DNA of 64,000 bases, from NCBI GenBank assembly GCA_001598975.1, contig BBXU01000549.1, forward strand, positions 1 to 64,000, read 5' to 3'. Shown here one piece after another: positions 1 through 64,000 of the stretch (positions within the stretch are counted from its first letter, which is position 1; the number at the start of each line of letters is the position of its first letter). Made by a program: the position numbers and the translations under genes. The DNA is from Parachlorella kessleri. Its lineage: Eukaryota; Chlorophyta; Trebouxiophyceae; Chlorellales; Chlorellaceae. The notes below the pieces were generated by a model. That model was not told the DNA's origin. It ran no database searches and saw nothing but the letters and a program-made list of their open reading frames with translations.

Positions 1-2085
<2,085 letters not shown>

Positions 2086-2326
2086 TGCGCCGCCTAGTGC
2101 AGACGTCAAATGGTAATCTATGAACTGGGGTTTGGTACCCAGCGGCAAGGCTTCGTGCGGGACAAAGCTGCCAGGCTGGCAATCCAGCTGTACTTGCAGC
2201 TTGCCACCTAGCCAACCCCAAGCTTTCCAACCCTGTGACTGGAGAGAGGGATAATACCACAACTCGGTGTGCCAGGAAACACACCCTTCCCTTGTTTGTC
2301 ATCACCCATCTGACGGAGGGTATAAC
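2086..2326. promoter_or_regulatory. Shared divergent promoter between Miro and the IF1-like gene
   Basis: Only 241 bases separate the two start codons of divergently transcribed genes, both for mitochondrial proteins. No clear TATA box or other named site was recognised, so the call rests on geometry alone. Confidence 0.4.
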
Positions 2327-4344
2327 ATGCTGCGCGCCGTTGCCAGGAACACGGCCAGACTAGCGCCTCGCTATGAGGCCCTGGTCGCACAGCGCGGCAT
2401 GAGCCTGGCTGGGATGAAGGGTAAGCCAGGGTGGGCAGCATGACGATCTGACCGCCTGCATACAGGGTTCACGGCAAGCTGCGCTTCTCTGCAAGCTGAT
2501 CCTGCCTGCCACGTTATGTGAAGGGGTCGGGGCCCCCGTGGAGAGACTGGGGTTGGACTTGGAGGGAGGGAGGCAGGGACGGAAGGGTGGCAGTGACTTG
2601 GTAGAGCATCCATGTCGCTTTGGGAGTTTGGTGTTGTCCTGCGGCTCCGCACAGCACGGGAGAGGTTCACCTGACACCTGCTAGGGAAAGCAGCGTAGAG
2701 GCAGGATAGTACGAGTCCGGGAGAACAAGCCGGCCCATTGACGTTGACTGCGTGATTGCTGGGCGCAGGCTATGATGACCGTGAGAGTGCAGAGGAGGTG
2801 AGACGGTAGCTGAGCAACAGGCTACTCAACTTGTAGTTGCAGTGCTGCGAGAAGTTGTTGGGTGTGGGTGGACACACCCCTTTGGGCCAGGGCTGGCTTC
2901 CGCAATAAGCTGCTATATCTGACAGCGTGCCTGCATGTGAAATGCAGAATTTGTTCATCAAAAAGGTAAGGGACTCTGGTGACACACCCTCATGTGCCAC
3001 TTTGCACTCGCCACTTTGCACTTGCCATTTCTGGTGCTCCTGCTATGTTGGAGCAATGAGCTATCACTGCAGCGCATAACGGAGTGCACAGGACTGCAAG
3101 CACCTCTCGATTGCCTGTGGAGCATGGCTGGAAATCCTAACCCCCTGTGGCTGTGTGATGAGTAATCGCTGTGCTCGAAGCTGGGCAGGAGGAGGAGCGC
3201 AACCTGCGGAAGCTGCTGGCCAAGCTGAAGAAGCAGGCGGAGGCGGTACGTAAGCCCTGATGACTCTGGAGGGCTGGGGGTGCAGGGGCAAGGGGCGGAG
3301 GGTGGGAAGTGGCAGTACGCTTTCAGGTTGTCGCGCGCACACACACGTCCAGGCCTGTCAGACTATGTGTTTGTGAATGTGCGGTGCACCCCTAGGTTTG
3401 GCTCACCCACAAATGGGGGTGTATGTGCAGCCAGGGGGCACCCTGAACACAACTGCATGCCTTACCTACCCATCTGGAGGAGTGGACGGCTGGTGGGTGG
3501 CGATGGGGAGGGAGATGCGGCTGGCTTGCATGAAAGGCGCCAATTGCATCAGCTGGGAGCCTAGGCGCATGTATGAGATATTGCGAGTAGCGTCTGGGTT
3601 AAGGCTGTTGGCCGAGTGTTAGCAGGGTACTCTGGAGGCGAGGGCAGGCACGATGCCCTAGTCCCTTTGGGGGAGGGTGATTGCTGTCGTCGTCTTGTGT
3701 AGACCTAAGCCTGGGTTGTCGATTTCTCTGATGGCATGCAGAGTGACGCCCCTGCCGCGGCTGCCTCCAAGGAAGCTGAGGTCAAGGCGCTGCAGCCCAT
3801 CATCGAGAAGTACAAGATCACGAATGATGACGTGGAGAGTAAGTACGAGCTTCCGGATCTGCTCTGACTTTGCAGAGGGGGGTTGGCTGCCAAGGGTGTG
3901 CTAGGGTTGTAATGGAGGCACGTCGCAGTAGGGAAAAGTGGCAAGCACCATAGCGAGCGGGCCATATGAACTGCCTTTTTTGTGGGAAGCAGTGAGGGAT
4001 GAGCAACCACCATGAACTGCTATATCTTGTGATAAGAAGGTTATCGCGAATGCAGTGGACGCCAGACTTGACCAATACATGTCCCTGGGCTTGCTGATGG
4101 CTGCATTGGGAGGCATGTGTTCAGATTCACCTCTCTGGATGTTATGTTGGAGCACTTGAGGCCTCGTAAGCCTGTAAGCCTGAGTGTCCCGCAGAGCCTG
4201 ATGTGGCGGTTGTCCTTCCGCGTGAGCCACATTTGGGATGGTAGAACCTGCCGGCTAGCTGGCCAAAGTGTCTCGTTCCCAGGTGTTATTGCCCCCATGC
4301 TACCTGCAGAGATCCTGGAATGGAGGCACAGCGCTGACCACTAA
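2327..4344 (+). CDS. IF1: Mitochondrial ATPase inhibitor (IF1/IATP)-like protein, six exons
   Basis: IF1 binds the F1 sector of mitochondrial ATP synthase and blocks ATP hydrolysis when the membrane potential collapses. Exons: 2327-2420, 2769-2797, 2948-2965, 3189-3245, 3742-3838, 4310-4344. All phases agree and give 109 residues. Residues 1-31 (MLRAVARNTARLAPRYEALV...) are Arg-rich without acids before Glu17, as in a mitochondrial presequence. The core ESAEENLFIKKEEERNLRKL followed by LAKLKKQAEA resembles the inhibitory helix of the family. The tail is Ala/Lys-rich, then KYKITNDDVEKILEWRHSAD. Exon 3 is a microexon of only 18 bases. Length and charge pattern suit the family, but the C-terminal part after the inhibitory helix is longer than in most plant homologues. 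A different small mitochondrial coiled-coil protein is the main alternative. Confidence 0.65.
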
Positions 4345-5505
4345 GCACAGCGGCCAGGGGAGGACCTTGCCTGGGGCTGGCTGGCTGCTTGCCTGCGTTG
4401 CTTCCGCCGGGTCTCCCTGAGGCCTCCCCATGCTGGGACACTGGGGCAGCAGCACCACCTAGTGTTGCGGCATCAAAGGAGCTGCTAGACTTGCCTGAGC
4501 CTCAGACGGGGGCCTGGCAGCATTCCGCGGCATCCAGGACACGTTGCGCCATGAAATGTTCCCGCTGCCAGCTTGATTGTGTGGTGTTGGATGCTTACCT
4601 CGATAGGGAAGGCAGAACCTGCCAGTACAGCGGTTGGGCAACTACGTGGGGCTTGAGTGAGGTCTCAAAGTGCAGTATTGTGGGGGAGCTTAGTGGATTT
4701 TGTGGGTCTTAGAGTGCTATTGAGGCAGCAGTATCACGCCCCCATCCTAGCAAGTAGTCGGGGCTTAGCCCTGAAAGGTGTGACTTCCCTGCTTTCCCTC
4801 CATGAGATAGCTGTCGTCAGACAGCAACCTTGAGGTGCTTTGCTTTGCTCCTGCTGTGATATGTGTAATGATATCCATCACTACGTGGCACCATCGGGCC
4901 CTGACAAGCCTTGCACAGATAGGTTTGCTTCGGGAGCTAGTGTCTCCCCCCCTGATGCTGTGCGGCTCAATAAGCTGGCCAGCCTGGGCATCGCAGTACA
5001 CATTTGGAACTAGCAGCCAGGTTTATAGTAGTACACCAGGCACTGTCACCCATGCATGCATGGAACCCCCTTCCTGTCACGTGTGCACTTGCACACCTCC
5101 AAGGAGCATGAGAGAACAATCGCTAAGCCAAGTCATGAATACATCCCCATGCAACCCAGCCAACTCTCAAATCTGGTTCCCAAGACAGATTTGCGCTCCA
5201 AACAGTAATTTTGGCAAGAAAGATAGTTAATATACCCGTACCCTCGCTCTGATGGCATCACCTGCCACCGCAAATAAAGATAGTCAAAAGGTCATGTCAG
5301 TCAGAGCTGCTAGCTCTGCCAGGGCAAAGAGACCAAAGTCAAAGACAACAAAGCAATAATCAGTACAACCCGCCTATCAATGTCTGTCGCACTGCCTGCC
5401 GCCCTCCCCCCCATCAAACACTCTCTGCTCACAAGTGTGGGCTATGAGGAAACCGTGGAGGTCTGACCAGGCAGTAACCCTAGGGTCCTGGGCTTCAGTC
5501 TCAGC
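4345..5505. other. Intergenic region between convergent genes
   Basis: This separates the 3' ends of the IF1-like gene and the arabinosyltransferase gene. A TGTAA at 4864-4868 could be the polyadenylation signal of the IF1-like gene, although 520 bases past the stop is far. No coding segment or named repeat was recognised. Confidence 0.5.
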
Positions 5506-8500
5506 TTAGGAGGCCTGGCCGGCCGCTGCCCTCTTGAGCCGGGTATGAGAGTCCCAGTCAGGGAAGCTCTGTGCAGCCTCACTGATTCGCCTCAAGAGCT
5601 CGATTGCGGGCTCATTGGTGCAACCCTCGGGAGGCATGGGGAAGTCTTTTGGCGGGTACCGCTTCTGCACAGCAGAGGCGGGGAGGGGGGCATCACGGAC
5701 AGCATGCATGCAGGAATGGAGGGGCACTACCCAACAAAAGCAGCCCGCAGCACACATAGCATTCATGCTGAAACCCTGCGCGGGATGGGTCGAGGAGAAG
5801 GCGGCCTGGAGGGCATGCCACACCCACAGGACCAACGCAGCGATAAAAAGGAAAGAAAGCGACGCCAGTCTGCGAAGTACAGCTCCTGTGCCAGCTGCAG
5901 CACGAAGAAGGAAAAGTCTGCGCTGCACAACTGCAGGTGCCTGTCCTTGCTTGCTTGCTCGCTTACAGTGAAATCGCGCTTGTCCCAGTGGTAGAAGGAG
6001 GGAGGGCCCTGGTAGCGGGTGAAGGCACCCTCCTTGTCAAAGTCAAGGCTGTAGGTGTAGTGGATGATGTATGCCTCCCGCCCATTCTGCAGCACAGCAC
6101 CAGGTGGTGCCAACCTGAGAGCTAGCGGCCTGCGAGACCAGCCGCCCTTACATGCATCCTTTCCTGCAGGCCATGCTTACCAGGCAAAGCTCCTTGTCCG
6201 GTACCTCTGCCTGCCTGTGTGCCTTTCTGCACTTCTACATCGTTTGCAACCGTGCTGGTTTTGGTGCTGCACGATCGCCTTGCAGCCAAAGGCCAGGCCG
6301 GCGTCACACACATAGAGGCACCGCAGACACTGTCTGTCTGGCGGGTTGCAGCCACCGCTCTGAAGTGCGCACCATTTTGCTCTTCAGCGAGGACTCCCAC
6401 GGTGGCTGCAGCATGAACTCGGGGTGGAGCTCATGCACCACGGGACCGTCAGGCGCCTGCGCCGCCGCAATGCAGTACGCATACCTGCACATGCATGGCC
6501 CTTAGTGTAACGTCAGCACTGTGTGTGCCTGGCGACGGCGGCTGCAGAGCGTCCGACCTTGGAGGTTGTGAGAAGGGCATCTGCTGTATTGAGAGAGTCT
6601 GCGCTGCCAGCACAACATCAAGGCATGCCAGCTGGCGTGCCTAGCTCCGGCGGTGCAGCCAGGTGATACAAAGGTTGCACTCATGACTCACTGCTCCCAC
6701 ACCCAGCCTGTATGATCCAGCCACACCCACCGCCCTCCATCCAGGGCCACCCTACATCGCCAGGACCTCCATACCTCCACTCCCTACCTCCACCCACACC
6801 TCCTGCAACCAACACCTTTGGGACCCCACCCACCACCACCTCCTGTACCCCACACGCTCTAGGCCCAGCCACTCACATCTCCTGCACCCATCCCCAGGCC
6901 TTGTCTGCCTCCTGGTCCTGCTTGATGCGGAAGGAGATCTCCAGCCACCGGTCCACGATTGCAGCCAGCTGGTCGCGGTGGATCATCACAGGGGAGTTGC
7001 CTGCAGTGCCAGTGATGATGTTGGCTATTTGTGTTGTATCAAAGGCAAGCAGAGCACGGAAGGCACAAAATGGGAGGGCCTTGGTAAGAACACTTGCTTT
7101 GGAGCATGCTCAAGCAAGCCTTTCCCCTTACACCCTGCCGATGCAGGGCGTACGTAACCAGCAGGGATCCCATAAGCCGCGGGTTGGACCCATGCAAACG
7201 CTGCAGGCTCCATGAGCAGTCAGTGCTGAGGGCCAGACCTGTAGGGTTGATGTGATCCAAGGACACGTTCTTGTAGTTGAACTTAGCCACCAGGTGGGGG
7301 TAGTCCTTAGGTCGCATATACTCAAAGGGATAGGCAGCAGGCCTGCGGGTGCATCATTGCCCTCAAAAATGATCATGGCATCAGATTCACGTGGCAGGCT
7401 TCATAATAGATACCAGGTAAGGATGAAGCCGCAGCATGAAATACACACGATGGGCTTCGCTCCAGTTGGTAGCAACTTGGGCCCCAGGTGACACTCCCGG
7501 GAGCTGGACCAACATACCAATGCTGAACGAGGGAGCACCCCATGCCCCAACCCCAAGCAACTCACGTGGTGGGCCCGGCCCAGAGGGGCGGTGCGGTCAG
7601 GAACAAGTGGTCCGGCTCTGTCATGAGCACGTACCGCTCCGGTATGGAGTACATGTGCTTGTGGACCCACTGCTGGAAAGCATAGGGCCGGTTGAGCACC
7701 ACAAAGCCCTGCACTGGTTGACAAGGGCAGAGGATGGGTGACGACAGGTGTACGGGAGCAGCCAGCAGCCCACTGGAAAGCAAAACACCCCCCGTCCCCG
7801 TATACGTTGGATACCAACGCTTTGGGATGCAAAGGAGTAATACAGGTGCGCCAAGGCATGGGCGCGGCTTTCTGAGTAGGACAGCTACACAAGCGGGAGT
7901 GTGCGACAGGAATTCCTTTGATGCCCAGGTTTCACTTGGAGGAGAGGGCGTCTAAGGAGGCAATGCACTGAGACGAGCGAACAGTGGCAGGGGTTGAACG
8001 TGCTGGGCAACCAATCTCAGTGCGTCCGGAGTGGAGAACCAACATCACCCCAGGCACAGCAAGCACAGGTGCAGCCCAGGAGAAGCCACCATGGACAATG
8101 CATGCTGCATTGGTCTTAGTGGGTATGTAGGTACCCTAGATAAGCGTACCTTCGCAAGCTGTTCGAGGTCAGGTGGCAGAGGATCCACAAGGACCGTGGG
8201 CATCTCCTTCTCGAGGCCATCAAGCTCCCTTCTGCAGGTCACGGTATGCCCTTGCGCCTTGTCAGTGCAGGCTATTGCTAGGGCAATGTGCTGGTACACA
8301 CCATGAGTCATGTGCCTGGCCTCTCGGATACCTTATCATTCATTCTTCCCAAGACCTGTTGCCAAAGTCCTTCCAAAAATAGCTGCCACCCAAAAGTGAT
8401 TCGTGGACACAAAAGGCCCATAATCCCTTCTCCACTCCCAAGACTGTGAGAAGGGACAAGGCCACAAACAGCTGGACAGACGATTCTGCCCTAGCCCGCC

Positions 8501-10006
8501 ACTCCACCTTGCTGCACATCGTGAAAAATACACATTCGCAGACTGACCACCAGCACCTAATCAAGGTACCACCATGCACTCACCCTGACAGCAGGCGTGT
8601 GAAGCCCCCCATAGCCTTGTGCGGCGCTGAGGCCTTGACCTTTCGATACCAGTAGTACATGATGCGCGACTGCCACTCTGTGTAGAGCGCTAGGCTGGTT
8701 GACATGACCACATGGTACTGGTCGAGCGAGCCAGGTGCAGCCTGCTGTGCCTGCTCAGCAAATTCCTGTGCCCGCTGCGCTCCCTGCTCTGCCTGCTGGG
8801 CTTGATGCGACACGGACCGCTGCTCTACAGGCAATTCCTGTTGCTGCTGCTGCTCTGCTGTGGAAGCCTCCTCCTCGTCCGCTAGTCTGTCCGACCGAGG
8901 GCCCACAATGGCTGCCTCTATCGTGCTGTCCTGCCCAGCTGTCACGCCCGCCGCCCCCTGCCTGCTGCCTGCTGTCGAGCTGTCCTGCCGCGCTGCGCCC
9001 TTACCCGTTTGTTCTCCAGTGCCTCCCTCTGTCATGCCGCCCTGACCGGCTTCGCTAGCGCTGCTGCCTTCAACCGTGCCAACCTGCCCCACTGCACCCG
9101 CCTGCTGGGATTGGGAGGCTGAGCCGTCGTTGGCTTCCTTCCCGCCCTGCTGGGCATGATTCGATTTTTGCCAAACCTGACCGGACGCACCATCGCCAGC
9201 GCCCTGCCTGTCCTGGTTTGCTTTGTGCACTTCCCTGGCTGCTTGGCTAAGCTTGGCTCGCAGCTGCTCGGCCCCGTCCTCGGCATCATGGGCAGCCGCC
9301 CCAACCAGGCCACTCTCAGAGCCAGCCAGTGCCACCTGCTGCTGCAAGGCGGCCTGCTGCCCTGCATCCTGCCCTCCGCCATAGCGGCGATGCATGCGGC
9401 CCTCCTGCTGTTGGGCTTGCCTCGCCTCCGCAGACTCGCTGGGTTGTGGATTCTCGTCTTGCTGACCTCGGCCCTGCTGCTGCTGCTGCTTGGAATCCCC
9501 CTCAAGCTGGTGTCTCCGCCGCTGCAAGTCCCGCTGCTGCTCACCTTTGTCGTCGGGTTCTGCTGTCGTTGTTGTAGTGGCCACACCATCCCTGGCTGTG
9601 GAGATGTCAGCATCCTGGCCTTCTCCTACCTCACTGGCACTCACAGCCTCTAAACTATCTTCTCCTTGACGCAGCTCTCCTGCAGTACTACTAGGGCCTG
9701 CAAGCAAGACAGCTGGACATGCAACTAGGCGAGGTTCAACCCTAATATGTGTCTAGTTGTGTTACTATTCGTAGGCAAACGGATTTTTCAACCGTATCGA
9801 GAGCAGGCCACTTGCGGGCTGGGCAGCTTACTTATGCTGCCTCCGGAGCTGGTGAGCTTGCGGATGTCGAAGCGCAATAAGTCCAAGTCTGCCGCAAGGG
9901 GCAGTGTTATATTGAGACAGGCTAGCGAAGCCACTATGAATACCGCAAGGAGGGCAAGAGCCCTTTGCAAAGTCCAAAAGCCTCGCTGCTTGCGTCGGAA
10001 CTTCAT
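5506..10006 (-). CDS. HPAT: Hydroxyproline O-arabinosyltransferase (HPAT)-like type II membrane glycosyltransferase
   Basis: HPATs are Golgi enzymes that transfer L-arabinose to hydroxyproline in plant and algal extracellular glycoproteins. Nine exons join in phase to 710 residues: 9832-10006, 8584-9697, 8150-8231, 7566-7708, 7239-7342, 6877-7000, 6373-6484, 5967-6086, 5506-5664. Exon 1 encodes a short basic N-terminus (MKFRRKQRG) and a hydrophobic anchor (ALALLAVFIVASLACLNI). Exon 2 adds about 320 residues of Gln/Glu/Ala/Gly-rich stem, then the catalytic start YHVVMSTSLALYTEWQSRIM and MGGFTRLLSG. Further family signatures are GFVVLNRPYAFQQWV, the acidic metal-binding-like motif MTEPDHLFL, AYPFEYM, NPTGNSPVMI, ADKAWGWVQEMYAY, YIIHYTY, HWDKRDF, and the Pro-rich end FPMPPEGC. 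Two introns use GT donors with a weak context, for example GTCTGG after exon 5. The start inside exon 2 at 9707 was rejected because it would drop the membrane anchor. Confidence 0.88.
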
Positions 10007-10500
10007 AGCAAGTGATAATCATGTAACCAAGGAAGGAGGTATACTGGTTCGCCAATTAATCTAATTGCATCTCTATACCTAGAAATCCAGGACCAGGTAG
10101 GGCTTGCGACTCTAAGCTGGCCAGGTGTCTGCCATGTCAGCCAAGGCTCCAGCAAACTGCTGCGCCAGCTTTATGCTCTCTCTACCAAAAGCGTGCTGCA
10201 TTCCGGGCAAAGGCAATAAACATCTTCACTTGCTCAAGTAACAAGCAAGCCCCGTTCATGATTGTATAGCACCTCCACCAGCGCTCTGTCGAGGGTTCTT
10301 TTCAATAATATGCAAGAGGCAGTGGGGTGACCGCTCGGTGCGAAAGTGTTGTGCAGCAAGTACGCTTAAACAAAGGCCCGCTTGTCGCTCAGAGCAGTGT
10401 TTTTCCACCAGCCTACAAACACTTGACCTCACCTCGTGCAGCAGCATAGGTAGTGTGTCTCTTACCCACAGCCGGTGTTGTTGGTTGGATTGCAGGCTCT
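10007..10500. promoter_or_regulatory. Divergent intergenic promoter region
   Basis: About 490 bases lie between the divergent starts of the HPAT-like gene and the TDBD-like gene. This must hold both promoters unless further 5' non-coding exons exist. No specific motif was recognised with confidence. Confidence 0.35.
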
Positions 10501-13500
10501 ATGCGCAGGAAGCCGGCTAAAACTAACGGAAGCAGCAGTCCTGTCGTGCAAGAGAAGGGCCAAGCCGCACATGTCAGCTCCCCAGAGCTTCCTGCGTGGG
10601 TACAGCAGCCAGCAAAACCCAACGGTGTGCAAAGACCCTCTGGCGGAGCGGCTAGTGCAGTAGGCAAGACCTTCACTCGCAAGCGCAAGGCCGCTGATGC
10701 CCTGAGCACCAAGCAGCCTTCCAGCCAGGCCGGACAAAGTAACGGGAAAGAGAAGAAAAACAAATCCCAGGTATTGCGTGTAACAGTGTGAGCTCTTGGC
10801 TGGGTGTTGCCCAAGTAAAGTCTGCACAGGTTGCGCTGCAGTTGACAATGTGGCAGTGCAGTCGGTCAATAAACGCTGCAAGCCCCGGTGCCCGACAGCT
10901 TCAGAAGCCCTATCCAAGCTGCTGTTGCTGCAGGACCTGGACCACTTTATCAATTACGTCTGTCAAGTACTGAAATTACTTGTGAGGGTGGGGGAGACTG
11001 TTATACTGCGTCACCTCGTCACATCGGGGGTGCTGACAGGCCAGGAGGTGCATTTGCGCCGCCGGTTACGAGGAAGTACGGAAGACCAGCCAAGGATCTC
11101 AGGTGAGGCTCAGAGCGAGCAATGTACCATGCCAGTCAGGGTCTTCCTTCACTTGTGTCGCTCATCTGTTCACTGAACATATGCCTTGGGCGTGTGCTAA
11201 AGGGGCGTTTAGCCTCAACTGCACAGCGCCCGACGCTCATTGTCCATGGTCCCATGCAGGCGTAGTCAGCCCTCAAGGGACGGTCACCTGCACATGCCGC
11301 AAGTGCAAGCGTCGGCCCAATAAAATCACCGGCCCACTGACACTCGCGGCTTTTGCTGAGCATGCGGGCATCCCCCCCAAGCAGGCGGCTTCCGCCATGC
11401 TGTCCAGTAAGCAGCTGAATCTCGACAATCGATTAAGATGAGCCTAGAGCGGGCGGGGCCGGGGTCTGAATGCTATTAGCATGGGTGGCAGGTAGCGCTG
11501 AAAGGGATGAGAGTTGAGCTGTACAAACGGTCTGAATGCTATGTTGCCTTCAATTGAACATGCTATTGCTATGCGCCTTCTGGAGGTGGAGCGGGCCAAG
11601 CAGGCGGTGACGCTGCTGACAAGAACCTATCCCGGGTTGCATCTCATGTCTGCCTCTAGCCGAGCCCGGCCAGGCTGTGTCAGCTAGGAAGGCAGACTCT
11701 GCCACAGCATGCATGGGTTCTTATGCCCGCATGTGTTGCAGGGTACAAGGTCTCCCTGAAGGATGTCCTGGAGAGGGTGAATGAGCGCCTCAGTGGCAAG
11801 GGTTTGGCTGGCCCGGCAGCTGTCGCAAAGGAGCCAGCCGCGGCCGGCCAGGAAGGCTCTGTTGGCACCAGGCTGGCAGGGCGTGAAGTTGAGGAGCAGT
11901 CTAGTGGTGCCGAAGGACTCGAGAACAGACAGGTACGCTACTCTGCGTTGCTGTTACTCAAGTCCTTCGGCACCGCTACTCTGCGCTGCTGTTTAGTGGA
12001 CGGCATGATGGTGGCAGGCTGAGCGAGACCGGAAACGGCCTTGGCGAGACCTGTCAGGTCTGCTTAACTGTGTCAGGGACAGTCCGCAGCCTGACGTGAG
12101 TACATTGATGTCCGTCGCCCAGCATTTGTTTAACAAGACCACATCCATCTTGCAGTGGTTGACATGCCGGGACCTGGGTGCCAAGCCCGCAGGATGGTGG
12201 TGCTAAACACGTACAGTCGAGGCTGCTTGGGTTGCCGTGTGCCCCTGCAGGGCAGGCAGCACTCCTGCGATGACAGCTTGCCAGGCACTGTGGGCATCCT
12301 GCTAGCCATGAAAGCAAGGGGAGCACAGGTCAGGAGCCCACAGTTGCTTCCTCTCTTAGGACGGGTGGTTAACCTGGTTCCCTGACCATGTAGACGGGCC
12401 CTGGTTCCCTGACCATGTAGATGGCCCCCGGCCGTATGCTGTTACCGTGCATTCAGACTCGACATGATGCACTGGGCGGAGTGCGTTCTCCAGACTACAG
12501 CGTGTGCCCTTGGCCCGCACACAGCCGTTAAAACCATAGCAAAAGCGCACCACCTGGGGGAGCAGGATGGCAGACATTAGCTGGAAATTGCAAGCCGTGA
12601 GGCAGAGATAGCATGTGCCGGCATGAGCAATGGCACCTGCAACAGGCACGGTTGTGTACCTGTATGCTGCCGGCACAGGGTGTGTCAGTGGCGGCGGCCT
12701 CTAATCCTGGAGCGGCTGGTGAAGCAGCTGCTAGGCACAGCCACCAGGCACAGAGCGGCTTGGAGGTACTGGTAGGTCACTGGAGTGTTGCGCCTTGCCA
12801 CGCCCCTTCCCTGGTCACATTCCCCCGTCCTGGGCAATACACTTGTGCTTCAAACAGCGACACTTTCCTCGGCCCCTTGCTGGTCCGCGTGATTAAAAGG
12901 TATTACGCTGGGTGCATGCATGACTTACCTGTAGGCTCGGGAGCTGCGGCTGGCAGGAGACGCAGCGGTGCGGCCCCAGTTCACAGAAGCCCCGCCAGCC
13001 CTGCGGGTGGAGGAGGGCAATGACCTCGAGGCAGAAACCAGTGACATTGACCCTGGGTGCGGCTGGGAGGGGGCTTCCGAAGTGGGTGATGGCAGCAGCG
13101 GTGACGAGGAACCGCCAGGAGCAGCAGCGGCGGCAGCAGCAGCCAAGAGCCAGGGGAAGCCAGCAGCGGGGCGCGATGCCATGGAGGTGTTGTCAGCCCT
13201 TGCCAAGGCCGCGGCTGCCTGGCAGCCTAAGCAGCGGCGTGGGGATGACTTGCAGCGGGGGCAAGAGGCTGGAATGGAGCCTGAAGGCCTGGGGCCACCC
13301 CTGGAGGGGCCCTTCCTGCAGCAGCAGCCAGTGCAGCAGCAGCTGCTGCAAGGGCGAAAAGCCCAGCAGCAGCAGCAGCAGCAGCAGCAGGTAGCAAAGC
13401 AGAAAGGGCAGGCGGCAGCAGAGCAGCACTACCAGCTCGACCACGACGAGTCCGAGGAGTCTGGGGAGGACATCACGCTAGGCGTGGCTGGGCTGGCAGC

Positions 13501-14618
13501 GCTCAAGGCCAGCGTGGCGCCTCTGCACGGCTCCAGCGGCGTGCAGCTGCCCCCTGGCATGGGGGTGGGCGAGCGCCTGGTGGCCGGCAGCCTGGCCTGC
13601 CTGTGGCGAGGCCTGCACTCCTGCAGTGCCGCCGGCAGGTCCGACCAGCAGATGTTCCACTCGCTGTTGCCCAGGTGGGTGTGCTGGGTGGCACTTGACT
13701 CAGGCTGGCTCTCGTTGGCTTTGATGGTGCAGCGATGGCTGGGACAGCAAGGAGTAGTAGGCTGCCGGCTGAGGTCTTGAGCAGCTTGAGGGTCGGCTAC
13801 ATATAGCCCCGTAACCGCTCCTGGGGAGTCAACTAGCGTACCCGAAGCTTGGCAGTTTAGGCTGGCTGCTAGCCCTACCTTGCAACCACCGTCAGCAGTG
13901 CAAGCTAAGTCTCTGTGCTGTCTCTCTGTCATTCCACCGGAGGGTGCTGGGGCTGGGCCGCAGGTACCAGCAGCACGTTCCTGCGCTGATGCACCAGCTG
14001 AAGCTCCTGCCGGACACCCAGCAGCTGGCGGCCGCGCTGCAGGCGCTGTGGGCTAGCGGCCACCTCTCAAAGCTGGCAGCCATCCCTGGGCTGTGGCCAG
14101 GCGGCCGGCAGCCGCTGTCCACCTCCGCTCAATCGGCAGCAGCCACTGCAGCACACAGTCATGGTGGCAGTGGAGAGACTGTGCCTGGGCAGCAGCATGC
14201 AGTTCTTGAGGCGGCTGCAGCAGCGGCGGCATTGGGCGGCTGGATAGACCATGGCAGCGGCGGCAGCGGGGGTGTGGGAGACGGGAGCGCTGCTCAAGCG
14301 TGGGAGCTGGCAGGCCTGGACGAGGCTTCAGAGCAGCAGCCCGGCAGCAGCATGCCAAGGGGTCGATGGCAGCACAAAGGGCAGTCGCAAGAGCACGACC
14401 TTCCTGGGTTAGTAGGGGAGGGAAGGAGGCCCGCCAGAGCCACTCGACAGGCAGCAGCCGGAGTTGCCAGCGCTCCGCAGCAAGAGCACTGGCGGCGGCA
14501 ACAGCAACAGCCGCAGCAGCAGCAGCAGCGGGCAGGGCAGGATGCTCGCGGGGGGCAGGCTCCTGCAAGCACAGCCCGGCGGCGGTGGTCCCAACATCGG
14601 AGACTGTCCGCAAGATGA
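10501..14618 (+). CDS. Gln-rich nuclear-type protein with a Cys-rich TDBD-like domain
   Basis: Ten exons join in phase to 828 residues: 10501-10770, 10862-10966, 11045-11102, 11260-11406, 11742-11932, 12018-12057, 12156-12328, 12679-12765, 12935-13674, 13943-14618. The N-terminus is basic with a possible nuclear localisation signal (TRKRKAAD, then KEKKNK). Exons 4-5 give VTCTCRKCKRRPNK, LAAFAEHAG and YKVSLKDVLERV. This is the C-x-C-x2-C, F-x-x-HAG, SL-x-(D)-VL order of the TDBD/TPL-binding-type domain found with PHD fingers in plant chromatin proteins; no PHD finger is visible here. A second Cys cluster (NTYSRGCLGCRVPLQGR) follows in exon 7. Exons 9-10 are acidic, Ala-rich and Gln-rich, with Q tracts near 13,318-13,390 and 14,495-14,530. 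The helical segment YQQHVPALMHQLKLLPDTQQ may be a folded unit. The exon 6 and 7 boundaries use GTCTGC and GTCAGG donors and are the least certain. A nuclear chromatin role is inferred. Confidence 0.65.
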
Positions 14619-14880
14619 CAACAGAATTTGTTTAACTTTAGCAAGGGCTGATGGGGTGTCAGGTTGGGGGTTGGGAAGGATATGCGGAGCTTTCTAGTGA
14701 GGACTTCATGCATGACAGAACCTAGTACCCTCTAGGCTTAGTTGTTGACAGCTGTGCCAAGCCCTCCCCATTTCTGTGGTTTTCTTGGGTGCTTGTGGCT
14801 TGCTTGTAGACCCAGCATCGATCCCGGGCATGATCTTGGCATGCAGGTTCCATGCGTCATATAAACTTGAGTTTCGTTTT

Positions 14881-14965
14881 CGGTTCTATCTCCTTATTGA
14901 CGCAGCTGGCACCCGCCAAGTTGCTGTCTGACCCCTTCCCGTCATGGGCGTTTCCATCTATTAAG
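14881..14965 (+). repeat. Dispersed repeat R2, unit 1
   Basis: It shares the core TTGACGCAGCTGGCACCCGC, followed by GCTGTCTGACCCCTT and a weakly conserved tail (here GTCATGGGCGTTTCCATCT), with units near 20,830, 48,266, 60,046 and 62,541. It lies just outside the array. Confidence 0.7.
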
Positions 14966-15309
14966 TGTGGAAAGGTATTTCAAGGCCCAGTTGTGTTGTT
15001 GCCTCATATGTCCACCCAAGAGTGGTTCTCTGCCGTGAGGGTCCCCGGCCATGTATCCTCTTTCATTCACACATGCTGCCAGTGAGTGGTAGAACAGCTC
15101 TTCACCTTTGCCTCATCTGCCAGGCCATGGTCTTTAGCAGCTCTGCCACCATGATAGAGGCAACGATCTGAGTGTATGCTCACTCATTCCTGACAGATAA
15201 AAGCTGCAACCAGTTTGCAGTAACTGCGAACAGACTCCAACCATACTTTCTGAGGTGTTGACTGCTTGAGGGGCGCGCTTTCAGAAAGGTCGCGCCTGCG
15301 GGCTCGTGC

Positions 15310-15330
15310 TTCCCGCCCTTGTATTATTTA
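15310..15330 (+). promoter_or_regulatory. Array promoter module, copy A
   Basis: TTCCCGCCCTTG is followed by TATTATTTA at 15,322-15,330, about 360 bases before the copy A start codon. It is a slightly divergent form of the CCCGCC + GATTATTTAT module shared across the array. Confidence 0.5.
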
Positions 15331-15689
15331 GTGCCCCGCGTATGAGGACAGCTTACTGAAAGCCTTAGGGCGTACTGATACTGAAGCTTGCCCGTGTCAT
15401 GGGCAGAGTTCATGCCGAACTTGGATTGCATCCGGATACCAACCTAGTGTTTATTTGAGAGCTCGTGCAAATTAATACAGGCTTCTAGCAAGCCTGTGAA
15501 CTGTAAACCTTCCTTTGTGTCCATAGGCTCTAGTGCCCTGGCGCTGCCTTGTCTGTAGCAAAGTAGAAGCCGTGCGCTTTTCTTGCCCAGATTCTGTTAT
15601 CTTGGTTAGAGGTTGGCTTGATCAATCCGTCAGGCGTGCGCCAACGAGAAGGGCGGCTGCCTTGGGCGCTTGTGCCCACGACGATAGGC

Positions 15690-18600
15690 ATGGCCCCAAC
15701 CACTGGGGAAACTATAGGCTTGTGGGACTTTGGGGGATCTCTAGAGCCTCTGGACAGCTTGCATGATACAGGCGGCTGCAGCGGCCCTCACAATAGCTCG
15801 CTGCTGCTCAGTCAAGACACAGACCTCTTCTCGGCTGAGGGCGCAGCTGCATGGCTGGTTGACGACCTGGCAGCTGAAAGCGTTGATGGGCTTGTAGGGA
15901 GTGAGCCCTGCCGGCCCGCTGCTTGTTGCCCATCTGTCTCACCCAGCATGCTGCCAGCTGGGCTGTACCCAGGCCAGCCCCTGATCCCCTATGCTGGGAG
16001 CCTCGGCTCCGCGGCCGCCCTTCCCAACCAAGGCCTGGCAGCGGCTGCAGCGAGTGCACAGGCTGCCAGCAGGGTAGTGGAAGGCCAGCTTGGCTGCGAC
16101 TTGCTGCCTAGCGCCTCTCCCCAGCCAGTCCACAGCAGCCTTCAGCAGCCGCAGCAGGCCCTGACAGGCGCTGCACCCCGCAAACAGCGGGGCCGGGGGC
16201 GGCCTCGTGCGGATCGCTCTCGGATGACAGAGCAGCAGCTGAGAGCCATCGCTTACACGGAAGCGCATAATGAGCGCAAGGTGATGACGTGGCGGGCAGG
16301 TTGGATACCTGGTCCAGCAGCTTATGTGAGATCCCCATGTGTGCTTTCTTACCACCTGTTGATCGGTCGCCACCTCATTATAGAGTCACAATTGGACACT
16401 GTAGGCCTCAACCCTTGAATCATGGCACTACCATGTTCTTTTGGAAGGCAGGTACCAAGCGTTGGTCCTGTCAAGAGAGACCGTCTTGGGAAGAAGGGAG
16501 GCGTAGGGTGTCCGGTATAGCAGCCTATTTGAGTGTGGGAGATGCATGTCTCCACTGCCTGCAGAAGAGCCACATGCGTGACCTGGAGGAGCGGGTGGCA
16601 GATGTGACGGCGGACCTGGAGAGGGAGCGGGCGCAGCAGGCACGGTCTCACACTGCTATATTGTTGGGCACACAAAATAGTTATTGAACCCGCTGACCTG
16701 CTTGGTGGTATGGGGCCAGGCATGGTCGCTTTTGTGTGAGGGGTTTTCTGGCTGGGCTGGTACTGGAGGCATGTAGCTTAACCTAAGGCCCCTTTATCAT
16801 CAGATCAGCTGTGGTGAGGACATCCTTGGTTACCATACATGTGCGTTCTTGACCTGTTGTCTCTGTTTTTGCCTGCTGATTGGTCCCTCACCTTTGGTGC
16901 ATTCCTACGCAGGAGAACAGTCAGCAATCCGCTGCAGCATTGGAGGGGCTAATGAGGTACCAGGATGAGATGGTGACCATTCTGCAGAAGACTGGCTTGG
17001 TGGGTTTCAGCTTATAGCGAATTTCAGCATTTGGCGTCATTGCAAAGAGCAATTTGTGGGTGGGGCCAGCGAGCGTAGGCGTCAGGAATGAGTTGGAAGC
17101 AAGCTGTACGCTGGTTGGACTAGACCCCGCTGCAAGGCCCGCCCTACACAAAAAATGTGTACTTGGTTAACGGTTATCAGCATGCCGCCTACGGCGTGCC
17201 CCGTGGCATGAGCCTTCAGAGTTTTCAAAGTCGAAGTACTTCCCATCCGGCAATGGCATCCCGTGTACTGATGCTCTAAGGTTGCATTGGGTAGCACACA
17301 CCCAGTCAGGTGACCAGAGCACATGATGGCTGCACCTCCTGTGTAGGACTCTCCAAGTACTAGCCCTGCTGCCCAAGGAGCCTGCACTCCCACAACCAGC
17401 AGTTGTGCTTCATTGCGAGCAGTGCCGCCAGAGCTCCTGCCTGGGGCAGGAGTCAGCACTGTTGGTCGGGCAGAGCTTGAAGGCTTGGAGATGAATGGGC
17501 TGCCAGAGCCGCCCGGGCATGAGGAAGCCGAGGCGGGCAACGGCGGCACAGCAAGCAGCAGCAGCAGTGGCACAGACCACTGCCCCCTTTGCAGCGCCAC
17601 CGGCAGCTGCAACCATGCCAGCAGGCGCCCAGAAGCCAGCCCCAGCGCTCCTGTTGGTCGGGGTGGTGCCACAGGCCTCCTGCCTGTGAATAGCTGGGCC
17701 AACAAGCTGCCCGCAACCTGGCAATATGTTGAGGCCGTGATGCGCGGGCGTGGGGAGCCGCCGGCGCCACTTGGGCGTGGCACAGGTGCAAGCACAACAG
17801 CCACCGGTGCGGTGTGCTTGCCTCCGAGCCTGCAGCAGCACCTGCCGCAGCTGCGGCGCCTGGGGCAACAACAACCGCTTGGCTTCCAGCTCCACTGCTG
17901 GAAGGGGGGCTGCCCCGACTGGAGGACCATCTGCGCCTCCGGTAGGCGGGGGCAGCTGCTGATCTTGCATGTTGGGCGGGCATGTGCCAGACTGGGCTGA
18001 AGAGGTGTTAGAGGTGCGTGGGGCCGGCAGAGCCGGTTTGTTGTTGCGTAAGTGAGCTGTTCGTTCCTCTAATGGGACCACCCGTGTTGCATACATGGCT
18101 GGCCCTTATAGCCTTCACAAGGTGACTGGCTGCACGAGGGATACCTGGCAGGGGCGGTCAGCATCAGAACTCCACCAAAAACAACCTGTAAGCTAGAGCA
18201 GCTGGGCTACACAGGCTCTGTGTGCCTGTGCAGCTAGTCCTGCTGTGGTGGCGGAGCTGCAGAGTGCGAGCGCTGCCGACTTTGTTCAGGGCTGGCGGGA
18301 CTATGCACACGATGCCAGGTGAGCCCATACAGCGGTGCCGAGAGAAACGGTGCATGCAGCTTGAGGCTTGTGCGGTGCCTTGTTGCATTTATGATGGGTC
18401 TGCAGGTTGTCGTGCGCGGGACTTGTGCGGGACGGTGGCTTCAGTTTTAAGCAAGGTGGCTGGTGGACAAATTTAGGGTTTTTGAAGTCATGGAGTGCCA
18501 AAACTGGGTGGTGCAAGTGAGGTTTGTTGAGGGCCTCAGGTCACATGTCGGGGCCACTGTGATCCTGCTTCTTGCATTTTGCAGGGACATACTGAACGAG

Positions 18601-20389
18601 TTCCATGTCACAAAGAACGAGGCAAAGGCTGTCTCACAGCTGACACCCTACATCGCAATGCTGGCAAGTGCCAAGAGCTCTAGCAGGTGTCTGGAAGCCT
18701 GGTCTGTCTACTTGTGCACAGGCTGCGGGTGTTGTAGGGGTGCCGGTCTTCTTGTGGAAGCTTGCTGTGGTTCTAGGCCTGGAATCCTCACAGCCTTCGC
18801 AGACAGTCTCTCATCTGGCAGCGGCACGGCATGCGGAATGTCCTTTGTCGAATCAGGGACACGTTGCCATCTAGTGATAAGGGCTTGTCCTGTAGGATTC
18901 AGGGACATGTTGCATGTTAATGTTGTTGTTGTTGTTAACTTGCATCCCATACCTTGTTGGCTTGTCTTGCTTTGCTGACGGTCTTGACTGCCTTGACTTT
19001 GCAGGCAATCCTTATGAACCTTGCCATGCACCACAACCCTGGCTGCATGAAGCAGCTGTTCATGACAAGCGCAGAGAACCTGTCTGAAGACCAGCAGCGG
19101 GAGAAGTACGACGGCCTTGTGGTGCGCTGGTGCTGGCGGTACCGCTGTTGCTGTGCTGAGCAACCAAGCCAGCCATGGGGAGGAGTTTGATTCTTACGGT
19201 CTGCCGTGTGGTAGGGAGAACTGGCCTGCATTGCTGGGTTGTGCTGGTTGGTGAGGCCGAGGGTTCATGTGTTGGCTCCTGCAGGCCGCCATGGACATGG
19301 ACCCCCTGCAGCAGGAGCGATACCAAGAGCTTGCAGAGGCTTACACCACCTTTGTGCAGCGGGCGCGGCAGCATAAGGCGGAAGCACTGGCGCGCCTTGG
19401 GCAGGCAAGGACAGGCGGGCACCATAGGGCTGGACATTGCCCCTCGCTGCAGTGGGCTAAGAGCAACCCTAGCTGGCGTGCTTTCCTGAAAGCTGCCTAG
19501 AGATCATGCCTCAGGGGGTTGATGCCTTTGTACGTGACCTGCCTATGGCAAGCTGTGACTTGGCAGGAAGTTTTGGGCTTCTGCAGGCAGACTGGCATGT
19601 GCGGGCTTCTGGTCTGGTTGGGCTACCCAGCAGCTTATTATGGACCAGGTACACTGTCAGACACAGCTGTTTTTCTGGGGTTTCGAGTCACTTGGAGTGG
19701 CCCTACCCGGCGTGCATGCAGAGTGCCTTCAGTAGTTTGCCGGCTTCGGCCAGCATGGGGCGCATGGTGTCTCAGTACCTGGAAGCACTGGACGCGACGG
19801 CCGTGCTGAGTGCCTACCCAGATGCTGAGTTGATTGGACTCCTGGAGCTCATCCGCGGTCACGGCAAGGCAAGCCCTGGCGAGGGAATGCAGATGTGCAC
19901 TTAGTGGCAGCAATTAAAGAACTCCGCCCAAGCAAGGCTGAAAGCGTGAATAACAGTTTGCTTGGTTTGATGAGCCATTTGTCGATTGTTAGGCACCGAT
20001 GGCTGGGATTAAGGATCGCACGCCGGCAGGACAGGCGCACCTTCTCAGAGCGGATTGGGAAAATCCTGTCCATGGGGCATTGCAACGCCAAGGTCCCCGT
20101 AGCGGAGCACTTCCCCAGCAGTAGGTGCAATGGACATCCCCTGGAAGCAATGGGGTATGGCTAGGTGAGACGTGGTGTGCTCCATGCGGGCTCATTCATT
20201 GCAGTCCACCCTACCCCTTCATTTGCCTTTTGGAATGTGCAGATTCTGAAGCCGCTGCAAAAGGCCACGGTTGCGGCAGTTGCCTACCCCCACTTTCCCG
20301 ACCTGGTGCAAATAGTGGAGGCCTTAAGGCGGCTCCCATCACCACAACAGCAGAAGCGGCTGCTGGGATCCGAGACTGCTGCTCTCTAG
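15690..20389 (+). CDS. Array copy A: bZIP-like, AT-hook-like family protein (680 aa)
   Basis: Exons: 15690-16280, 16565-16639, 16913-16999, 17347-17941, 18234-18318, 18585-18663, 19005-19121, 19285-19404, 19722-19868, 20243-20389; all phases agree. Exon 1 has the acidic motif LWDFGGSLEPLDSL (about residues 10-23), LYPGQPL, a short Gln run, and RGRGRPRADRSRMTEQQL at about 167-184. The helix EAHNERK runs across the first intron into KSHMRDLEERVADV and RADL-type heptads, then LEGLMRYQDEMV in exon 3. Exon 4 is variable with a conserved core, SWANKLPATWQYVEAV. Exons 5-10 carry FVQGWRDYA, NEAKAVSQL, NLSEDQQREKYD, QQERYQELAEAYTTFVQ, SMGRMVSQYLEAL and KPLQKATVAAVAYPHF. Four introns start with GC instead of GT (16,640, 18,664, 19,405, 19,869), and intron 3 ends in TAG. 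A transcription-factor role is inferred from the bZIP-like and AT-hook-like parts; the C-terminal half is unassigned. Confidence 0.82.
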
Positions 20390-20785
20390 GGGTGCTTCAG
20401 CGCGGCCTGAGGAGCCTGCCATTTAAGCTCTCGGGTTGAAGGGTCATTGTGGCAGTGTGGTCAAGGCTTCGTTCCTGGTGGTGCTTAGGCCTAATTGAGG
20501 TCCTTGTCACACAGAACAGTGTTTGGCGCTGGATCTGGAGGGCGCGTGGGTTTGACAGTCTGGGGTGCTGCCTGGGCTAGCCGCAGTTCCTGCAAAATAG
20601 TGTCTTGGTGTGCCCCGTGCTGGCAGGCATTCTCCGTTACCAGGCCCCAGCTTATCAGGCCCCAGCATTTGTCTCCATATGTTAGGTCCCCACTGCACGT
20701 GTCAGTGTTTCGTATGCACCTGATCTTGCAAGCCCCGCTCGGTCTCCCCACCAGTAGACAGTGCAGTGACAGCAGTGGGGCACAT

Positions 20786-20893
20786 ATTGCCTCTGTGCTT
20801 GCAGCTTGTTCCCCCCTTTTCGGATGTTGCCTGCTTTTTTACGCAGTCGGCACCCGCCTGACCCCTTCCTGTCACGTGCATTTCCCGATTAAA
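20786..20893 (+). repeat. Dispersed repeat R2, unit 2
   Basis: It has TTTTACGCAGTCGGCACCCG then CTGACCCCTTCCTGTCACGT. The 10 or so bases between GGCACCCGCC and CTGACCCC are deleted relative to other units. The preceding CTTGTTCCCCCCTTTTCGGA resembles the sequence before the unit at 48,266. Confidence 0.65.
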
Positions 20894-20952
20894 AGGGGGT
20901 TTGGACAGTACCAGCATGTAGTAGCCATTACGGAGCCGCAAGCGCGTCAAAT

Positions 20953-20980
20953 TTCCCGCCCCGCCTTGCGGATTATTTAT
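20953..20980 (+). promoter_or_regulatory. Array promoter module, copy B
   Basis: TTTCCCGCC, which fits the E2F consensus TTTSSCGC, is followed by GATTATTTAT at 20,971-20,980, about 330 bases before the start codon. Confidence 0.6.
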
Positions 20981-21305
20981 CCCTGTGTTGATCGCCATAC
21001 TTGGGTCCACCGATCGATGACAGGTATCGACTTTGACTGTCTCAAAGACCCGCGCAGCCCTGCAAACCAGCCCACGGCGATTACCGCAGTTGTGCACCTA
21101 AACCCCTTTGCTGCTTACCACACTACTTGAAGGTATTGTCACAAACCTAGCTGCAGGACACACGTTTTATCGATTAGCGAGTCGGGTTGCTTGTTCCCAT
21201 TGGCGAGCTGTCGGATGATGCTTGGTGGTTTGTGACACACTGTATTGTTCATAGTCGCAGGTGTTTTTGACAAGCAAGATAGCAACCTAGGCCTTAGTGG
21301 CAACC

Positions 21306-21755
21306 ATGGCTGCGGCCCTTGGACCAGGAGGCCTCTGGGATATGCCACTGGACAAGCCCCTGGACGGCCTGTTGGACTTGGGTACCGGCAACCAACCATA
21401 TGACGCCACCCTGCTATTTGGTGAAGACCCCGACTTCTTGTTACCTGAGTTTGCAGCAGGTGCCTCACAGGTTCTTGGCGGCCTGGCAGCTGGGGGTGCC
21501 AACCTAGAGTCAGCCGGCACCGGCAGTGTCAGCCAGCCGCAGAGCTTCACAAGCGCTATGCCCAGCTCGATGCTTACAGCGCTGTGGCCGTGTCAACCCC
21601 TTACTCCAGTTGCAGAGAGCGGGACCTTGGCAGGATTCCCTTTTGACCGTGCATTGGCACCGGCAGCAAGTATCGGCAGCGCTGAGAGGGAGCCAAGTGC
21701 TCAAGCCCTGCTCTCCTCCGTGACAGATCCACTCTTAATTCCCACCTACAGCGAT

Positions 21756-21796
<41 letters not shown>

Positions 21797-24700
21797 ACCA
21801 CTGCTACTCAGCGGAGGGAGCCAAGGAAGCGGTCCGTCCCTGCCGCAGCGGGGTAGGGGGCGGCCGCGGGTTGACCGTTCGCAAATGACAGCAAAGCAGC
21901 TGAAGGCTATCAAGAATGCACAAACGGCAAATGAGCGTAAGGTACAGAGTTGAACATATACCCGGTGGGGAAGGCGTTGAGCTCATTGTTGCAGCCCTTT
22001 GGGCTGTTCTTTGGTGGGGTAGCTCATTCCTTGCTCTGCCAGAAAGAAGGAAAGGCTTACTTGATATCTGTAGTATCGATTGCCTGAACCCCAACCTGGG
22101 CCTTCGCTTGCTTGTCTTTTGAGCATTGTGTACTTTTTTCTGGGAATCAGTAACGTCCCAGCCTTTCCTCATTTCATGTCTGCAGAAGAACCGCATGCAT
22201 GAGCTGGAGGAGCGTGTGGCTGATGTGAGGGCGGACCTGGAGAGGGAGAGGGCGCAGCAGGCAAGGCTGAGATGTCTCCAGCCCTTGCAGTGACAAGGCG
22301 GTGCCTGACCTTGGTGACTGAGCCGGGAAGCTTGCAAACGCAGCACTGCAGTTTGATCACTTCAATTAAAAGGCAATGCCAGTGTACAGCTCAACCAAAA
22401 TAGGATTCAGCAAGTGTTGGCCTGCTGGCGACAGATCTGCATTCCATCCTCCTGGCATCAAATCCTGACTGACGTGCTGGTCTTGGCGTCCACCCGGCGT
22501 GCAGGAGGACGGCCAGCGGTCAGTCGCTTTGCTGGAGCGGCTACTGTGCGTCAAGGATAGAATGGTGGAGATCCTCAGCAAGCAAGGCCAGGTGAATGCG
22601 ATGTCTAAGGCCCTGTGGGGTTTGGTCCAGTGTTGGGACTGCGAAGGAAAGAAAGCTTGAGGCTGCCTTGGGGAGCTGCTGACCAGCTAGTTGTGCTGCT
22701 GTCGTTTAGTGCAAACGCGATTTTAAGACATAGCGGCTGCTGGTTGCCATCTGTTTATGTTCATACAAGCGCAGCCATGGAGCGATGCACAGGTCTGTGC
22801 GCCTACCCTGAACATCAGCCTGGGCGCTATTTTAAAGCATACAGTTCATGCAGGCGCCCACACGCCTCTCTCATGCGGAAGCACACCTGGGGGCTGTTGT
22901 GTTGTGCAGGAGGCTAGCCCGTCATCCTCACTGGATGCTCCTCTGGATGCTCCTCTCACACCTGCTCACCGGGTCCACTCGGCCGCCAGCAGCGACAGCA
23001 GCTACGAGCTTGCGCCTGCTGCTCCGCCAGGACCTCTACCAGGACCGGCAGCTGACCCCGTGGGAAGGGTGCCGCAACAACCCGCGTTGGCAGCAGGCGG
23101 CAGCGCCCCTAGCGGTCCCCCAGGGCTGCCCTCTAGCCCAACAGAGGACAGCTGGGCTCACAAGATGCCAGCCACCTGGGAGTACGTGGACATGGTGCGG
23201 GAGTTTCAGCGGCCACCAATCTCCTGGGAGAAAGCGAGGGCGCCATCAGGGTCGGCACCAGTGCCAGCGGCTGTGTTGCGAGAGCCACAGGAGCTGAAGA
23301 AGCTCCCAGAGATCACCTACCACTACCACCTGGACAACCCGGTGACCGAGGCCTGCCTCAACCTGAGGGGCATCTGTGCCGCAGGTACCTGTCATGTCAG
23401 GTTAGGGTCTTTCTTGCTGTGACATGTCCACTGGCTGTAGCGTGGGAGGCGGTGCTGCTGCTGCGTGTTTGGGGGACCCCAGCAGGTGAGGTTTCTATCT
23501 GGCACGCTTAGCAAAGATGCTGTGGGGCTTGGCTCGTGCCTAGTAGCTGTTGCTTTGTGACTCAAGCCACCCAGAAGTGCCTTGCCGGGGGGGTGACCCG
23601 TATTGCGTGTGCCAAGTGTAACATGCGTGGTTTTGCCCTCCCTTGCAGCTAGCCCTGCCGTTGTGGCTGAGGTCCGGAGCATGAACCCTGCTGACTTCCT
23701 CCAAGGATGGCGAGACTACGCACGCGATGCCAGGTGACTCACTCGTATAAGGTATAGCTCATAGGGCATCGTTGACTAAAAGCAGTGCTTCTCGCTCCAG
23801 AAAGCCTCTCTGTCTGGGTCAGGTTAAGCAAAGGTTGAGCAAGGCTTGCACCTGCTGCCAATGTGGTGAAGGTGCAGTGGCATCAGCAACCTGCTAACGG
23901 AGAGGGTTGTTCTGGGATGCTGCAGGGATGCTTTGGAGGAGTATGACGTCACAGGGAACGAGGCCAAGGCAGTGTCCCTGCTTAGACCCCACATTGAGCG
24001 GCTGGCAAGTGCTGGTAGCCTCTGTTTGGAGGGCACTGTTGGCAGTCTCGATGCTCGGGCCATAGGGGCTTGGTGCCAGGTTTAGTTCAGCGTGGTGGCA
24101 AGCAATGCGGAGGTGTGTTGTGCACAGTGATCTCGGGCAATGAATCCCAGTATTAAAATGGAAAGACTTCTAGCATTCTCAGCAGTGTCCCAAGCCTAGT
24201 TGCAGGCAAGTGTTACCTGTACGCCACCTGTATGCCATGCTGAGAGCTGGGGTGCTCTATGCCCAAATAAAGTTGCCTTGCCGTGCTCTGCAGGCTATTC
24301 TGATGAACCTAGTGGTGCACTACAACCCAACCTGCATGAAGCAGCTGTTCCTGGCAAGCGACGAGAATCTGTCTGAAGACCAGACGAGGGAGAAGTACGA
24401 CGCAGTGGTGGTGAGTGCCTGGCGGCGTGTAGAATGGCTGGGCGCGGAATGACGCAGCGCCATCAACTGAGAAAGGCAAGACTGCATGCAAACGTGCAGG
24501 CAGCCGGCGAGTTGCGGCCCAAGATGTCTGGTGAAAGCTGTGGGCGTGTTGGGTAACCATATGCAAAGTTCAGGTCGCCCGTACCGCAGTTGTAGGTGAT
24601 GATGTCCGCGTGTAACCCAGTTACCCGAAGGCGTTGTTGAGGACCCCTGCAGGCCGCCATGGACATGACGCCCTCTCAGCAGGAGCGCTACCTGGAGCTT

Positions 24701-25246
24701 GCTGACGCCTATACCAGCTTTGTGCAGCAGGCGCGGCAGCACAAGGCAGACGCCCTCGCTCGCATTGCGCAGGTAACTAGGCAAGGCCGGCCCCCAGCGC
24801 GGTGCACTGTACATTGGTCTCTAGCTCTCTACCCCTTAGCCTGGAATGCGGGAGAGGCCTGTAAAATGTGTTCTTTTGCACCCCCTCGGACATACAGATG
24901 GACGCATATGGTTGGCTTGCCAAGCTCCTGCGTTAAACACCCAGTAACTTGAAAAGTTGCCCCTGCTATGAATGCCGTGCCCTCGCGTCTGACGGCTGCT
25001 TGCGGGTCCTGCTGTGCAGAGCGCCTTCAGCAGCCTGCCAGCATCGGCCAGCCTGGGGCGCATGGTGTCTCAGTACCTGGAGGCCGTGGAGGGCACCGCC
25101 GCGCTGAGCGCCTACCCAGATGCCGAGTTCATCGCGCTGCTGGAGCTAGTCAGCGGCATGGGGAAGGCAAGTTGCTGTGCTGCTGAGTTGAGGCTGGTAT
25201 AAGCATGCTCAGTGTGTGGCGCTACGTCCCGGGTCAGAGTGCCTCA

Positions 25247-25312
<66 letters not shown>

Positions 25313-25681
25313 GGCATTGGCTAGGCGTGTACGTCTCCACAATGGGCAGCGGTGGAGGTGTGGACGGCCTGACCACTCCTGTCCCTGGGCTGTCAACCAG
25401 ATTTTGCTGGTGGATGGTATACTTCTGGCATGCCTAGGTGGCATGGTGGTGTAGTAGGCCTGCGTTTGTCTGCTGAGACCTGTCAAGCCTTGACTTTAGA
25501 TTCAAGCCCTGTTGTGCAGATCTTCCGGCCGCTACAGAAAGCAAGGGGAGCGGCCATGGCCTACCCCCACTTCTGCGACCTGCTGGCACTGATGGATGCG
25601 ACCAGGCGGCTGCCGCCACCAGATCAGCGGCGGCAGCTGCTGGCAGATGCTAGTGGCGACATAGGGGAAAGTCTGGTATAG
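21306..25681 (+). CDS. Array copy B: bZIP-like, AT-hook-like family protein (660 aa)
   Basis: Exons: 21306-21941, 22186-22260, 22505-22591, 22910-23384, 23649-23733, 23926-24004, 24294-24410, 24653-24772, 25020-25166, 25520-25681. The protein starts MAAALGPGGLWDMPLDKPLD, keeping the LW motif. A His3-Gln10 tract (about residues 153-165) precedes RGRGRPRVDRSQMTAKQL. The helix is AQTANERK then KNRMHELEERVADV. Exon 4 keeps SWAHKMPATWEYVDMV but is otherwise unlike the other copies. Exons 5-10 keep QGWRDYARDAR, NLSEDQTREKYDAVV, PSQQERYLELADAYTSFV, SLGRMVSQYLEAV and RPLQKARGAAMAYPHF. Introns 2, 6 and 9 begin with GC (22,261, 24,005, 25,167). Intron 9 contains a pure (GCT)21 tract. Start: the first ATG in frame after a non-ATG stretch, matching the position in other copies. 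Confidence 0.83.
25249..25311 (+). repeat. (GCT)21 microsatellite in intron 9 of copy B
   Basis: This is a perfect run of 21 GCT/CTG triplets, 63 bases. It lies in an intron by comparison with all other copies, unlike the coding CAG tracts elsewhere in the window. Confidence 0.95.
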
Positions 25682-26941
25682 GTCTTGCTCAAGCTTTTGG
25701 TGTCCAGGGCACTGTGGCGTGCAGTCTGACAAGAAGGTATTGCGTCTGTTGGGTTGTGTCATGCACCGTATCGCCATTGCTCATTGCCGGCGGGAGGCGT
25801 GAACCAAGACGTGTGTGTTCCTGTGGGCCGCATGCATCAGGTGTAGGTTTTCTGAATTTGAGTTTAGCCAAGAGGCGAAATCTGGTGTGCTTCAGTTGTA
25901 TGCTTCTGACTTTGGTATGATGTCTTAAATTTAGGATCCAGCAAGGGCTTGGGTCGGCCCTTGGTCTGTTGTGCAATAGCTGTACATGATCGCCCTCTGT
26001 CCAAGTTTTGTAAGTGTTGCCTGTTTTTTTGGACCCAATTGATGTGTGGTTGATGGGGTCTGAGACAGGGTTGTCATATGATTTTTCCTGCTGGCATCAC
26101 AGCAAGACTCTTGGCCCGCTTCAGCAGTAGGTCGCATTACACCCTGATTTCCACTCTTTGACTTGGGCGTCCATCTGCTTTTACAACAGGCCTGTCACAG
26201 GAGTAGGCAGCTGCATGGGCTTGGTGGCGGCCCAGGTTGCTTCATTCCCATCACAAAGCTACCCTTAAGGTTGCTCAGCGGTAGGGACAAAGCTCAGCTA
26301 TTAGTGTATGGAGCTGGCTGACAGCCATCTCCCCAACCTTATGCTATCGTGGATGTTACTGCTGCAAGGTCTTTAATTGCCCTGTAAGCAATTCCGGTGT
26401 CGATTGTGCACTCGCACTCTCAGACAACCCCAGGGCACCCCTTGCACGCTGCTCCATCATACCCAGGTCAGTTAACCCTCAAGTTGCTGCAAGATCTGCT
26501 CAACAAAAGCAGCAGGAGTAGCCTTCAGTCTGTGCTAGGTCCAGTGAAGCCATCAGCGCAGCTTTTGGCTTCTGGCGGGAGCGGTTGCGCGTCGACGAGA
26601 TTATTTATTGAACGGGTTCATACGCCACTCCTGCAATAGGACCTTGATGGTACCCTGGTCCTCGTCGTCTGTCGTCAAATATTGTACACTAGAAAGTATA
26701 GCTAGGTGCCCTCAGTACGAGACCTTCGGACTCCACACTAGCTCGCACAAGTAAGTCAAAACTGACGAAGCTTCTACCTGAGGCACTCAATGCTCGGACG
26801 TCGGCACTTCGCGCTTGGCCTAGGTAGAGGTGTGCTGATGTTCTTTTGAGGGTCACCATGGCAGCGATATTAAGTATTGCTTCCCCCACATACAGCAGGA
26901 AGGGAGCTAAGGTTAGTAATACCTCTGGCGGGCCCTTCACA
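25682..26941. other. Spacer between copies B and C
   Basis: This is unique-looking sequence with a TGTAA at 26,009-26,013 (possible polyadenylation signal of copy B) and the copy C promoter module at its right end. No coding segment was recognised apart from a possible upstream ATG at 26,858 in frame with copy C. Confidence 0.45.
26575..26608 (+). promoter_or_regulatory. Array promoter module, copy C
   Basis: GGCGGGAGCGG (the CCCGCC element in the opposite orientation) is followed by GATTATTTAT at 26,599-26,608. Copy D has the same inverted arrangement. Confidence 0.55.
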
Positions 26942-29900
26942 ATGGTAGCTCCAACAGTCGAAGCGGACAGCCTCTGGCTTGCACTGGAAGCTGGCGACGA
27001 CCTGGAGCCCTTAGCGAGCTTGCTTGCTCCTCCAGACAACTCGCAGCGTTGCTGTCATGGCTCGCTAGTGGGTGGTGAAGATCTTAACCTCGTCCTGGCC
27101 GCGGCCACAAGTGACACGGGACAGCTTACTGATGGCCTGGCAGCTAGCAGTGAGGACTTCCTCATAGGACGTTGGCACTGCCAGCCCTCCATTAACCAAG
27201 CTAGCCCGCCAAGCAACCTGTCCACAATACTGCACCCAGGGCCTGCCCTGGGTCCAGCTGCAGGTGGCCATGTCCTGCTGGCAGGCCCTCTCAGCAATGC
27301 TTGTGCGGGTCTGGCCAGCGCAGCAGGGCTGGAGATTGCTACGCTAGAAGGAGGTGGTCAAGCGCTCCTTGGGGATACTTTCTTTGTACCTTTACAGCCC
27401 GCGCACGACAGCGCTCAGCAGCAGCAGCAGCAGCAGCAGCGATGCCACCCACTGAAACCTCAGGCGGGCGCCATCTCTGGGCCACCAAAGCGCAGGGGCC
27501 GGCCGCCAAAAGACCGCTCTCAGTTGTCAGAGAAGCAGCTGCAGGCCATCAGTATCGCGCAAGCCCACGTTGAGCGGAAGGTATGGAGCAGCGGTAGTAG
27601 GACCCGACTTGTTCAGCCTGCTTCAACTGCTTCTAACATGTCCACTCTGGCCTTGCTTTGTGATAGCTGCATCTTACCGCCCAAATAGATTCACAGGTGC
27701 GATTAGGAGCTACGTGCAGTACGGCTCCTTCAGCCTCAGTTTGCCTGTTTGCAGAAGAACCACATGCGTGACCTGGAGGAACGGATGGCTGATGTGAGGG
27801 TTGAACTGGAGAGGGAGAGAGCGCAGCAGGTACGGCGCTCCTATCCTTCCACGGCACTAAGAGTGTTCAAGTGCAGCGAGTTCAGATACAAGCTCGAAGT
27901 TGTGCGGTACCCAGCAATGACAAAGTCTGTACCTGAGGCCACAGCTGTTGTGTATATGTGTTGTTGCAGGAGAACAATGTTCAGGCAATTGCAGCATTGG
28001 AGCAGCTTCTGCACTACACTGAAGATATGGTCACAACCCTCACACAGCAGGTCAGACTGGCATCTTGTCCTGCTAAGGAATGACTAATGGAACAGGGCAG
28101 GTTCTGGTTGCGGAAAGCCATTGACCTGCCATGTTGCAAGCATTGTGACACATACTCTGCCTGCTGCGGTGTATTACTTTCCCTGCCGCGGTGGTTTCTG
28201 GCAGGTCTGGTGCCTTGGCAATAGACACATAAGTTGCTTGTCCGTTTGCCTACTTGATACCTTGGCTTCATGCACATGGGGGAAGCATGTTTCACAACAA
28301 CCTGGAACAGTTCTAACCATCCTCAGACACGTCTGGATTTGATGAATGCAGGGCGCCAGCTCATCACTGTTGAACAGCTCCGCTGATGCTCCCATTGAAC
28401 CGACCGTCTCTCGCGGCAGCAGTAGCTGCTTTGCAGCCACATGTTATGCAGTAGAACAGCCTCTGCTTACATCAAGCAGCGCCAGGCAGCAGGAGCCAGA
28501 GCAGCCCGACAGTCCGCTGGAGGCATCTTCCCCACTACCGGGCCCCAACGGCTATCATGCAGGCCAGGGTGTGCCTCCTAGCCTCGCGCTTGAGCTGACC
28601 CCCAAGTGCCGGCAGTTCGCAGCAGTGTGGGCACACAGGCTGCCAAGGACGTGGAGGTTTGTCGAGAGTTTGGTGTGCGGACAGCTGCCAAAGCTGCATG
28701 CGCATGGTGGGGGGGCAGCAGTAGTAGGCACACAGGCCACCAGCATACAAGTACAGTTTCGGCGGTGGCGAGTACAGCTGGAGAGGTGGCAGCAGATATT
28801 GCCTTCTAGCATCTCCTACCAACCCATGCCCGACATGCTAGACACGTGGGGCGAAGTTGCAGCAGGTGCGGCCACTGGCAGGCTGAGTGTGGTGCCAATG
28901 GTTGCATGGAGCAGGGTCGGTTGTATAAGCTATCAAAACCATCCACCTAGTGAACACGCAATGGGTGCCAGCCTGTAACTGTGCCAGCAAGCAAGCGCTA
29001 CCTGGCCCCAGACTACCATGGGAGTGCTGCTGGTCCAGCGTGATAGGCACATCCTCTTCCTAGTGACATGCAGTCCTTCGCATTGCATTCCAGCAGCAGG
29101 TAAGCGGAGCCCAGCTGTATGCTATGGTAGTAGGACCCCCGATCAACAAAGGCGGGAGGAGGGGCATGAGGAAAGATATCGTATAGTGTACTTGCTGCTG
29201 TGCCCCTTCAGCCAGCCCTGATGTGGTTGCTGAGCTGAAGAGCGCGGCCCCCGGTGATATGGTGCAAGGGTGGCGCGACGCGGCCCGGCGTTCCAGGTAG
29301 GGTACGAATATGTCACAGAATAGGGTGGTTGTCAATCTAGAGGACTGCAACTTGTGTACTACTCGCCCCCTCCCTAAGTAGCATTGCCTCAGAAGTACTG
29401 CACAGGTGTACCCTTCACCTTCGTTGTGTGTCATGGGGGACGCCCAAACTGTGAACATGCTGAGCGTGCGTATACGGCACGCTGTTGTCAAGGGAGTAAA
29501 TTATAGTAACTGAAAGCTGGCAGTGTGATTGCATGTGGGAGCACTTTGGACCACTGCCACTACATGCACTGGCAAATGATGTTCTACAGCCTTCCCTTGG
29601 GACAATGGCAAGGTTCCAGGAACAGTTGTCGTGTGATGCACAGGGTCCTCCCCTGCCACCCCTGGTGTTGCTGGCATCCCTCCCCTGCATTTTGGATGGC
29701 ATACACCGGCATGGCTGCTTCTGCAGGGATGCGGTGGCGGTGTATGATGTGATGAAAAGCGAAGCCTGGGCCGTGTCCCGGCTTGGTCCGATGCACCAAG
29801 AAGGGATGGTAAGCTGGTTCCGACCTTTGTATATAATGACCGGAGTCTGCCATTCGCAGAGTGGGATGCTACTCCAGTGGAGTAGGGGTATGCCAAACGC

Positions 29901-31217
29901 CTGTTTTTGGGCAAGGGTGATGCAAGGGCATGTCATCCAGGATGTGTTTGTCGGCACTTTCCTCAGGTTGTGTTAGTTTGGCTGGTAACAAAGCCGCAGG
30001 AAAATCCTTCACAACCCATGCTTGCAAAGACCGAACCAAGGGCTTGTGGATAAGTTCTCTTGTGTAGGGTCTCCTGATGAAGCTGACAACGATCCATAAC
30101 CCTGCATGCATAAGGCATCTGCTGATGGCCAGCGCTGACAACCTGTCTGAGGAACAAAGGAGGGAGAAGTATGACGCGATGGTGGTGAGTGCACGTTTTT
30201 CGACTCGTAGGTTCAAAGTGTTGCAGGCTCAGACGATGGCACACAGCGGACACAGGGACAACTAGCCTCGCGGCAGTGACATGCAGATGCAACAGTGTTC
30301 TGTTGTATATGTTATGTAGCTGTCGCATGCACCGGGAAAGGGCGCTGTCTGTGATGTCGGCAGGCTCCACCCACACATGGCCCTCAGCACGCACCCAACT
30401 GCTTGCAGGCTGCCATAGACATAACGCCCTCTCAGCAGGAGCGCTACCTGGAGCTTGGAGAAGCCTACACCAGCTTTGTGCAGCAGGCGAGGCAGCACAA
30501 GGCAGAGGCCCTTGCTCGCCTTGAGCAGGTACATAAGTGCAGCATCGCTTCATCCTTCAGGTGCCCGCCTGCATCTGTACTGCAACAAGCACATACTGTA
30601 CTTCACTTGCCATACGTCCTGCCGGCCACTGGCCGTGATTGTCTGGCTAGCATGTCTGAGGGCTCTGAGGGCCGGCCAATGTTACCTCTGAGGCGTGCAA
30701 TTGTGGGGGACTGCCGCTGTGCAGAGCGCCTTCAGCAGCATGCCAGCGTCAGCAAGCGCAGGGCGCATGGTGTCCCGGTACCTGGAAGCTCTTGAGGGGG
30801 CATCCGTGCTGAGCACCTACCCAGATGCCGAGCTGGTGGCGGCGGTGGAGCTCATGAGCGGCATGGGGGCGGTAAGCTTTCATATTATATTATGCCTTTA
30901 GGGTTGCTTGGAGGACAATGTTCGTTGCTGGTGTCACATGCGATACTTTGGGCCAATGAGTCAAGCGTGGCTTTGCTTGACGATGGACTCGGGCATGAGG
31001 GCGGCTTGAAATGGTTCCTGTACGGCACTGTTCGGGTGCTGCCTGTGCCAGACGCTCACATATGCATACGCCTCTGCCCGCTTGACTGACACCCCCCCTG
31101 GTGTTGCAGATAACCAAGCCGCTGCAAAAGGTCAAAGCCGCAGCGATGGCCTACCCACACTTCATTGACATGATGCAAGTGATGGAGGCCATCAAGCGGC
31201 TCCCACCCCCAGAGTAG
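26942..31217 (+). CDS. Array copy C: bZIP-like, AT-hook-like family protein (655 aa, short C-terminus)
   Basis: Exons: 26942-27580, 27755-27829, 27970-28050, 28352-28865, 29212-29296, 29727-29808, 30068-30184, 30409-30528, 30725-30871, 31110-31217. The start MVAPTVEADSLWLALEAGDD aligns with copy D. An ATG at 26,858 would add 28 residues and is less likely. A Gln8 tract precedes KRRGRPPKDRSQLSEKQL; the hook is GRPPKD here rather than GRPRAD. The helix is AQAHVERK, KNHMRDLEERMADV, then IAALEQLLHYTEDMV. Exon 4 has WAHRLPRTWRFVESLVCGQL. The C-terminus stops early: GAG TAG replaces GAG CAG of the other copies, so the last nine codons are lost, with the former stop at 31,242-31,244. All donors are GT, including intron 2 (GTACGG). 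Intron 6 ends in TAG. TGTAA at 31,481-31,485 may be the polyadenylation signal. Confidence 0.8.
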
Positions 31218-31916
31218 CGGAGGCGGCAGATGGGGGAGGCTTAAACAACAGCCGTCTGCAGCACATGATTTGTATGCAACCCTGGTATTTTCTCGCACAG
31301 GCGTGATGCGTTTTCCGATTTGGCTGTTCAGGAGAGGGAATCTAGAGTTTGAATTGAGTATACCTGCGTTGTTTGCCAACCCTCAGCCCAGTATTACTCT
31401 TGGGGACGAGAGCAAGTCATCAGTTGCACCTCTCTTTCCTTGCGGAAGTTTGCCACATCTATCTTGTGCGAGTCCAAGATTGTAAACTAGGGACTGAATG
31501 GACCCTAGGGGGACCTCATATGCCACAGCTCACTTGCTGCTGGGGAGGCGCGAGCTGAGCGCTGGCGGCTGGCACCCTGGCGGGAGCGGCTTGTTCAACG
31601 GGAGATTATTTATTGCCCGTCTTAATTGCCACTTTGAGGCAGGAACTCGATGGTACTTAGATGATATGCAGTCGTCATTGCTGTAGGGCAGGTGTACGAC
31701 AACTTCGAACTCGGCACTAGTAAGTCGAAACCAACGAATCTTCTGTCTGAGGTACTAATTGCTCGGACAGTGGTACCTTCAGCGCTTGGCCCAAACTTTT
31801 ATTGGGCCGGGTTAAGCCGGGTGTGTCTTGTGTGTCATCATGCCACCGATGGCAAGTGTCCCCCACCGCACCGCAGGAAAAAGCTCAACTACTGTCCCTC
31901 CTGGACGACCCCCACC
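31218..31916. other. Spacer between copies C and D
   Basis: This is the shortest spacer in the array. It contains the probable 3' end of copy C (TGTAA at 31,481) and the promoter module of copy D. Its part upstream of D resembles the same part upstream of C. Confidence 0.5.
31580..31613 (+). promoter_or_regulatory. Array promoter module, copy D
   Basis: GGCGGGAGCGG then GATTATTTAT at 31,604-31,613, about 305 bases before the start codon. Confidence 0.6.
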
Positions 31917-34900
31917 ATGATGACTCCAACAGTCGAAGAGGACAGCCTCTGGCGTGGGCTAGATGTGGGAGTTGACCTGGAGCTCCTCGAAAGCTTACCT
32001 GGCACAGACACCTGGCAGCAATGCTGTTATGGCTCGCCTGTGGGTGGTGAAGACCTTGACCGCACACTTGCCTCAGACACAGCTGACGCCGGTTGGCTTA
32101 TGGGCGGCCAGGCAGCAAGCAGTGAGGACTTGCTTACAGCTTGCGGGCACTGCCAGCCCTCCCCTTTTCAAGCTAGCCCACCAAGCAACCTGCCCATTAT
32201 ACTGCACCCAGGGCAGCCACTGGTTCCAGCTACAGGCGGCCATGCCTTGCCGGCAGGCCCCCTCATCAGTGCTTGCACGAGTCTGGCGGGCGGGGCAGGG
32301 CTGCAGATAGCAATGCTACATTCCAGCGGTCAACCGCTCCTTGGTGAGACTGTTCCTCAACAGCCCGCGCACGACAGCGCTCAGCAGCGGCACCAGCAAC
32401 AGCAGCACCAAAAGCAGCAGCAGCAGCACCCAGGGACCCTTCAGGCGGGCGCTATCCCTGGGCCGCCAAAGCGCAGGGGGCGGCCACCTAAAGACCACTC
32501 TCAGTTGTCCGAGAAGCAGCTGAAGGCCATCAGCAGCACGCAATCGCACCTTGAACGCAAGGTATGGAGCAGCGGAAGCAGGAACAGACTTGTTAAGCTT
32601 GCTACCCCTGCTTCTACTCAATCGCTCTGGCTTTGTTATGTGTTAGCTGCACCTTACTGCCGGACAACATTACATGTGCAGCTAGGATCTGCACGCATTG
32701 CGTCCTGCATCTGAGCTACACTTAGCTCAGTTGCGAATCAGGCAGTAGACTGTCCCAACCCTTCATTAAATATGCATGTCTGCAGAGGTCCAAGATGCAT
32801 GACCTGGAGGAGCGCGTGGCTGCTGTGGTGGCGGAGCTGGAGAGAGAGAGGGCACAGCAGGCACGGCGCAGTTCCTTTCCAGTGCCACTGTGAAACTCTC
32901 AGTTGCTGGGTTTTGAGATGGATGATATGAGTCGGATGTGCGGTGCCCAAACAAAGGCAAGCGCTATATACCTGGCGACACAGCTATTGCCATGTTCTCT
33001 GTTGTTGCAGGAGAGCAATGTGCAGGCAATTGCAGCGTTGGAGGGGGTCCTGCACTACACCGAAGACATGGTGGCAGTTCTTAAACAACAGGTACAGGTA
33101 GGGCGCCTTGGCCTCTTTGGGAACGACTAATGATTTGGGGCAGTGTCTGGTACCTATGTAGCCTACCATGTTGCAAACATTGAGATACACAGATGCGGGT
33201 TGTGCTATGCCTGCTGTGGTGGGTAAGGCAAATCTGGTGCCTTAGCAAAAGGCGCTCACATCAACTGCCAGCCTGCTTGCTGCCTTGGCTACATGCCTAT
33301 GGGGAAATATGTTAGGTTCAGCAGTCTAGAAACAGGTCTACCAGGCTTGGGCACATGTGCCATTGTGATCTCTACAGGGCACCAGCGCATCAGGGCTGCA
33401 CACGGCGACCAATGCTCCCACCCAACCGGCGGTCTCTCGTGGCAGTAGCAGCAGCAGCGGCTGCACAGCCACATGTCTCTTACAGCCACAGCCCCTGCTT
33501 ACATCAAAGAGCGCCACGCAGGAGGAGCCAGAGCAGCCCAACAGGCCACAGGAAGCGCCTTCCATAATACCTGGCACCAAAGGCTTTGATGCACGCCAGG
33601 TCGTATTCCCTAGCCTCACGCTTGAGCTGAACTCCAAGTACCGCCAGTTTGCTGCTGTGTGGGCACACAGCATGCCAGCTACTTGGAGGTTTGTTGAGGC
33701 TGTCGTAAGCGGACAGCTGCCACAGCTACATGAACAGGGTGGGGGGCCAGCAGCCGTGGGCACACAGGCCGCTGGCATACAGCTACAGTTCCGGCAGTGG
33801 AGGCTGCAGCTTGAAAAGGTACAGCAAATGCCTTACAGGAATTCCTGCCAACACACGCCCGGCACGCTGGATATGTGGGGCATCTGCGCGGCAGGTGCGG
33901 CCCCTGGCAAGCTGCATATGGTTCCAAGAGTTGCATGGAGCAAGGTCAAGAGCATTGAATGTTCGACTAATATCCTAAAGAGCATGCAGTGGGGGCCAGG
34001 CTGTCACGTGCCAGCAGGCAAGCAAGAACCTCCCTGGCCTTCCAGCTACCATGGGAGTACTGCTGATTCCATGAGAGTGACATGCATCCGTTGATTGCAG
34101 TCCAGCAGGGGCGGAGGGCTGGATTATAGTCGTAGTGCCCCCAGATCAACAGAGATCAACAGAGGCAAGAGGAACAGCAAGGGGGGTAGGCCTGTTGGTG
34201 TATACATGCTGTCGTGCTGCTCTGCCCCTGCAGCCAGCCCTGACGTGGTTGCTGAGCTACAGAGCGTGGCCACCGGAGACATAGTGCAAGGGTGGCGCGA
34301 CGCGGCACGGCGATCCAGGTAGGGTACATGCACTGCAAAGGTGTACTGACCACTTCACCTTTGATTTGTCATTGCGCTTTTGGTTGTTATTTGCGGAAAG
34401 CCAGAACCGTAAGCAGGCTGAGCATGCACAAGACCAGCTCCTGGCACTACATTGTCATATGACGCACAGGGTCCCTTCCTTGCCACCCCTGCTGGTGCTG
34501 GCATTCCTTTCGCTGTGGGAGGCACATACAGCCATGGCTTCGTATGCAGGGACGCCCTGGCGATGTACGATGTGGTGAAAACTGAGGCCTGGGCCGGGTC
34601 CAAGCTTGATCCCATGCACCAGCTATGGATGGTAAACTAGGTCGAGCCCTTGTAGGAAACGGGGAAAGGCAACTCTCCGCCTAGCCTTGAATGCTGCTCT
34701 AGCGGAAAGGGACTATGTGGAACGCTGGTGCCTGTATGTGGCAGGCTACGCATGGTCCATGCCAACATGAGTGTTTTCGTGCACCTGTGTCCTTGTGCTT
34801 TGTGTATTCTGTAGTAAGGCCATGGGCACACCCTTCACAACCATACTTACCGGGGTCTAGTCGACGGTTTGTGAGTGCGTTTCTTTACAGGGTATTGTCA

Positions 34901-36370
34901 TGAAGCTGGCAACCCTCCATAACCCGGCATGCATGAGGCAGCTCCTCCTGGCCGGCGCTGACAACCTGTCAGACGAACAAAGGAGGGAGAAGTATGATGA
35001 GATGGTGGTGAGCGTGCTGTGCTCCGAGGTGGCTTACTCAAGTTTGAAACAGTTCCAGGTTCGGACAATGGCACACAGTGACACACAGGGACAAGATCTC
35101 GCAGTAGTGGCATGCAGGCGTCATTGTCTGTGATGTTTTGTATCTTGGTTGCCGCTTGCCTTAAAGAAAGGGCATTGTCTGTCAGGTCGAATGCGGGCCA
35201 GAGGGATCCTCTCCCGGCGCTGTCCGCAATGGACTGCTGCAGGCTGCCATTGATGTCACGCCCTCCCAGCAGGAGCGCTACCTGGAGCTTGTGGAAGCCT
35301 ACACCAGCTTTGTGCAGCAGCTTCGGCAGCACAAGGCGGAGTCCCTTGCTCGCATTGCGGAGGTATGTGAGCGAGCAGGGCAGTGGTGGTTGATGTTGAG
35401 ATGCCCGCCTGCGTTTGTACTGTACATGAAGACATACTGTGCTGGCAGTACGTCCTGCCAGCCGTGTGGTTGTCCTGCTACCGTTGCTGAGAGCCATAGT
35501 CGTAGTAGGTCTGAGATGCGCTGTATGTGTCTGACCTGCTGTGCAGAGCGCTTTCAGTAGCATGCCGGCGTCAGCAAGCGCGGGGCGCATGGTGTCCCGG
35601 TACCTGGCAGCGCTGGAGGGGGCCTCGGTACTGAGTGCTTACCCAGATGCTGAGCTGGTGGCGGCGGTAGAGCTCGTAAGCGGCATGGCGGCGGTAAGCG
35701 TTCTACGCGGTTTTTATCGCATCTAACTACATGGGGTGGTCTGCATTGCTCAGCACTGACATGGACGTTCTTCTACGCAGACCCCGCCTGTCGTAGACAG
35801 AGTTGGGTGCTGTGGTAGTGGGTGGCATGGCTGAGCTTGGTCTTGGGCTCTGCATGATGTACATGCCGAGCTTGCCTTATGACGGCCAGCTTTGCTTTGG
35901 TCATGGTGGCAGGAGTGCGAGACGCGGTAGCGGTAAGGCTGGCTGTTAGGGGGCCTCAGGTGGTGCCCGGCAGTTGGGAGCCACTGGAGGTTCCCTAAGC
36001 TTCTACCGAGTTGTGGGGTAGTGTTTTGGTCAAGTTTTATATGTTGCTGTGTGACAGTGATGCCTCGTCCAAACGGAATTTGCATAGAGGAAATAAGAGA
36101 AATGGCTCATGTGCAGCTTGCTGCGGGCTTCCTGTAAGGGCGCTGCTCGGCTGTCTAGCCTGTGTCAGACCTCACAGGTGCATGTACCTTTGCCCAATGC
36201 CAAAGCAAAGGTGAAAGCCCCTGGTGTTGTAGCTAACCAAGCCGCTGCAAAAGGTCAAACTTGCGGCGATGGCCTACCCGCATTTTGCTGACATGGCGCA
36301 AGTGATGGAGGCCATCAAGCGACTCCCACCCCCCGAGCAGCGGAGGCAGCAGCAGCTGGGGAAGTCTTAG
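31917..36370 (+). CDS. Array copy D: bZIP-like, AT-hook-like family protein (668 aa)
   Basis: Exons: 31917-32561, 32786-32860, 33011-33091, 33378-33894, 34234-34318, 34550-34631, 34891-35007, 35243-35362, 35547-35693, 36233-36370. It starts MMTPTVEEDSLWRGLDVGVD; the second ATG at 31,920 would serve equally. An interrupted Gln/His tract precedes KRRGRPPKDHSQLSEKQL. The coil is TQSHLERK, RSKMHDLEERVAAV, then IAALEGVLHYTEDMV. Exon 4 closely follows copy C (WAHSMPATWRFVEAVVSGQL). Exon 6 is DALAMYDVVKTEAWAGSKLD. The C-terminus KPLQKVKLAAMAYPHFADMA ends PPPEQRRQQQLGKS. Intron 2 has a GC donor (32,861) and intron 9 ends in TAG. TGTAA at 36,397-36,401, 27 bases past the stop, is a good polyadenylation signal candidate. 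Copies C and D are closest relatives by their hook, exon 3 length (81 bases) and exon 6 (82 bases). Confidence 0.83.
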
Positions 36371-36481
36371 AAGGGAGTCAAGCGGCATGAGTTGTATGTA
36401 ACCCTTGTATCTTCTCGCACGGGCGATGTTTGCCTTGTTACAGTCTGGTTGGGGGTCTACAGACTGTATATAGCCTGCTTG

Positions 36482-36726
36482 TTTAGGGTGGCAGGTAATG
36501 CGATCAGAGAGGAGGTACGGGTGTACTGGGCTGACAGGGGTCTTTGCAGTTATTAGCATGGGTGGCAGGTAGTGCGAACAGGGAGTAGAGCTGGGCTGAA
36601 CTGGCTACTTTGCAGTTATGCTCTGTGTCTTGCCTGATTATAGCTGCATTGTTTGCTACCCCTCCGCCCCATATTAGTATGGGTGGCAGGTAGTGCGAAC
36701 AGGGAGTAAAGCTGGGCTGGACTGGA
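36482..36726 (-). repeat. Three tandem degenerate units of repeat R1
   Basis: Units begin near 36,482, 36,552 and 36,674. Each reads GGGTGGCAGGTAGTGCGAAC followed by an AGGGAGTA-AGCTGGGCTG-type segment, the reverse complement of units at 44,074 and 63,731. They lie directly after the 3' end of copy D. Confidence 0.75.
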
Positions 36727-36984
36727 CGTAACTGACAGGGCTGGATGCAAAATGAGCCGGAGTCTTGTTGCTTGTTGCACAATGATACCCTCGGAACAAG
36801 CTCAACTGTGTATACCTCTCCTGTATTGCTGAAATTTGCCTCCTTTTACCTCGTGTGTTCCCTCTGTAAGGAAGCTCAGATTGTACACCGGGGGACTGAG
36901 TATATCTTTTGAAGACATTATGCACCGCATGGTTGAGGGAGGTTTACGAAGCCGTTATGCTGCCACAGCTCAATCACTGATTGA

Positions 36985-37235
36985 GGGGGTTGCAGGCTGT
37001 ACAACCGGCCTGCAGGGACTTTCGACGTGCGCTTGGTTCCCCCACCTGAGGAGCGGGTGGACATCTGTCGCCGCACACATGAGGAGAAAGGGCACTTCAG
37101 GACCCGGCGCATTGCCTCTCTGGTGCAGGTAGGATGCTACTGGCCCGGCGTATATGTGGATGTGTCCAAGGCCATCAAGGAATGAGCCGCCTGCCAAGGC
37201 ATGGACGCTAGCTTCAACTCCCGCGCTGAGCTGCA
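36985..37235 (+). mobile_element. Retrotransposon integrase fragment, degenerate (left arm)
   Basis: The plus strand encodes FDVRLVPPPEERVDICRRTH, then EEKGHFRTRRIASLVQVGCY and WPG. This is the zinc-binding HHCC N-terminus of a Ty3/gypsy-type integrase, with H-x3-H visible. The first Cys of the C-x2-C pair is replaced by an in-frame TGA just before AACQGMD. The fragment stops at about 37,235, where it abuts an inverted relative on the other strand. It is non-functional. Confidence 0.75.
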
Positions 37236-37905
37236 GTCAGTAGCACCCATCGACTTCCACTCACTTGGAGTGCTATTGATGGCTGATACCACATAGGTGT
37301 TGCCAGCTGCCAAGCAAGATAGAGGTCCCTTGAGGTCAATGCCCAACATGTAGTTGACAGCCACAGGTGCTACTGGCTGCAGCTCAGCGCGGGAGTTGAA
37401 AGTACCGTCCATGCCTTGGCAGGCGGCGCAATCCTTGATGGCCTTGGACGCATCGCATGGCTGCCGGGCCAGTAGTACCCTAGCTGCACCAGAGAGGCAA
37501 TGCGCCGGGTCCTGAAGTGCCCATTCTCCTCATGTGTGCGGCAACAGGTGTCCAGCCGCTCCTCAGGTGGGGGGAGCAAGCGCAGGTCGTACTTCCCTGC
37601 AGGCCGGCGGTGCGCCTTGTCCTCCTGGCATGTGTAGTTCTGTGCCCGCCTGTTGATGCGCTTCTTCTCGGTGTCATCTGCGTCTTGTGGGTACTCGCCG
37701 TGGTTCAGATAGTACAGCGTGTTGCCATCGTTGAGTATGTCCAAACTTGGCACGGGCTGGCAGGCGGGGCAACAGCCACACGCCTGAGGGCATCTCCGAC
37801 AGCGGGGGGTCCAGGCATAGGTATGGTAGCACCCGTCGCAGCGGTCACACGTTACCATGGTGTCCTCAGGCTCCGGCTGGCTGCATACCACGCAGGGCTT
37901 ATCCG
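37236..37905 (-). mobile_element. Retrotransposon Pol fragment with PHD-type finger and integrase zinc-binding domain (right arm)
   Basis: On the minus strand: a C4HC3-like finger (CVVCSQPEPEDTMVTCDRCD, then GCYHTY) at about 37,790-37,895, a linker with TLYYLNHGEYPQDADD, the integrase HHCC segment LLPPPEERLDTCCRTHEENG plus HFRTRRIASLVQLGYYWPG, and, after a frameshift near 37,460, CAACQGMDGTFNSRAELQPV and a core start NYMLGIDLKGPL. Small frameshifts in the second half of the finger and at the end of the zinc-binding region mark decay. The order finger, HHCC, integrase core is that of a Ty3/gypsy-like Pol C-terminal region. Confidence 0.75.
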
Positions 37906-37959
37906 GATCGCAATAATAGAGAGACCTACTGGCTCAGATCTCAGGCAAGATACAGAGCA

Positions 37960-38020
37960 TAACTGCACAGACCCCTGTCAGCCCAGTATTCCCGTACCTC
38001 CTCTCTGATCACATTATCTC
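37960..38020 (+). repeat. R1-type unit, inverted relative to 36,497-36,556
   Basis: ATAACTGCACAGACCCCTGT, then CAGCCCAGTA and CCCGTACCTCCTCTCTGATC, is the near reverse complement of 36,497-36,556. The two bracket the inverted integrase fragments. Confidence 0.75.
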
Positions 38021-38104
38021 AGACCCTCAATAATTACATCTCCGTAGTAGCCTGTGCAGGCCTGGTAGCTCCTCCGTCACCTGGGCTCTGCTGAGGTACT
38101 GCAA

Positions 38105-38290
38105 TACATGCATCCTGGCCAGCCCCTGGGGCCGCTGCAGCTCCCTGTAGGAGCCATGGCAGCCGGCTGGGGAAGCAGTTCTTATGCCAGTCTCTGCAGC
38201 GGCCTCAATCTCAGGTCCGGGCCCTTCTCCTCCCCGCCAGCAGAGAGCAACTTACAGCTCATCACTTCCTGCTGGGAGGCGCGCGCAGAG
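38105..38290 (+). pseudogene. Relic of an array exon 1
   Basis: An open stretch encodes MHPGQPLGPLQLPVGAMAAG ... LQLITSCWEARAE. LHPGQPLxPxxG is a conserved motif in exon 1 of copies C, D, F, G and H, and LITSCWEA aligns with LIAASWET of copy E. The LW motif, AT-hook segment and splice donor are missing, so this is a remnant of a lost copy between D and E. Confidence 0.55.
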
Positions 38291-38307
38291 GCGCTCGGGG
38301 CATCCAT

Positions 38308-38327
38308 CCCGCCACCCGATTATTTAT
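38308..38327 (+). promoter_or_regulatory. Array promoter module, copy E
   Basis: CATCCCGCCACCC is followed directly by GATTATTTAT at 38,318-38,327, 371 bases before the start codon. Confidence 0.6.
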
Positions 38328-38697
38328 GCCTGCAAATCCTTCGATTTTGGTACTACACCTTTGACCGTGCGTTTAGTCGTGTGCTACCCTCTAAATTTTG
38401 AAACCCGCTATTAGTTTGGCCTACATACCCAGAGGTGCCCCTCGACCCTGACAGCACCGGCTCACAGATACTCAAGTAAGGCTGTGCGGAACCATGTCGG
38501 CTATAGCTGGATATAGCGCTCCTGCAGCGCTACTTCCCATCAGAGCCTCGTCCAGTGCGACACTTTTGGTCGGGCCCACCAGGAGCATTCAATGAACAGG
38601 AGTACATCGGGACTGCGGTAACACGGTCCCTTTAGTGTTGCAGGTTTGCTCTGGAATCTAACACAAGGCGCCGCTGCCTTTGGTGATTGCCCCCTTC

Positions 38698-41600
38698 ATG
38701 GCGTTAGCAACTGAAGGGGGCAGCTTCTGGGAACCGCTGGACTTGGGAGGAGCCCTGGACCCTCTCGAGAGCGTCCTTGAGCTTGACGGTTGCCTACAGC
38801 CCTGCGATTGCTCGCTGCTGGCCGGCCAAGACCCACTGTTAGCAGACACCTCACCTGAGTGGCTTGCCAGTGACTTGGCAGCTGGCCACGCCGGCAGGGC
38901 TGTGGCAGTCGGGGAGTCGTCCTGCCAGCCACGTCACAATGGTGACCTACTGCCATCACTTCTACATAATGAGCAGCCCCAGACCCCGGCTGAGGGCAGC
39001 TTTGGGCTGGCAGCCGCCCCTGTCAACAGCGGTAGTGACGACCTAGCAGCTGCGGCAAGCTTGATTGCAGCTTCCTGGGAGACAAACGGCCTCCACCTGC
39101 TTGACGACGCACAACGCAGGCAGCCTGTGCACGGCAGCCTCCGGCGACAGCAGCAGCAGCAGCAGCAGCACTTGCAGCAGCCATTAGACGCTGGAACACG
39201 CCAGCCAAAGCCCAGGGGGCGCCCGCGCGCAGACCGCTCGCAGATGACGGAGAAGCAGTTGAAAGCCATTAGAATCACCGAGGCGCACCATGCACGCAAG
39301 GTGTGGACGCTGCTGATGGTGTGGTCAGGGTCCTGTGGTGTGCTGCCTGCCCTCTGGCCTGCCTGGTGTGCGGCTTGGCTGTGGGGCTCGTGGATGTTGT
39401 TGGGTGCAAGCGGCAAATGAAGTTGGCGCTGCCACTGCGGCTGGGTGTGTTACTTGAAAGCTTGAATACATACCTGTGGCCCAATATGGACGCTGCACAA
39501 AGGAGCAATGCTTCAGCATGGAACACATCGCATTCCGCTGAAGGGCCCTTGCAATTTAATGACCGAACTTGTGTGAGCTCAGTGTGTCCGCATCTAAAAG
39601 CACATGGGGCCATCTTAACTTCATGCCAACAACCGTATAGGAGCGCTGTGCGCTTGATGCTTTGTAGCTTTTGATCGCTCCAAACGCATGTCATTTGCAG
39701 GGTGGGTGACGCTGCTAATGATGTAAATGCCTGCAGAAGAACCACTTGCGTGACCTGGAGGAGCGGGTCGCTGATGTGAAGGCGGAACTGGAGAGGGAGA
39801 GGGCTCGACAGGTACGCGCTTTGCTGCTGTTGGCCAGTAGCGTCTTGTGATGGGCGAGTCGCATGCATGGCAGCGGGGCCAGTAGTGACTGGCCCCAAGG
39901 CTGAGGCAGGGTGTACTGAGTAGTGAGGGCGGAGTCAGGGGGTGCCCCTGGGTCATGCGTTCCCCTGTTCCCGCTGTGATCACAGGGCTGACAGCAAGTC
40001 AGGTGTGTGACGGGGCATGTTGTGGGTCCAGAGGCTAGTAATTGACTGGTACATTTCCGAGTGAGGGTATTGCAGGAGGAGGGCCAGCAAGCCCTGGCAG
40101 CGCTGGAGCGGCTTCTTAACTACTCAGAAGAGATGGCAGGGATTTTGAGGCAGCATGGACAGGTTGGTCATCCTGAGTGAGCGGTATGACCTTGGGCCTC
40201 GGGTTGGGATGCAAGCTGGGGGTGGTTGTCAGTGCGCTGAGGCAGCGTCCTCTCCTTCCTGTCACATGATCTCCTCAGCTGAATTTAGGAAATTTTTTCC
40301 ATTACTTGTTTATAGTTCCACGGGGACACCGTAGCTCTCGGCCGGGTTTTATATGGTATGTTCTGCTATTTGCCTGCTGCGACTCTTGCCCAACCTGGCA
40401 CGTCGGTAAGCAGCATGGCATGCTTCTCTGCAGGCAGGAGGTGGCTCCTGGCGACTAGGTGCCCCCGATGTACCTCCCCACCAGGTACCCACTTTTAACA
40501 GCAGAGACCTGCGGCTGGCAGCGGCCTGTCCTCACCAGGCGGGGCTCCTGCTTGGGGCGGACTGCAGTGCAGAGCAGCTGTCACCAGAGCGGCTGGCTCA
40601 GGAGGCAGACGCATTTGCAGCCGCTGCCTACTGCCGCACCCTCGACCAGCACCTGCGCATCCCTGGCCTATTCCCGCGGCAGCAGCTCGCCCCGGCCTCT
40701 GGACTGCTGGTGGCCACCTGGGCACAGAAGCTGCCCCGCACCTGGCGCTTCATAGAGGCTGTGATGCGGGGCCAGGTGCCCTCGTTGCTGCCTGGGCAGA
40801 GGGGCGCAGTGGCAGCAGGCATCCAGGTCAGCATACAGCTGCAACTGGAGCGGTGGCGGCGGCACCACGAAGCAAGGCAGCAGCAGCCAAACACGTGCCA
40901 GCTCAGCTACCACGACATGCACGAAACGCCACAGATGGCGACGGTCTGGGCTGCAGGTGGGGGCACCAGGCCTGCAGCGTCACCGGCAAGCACAGCTTTA
41001 CAGGGGGGAGCGGGCCACATGGGTGGCGCAGGGCGTGCTGTGGCTGTGGCTGTTTGCTATGTGTACCTGCACTGTGCCGCACTGCTGTCACTGGGAAAAC
41101 CCGGCCTGTTACACTCTCTCGCCTTATGCTTGCCCTGGTCCCGGCAGGGCGGCTTGATTGCCTCCTGCCTGCTTGCTATGAGATGCTCTGATGAGGGCAC
41201 TCGTAATGACTGAGTATCTAGCAGACGTTTCCTGTCGCCTGCCGCCGCTCATGCCTGTTGTGTGCTCATGTGCTTGGTTCTGTCCTGCAGCCGGCCCTGC
41301 CGTGGTGGATGAGCTGCGGAGCTTCAACCCAGGCGACTTTGCGCAAGGGTGGCTGGACTGTGCAAGGGTCGCCAGGTGGGCAGCTAGCCAATGATGTGTG
41401 GGACGGATCCAGCATCTGAGCCTGTTCCTTGTGCCACTTGCACCGGAGCGTTGCACCGCATGTGGGTGTCTAGGCGTTTCTGTAGGCGATCCATGGGGCT
41501 GGTGCCAAGTGTGCTTTGGGCAACCTATACCACCGGAGCATGGTAGGATGCCCACCGACAGTGGTGGAAGTTGATACAGACATGTCATTAAGACATTTGG

Positions 41601-43547
41601 TAGTGTATGTGCATTTTAACGGTCCCAGGGACCTGGGTCTCTGTGGTTGGACACGCTTCAGAATGCGGTCATGTCCGGTTGCAGTATGCGGCCTGCTTTG
41701 TTGCTGTATGCTGGGCTACAAACTGTCATGTGACCGACTATGGCCGCTGCCTGCAAGACAAGTGACTCTCAGCCCGCTTGAGCCTGGCCCTCTTACAGGG
41801 AAGCTTTGGCGGAGTACGATGCCACACAGGACGAGGAGCAAGCGTTGGGACAACTCCAGCCTGTACACTGGCTGGTGAGTGGTTCCAGTCACTGATGGGT
41901 TCACCGAGGCCCCTGATGGTGGCATATGGGGTGCATGTGGCAAACCCTTGGACGTGCGTGGGTTGTCCCCACTTGCATGTCTCCGGCCACAGGAAGTTTA
42001 TTGACACATTGCTGCGTAGGGTTTCAAGCATGCTGGTACAGCAGGGCTTGATGGGTTGGGTAGGAAAGGAGGCATTGAGACTGATTGTAACAGGCTGCAA
42101 GTCACCGGACACCCCGCCGCCTTCTTTCCTTTTCGCTGCTCCATCCTGCTGGCATCTATCAGCTACGTATAGTGTGCGGCTAGGGCCCCAGCCCAGCCGC
42201 CCTATATGAGATTTTGGTGAGTTTTTGACGGTCATGCTGCGCGGTGGCCTTGCAGGGTGGCGTGATGAGGCTGGCAGTGCTGCACAACCCTCTGTGCCTG
42301 GACCACCTCTTCATTACAACTGCTGAGAAGGACCTGTCTGAGGAGCGGCGAAGGGAGAAGTATGACGCGATCGTGGTGAGCCAAGTGAAAGCATGTCGAC
42401 ATTGAGTAGGTGATAATCGAATTTTGTGGTTTGAGGGCATGGTGTATCCTGGCAATTAGTGGGCCGCACCCGGCAATGAGTTGGCTGCAAATACTTGGCC
42501 GCATTTGTGGGGCACGAGCATCATTCTGGTCAGGTGACAGTGCGCCGGTAGAATAGGCGAAAACTAGTTCGTGATAGCACGGTGCTGCAGGCTGCCATAG
42601 ACATCACCCCGTTCCAGCAGGAGCGCTACCTGGAGCTTGCCGAGGCCTACACCAGCTTTGTGCAGCAGGCAAGGCAGCACAAGACGGCGGCCCTTGAGGT
42701 CATTGCGCAGGTGAGACGGTGTCAAAAGACCCACCAGTGGCTGCTTGTGCAGAGGTATCTGGGATACATGTGTCGGGATGCGTCATCTGCAGGCACCCGC
42801 ACTGTGCAGCCTGGGAGCGGCCCTGGGTGTCACAGTAGTTACTTCCTTTGAAACCCACCTCCTCCCTGAGGTCCCCTGGTGCTTGTGCGTGCAGAGCGCC
42901 GTTGATGGCAAGCCAGCCTCATCGAGCCTGGGGCGCATGGCCGCACGGTACCTAGAGGCGATCCAAGGGGCCTCCATGCTGACTGCGTACCGCGACGCCG
43001 AGGTGGTCGCGTGTGTGGAGCTGATGAACGGCATGGGCAAGGTGAGGGTGGGTCCATCAGTTGAGGATGTGCGAAACTGTAGGGGAGTGGTCAGAGAGCA
43101 GCGGGGCGCCTGCTCACTTGTGGCGTTTGCGGTTCCCTGGGCCTGGGGACGATGGCCACAAGTGCAGTTGGGCTGAGCTGTTGCTTGCACCCTGAGGGGG
43201 TGCTAGGGTCAAAGGTTCGTGTGGTTTAATTTGGATTGGTCATCGTGGCCATGATGGTGGGTGTGCTTGTTGCATGTGCCGAGCAGGAGTCACCGCCAGG
43301 TTTGGTGCAGGGGCTTTGGAGGTCTTATCTCTTATGCTGCTTGCGTCGGGTGTGCCACGTTGCGAGGGACATGGCCGCAGCTGCTCCCAGTATCGTGATA
43401 ATATGGTTGCCACCGTGCCTCATGCAGATCACCAAGCCACTGCAGAAGGCACGTGCCACAGCCATGGCCTACCCACACTTCATCGACCTCCTGCAAGTCA
43501 TGGAGGCCATCAAACGCCTCCCACCGCCCAGCCACAGGCTGCGCTGA
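38698..43547 (+). CDS. Array copy E: bZIP-like, AT-hook-like family protein (651 aa)
   Basis: Exons: 38698-39300, 39737-39811, 40076-40162, 40434-40956, 41291-41375, 41799-41874, 42256-42375, 42591-42710, 42895-43041, 43428-43547. It starts MALATEGGSFWEPLDLGGAL, with FW instead of LW, and continues DPLESVLELDGCLQPCDCSL. A Gln7 tract precedes KPRGRPRADRSQMTEKQL; the coil is TEAHHARK, KNHLRDLEERVADV, then LAALERLLNYSEEMA. Exon 4 has an unusual N-terminal half and keeps WAQKLPRTWRFIEAVMRGQV. Exon 6 is one residue shorter and exon 7 one longer than in most copies. The C-terminus is KPLQKARATAMAYPHFIDLL, ending PPPSHRLR. All donors are GT, including intron 2 (GTACGC). TGTAA at 43,896-43,900 is a candidate polyadenylation signal. 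Confidence 0.82.
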
Positions 43548-44073
43548 AAATACTGGAGGATACCTCCACCTGTATTATAGCGTGGACGTTATTGCAGTGA
43601 GCAAAGTGACTCAGTCACTGCCAGGCCAGGCCATGGGATGCTGTGGCTGACAAAGGCTGAGGTAGCATGCTTCTTAGTGATTGTCTCCCACGGTTTAATG
43701 AACATGTACTTGTATGGCATTTGTTGTTATGGCAGGCTTGCATCAGCTGTCCCCCGCACCGCCTGAGCTGTACTCTCATCTGCTCTTGCTCCTCTAGCCC
43801 GTTTACCTGGCAATGGATGGTGCCCCGTCTGGGGAGCCGACTGCGTTTAATGTGCAATGCACACCAGACCAGACGCGAGACGTACATATTTTGATTGTAA
43901 GATAGTTATGGAATGGCAAGGCCAGCCTGGGCAGACATAGTGCAACCCCCTTGTGCACCACCTACCTTGGAGGTGGAGCACCAGCCCTACTGTAATACAG
44001 GGAGCACGCTACGCTCGTTACCTCGTTGTCTCTTATAAACCTGGCAAGGACGGACCATCCATATTATATTATG

Positions 44074-44137
44074 TCAGTCCAGTCCAGTCCAGCCCAGCTC
44101 TACTCCCTGTTCGGACTACCTGCCACCCATGCTAATA
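44074..44137 (+). repeat. Dispersed repeat R1 unit
   Basis: CAGTCCAGTCCAGTCCAGCC, then CAGCTCTACTCCCTGTTCGG and CTACCTGCCACCCATGCTAA. It matches the unit at 63,731-63,843 and, inverted, those after copies D and G. Confidence 0.8.
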
Positions 44138-44439
44138 ACATGCCTTCTGGATTAGATCTCAAGCAAGACCCAGAACATAAATGGCTCAGCACTGAGGCAA
44201 GACTCGGGCTCAGTGTGCGTCCAGCCCTGTCAGTTTTACAGCTAGCAATGCTAAGTGGACGATAGCTGGTGTTGACTTTCACAAGTCTGGCCGTGGGCTT
44301 AGGTCGATGCGGCTACTAAGGCGCCTATATCTGCACAAGCCGCCTGAAGATCCTATCGGTTGAAAGTGTCTAAAGAAAGACCGGCCTGCGTCGTCTGCCT
44401 GCGAACGAATGGTGATCACCGGGCTTGCGGGTTATATAT

Positions 44440-44460
44440 CCCGCCACACGGATTATTTAT
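44440..44460 (+). promoter_or_regulatory. Array promoter module, copy F
   Basis: CCCGCCACACG then GATTATTTAT at 44,451-44,460, 369 bases before the start codon. The sequence closely matches that of copy E. Confidence 0.6.
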
Positions 44461-44828
44461 GCAGCCCCAGTGTGTCTAGAGGCCGTCTGTGTAAAGACAG
44501 CAGTTTCATCAGTAAAAAGCATATGCGCTGTCGCGTCATTAGCTCAAATCCATTTGCGACGTGCTTGGCAGGCTCCATACTTGAGATGTCCTGAACCGAA
44601 CATTAGCACGCTTGCTTGGGTTGTTAGCCCCATCGTTGGCAGGGGATCCGCTTCATGCACTGCATACAGGTAAGCGAGGTTAGCAGAGCTTCGACTATCA
44701 CTGATTGATAGGCAGGCAAGGATCCCAAGTGATGTGACCCATGACAGTGCCCATAGTATGAGCAGCTTCCGGTACTGATGCAGGTGTAGCAGGGAAGAAA
44801 CCGCAAGGGCCTGAGCTTATCTGTCACG

Positions 44829-47800
44829 ATGCCAACAACCCTCGGCGAGAGCAGCTTGTGGGACTTGGGTGCACCTCTAGAGCCCCTGGAAAGCTTCCTC
44901 GCCTCACACGACTGCCTGCAAGAGAGCCGTGAGTCCCTCCTGCTCGAGCAAGGCTTGGATCTGTTCCTCAGCGAAGAAAGCGCGGCGGACGCTTGGCTTT
45001 TTGCCGACGTGGCAGGGGTCGGCGAGCCTGGGTCTATAGGGGCGGCTTCATGTCCGCCCCTCAGTCCCCCAGAGGGCGCAGCAAGCATGGGGCCTCCAGC
45101 ATTGCACCCAGGGCAGCCGCTGGCTCAGACAATGCCCAGCCATGCAGCCGTCCTTCCTAGCCTCAGCAGTGGTGACAGTTTGGGAATTCCAACCAGCCCT
45201 GGCACTCCTGGCGGCCTGGAGGTGGACATACCGGTGCCAAGCAGCGCGCCGGAGCCTGCTTACAACTCCCTGCTTGCCCAGCAGCAGCAGCAGGAGCAGC
45301 AGCAGCAGCAGGCTGCTGTGGGTGGCAGCCTCCCCAAGCAGTCAAGGGGCAGGGGGCGGCCGCGGGCGGACCGCTCGCAAATGACCAGACGGCAACTGAA
45401 GGCAATACAGCATGCTCAGGCACACTCTGAGCGCAAGGTGCGTCGAAAACATTAGAAATGGACACGTATCTTGTATGATGTGCATAGCAGCTGGAGCGCT
45501 GGTCCTGCACTGAGTTAAGGAAGCAAGATAGGCTTTGGGTTACGGAAGCACTTATGGGTGTTGCCAGAGCTGCTTGTTTGTGGTGCAAAGCTTTAAATCA
45601 CTATACCAGCACAGGGCATCGCCACTACCTTTGTGCCTGCAGAAGAGCCACATGCGTGAACTGGAGGAGCGGGTGGCTGAAGTGAGGGCGGACCTAGAGA
45701 GGGAGAGGGCGCAGCAGGCACGTTGTGCACCGCTTGATGGATTGCACCAGTGTGCTGCGTGTAGGGCCGCCCTCTAATATGCCTACAACATTGGAGCAAG
45801 TTTATGCATGCGCTGCCAACGGTATATTCGACCAAGCTCTGCTCCTGCATTTTGTCCGGTGTGTGTCTGTGGGCCGATGACATGCGCACTCCAGTATGCC
45901 AGTGCTTGGTTTTGAACTGGCACTGCTAACTGAGTGTTAACCACCCTTCTCGTACGTGACGATGAAATTGCCAGGTGGGGCTCCGCTAGCTGAGCATACT
46001 ACTTTATGTCTGCGGTGCAGGAGGCTGGCCAACGGGCCATTGGGGTTCTTGAGCGGCTTCTAAGCTACAGAGATGGCATGATTGCGGCCCTCGAGGAGCA
46101 CGGCAGGGCTGGAGGCGGCACGGAGGGAGGGAAGGCAGGACAGCGGGAAAGTCCCGGCCATGCTGGCCACCTTGCACTGGCAACAGCAGCCGACGGTACT
46201 TGCTGCAGGGACCTTTACAGCTACAGCTGGAGCAGCTGCAACTGTGGCCGCTGCTGCCGGGGCCGGGCAGGCCTTTTGACCCTAACCGTGCCACCCAGCC
46301 TGCCCAGGGGCAGCTGGGTGCACAAGCTGCCTGCCACGCGCCGCTTTGTCGAGCATGTGCTGAAAGTGCAGCTGCCGGCAATGCAAGCAGGGGAGTGGCC
46401 AGCATCTTGCGGGCCAGCCCAGTTCCAGCGGCTGCAGCAGCAGCAGCAGCAGGAGTGGCACGAGGGGCAGCGGCCGGCGACGGGAAGCTTGCGCCACCAG
46501 GAAGAGCTGATGTATGGGCCCGACGCCTTCAAGGCCATCTGTGCCACAGGTACTGCCTTGCCTGCATGCAGAGGGATTGTGGGCTAGCTGTCCTTGCTTG
46601 CAGCAATGGCATGCACCACCACTGCATGGAGGGCAGCACAGCCAGGCAGCAGTGCAGTGGAGCACGCAAGACCAAAATAGGAAGTGGCGTGGGGTATGCG
46701 GGTTGGCAGGCATCAGCTCTGCCTCTTGCGATACTGCGCATGACGAGGGACATTCCAGGGCTCCTCACCCCAATGTCAAAAGTGTTTTCTCTGGTGCCCT
46801 ACTGCTGAAAGGTTGCTGTGCATGGGCAAGGCCAAGCACCATGCTGGCACCTGCCTGTCACGTCATGTTTGTGCTTCACCCCTGCAGCCGCCCCTGAAGT
46901 GGTAGAAGAAGTGCGGACCATGGACGCTGCCGACATTGTTGAGGGCTGGCGAGACTATGCTCGCGAGTGCCGGTAAGACACACTAGTAGAGATGCTCTCG
47001 ACTACAACCACAACGGCCTGGCAGGGCCACTCCACGACAGCTCTCCCGAGCTGCTAGCTGAGGGTTGTGCTTGGTGCTGGGGCTGTGCTTTCTGTCATGA
47101 CATGTATCGTTAGGCACTGCTGCCGCTGACGCCCAGTCGCCTTGCTTATGCCCGTGTGCAGGGACATCGTGGCAGAGTATGACGTGACGCAGAACGAGGC
47201 AGCCGCCCTCTCCAGGATGAAGCCACACATGGAGAGGCTGGTGGGTCCTGCTTGTCTGCTTTGACTTCTCCTGTGTGCAAGAGGGTGTTAGAATGGGAGC
47301 AGGGGTGGTGGGGAAGCACCATCAGTCAGCAAAGCAGTACGTGAAGAAGTGGCAGCGCCGCAAAAGGCGGCAGATGGTTTCTAGTTAGCAGCGGCTCGCA
47401 CTTCCAGAACAGCGAGAACGTTCTAGCTAGGTAAAGGGTTGTATCTGTGTACGCATGCACTTCATGCCTGCCTTCAAAAATCCTGTCTACATGACCCATC
47501 AGCCATCAGGTAGTGCTGTAAGCCATGCAGGCGGGGTCCACAGCTTGATGCTGGCAGTCTGCGATTGCAAGTGGGGTGGTGAGCAAGCGTGTGCTGCTTA
47601 CAGTTTTTAGGCCCCCAGGGGGGTCAGCTGGCTGCAAGCTGAAGCTACGTTGAACTGCATCGTGCCCGCCTTGCAGGGTATTTTCTTGAACCTAGCGTTT
47701 CTGTACAATAAGGGCTTGATGGCGTACCTCTACCTGGCGAGTGCCGACAACCTGTCTGACGAGCAGCAGCGGGAGAAGTACGACGTCATTGTGGTGAGCG

Positions 47801-49048
47801 CGGCTGGGCGTCACCCTGCAAGACTATCTGGACAGGGCGGCGTTGAAGCCCACAGCACGGCGGTGCATGCCTGCGTGTTGCAGCCGCACTGTTGCCTGTG
47901 GCAGCAAGTGATCATTACCTAGGATGGGAGACCATTGGTGATTGTGCCCGCCTTTCACCCTTTCTCATAGCGTAACTCCGGCCTCCTCCTTTGCTTGCTC
48001 CTGCAGGCCGCCATGGACATCACGCCATCCCAGCAGGAGCGCTACCTGGAGCTTGCCGACGCCTACACCAGCTTTGTGCAGCAGGCTCGGCAGCACAAGT
48101 CCGAGGCAGTTGCGCGAATCGCCAAGGTGAGGGAACCCCTCGGCAGCCGGCCAACAGCTCGCTGGGTGCACTGCTGGGCCTGCCCGTGGTGGCCTGCCAA
48201 GCGTACACAGTTGTTTTCGGCTTCTGTGCTTGCACCTCCTTCCCCCCTTTCCGATCCTGCCTGCTGATTGACGCAGCTGGCACCCGCCACACTGCTGTCT
48301 GGCCCCTTCCTGTGACATGCATTTCTATTTAGAGGTCCTGCCAGGGAGATTGCCAGGCTCACTTCTAACCTAGGCGGCTCAGTCCGCTTTTGGTGTGCAG
48401 GGCGCCTTCAGCAGTCTGCCAGCCACTGCCAGTATGGGGCGCATGGTGTCTGGGTACCTGGAAGCGCTGGAGGGTGCCGCCATGCTAGAATCCTACCCCG
48501 ATGCTGAGACCACCGCAATCATGCAGCTATCCAAAGGCATGGCCAAGGTGCGCCCTTGCCCTGCTTAGGTTATGTAAGTTTGCTGTTATTGGGCTGGCAT
48601 GCTTAGGGCGAGCCTTGTTGGGTGCTTATATGCTGGACCATGGGGTCTGCACACAGGTCGTTTTACTTGCCTCCGCTGCCCTGGACAGCCAGGCAGGACT
48701 GAACAGCTGAGTTACAAGCCTGGGGACAACGCATTAGCAGCCAGGGCACATAAAGCCAAGCCTTGGGGAAGGTTTGTAAAGAAGCTACACTTTGTGTGTG
48801 CTGGCGTGTTCCCCTGTGCTGGCAGCCCTGCAGCGGCCCTGACTCACAACCACACCGCCTTTCCGTCGCAGATCTACCGGCCGCTGCAGAAGGCGAGAGG
48901 GGCGGCGATGGCCTACCCCCAGTTCATGGATGTGCTGCACATCATGGAGTCCATCAAGCGGCTGCCGCCACCGGAGCAGCGGAAGCAGGAACTATGCTTG
49001 AGAGGGCAGGCGGAAGCAGTGCCGCATCATCAGTCCACCGTAAGGTGA
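44829..49048 (+). CDS. Array copy F: bZIP-like, AT-hook-like family protein (645 aa), exons 3 and 4 fused
   Basis: Exons: 44829-45437, 45643-45717, 46021-46549, 46888-46972, 47162-47240, 47677-47793, 48007-48126, 48401-48547, 48872-49048. It starts MPTTLGESSLWDLGAPLEPL; two Gln runs split by Glu precede RGRGRPRADRSQMTRRQL. The coil is AQAHSERK, KSHMRELEERVAEV, then IGVLERLLSYRDGM. Where other copies have an intron after exon 3, F reads straight through without a stop into a Cys-rich stretch and then SWVHKLPATRRFVEHVLKVQ. This gives one 529-base exon and nine exons in all. W is replaced by R in the usual PATW motif. Intron 2 has a GC donor (GCACGT at 45,718). The last exon is extended to 58 residues beyond the common end PPPEQRKQ. 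No other breaks were seen. Confidence 0.8.
48215..48335 (+). repeat. Dispersed repeat R2, unit in intron 8 of copy F
   Basis: TTGACGCAGCTGGCACCCGC, CACACTGCTGTCTGGCCCCT and TCCTGTGACATGCATTTC, preceded by TTCCCCCCTTTCCGATCCTG. The sequence is very close to the units at 20,830 and 62,541. Confidence 0.7.
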
Positions 49049-49678
49049 CTGAACTATCTCTGCCACGGGTGTGAAGGGGTTGTGCTCCCTGGGAAGCAAG
49101 GGGCTGTGCCTCTGGGCAGAATGAGGCATAAGAGGCAGGCGGCATTAGAGTCGTCGATGTCATTTTCTGGTTCAAGCTACTCTGACAATGTATTACTAGA
49201 CAGCATTGTTGTGAAATCGTCACATTGGGCAACGTGATGCTGATGGCCCCAGATGAAGCCCAGGAAGCGGTATGTAGGCTGACTGTATACACAGAGGGGT
49301 CTCCCTCCTTGCTGCTTCCTGCCCCAGCTGTCTTGTATGCTGGCAATATAGGTGGTCCTTCTCCTCAGAAAGTTCTGATGAAGTGTGCTTGCCACACCAT
49401 GTTTGCAACATTGGGACGCATCACTTGAGCACCTTTGTACAGTGCTGGTCAGCATTCCGCACCAGCGTGAGTGCAAGTTCAGCAGGGTCACACTTGTTCT
49501 GTTCTATATAGAGGGCACATAGCACAGGGCCCTCCTGCAGGATGCTGGTGACAGTAACCTAAGGGCTTGGTGTCTGTTATAATTGTTGTGTTGGCTAGCC
49601 TGGCATGCCAGGTCACTCTTGGTAATTATGCATACTCAGTAGCAAATACCCAGTGAAGCAGGCGTGGGGGGAGAACTA

Positions 49679-50130
49679 CTAAATTAGAACGCAGGGGAGA
49701 ATCAGGCGCATTCTGCATCCAGCCCTGTCCGTACAGTCCACCTCTCACTCCCTGTTCGCACTCTCTGCCAGCCAAACCTCTAATCAGAACTCAGGCGAGC
49801 CCCCGAGCACTACTGCATCGCCCCGTCACTACAGTTCACCTACAACTCGGTTCGCACGACCAGCCACCCTTACTTACTTACTTACTAGAGCTGTCTGCCT
49901 GCTCTGCTTGAAGCTGGGCCTCCTACTCCTGCTGGCGTTACTTCAGGCCTAAACCCTTTCTCTGCTACCCCTGCCTGAGCTTCAGCTGCACCCAACCTTC
50001 CAGTGGCCTGAACTTATCTCTCGGAGATAATAGCTGGATTAGAACTCGGCACGACCAACAGCACGCTTGCATCCAGCCCTGTAGTACATTAGCCCCCTCA
50101 CTCTCTGTCGCACTACCTACCGCCGTAAGC
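49679..50130 (+). repeat. Run of decayed R1 units
   Basis: At least three units are visible, each with GAACTCAGGC-like, CATCCAGCCCTGT and CTCACTCCCTGTTCGCACTA-like segments (about 49,680-49,775, 49,778-49,877 and 50,034-50,130), with a short (TTAC)4 run at about 49,870-49,886. Confidence 0.65.
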
Positions 50131-50362
50131 CAGAGCTGGGGGCTCCAATGCCTGCTGAACTTAGTTCACCCCTGAAAGTCGGCGGTTTATGTATATGCAG
50201 CTCCCGTATCATGACTGCGACGTGACACCGCCTCCACTTGACTTTAGCGAACGTCGAACGCTGCGGCACAAGTCGCCGACATCACTCCGCCTGTGCAGAG
50301 TTCAGTACGCAGCTTGAAATCGTGGACCTTCGCACTTGAAATCACTGGATGCGCGCGCCTCC

Positions 50363-50380
50363 CCGCCAAAGGATTATGTA
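50363..50380 (+). promoter_or_regulatory. Array promoter module, copy G
   Basis: CCCCGCCAAAG followed by GATTATGTA at 50,372-50,380, a variant shared only with copy H. A probable 5'UTR intron follows, with donor GTAAGC near 50,502 and acceptor CACTGCAG ending 21 bases before the start codon. Confidence 0.55.
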
Positions 50381-50661
50381 GGCCTTTCCACATGTGCCTA
50401 GCTGGTCCGGGGTGCCTTTCAAGGTCTGTCCCTTCACACTATTGATAAGGCGTAAGTTATCAAAGGGTTTCAGACAGTATTTCTGGCAGCTTGGCTGTTG
50501 CTGGTAAGCGGGTGGATCGCGTAATAACTCAGCCAGGTGCCCTGGCTCCAGTTCAATTCAGAGGAGGTTATCTTGTATCATATGTACTTACTCCACTGCC
50601 CGCTAGTAGCTTATATGATGAGAGCTCACTTGTTCACTGCAGGCGGCCTTCCTCGCTAAAC

Positions 50662-53600
50662 ATGAGCCCAACCAGCCTGGGCGAGAGCAGCCTCTGGGAT
50701 TTCACGGATTTCCGGGGTGAGCCCCTGGAGGGCCTACTGAACCCAAGCAGCTGCCGTCAATCCTATACTGGCTCCTTCCTGCTTGGCCAAGAACTGGACT
50801 TGCTGTCGGCTGACGCCCACGCTGCATGGCTCGTAAGCGACCCGGCAGCTGGGACTGAGCAGAAGCTGGTAGTGGATGACCTCTTCCAGCCCTGCACCTT
50901 CCCTGCCACTGCGGCAAGTATATTGCCTGCGGCACTGCATCCAGGGCAGCCCCTGGTCCCTGCACTGGGTAGCGAAGCCTTTGCGGCAGCGCCTCTCAGC
51001 AGCACCGACATGAGCCTGGCAGGCTCCGACTCGGCTAGCTTGGGGTCTGGTGTTCAAGCCATCATTTCGGCAATACCAAGCACCGCTGAGCATGCCGCAT
51101 CCCCCAGCTTCCAGCAGCAGCAGGAGCAGCCACAGCCGCCGGAAGGAGCCGTTCCTCAGCAGCCGGCCAAGGCCAAGGGACGGCCGCGTGCCGACCGCTC
51201 GCAAATGACAAGGAAGCAGATAAAGGCTATCGAGTATGCAAGGGCACATTCCGAGCGCAAGGTGGGGTGCAGAGAGTTTGCCCTACCTGGCCAGGGTTGT
51301 ACCTCCAACACTCTTTGGGTTGATATTCCGGCCCGTCCTGCACGCTCTGGGGATTGCATGGAGTTGTACAGGTTCCTGGGTAAGGGTTGGTAGCTTGTTG
51401 GGGGGTGTTCTAGAGGCCAATGCCCCTCCAGACCTCAAATGCTTGCCAACATTAAAGATCAGCCCAGCATAAGTTGAGTCTTCTGAGCCCTTGCATGTGG
51501 GCTTTCCCTGCTGTGTGCATGCAGAGGACTAACATGCGTGATCTGGAGGAGCGTGTGGCTGATGTGAGGACGGACCTGGAGAGGGAGAGGGCGCAGCAGG
51601 CAAGAGAGGATGCGGCGGGATATTTTGCGCTGCTGCCAGTGTGCAAACCCGGTATACGATTGCTTTTGTAGCCAATGCTTCTAAAATGTGGGGTCATCCT
51701 GCCTGACTGTGGCCACGGACCTATACCTGCCACAAACAATAATATTGACATCAGGCCGCTGACCTCAACTCGATAGCTAAAATCTGATGTGGGCTTTCAG
51801 AACGTCATGGGAGCAAGCAACACAGCTGCTGGCTGTTTGCTTCAGCCGGTCCTAGCTATGTGCCGTCCAATTCGTGCAGGGCGACAGCCAGCGGTCGATC
51901 GAGGTGCTGGAGCAGCTGCTGAGCTACAAGGATGAGATGGTGGCGGCCCTGAGCGAGCATGGCCAGGTTGTGAGGCCCACCCGTTGCATGTTTAGGTTGT
52001 AAAAGTACCCTTGAGCACATGCTGGAGAGGGAGTACGGCCTGGGCTCAGCGATTTGTATCCCTGCAGACCCCTGACCATGTCCACTCGCATGAACCAACC
52101 CATGCAGGGCGCGCAGGCACGCTCGGCGCTCGGCGATGCCAACTCTGCCGCCCACCAGTCCTGGCCCAGCAGCGCCGGCAGCCTTGCCATGGCCCGGCCT
52201 CCGCTGGCGGCGTTGCCAATGGCCGCAGGCAACATGGAGCTGAGACCACCGGGCCAGCTTGACCGGGGCAAGGGAACGGCCGGTGCTGCCAGCTCCACTG
52301 CCGGGTGCAGTCTCTGCAGCCGCCTCAGCAGCGCCAGCATTTATAACTATACCTGCAGCTGCGGGCGGCGCCTTGGGCATGCGGCCCTTCTGGGCCCCAC
52401 CGCACTTGCCAGCCTGCCGGAAGCCAGCTGGACACACAAGCTGCCGGCCACATGGGCCTTTGTAGAGAATGTTAGAGTGGTGCAGCTGCCCAAGCTGCTA
52501 GCAGCGGGGCCGGAGGGCAAGGTGTCGGTGTGCCTGTCGTCGAACTACCAAGTGGAGGCAAACCTTGAGCAGGCGCATGAGGGGCTGCAGCGGATTCCGG
52601 ACAGCTACTGGGATTACCTAACCATGAACGGCCTGGATGACCTCAGCGCCATAATGGTTGCAGGTGGGATACTAGTTGGGGCGCCATTTCTCATGCATGT
52701 AATGACCGAGCGGGGTGCTAGGGTTGCGCATGTAATGATGATGACCGACTGGGCGGCAGTATGCTGCTTTGCCTCATGAGCGGAAGGGCATGAGGGAGGG
52801 GCTAGTGTCGGGGACTGCCAAGGGCCAAGCATTTCTTTCTACGAGCCAAGCAGCAAACCAGCCACCAGCCAGCTAGCTAAGCAGTGGTGGTGCCTGTGAC
52901 TGACCGTGGCACATGCGGTACTGCTGTGGCTGTCTGCGTGCTCGCACAAGTCCGATGCCAGCAATGCCCCCTTGCCCCCAATGCACCTGCCATTGCCACT
53001 CCAGCAGTGCATGCACGTCTACCTGAAATATTTCGCCGTACTATGGCCCTGCAGCCAGCCCCGCTGTAGTGAATGAGGTCATGAACATGAAGTGTGACGA
53101 CCTTGTGGAGGCCTGGCGAGACTATGCCCTGGTGGCCAGGTGGGTGGCGGCTGGCTGGACGCACAGCTGTTCCTGCCGCCAGCAGGGGCCTGCGTGGGCA
53201 TCTGTGGTGGCAACGGCAGGGCAAGCTTCCAGCTGGCATATCTGCATGCTGTAGTAGATGGGTGTCTAGCAGGGGGCCTAGAATCGATCTGCCTAGTGAT
53301 TTGGGGCATGTGTGCTATTGTTTACATGTCAGGCGATGCTGCGCTTTGTACCACATGTCCCCTCTCTCCGCATGCATGTGCAGGGAGGTAGTTGCCGAGC
53401 ATGACGTCACCAAAAACGAAGCGAAGGCACTGGCCCGGCTCAATCCCCATATGGAAAGGCTGGTAAGTGCCGCTCTTGCGCTGTCATGGCCAGGAGGTTG
53501 GAGTCAGTATGCGCAGGCAATAGGATACCCTGGGTGGTCATGATATTAAGTGGCAGTGCCAAGCAAATTTTGCGAATTTTATTGCCGTGTTGCTCAAATC

Positions 53601-55140
53601 GGGACGGTCAGGAGAAACCTGTTCAAGCAGCACGTCACTTGCTACCATTTCCCAACCTGGGGCATGCATTGGACCTGCAGACGATTTTGATCAACCTCGC
53701 CATCGTCCACAACCCGGCCCTGCTAAAGCACCTCTACCTGGCAAGCGGGGACAACCTGTCTGAGGAGCAGCGGAGGGACAAGTATGACTCCATCGTGGTG
53801 AGCTGGCGCTTTGAAGACTTCTGGCAGGCTGTGCACCGGCCAGGGGTCTTCTATTGGCGGGGGCTGCTGCCGCATCGTTCATAGTTACCATCATAGTTGC
53901 ACAAGCAAAGCTGGCACCGTCCACATCGCTGGCTAGCAGAAAAGCGGGCCTTGATCTTGGCAGTAGGGGAGCTCTACCCAAACTGCGCCCAGCAACATGG
54001 CCTCGAGCGCACTGCCTTATCTGTACTTGTTCTTGTATGTAGTGCCTGAGGTGTACTGCCTGATATGTACGCCCTGCAGGCTGCCATGGACTTCACCCCC
54101 ACCCAGCAGGAGCGCTATCTGGAGATGGCCAGCAGCTATGACAGCTTTGTGCAGCAAGTGCGGCAGCACAAGGCAGAGGCGTTGGCACGCATAGGGCGGG
54201 TGAGTGAGGACTGTCTATTAATGCTGTACCGGCAGGGCCCGGTTCAGTGGTCGCATGCTCACGTATTGGATGGACTGGGGCAGGCACTGTTCCTGACCTG
54301 AGACTCAACCGACAGTCTTGTTATCCTCGAGATCTGCCAAGTGCTTGAGGGCTTATATATCGCGCCATGCATAAGGAGGCTCCTCAAGGACACACGGAAC
54401 AATTATAGGAGATGGACCGCTGTGAGTTGGTGGGGGGCGACGGCCCCCTGGGCATTGCATTGGCAGCTGTTGACCTGGCTGCTGTTGGCCCTTGATGCTG
54501 TGCAGAGCGCCGTTACCAACCCGTCAGCCTCCGCCTCCCTGCGGCAGATGGTATCTGGGTATCTGGATGCCCTGGAGGGCACGCATGCGCTGAGCCACTA
54601 CCCCGACGCGGAGTTTATTGCGCTGCTGGAGCTGATGAAAGCCACATCCAAGGTGAGCTGCTGTTGTCCGACAAGGCTCTGCCTGGTGGTTTGACTGCTC
54701 AGCAAGCCAGCAGCGTGGCCGGCGGTCACGCAGCTTGCCAGCGCCATCTAGAAAGGAACGCTTGCAGGGACAATCCTAGCATCGGAAAGTGCACAAACTG
54801 CTCCTGACAAAGTTCAGCACCACCTGAGGGGTGCCTCAAGCCCAGTCCGGTTAACTGGAAGCTTCAACCTTCTGGTCCTGATGGAACAGGGTCCAGAGAT
54901 CGTCTCTTGAAATAGAGCAACTCGTTCTTTGCATGCTGGCCGCTGGTAGGTCCCGCTATATGCTGGGTGTACAGCCTTTACAAAGTTCAGCACCACCTGC
55001 ACATGCAGGTATACAAGCCGATGCAGAAGGCCAAGGGCGCAGCAGCCGCATACCCCCAGTTCATAGATATACTGCATGTTGTGGAGGCACTCAGGCGGCT
55101 GCCACCACCGGACCAGCGGAGGCAGCTGGGAGGCTCTTGA
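50662..55140 (+). CDS. Array copy G: bZIP-like, AT-hook-like family protein (665 aa)
   Basis: Exons: 50662-51261, 51525-51599, 51880-51966, 52108-52663, 53055-53139, 53384-53462, 53681-53797, 54080-54199, 54506-54652, 55009-55140. It starts MSPTSLGESSLWDFTDFRGE. The upstream in-frame ATG-less extension from 50,491 is 5'UTR, because copy H breaks it and a splice acceptor intervenes. Exon 1 has LHPGQPLVPALGSEAFAAAP, short Gln runs, then KAKGRPRADRSQMTRKQI. The coil is ARAHSERK, RTNMRDLEERVADV, then IEVLEQLLSYKDEMV. Exon 4 has the Cys-rich SIYNYTCSCGRRLG and SWTHKLPATWAFVENV. Exon 8 is PTQQERYLEMASSYDSFVQQ. The C-terminus is KPMQKAKGAAAAYPQFIDIL, ending RRQLGGS. Intron 2 has a GC donor (51,600). 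Intron 9 carries a 153-base insertion. TGTAA at 55,494-55,498 may end the transcript. Confidence 0.84.
54807..54999 (+). mobile_element. Short insertion with 20-base target-site duplication in intron 9 of copy G
   Basis: The direct repeat ACAAAGTTCAGCACCACCTG occurs at 54,807-54,826 and 54,980-54,999, bracketing 153 bases. Copy H has a single, uninterrupted site at the matching place (about 61,485-61,530), which is the empty-site allele in a paralogue. Size and duplication length suit a SINE or other LINE-mobilised RNA copy. On the minus strand GGTTGAAGCTTCC is weakly like a tRNA B box. No poly-A tail or inverted ends were seen. Confidence 0.7.
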
Positions 55141-55686
55141 CAGAACCGTACGCATGCCCCTTGGGAAATTGTTGCAGAAGCTTGGTAGAGCCGTGCTCCT
55201 ATCTGGGGAAGAAAGTTTGCCTCCTGTATTGTTGTGAGATGGGAATTAACTTTCGGCTGCTAGTTGTTACTTCTCTAGTTGCTAAGACTTCTGAATCTGT
55301 CCAGCGGTGCCTGTTACCGCCCATGGAAGACTTTCCAGGGATTCATGCCTGGCGGTCTGAGATGGAGTTTGCAGTATATGGCAAACCTCGGAAATGTCCG
55401 CCCACGCAGGGAAAGGACATGCCCTGGGTGTTTGATTGTACGATGGCTTTTGGAAAGCCTTGGGATTGCGCCTGCTTCTGTATGTCCCATCCTTGTAAAT
55501 TCTGTTTGGCTATTTTGTTGTGAAACCCCTGTCCTAAGGGGAAACACATCACGCTTTGTACAGCTGGCCACCAGTGCTTCTGGTCTGGTGCTATGTTTGC
55601 GATCCATTTGTTGGACTAGTCTAGTCTAACAGCGTACCGCCACCTGGCCATGCTGCCGTGAGTCCTCCAAGTTGTTGGACTAGGTA

Positions 55687-55959
55687 TTAGTATGGGTGGC
55701 AGGTAGTGCGACAGGGAGTAGAGCTGGGCTGGACTGGACTGGACTGGACGGAATGGACAATTGTCATAATATGACCGAGCCTGTTAGGAGGGATCATCCG
55801 GATGAGGGTGACGTAGATGGGTTGCAAATATTGTGCATAACGATATACAGAGTTTACTGGATCAGATATCAGGCAAGACTCAGGCACATTCTACATCCAG
55901 CCCTGTCAGTCCAGCTCAACTCTCACTCCTGTTTGCACTACCTGCCACCCATACTAGTA
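55687..55959. mobile_element. MITE-like foldback element built from R1 arms
   Basis: The left arm TTAGTATGGGTGGCAGGTAG ... GAGCTGGGCTGGACTG (55,687-55,740) is the imperfect reverse complement of the right arm CAGTCCAGCTCAACTC ... CTACCTGCCACCCATACTAG (about 55,909-55,959). The interior of about 170 bases has no reading frame. This suggests that R1 is a terminal inverted repeat. Confidence 0.65.
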
Positions 55960-56338
55960 ACAGAGCTTAGCTCGGATGGCATGCGGCTACCCCAATGCCA
56001 GTTTGCCTTCGGGGCACCTTTCTCTTTGCCCAGATTTCAGGCCTTGAAATACAATCTGGTAGCAACCCTGGGGAGAGACCTATTGGATCGCAAGTCAGGT
56101 AAGACTTCAAGACATTCCGCACCCAGCCCTGTTATGACCCTCGTCAGTCCACCTCCATTCTCACTCTCTGTTTGCTCTACATGCTACACCCACTGTTGAT
56201 TGCTTCCTACTGTTAAGTTGTACAGTTCACCTCCTCTGGTTGCACTATCTGTAACCGTTCATAGTCCGCAGGCTATATAGCCATATATGCTCAGGCAAGA
56301 CACGCATGCTACTTGGCTCATACAGCCTGCAGGTTAAC

Positions 56339-56381
56339 AGAGAGAAGAAGAAGAAGAAGGAGGAGAACAAGAAGAAGACAA
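56339..56381 (+). repeat. Purine-rich GAA/GAG tract
   Basis: An AGAAGAAGAAGAAGAAGGAG-type run with little pyrimidine, in the G-H spacer. It is absent from the matching position before copy G. Confidence 0.8.
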
Positions 56382-56675
56382 CTCAGACTTACTGCGATCA
56401 GAGAATAAGTCAAACCTGAAATAAAGCCAGCAGAGAGCAGGAGGAAGCGCAGCAGGCAAAGTGCTAGCTGTTGCGCGCGCGCATCGCCCCCTAGTTCAGT
56501 TCCGCTGCACCTACTCTCCCAGTGGCCTTAGCTCATCTCGGAGAAAACTGCTGGATCAGAACTCAGGCAAGCCTCAGGCGCATGTAGCAGGGCAATACCC
56601 ACGGACCGTGGGCCACGGTAACCCCTACTTATCACCGGAGCTCCTGGACAACACCTAAGCGCGTACAGCGCCTCC

Positions 56676-56693
56676 CCGCCAAAGGATTATGTA
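56676..56693 (+). promoter_or_regulatory. Array promoter module, copy H
   Basis: CCCCGCCAAAG followed by GATTATGTA at 56,685-56,693, nearly identical to copy G over at least 280 bases down to the start codon, including the probable 5'UTR intron ending CACTGCAG. Confidence 0.55.
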
Positions 56694-56982
56694 GGCTTTT
56701 TCCACCTTTGCCTAGCGTGTTCGGGGCCCCTTTCAAGGGCCGTCCCTTCAGACATTTGATAAGACGTAGTTATTAAAGGGTTTGCGAACAGTGCTTTTGT
56801 TAGCTGAGCTGTTGCTGGTAAGCTGGTGGATCGCGTAAGAAGTCAGCCAGTGCCCTGGCATCAGTTCCAATTTAGAGGAGGTTGTTCTTGTATCATGTTG
56901 TACTCGCTCCACTGCTAGTGCCCGCTGGCAGCTTATTGATGAGAGCTCACTTGTTCACTGCAGGCGCCCTTCCTTGCTAAAT

Positions 56983-59900
56983 ATGAGCCCAACGAGCCTG
57001 GGCGAGAGCAGCCTTTGGGATTTTATGGATTACCAAGTTGAGGCCCTGGATAGATTAATGGACCCAAGCAGCTGCCGTCAGTCCTATCCTGGCTCATTGC
57101 TGCTTGGCCCGGACTTAAACCTACTGTCGGCTGACGCCCCAGCTGCATGGCTCGTAAGCGACACGGCAGCTGGCACTGAGCAGAAGCTGGTCGTGGATGA
57201 CCTCTTCCAGCCCTGCACCTTCCCTGCCACTGCGACAGGCATGGGGGCTGCAGCACTGCACCCAGGGCAGCCCCTGGTCCCTGCGCTGGGTAGCGAAGCC
57301 TTTGCGGCAGCGCCTCTTAGCAGTGCCAACCTTAGCCTGGCAGGCTCAGACTCGGCTAGCCTGGGATCCGGTGGTCAAGCCATCATTTCGCCAGTACCAA
57401 GCTCCGCTGAGCATGCCGTGTTCACCAGCTTCCAGCTGCAGCAGGAACAGCCACAGCCGCCGGCAGGAGCCGTTCCTCAGCAACCACCCAAGGCCAAAGG
57501 GCGGCCGCGTGCCGACCGCTCACAGATGACAGGGAAGCAGATCAAGGCTATTGGGTATGCACGGGCACACTTTCAACGCCAGGTAGGGTGCAGAGAGTTG
57601 CCCTGCCGCGCCAGGGTACTTGTATTGCTGCCTTGCCCAGACCGAAGAAGTCTAGGTCGAAATTCCTTGAGAGTGGCCCAGCCCCTCCTGCATGCTTGCG
57701 ATGCCATGGAGTGGAAATGGTGCCTCTGACTCCTGCCCAAGGCTTGGTACCTTTCTTTAAGTCTTCTATCCCTTGGCCCCTCCATACCTCAAGGTTGCCA
57801 ATGAAGAAATCAGCCCAGCATAAGTCCAGTCTTCTGAGAGCCCATGATTGCGGGCCTTCCGTGGTGTGTGCCTGCAGAGGACCAACATGCGTGATCTAGA
57901 GGAGCGTGTGGCTGACGTGAGGGCGGACCTGACGAGGGAGAGGGCGCAGCAGGCAAGGCTGGATGTGGCAGCAGACATTTGCGCTGCAGCCAGTGTGCAC
58001 CAATATTGCTGTACACTTGCAATCGCAGCAAGCTGTTTGGAAAGCGAAGGTGGAGTCTCCTCTCTGGTTTCAGCCAGAGACCAGTGCCTGCAGTGCGGTG
58101 GGAAGCACTTTCATGGGGTATCCTTGTCATCCATTGGGTATCAGCCCACTGACTTTCGGAAGGGCGAAAGCTGGTTCCGGGATAAAGACTATCTCGCAAG
58201 CAAGCCACGTGGCTGCTGCCTGTTTGCTCTCAGCCGGTCCAAACCCCTCACTTACCCTCCAGGTGGTGCAGGGAAACAGCCAACGGTCGATCGCGGTACG
58301 GGAGCAGCTGTTGAGCTACAAGGATGAGATGGTGGCAACCCTGGGCGGGCATGGGCAGGTGGGCTGTGAGGCCCACCCATTGCATACTATTGTTACTGGT
58401 GGCAGGTAGAGGAACAAAGAGGTGTGACCGAACAGGTCTGCCCGCAAGTATGCTCCTGGGTCGTGCCGTTCCTCTGATGTTATGTTTGACAGCTGCTGAA
58501 CACATGCCGGAGAACAGTCACTACGGTAGTAGCCGCGGCGCAATCCGTGGTATGCCAATATGTTATCCCGGACCCATGTCCGCTCATATGAATTGTTGCT
58601 TCCCTGCAGGGAGCTCAGGCGGAGTCGGCGCCCGGCGATGCCACCCCTTTCGACCACCAGTCCTGGCCCAGCAGTGCCGGCAGCCTTGCGGTGGCCCGGC
58701 CTCCCCTGGCGGCATTGCCAATGGCAGCAGGCAACGCAGAGCTCAGGCAGCCGGGCCAGCTTGACCGGGGCAAGGGGACGGCCGCTGGTGCAACCTCCAG
58801 TGCCGGGTGCAGCCTCTGCAGGCGCCTCAGCAGCGTCAGCATCTATAACTACACCTGCAGCTGCGGGCGGCGCCTTGGGCCTGGACCCCTTCCGGGCCCC
58901 ACCACGCTCGCCAGCCTGCCGGAAGCCAGCTGGACGCTCAAGCACCCGGCCACTTGGGCCTTTGTGGAGGATGTCAGGGTGGCGCAGCTGCCAAGGCTGC
59001 TGCAACCGGGGCCAGACGGCAAGGTGGCGGTGTGCCTGTCGTCGAACTACCCAGTTGATGCGCACACCGAGCAGGCGCATGAGGGGCTGCAGCGGATACC
59101 GGACAGCTACTGGGATTACCTGACCATGAACGGGCTGGACGATCTCAGCGCCTACTGTGCCGCAGGTGGGGTGCCATTGGGGCGCCAGCTCCTCATGCAT
59201 TGTTGACCGTGTGGGATGTGGAGGCTTCCGCACGTAGTACGGATGACAGACTGGGAGGCATAAGCCTCTTGTACGTACCTCAGGAGCGGAAGGGCGTGAG
59301 GGAGGGGGAAATGTGCCTGGAACAGCCAGTGGCCCACATGTCTTTCTCAGTGAGCCAAGCACTAACCCAGCCAGCTAGCTGTGGTCATTCCCTGTGACTG
59401 AGCACGGTGCATATGCTGTACCGCTGTGGACCATCTGCATGTTGGCACAATTCCAGCAAAGCCAAGGATGGCCCCTTCCCCAGCCATGCATCTCCCAATG
59501 TCAGTCTCAGCAGGGTAGGCATGCCTATCTGAAATATACCCACCTTTCTGCGCCGCTGCAGCCAGCGCTGCTGTGGTGAGTGAGGTTGTGAACATGGAGT
59601 GTCACGACATAGTGGAGGCCTGGCGAGACTATGCCCTGGTGGCCAGGTGGGTGGACGCTTGTTGCTGAACTCACTGTTGTTGTGCTGTCAGCATGGGCCT
59701 GCGTTAGCACTTGTGGTAGCGGCGCAAGCTGCCAGCTGGCACGTCTGCATGCTATGGCATGGTGGTGTCTAGCAGGGTGGGGGCTGGTGGCTGCCCCGAG
59801 ATTATTTAATGATTCGGGCATCTGTGTCTGGCCAGGGTAAGGACTGTATCGCCTACATGTCGGGCGAAGACAAGGCCCTCCCACCGCATCATGTGCAGGG

Positions 59901-61666
59901 AGGCTGTCGCCGAGCATGACGTAACCAGGAATGACGCGAAGGCGCTGGCCCGGGTCAACCCCCAGATGGAGAGGCTGGTAAGTGCTGCTCCGGCTTTGCC
60001 ATTGGCAAGAGGTTGGAAGGAGAGATTTAGCAGAGGTTGGTGGCAGCCGCCACGCTGCTGTCTGACCCCTTATTGTCACCTGCATTCCATCTGAATTACC
60101 CTGAGTTGTCATGATATCGTGCATCAGGGGCCAAAGTCTGCATACTTTGTACCAAAGGCCGCGTTGCTAAGGACAGGATGGCTTCATGGGAAGTCTGTCC
60201 AAGCAGCACGTCCCTAGCTTACCATGCCCTAACCGGGCATATACATTGGACGTGCAGACGATTTTGATCTACCTTGCCATAGTCCACAATCCAGCCCTGC
60301 TTAAGCACCTCTACCTATCAAGCGGGGACAACCTGTCAGACGAGCAGCGGAGGGACAAGTATGATGCTGTTGTGGTGAGCGCGGCTGGGCCTCACTTTGC
60401 GAGACTGTACAATGCAAGCTCAAAACCAGAACATTGCTGTAAGGCGCCAATGTTGTGAGCTGGCGCTTGGTGGACTGCATAGCAGGCTTTGCATCTTCCA
60501 GGGGCTATTTCATGTGTATGGCTGCTACCGCGCCATCCAAGTTTCACTGGTGGAGTGACCAGGATGCGCAAGCAAAGCTGGCCTGCCCGTACGCTTCCCA
60601 TGTCGCTACCGAGCAGATAGCGGACCCTAACCTCAGTAGTAGGGGAGCCTGCCTAAGCTGGGCCCGGCAGCATGGCTGCAAGTGCACTGCCTTGGTTGTA
60701 CTTGTATGTAGTGCCTGATGCGTACTGACTTACAGGTACCGCCTGCAGGCCGCCATGGACCTCACTCCCTCCCAGCAGGAGCGCTACTTGGAGATGGCCA
60801 GCAGCTACGACAGCTTTGTGCAGCAAGTGCGGCAGCACAAGGCGGAGGCGCTGGCACGCATCGGGAGGGTGAGTGAGGGCTTGCCTTTCGTGCAGCACCG
60901 GCGGGCCCGTTTCACTATCGCATGCTTGCAATTTTGATGGGCTGCCCATATCTACTCGGTAGGCTCTGTTCCCCGTGTTGAGAAGAAAGTGAGTTGACTG
61001 ACTACCATTGCGATCTTTGAGAGAGCACTTGTGGGCATGCATAGTGCCGCAGACCTAGTGCTATGCATTGAGAGGCTCCGTGGCAAGCTTGAGGCCTCAC
61101 AACGTACGAGGTACAGAAATTAGACCGCTGTGAGTGGCTTGAGGACAACAACGCGGGAGGACATCGCCTGAGGAAAAGTTGACCTGGCTGCGGCGGGCCG
61201 TTCATGCTGTGCAGAGCACCATCAACAGCCCGTCAGCCTCCGCCTCCCTGCGGCAGATGGTATCAGGGTATCTGGATGCCCTGGAGGGCACGCACGAGCT
61301 GAGCCACTACCCGGACGCGGAGTTCATCGCGCTGCTGGAGCTGATGAAAGTCACAGCCAGGGTAAGCTGCTATTGTTCCAAGGGCTACCTAGTGGCTTGG
61401 CATACCAGCAGCGTGGCCGAAATAGCTTACCAGCCCGGTGCAGTGTGGAACGCTTGTAGGGGGCACTCCTAGTGTCGGGATGTGCACAAACCTCTGCTGA
61501 CGAAAATATTTTGCGCTACATGCACATGCAGGTCTACAAGCCGCTGCAGAAGGCCAGGGGTGCAGCAGCCGCATACCCCCAGTTCATAGATATACTGCAC
61601 GTTGTGGAGGCACTCAGGCGGCTGCCGTCACCGGACCAGCGGAGGCGGCAGCTGGGAGCGGCGTGA
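56983..61666 (+). CDS. Array copy H: bZIP-like, AT-hook-like family protein (666 aa)
   Basis: Exons: 56983-57582, 57878-57952, 58272-58358, 58610-59165, 59562-59646, 59899-59977, 60258-60374, 60749-60868, 61215-61361, 61532-61666. It is the closest relative of copy G throughout: MSPTSLGESSLWDFMDYQVE, LHPGQPLVPALGSEAFAAAP, KAKGRPRADRSQMTGKQI. The end of the basic helix has changed to ARAHFQRQ, losing the ERK found in most copies. The coil continues RTNMRDLEERVADV and then IAVREQLLSYKDEMV, with an Arg in place of Leu at a heptad position. Exon 4 keeps the Cys-rich SIYNYTCSCGRRLG and has SWTLKHPATWAFVEDV. The C-terminus is KPLQKARGAAAAYPQFIDIL, ending RRRQLGAA. Intron 2 has a GC donor (57,953). 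Reading frames are intact, but the changed helix may weaken whatever it binds. Confidence 0.84.
60041..60100 (+). repeat. Dispersed repeat R2, 3' part, in intron 6 of copy H
   Basis: GCAGCCGCCACGCTGCTGTC, TGACCCCTTATTGTCACCTG and CATTCCATCTGAATT. It lacks the TTGACGCAG start and is otherwise close to the unit at 62,541. Confidence 0.6.
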
Positions 61667-62519
61667 CAGATCCGTGCTCCCTTCTGAACATGGTGCCTTC
61701 TTTATTGTCGAGAGACGGGGTTCAACTCAGGCCTGTTGGTCATTCCATTGGAGTTCCTAGCTGTTTTGATTGTGTACAGCGGTGCCTGTGACCGCGATAG
61801 GAGAGTTTTGAGGTGGTGATGCCTGGCTGTCTGAGGTGGGGTTTGCATCACGGTAAACCTTTGAAATGTCCGCCCTTGCGCAAATCACTTGTTCTGGGTG
61901 TTTGATTGTGCGATGGCTTCTGGAACGCCTTCATCAAAGGTGTCTCGCCTGCTCCTGTATGTCCCATCCTTGTACATTAGTTTGGCTGTTTCTTTGTGAG
62001 AGCCGTTACCTTCATTAGGGACTCTCCCCGGGAGGAAGCATAGCACGCATTGCACAGCTGGCCACATTCTGGTCTGGTGCTATGTTTGTGATCCAATTGT
62101 TGACCAAGTACTGTCATAATATGATCGTGCTTGTTAGGAGGGATGAGGGTGACGTAATTGGGTTAAAAACATTGTTGATGAAGATGTATATAATAAAATG
62201 AGCCTGTGAGTGCTAGCGGCTAGCCCCGGGCTGGGGCCCAATGCCGGTGCGACTTGGCCTTTCGGGCCACCTTTCTCTTTTCCCATATCTCAAGCCTCAA
62301 TATACTATATGTAGTACACCCTAAAAGCAACCCTGGGGAAAAACCTGCTGGAATATAAGGAAGACATGTTTGAGTGCATAACTGCATCCAGCCCCGTCAT
62401 TAAAGCTCGCCTCTCACTGTCTGTTGCACTGCCTGCTACGTTCACCAAATTTTCTTTGAACTCTGCACGTACACTGGTGTCTGCACTGGTACCTCCCTGG
62501 CTTTCGTCCTTCCCGCTTG

Positions 62520-62612
62520 TTTCCCTACCCTCTACTCTGCTGATTGACGCAGCTGACACCAGCCAAACTGCTGTCTGACCCCTTATTGTCACGTGCAATC
62601 CATCTTGAATTC
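62520..62612 (+). repeat. Dispersed repeat R2 unit
   Basis: TTGACGCAGCTGACACCAGC, CAAACTGCTGTCTGACCCCT and TATTGTCACGTGCAATCCAT. It is the fullest unit together with that at 48,266. Confidence 0.7.
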
Positions 62613-62841
62613 TCTTTGGCGGCTGGTAGCCCGTCACCAGCCGTCAGGCCCCGACCCTCAAGGCTTGCAGCCAACCCCATTTGTACTGTTACCTCTCTAT
62701 CACGCAAAGGCACCACTTGTAATTCTTGCTCTTCAACAGCAAAAGATTTGGTGGAAGGTCAAGTACCCGCAGCACCATGCCATGAAGGCCTCCCTCGCGC
62801 CCAACTCGCGCTTGCGGGTCAAGGCCATGAGTCATGGCCTG

Positions 62842-62851
62842 GATTATTTAT
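62842..62851 (+). promoter_or_regulatory. Array promoter element, copy I
   Basis: An exact GATTATTTAT, but only about 110 bases before the start codon and without a clear CCCGCC directly before it. The 5' leader may be shorter here, or the true start may differ. Confidence 0.45.
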
Positions 62852-62952
62852 CGAGCAGGACGGATTGCTCTATCAAATATCATATGCAAGTACCGCTCAG
62901 TTTATTGCAAGGACTTAGAAAGAAGGTCACAGGTGCCGCGTTGTCGCCGCTC

Positions 62953-63597
62953 ATGACGCTGGCGGAGGGCAGGCTTTGGGAGGAGCACGAGTTTGGCTTA
63001 CTGGAGCCCGTAGAAAGCTTGTTTGATGTGGACGGGTTCCTACAACCCTACGAGAGCTCCCTGCTACTGGAGCGGGACCTGCTGCCGGCCGATGGCACAG
63101 CTAGTTGGCTAGTTGGCAACTTGGTAGCCGATGACGACGACAGGCTGCAGTGGGGTGGCACTTGTCAGCCCCCCAATGGCTCCTCAGCCTTGCCAAGTCT
63201 GGTGCCTGGACCCCTGCCGGAAGCAGCGCAGCCAATCGCTCTACCTCCTGGGTGGGGCAGCGCCGCGCCGGCGGCAACCGCAGCTAGCAGCGACTGGGGT
63301 AACTTGACAGTACTGCCAAGTTGTGGCAGATCCGATAGCGAGGGAAACAACCAAGCTCTGCTTGCCCCTTCGCTGAGTGCACTGCTGACCCCCACCTATA
63401 CCAGCCTTCAGCAGCAGCAACCGGAGGCAGTAGAGGGGAAGGAGCAGCCGGCGCCCCATTCAATGCAGGCGCTGCAAGAGGTGCAGCAGGGACAGCAGCA
63501 GCCGAGACGAAGGGGGCGGCCGCGCGCCGACCGCTCGCATATGACGCGTCAGCAGCTGAGGGCCATCGGGCACGCACAGGCGCACGCTCAGCGCAAG
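62953..63597 (+). CDS. Array copy I: first exon only (215 codons), rest outside the window or missing
   Basis: It starts MTLAEGRLWEEHEFGLLEPV and continues ESLFDVDGFLQPYESSLLLE, keeping the LW, LEPVESL and LQPYESSLL motifs best seen in copies A, E and F. Gln-rich stretches precede RRRGRPRADRSHMTRQQL and the helix AIGHAQAHAQRK, ending at a normal GTGCGG donor. The reading frame is open upstream to 62,593, but the family start is at 62,953. Exon 2 is not found in the 403 bases to the window edge, although it lies 175-437 bases downstream in the other copies. An R1 repeat sits in that stretch. Confidence 0.75.
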
Positions 63598-63730
63598 GTG
63601 CGGTGTTGCAGCTGTCATGTCGCTGGCTCCTTACACCAGCTGAGTGTGAAGGCTGGCAGGCATCGCTGACGGAGATAACCGGCTTGTGTGATTAGCACTG
63701 CTCATGCGCCTCAGCATAGTAGGGAGAGAA

Positions 63731-63843
63731 TTACTGGCTCAGAACTCAGGCAAGACTCAGGCTCATTCTGCATCCAGCCCTGCCCGTCCAGTCCAGCCCA
63801 GCTCTACTCCCTGTTTGCACTACCTGCCACCCATGCTAATAGT
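63731..63843 (+). repeat. Dispersed repeat R1 unit in the putative first intron of copy I
   Basis: TTACTGGCTCAGAACTCAGG, CAAGACTCAGG, CATCCAGCCCTG, then CAGCTCTACTCCCTGTTTGC and ACTACCTGCCACCCATGCTA. This is the longest well-preserved single unit and a good reference for R1. Confidence 0.8.
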
Positions 63844-64000
63844 AGCTTGCCTGTTTGTCAGGGCTGCCCTTAGTTATGGGTGGCCCAACATACAGAGTGT
63901 CTCTGCAGGTCCTTAACAAAAGGTACACAGGGACCTTGCACATTGTGACTGTGGTTAACACCACCATTTGGTCAGGCTGAATGTATCTGCTGCATGCCAT

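Follow-up and report, generated by a model that had tools for sequence, protein, structure and literature searches.

The ten genes that lie head to tail on one strand of a Parachlorella kessleri contig, together with at least one copy elsewhere in the genome, are probably the outcome of a tandem expansion, specific to this lineage, of a bZIP gene of green algae; their products would act as bZIP-derived regulators with an altered mode of DNA contact. Self-comparison, exon-by-exon tblastn, and splice-site modelling place the ten genes (copies A–J) at 15,690-74,507 on the + strand of contig C331 (83,306 b), the first 64,000 nucleotides of which are the window analysed here (Table 1). An initial annotation of the window described a one-strand array of at least nine copies running off its edge; the arrangement is confirmed, with most of copy I and the whole of copy J located past the window end, and the count is raised to ten on C331 and an eleventh (copy K) on contig C374. 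The frames are open in all ten array copies (645–695 aa), splice sites are conserved across them, and 13 of the 89 modelled introns have GC donors; copy K is open in the nine exons checked. The proposed 10-exon plan holds for nine array copies but not for copy F, in which exons 3 and 4 are a single exon. The stop codon of copy C is about 10 residues before that of copy D, and the start codons of copies C and I are uncertain, with the public models beginning further downstream. By sequence comparison the likeness between copies is far beyond chance: within the best 150 of 169 blastn matches, exon 8 of one copy matches that of another with E values from 3e-13 to 1e-44.

Table 1. Positions of array genes and of selected exons, numbered from the first nucleotide of the window.
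Feature	Position	Strand	Remarks
Copy A	15690..20389	+	10 exons, 680 aa; identical over 594 aa to N2152v2_010198
Copy A, exons 1-5	15690-16280, 16565-16639, 16913-16999, 17347-17941, 18234-18318	+	
Copy A, exons 6-10	18585-18663, 19005-19121, 19285-19404, 19722-19868, 20243-20389	+	
Copy B	21306..25681	+	10 exons, 660 aa; matches N2152v2_010199
Copy C	26858..31217	+	10 exons, 683 aa; stops early, within exon 10; N2152v2_010200, public start 26942
Copy D	31917..36370	+	10 exons, 670 aa; N2152v2_010201
Copy E	38698..43547	+	10 exons, 651 aa; 99.8% identical to P0007
Copy F	44829..49048	+	9 exons (3+4 fused), 645 aa; 100% identical to N2152v2_010204
Copy G	50662..55140	+	10 exons, 665 aa; N2152v2_010205
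Copy H	56983..61666	+	10 exons, 666 aa; N2152v2_010206
Copy I, exon 1	62782..63597	+	other exons past the window, at C331 64165-67988; uncertain start codon (62953 in public model N2152v2_010207)
Exon 2 of A	16565..16639	+	
Exon 2 of B	22186..22260	+	
Exon 2 of C	27755..27829	+	
Exon 2 of D	32786..32860	+	most divergent
Exon 2 of E	39737..39811	+	
Exon 2 of F	45643..45717	+	
Exon 2 of G	51525..51599	+	
Exon 2 of H	57878..57952	+	

Public P. kessleri proteins match eight of the copies (A–D and F–I), with gene numbers that follow the array order, and copy E is encoded by an intron-free contig of 2,169 b, the longest contig behind P0007. Because of these matches and the intron-free contig, an assembly artefact, which the initial annotation had named as a way in which its reading could fail, is unlikely, as is an array of pseudogenes.

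Exons 2, 5, and 8 measure 75, 85, and 120 nt respectively in all ten array copies and exon 9 measures 147 nt in nine (153 in copy J), bearing out the near-invariance first noticed in the window. The free divergence reported for exons 1 and 4 is also borne out: exon 1 varies from 591 to 816 nt and exon 4 from 388 to 595 nt (copy F left out), and mean pairwise amino acid identity is 0.40 for exon 1 and 0.27 for exon 4, compared with 0.48–0.78 for the other exons (45 pairs; 36 for exons 3 and 4). Selection was estimated for the pairs G/H and C/D, with whole-gene dN/dS values of 0.28 and 0.36, values for exons 5–10 of 0.20 and 0.22, and values for exons 1 and 4 together of 0.32 and 0.45, respectively; no exon of either pair has a ratio above 1. 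Both pairs are under purifying selection, which is stronger on the C-terminal part than on exons 1 and 4, in agreement with the suggestion of a constrained core and faster-changing exons 1 and 4. As to the birth-and-death evolution proposed for the array, births are evident, but there is no dead copy among the ten.

The residues with which a bZIP protein reads DNA have been lost throughout. Neither residue of the N-x7-R/K basic-region motif is retained at the aligned positions in any of the ten array copies, the Asn position being Ala in all ten and the Arg position being occupied across the copies by N, N, V, L, H, S, S, F, A, and L; both are likewise gone from copy K. The array proteins retain a coiled coil, conserved R/K residues beside the zipper, a C-terminus of about 230 aa, and a single AT-hook-like motif with the core (R/K)GRP in every copy, so that the description of the family as bZIP-like with an AT-hook-like motif stands. 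Profile searches recognise little of this: the AT_hook model scores below its cut-off in copy C (11.8 bits vs 17.4) and has no match in copy F, and Pfam bZIP has no match above the gathering score in whole copies B and F, none in segments of copies C and F, and none among the 25 of 27 families listed for nine copies from the RGRP onward (H left out). A genome search with PF00170 lists seven other loci and no array copy. In the one copy modelled (F), residues 187–258 are predicted to form a continuous basic-region/zipper helix with hydrophobic heptads (block pLDDT 67–92), and exon 2 encodes an L-V-V-L spacing.

Comparison of sequences and gene structures shows that the array family is kin to bZIP genes with N-x7-R. 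Two dispersed genes in the same genome, C1087 and C177, have an ordinary N-x7-R basic region, and share with the array the order of an RGR-type motif, a bZIP helix, and the exon 5–10 domain. Five introns (5/6, 6/7, 7/8, 8/9, and 9/10) are placed alike, exon 8 is 120 nt long in both genes, and exon 9 is 147 and 150 nt. The two genes differ from the array in the presence of N-x7-R and in having exons 2 and 3 as one exon, and the basic region of C1087 is interrupted by an additional intron. Each was seen once, in searches that give lower bounds, and was read as exon peptides rather than as a whole gene. Since genes with the N-x7-R motif have the same C-terminal introns and domain order, the invariance of exons 8 and 9 reflects inherited bZIP gene structure. 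Further relatives are the Auxenochlorella protothecoides 'BZIP domain-containing protein' P0012 (703 aa), which a nine-copy profile (H left out) matches with a probability of 96.8 and an E value of 2.6e-10 (39% identity over 85 columns), and its P. kessleri relative on C832, whose exon 1/2 intron position is common to the array. The array shares with this pair an RGR motif, a zipper, a long middle, and C-terminal helices in order, but the pair keeps the Arg of N-x7-R and not the Asn, the middle region is different, and the C-terminal match is weak. The architecture, for which no described family had at first been known, therefore has counterparts in C1087 and C177 and a related protein in Auxenochlorella.

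In plant TGA bZIP proteins, which carry a DOG1 domain, the bZIP likewise precedes a helical C-terminal domain; kinship with them is a lead only. The C-terminal fold of the array proteins was not recognised in fold lists, and its predicted model is poor and of low confidence. DOG1 is not among the Pfam families listed (25 of 27 for nine copies from the RGRP onward, and segments of copies C and F), and a genome search with PF14144 gave no match, although no control matched either. The 'novel bZIP' classes of Phytophthora sojae are described as a lineage-specific, partly tandem bZIP expansion in which the conserved Asn is substituted (PMC4046829). That expansion is independent and in an oomycete, and the array differs from the classes described in lacking both Asn and Arg and in having (R/K)GRP and the C-terminal domain.

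Exon 2 does not follow the pattern of the other exons. Its silent-site ratio across the array is 0.31, compared with 0.53–0.95 for the other exons, and 1.01 (saturated) between the array and copy K, which the tree places inside the array clade with a support of 71. This suggests that, at the level of its DNA, exon 2 has been homogenised or prevented from changing, by either exon-sized gene conversion or nucleotide constraint, and such array-wide homogeneity is the opposite of birth-and-death evolution. That constraint is responsible is a serious possibility, at somewhat below an even chance: exonic splicing signals would be required where exon 2 is followed by a weak GC-AG or a poor GT donor, and the 75-nt phase-0 exon is perhaps a regulated cassette whose skipping removes part of the zipper. 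Consistent with this, the donor after exon 2 is GC in eight of the ten array copies and gtacgg or gtacgc in the remaining two, copy K has the donor gtatgt together with a divergent exon 2, the exon is symmetric in phase, array introns are alike only at chance level outside the splice-site consensus, and C832, C1087, and C177 lack the intron after exon 2, their exons 2 and 3 forming a single frame. However, a regulated exon ought to have conserved introns on either side as well, and exon 2 is included in all nine database proteins. Moreover, the close pair C/D differ at 18 of 75 positions in exon 2, with a dS of 0.66 (25 codons) exceeding the gene average of 0.49, and conversion of one member of the pair therefore fits better.

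The array proteins would work in the nucleus as regulators, with the coiled coil serving for dimerisation. Contact with DNA, if any, would be made by the (R/K)GRP motif and the remaining basic residues and not by sequence-specific bZIP contacts, activation may reside in the acidic and Gln-rich segments of exon 1, and the variable exons would have diversified. It is also conceivable, if somewhat unlikely, that the array copies act in a dominant-negative or adaptor role, pairing with canonical bZIPs such as C1087 or C177 and removing them from DNA, in the manner of bZIP inhibitors without a basic region. The loss of the DNA-reading residues in all ten copies with retention of the coiled-coil helix (predicted for copy F) would agree with such a role, as would the N-x7-R paralogues with the same C-terminal domain in the same genome, but a purely sequestering protein has no need of a conserved (R/K)GRP or of R/K residues beside the zipper. 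A further reading, which we regard as distinctly doubtful, is that exon-sized concerted evolution of exon 2, which encodes the basic-to-zipper hinge, occurs within the array alone and maintains a common dimerisation code among its members while divergence proceeds in their activation and variable exons. The members would then form a network of mutually compatible dimers whose DNA contact has been rewired from bZIP to AT-hook, and copy K would have fallen out of the code on leaving the array. That the copies are functionless, decaying duplicates persisting by chance is very improbable and already disfavoured: the branch to the N-x7-R paralogues is long and key bZIP residues are gone, but all ten copies and the checked exons of K are open, splice sites are retained, the whole-gene dN/dS values are low, and one copy has a transcript-like contig.

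To our knowledge, few tandem arrays of transcription factor-like genes have an altered DNA-contact surface, apart from zinc-finger and oomycete bZIP expansions, and the array-wide silent-site homogeneity of one 75-nt exon is new here. CRISPR/Cas9 gene knock-out is described for P. kessleri (PMC10916037). With ten copies, one unlinked copy, and N-x7-R paralogues, the family provides a compact natural series within one genome, in which the loss of bZIP DNA reading and the homogenisation of a single exon can be tested directly.

The array comprises ten genes, A to J, where the initial annotation counted at least nine; their head-to-tail arrangement on one strand stands, although they extend to position 74,507 of the 83,306-base contig C331 (the window being its bases 1–64,000) in the 50.9-Mb assembly, with all of copy J and most of copy I outside the window. 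Every exon was modelled from conservation across copies together with splice sites, the start codons of copies C and I being uncertain, and all ten copies have open frames (645–695 aa), with gaps of 699–2,327 bases between neighbouring coding regions. The near-invariance claimed for exons 2, 5, 8 and 9 holds, with lengths of 75, 85 and 120 nt in 10/10 copies for the first three and 147 nt in 9/10 for exon 9; exons 3 and 4 are fused in copy F. GC-AG introns make up 13 of the 89 modelled array introns (introns 2, 6, 8 and 9), far above the roughly 1% in eukaryotes, and the public model of copy A has the same four GC junctions as ours. The 21-unit GCT run is the longest trinucleotide run listed in the window. 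A dispersed repeat, at a guess MITE-like, sits between array genes and in one intron, and a genome search with its first stretch gave at least 47 matches (40 of 1345 candidates scored).

Coordinates of the array genes and of other features
Feature	Location	Strand	Remarks
Array copies A–J	C331 15,690–74,507	+	head-to-tail; cross-copy conservation and splice sites
Copy K	C374 30,708–35,669	minus	nine exons sought, all open
Exon 8–10-like segments	C295 29190–30089	minus	one stop codon inside a match
21 perfect GCT units	window 25249–25311		copy B intron 9
Short dispersed repeat, about 55–100 bases	window 36540–36770, 44072–44235, 55682–55962, 63735–63842	both orientations
Open frame with P-loop GDSGVGKTS	window 1768–2262	minus	GTPase P-loop; candidate exon of a Miro-like GTPase

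The closest protein matches are eight P. kessleri hypothetical proteins, of which N2152v2_010198–010201 correspond to A–D and 010204–010207 to F–I, in order. All eight have a longest listed contig of 1,140,330 bases and therefore presumably lie on one contig. This second assembly with eight of the genes argues against an assembly artefact, a possibility that had been raised at the outset. Public proteins are identical to copy A over 594 aa and to copy F over 645 aa, and those for B, C, D, G, H and I depart from our sequences chiefly where a segment has been added or left out, reflecting a different choice of gene model. For copy J the protein searches gave no match (two of three scored 8000 candidates). 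Copy E agrees at 650/651 residues with P0007 (651 aa), whose longest contig of 2,169 bases codes for the spliced protein of a 4.8-kb gene and therefore looks like a transcript; the contigs behind this single protein cluster are the expression evidence for the array. Two short ENA contigs code for an exon-4 relative of copy B (58% identity), so the family probably occurs in a second Parachlorella-like genome.

Pfam bZIP models gave no match in the array copies tested, and none of the seven loci listed in a PF00170 search of the genome is in the array. A C-terminal query identified three more loci, on contigs C295 (E 4.9e-9; its internal stop codon may reflect intron read-through), C1087 (2.2e-5) and C177 (0.001). 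The basic regions of the latter two dispersed genes, EQNRIMQARYRQRQK in C1087, spanning an intron, and REHNRMMQAQRRQQHK in C177, contain the N-x7-R usual in bZIP proteins; the zipper that the array also has comes next, and then segments of exons 5, 6, 7, 8, 9 and 10, with introns at the array's 5/6 to 9/10 positions. Both genes have a 120-nt exon 8, and their exon 9 measures 147 nt in C1087 and 150 nt in C177. The bZIP part of C1087 scores 15.4 bits against PF00170, under the cut-off of 27.6, and that of C177 has no PF00170 match. The invariant array exons 8 and 9 are therefore bZIP gene structure by inheritance and no sign of an unknown architecture, and the earlier statement that no described family with this exact architecture was known is not supported.

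In C1087, C177 and C832, the P. kessleri relative of an Auxenochlorella 'BZIP domain-containing protein' (47% identity over 97% of a 163-aa query), exons 2 and 3 form one frame, whereas in the array and in copy K, an eleventh copy, they are split by an intron, which therefore belongs to the array and K; C1087 differs further by an extra intron within the basic region. A nine-copy array profile matches the RGR/bZIP/zipper part of the Auxenochlorella protein (E 2.6e-10), and with the dispersed paralogues added it matches the C-terminal part weakly, in order (E 0.0075). The model of K covers nine exons, exon 4 being left out, and exons 2, 3 and 5–9 have the usual array lengths. In a tree, the array copies and K make up a single clade on a long branch (support 100), and K is nested within this clade (support 71). 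The description given here covers one genome.

Exon 2, which codes for the basic-to-zipper hinge, is homogeneous at silent sites between array copies. With the close pairs G/H and C/D left out, codon differences at identical amino acids are 0.31–0.32 of the rate expected at saturation, compared with 0.53–0.95 in other exons, and the lowest of 513 25-codon windows falls here; once past the splice-site consensus, the flanking introns show identity no higher than chance, 0.27 (-40 to -11) and 0.25 (+9 to +40). A DNA search with exon 2 found at least eight places, all within the array, C and D being missed, and the differences are star-like with J central. Both exon-limited gene conversion and a nucleotide-level constraint on splicing explain this homogeneity. 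Copies C and D differ at 18/75 positions in exon 2 though a close pair, and K is saturated against the array in this exon (1.01) but in other exons about as distant from it as the copies are mutually (differences of no more than 0.08 in amino acid identity and 0.20 in silent ratio); both observations lean towards conversion. The donors after exon 2 (GC in 8/10 copies, gtacgg or gtacgc in the other two, gtatgt in K) lean towards constraint instead, as does the residual correlation of exon-2 with whole-protein distances (Mantel r 0.48, P 0.003; exon 8 is comparable at 0.41), which complete homogenisation would not leave.

The array residue aligned with the DNA-reading Asn is Ala in 10/10 copies, and those aligned with the DNA-reading Arg are N, N, V, L, H, S, S, F, A and L. 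The zipper, the zipper-adjacent basic residues and an upstream (R/K)GRP core are kept. AlphaFold predicts for copy F a single long helix (187–258) with good confidence; in the rest of the model the confidence is low to middling. Exon 1 starts with W/L/D/E-rich segments and ends with Gln tracts, and we read both as activation-domain-like. For G/H and C/D, the two close pairs for which it was computed, dN/dS is 0.28 and 0.36; by exon it is lower in exons 5–10 (0.20 and 0.22) than in exons 1 and 4 (0.32 and 0.45) and never above 1, bearing out the freer divergence first noticed in the latter.

A tandem, lineage-specific bZIP expansion with substituted Asn, like that of the array, is described for Phytophthora sojae (PMC4046829), and to that extent the kind is known and the array variant is new. 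The array proteins would be nuclear dimers in which specific bZIP DNA contact has presumably been lost, with contact made via (R/K)GRP or not at all, and they may act as regulators or as partners titrating canonical bZIPs.
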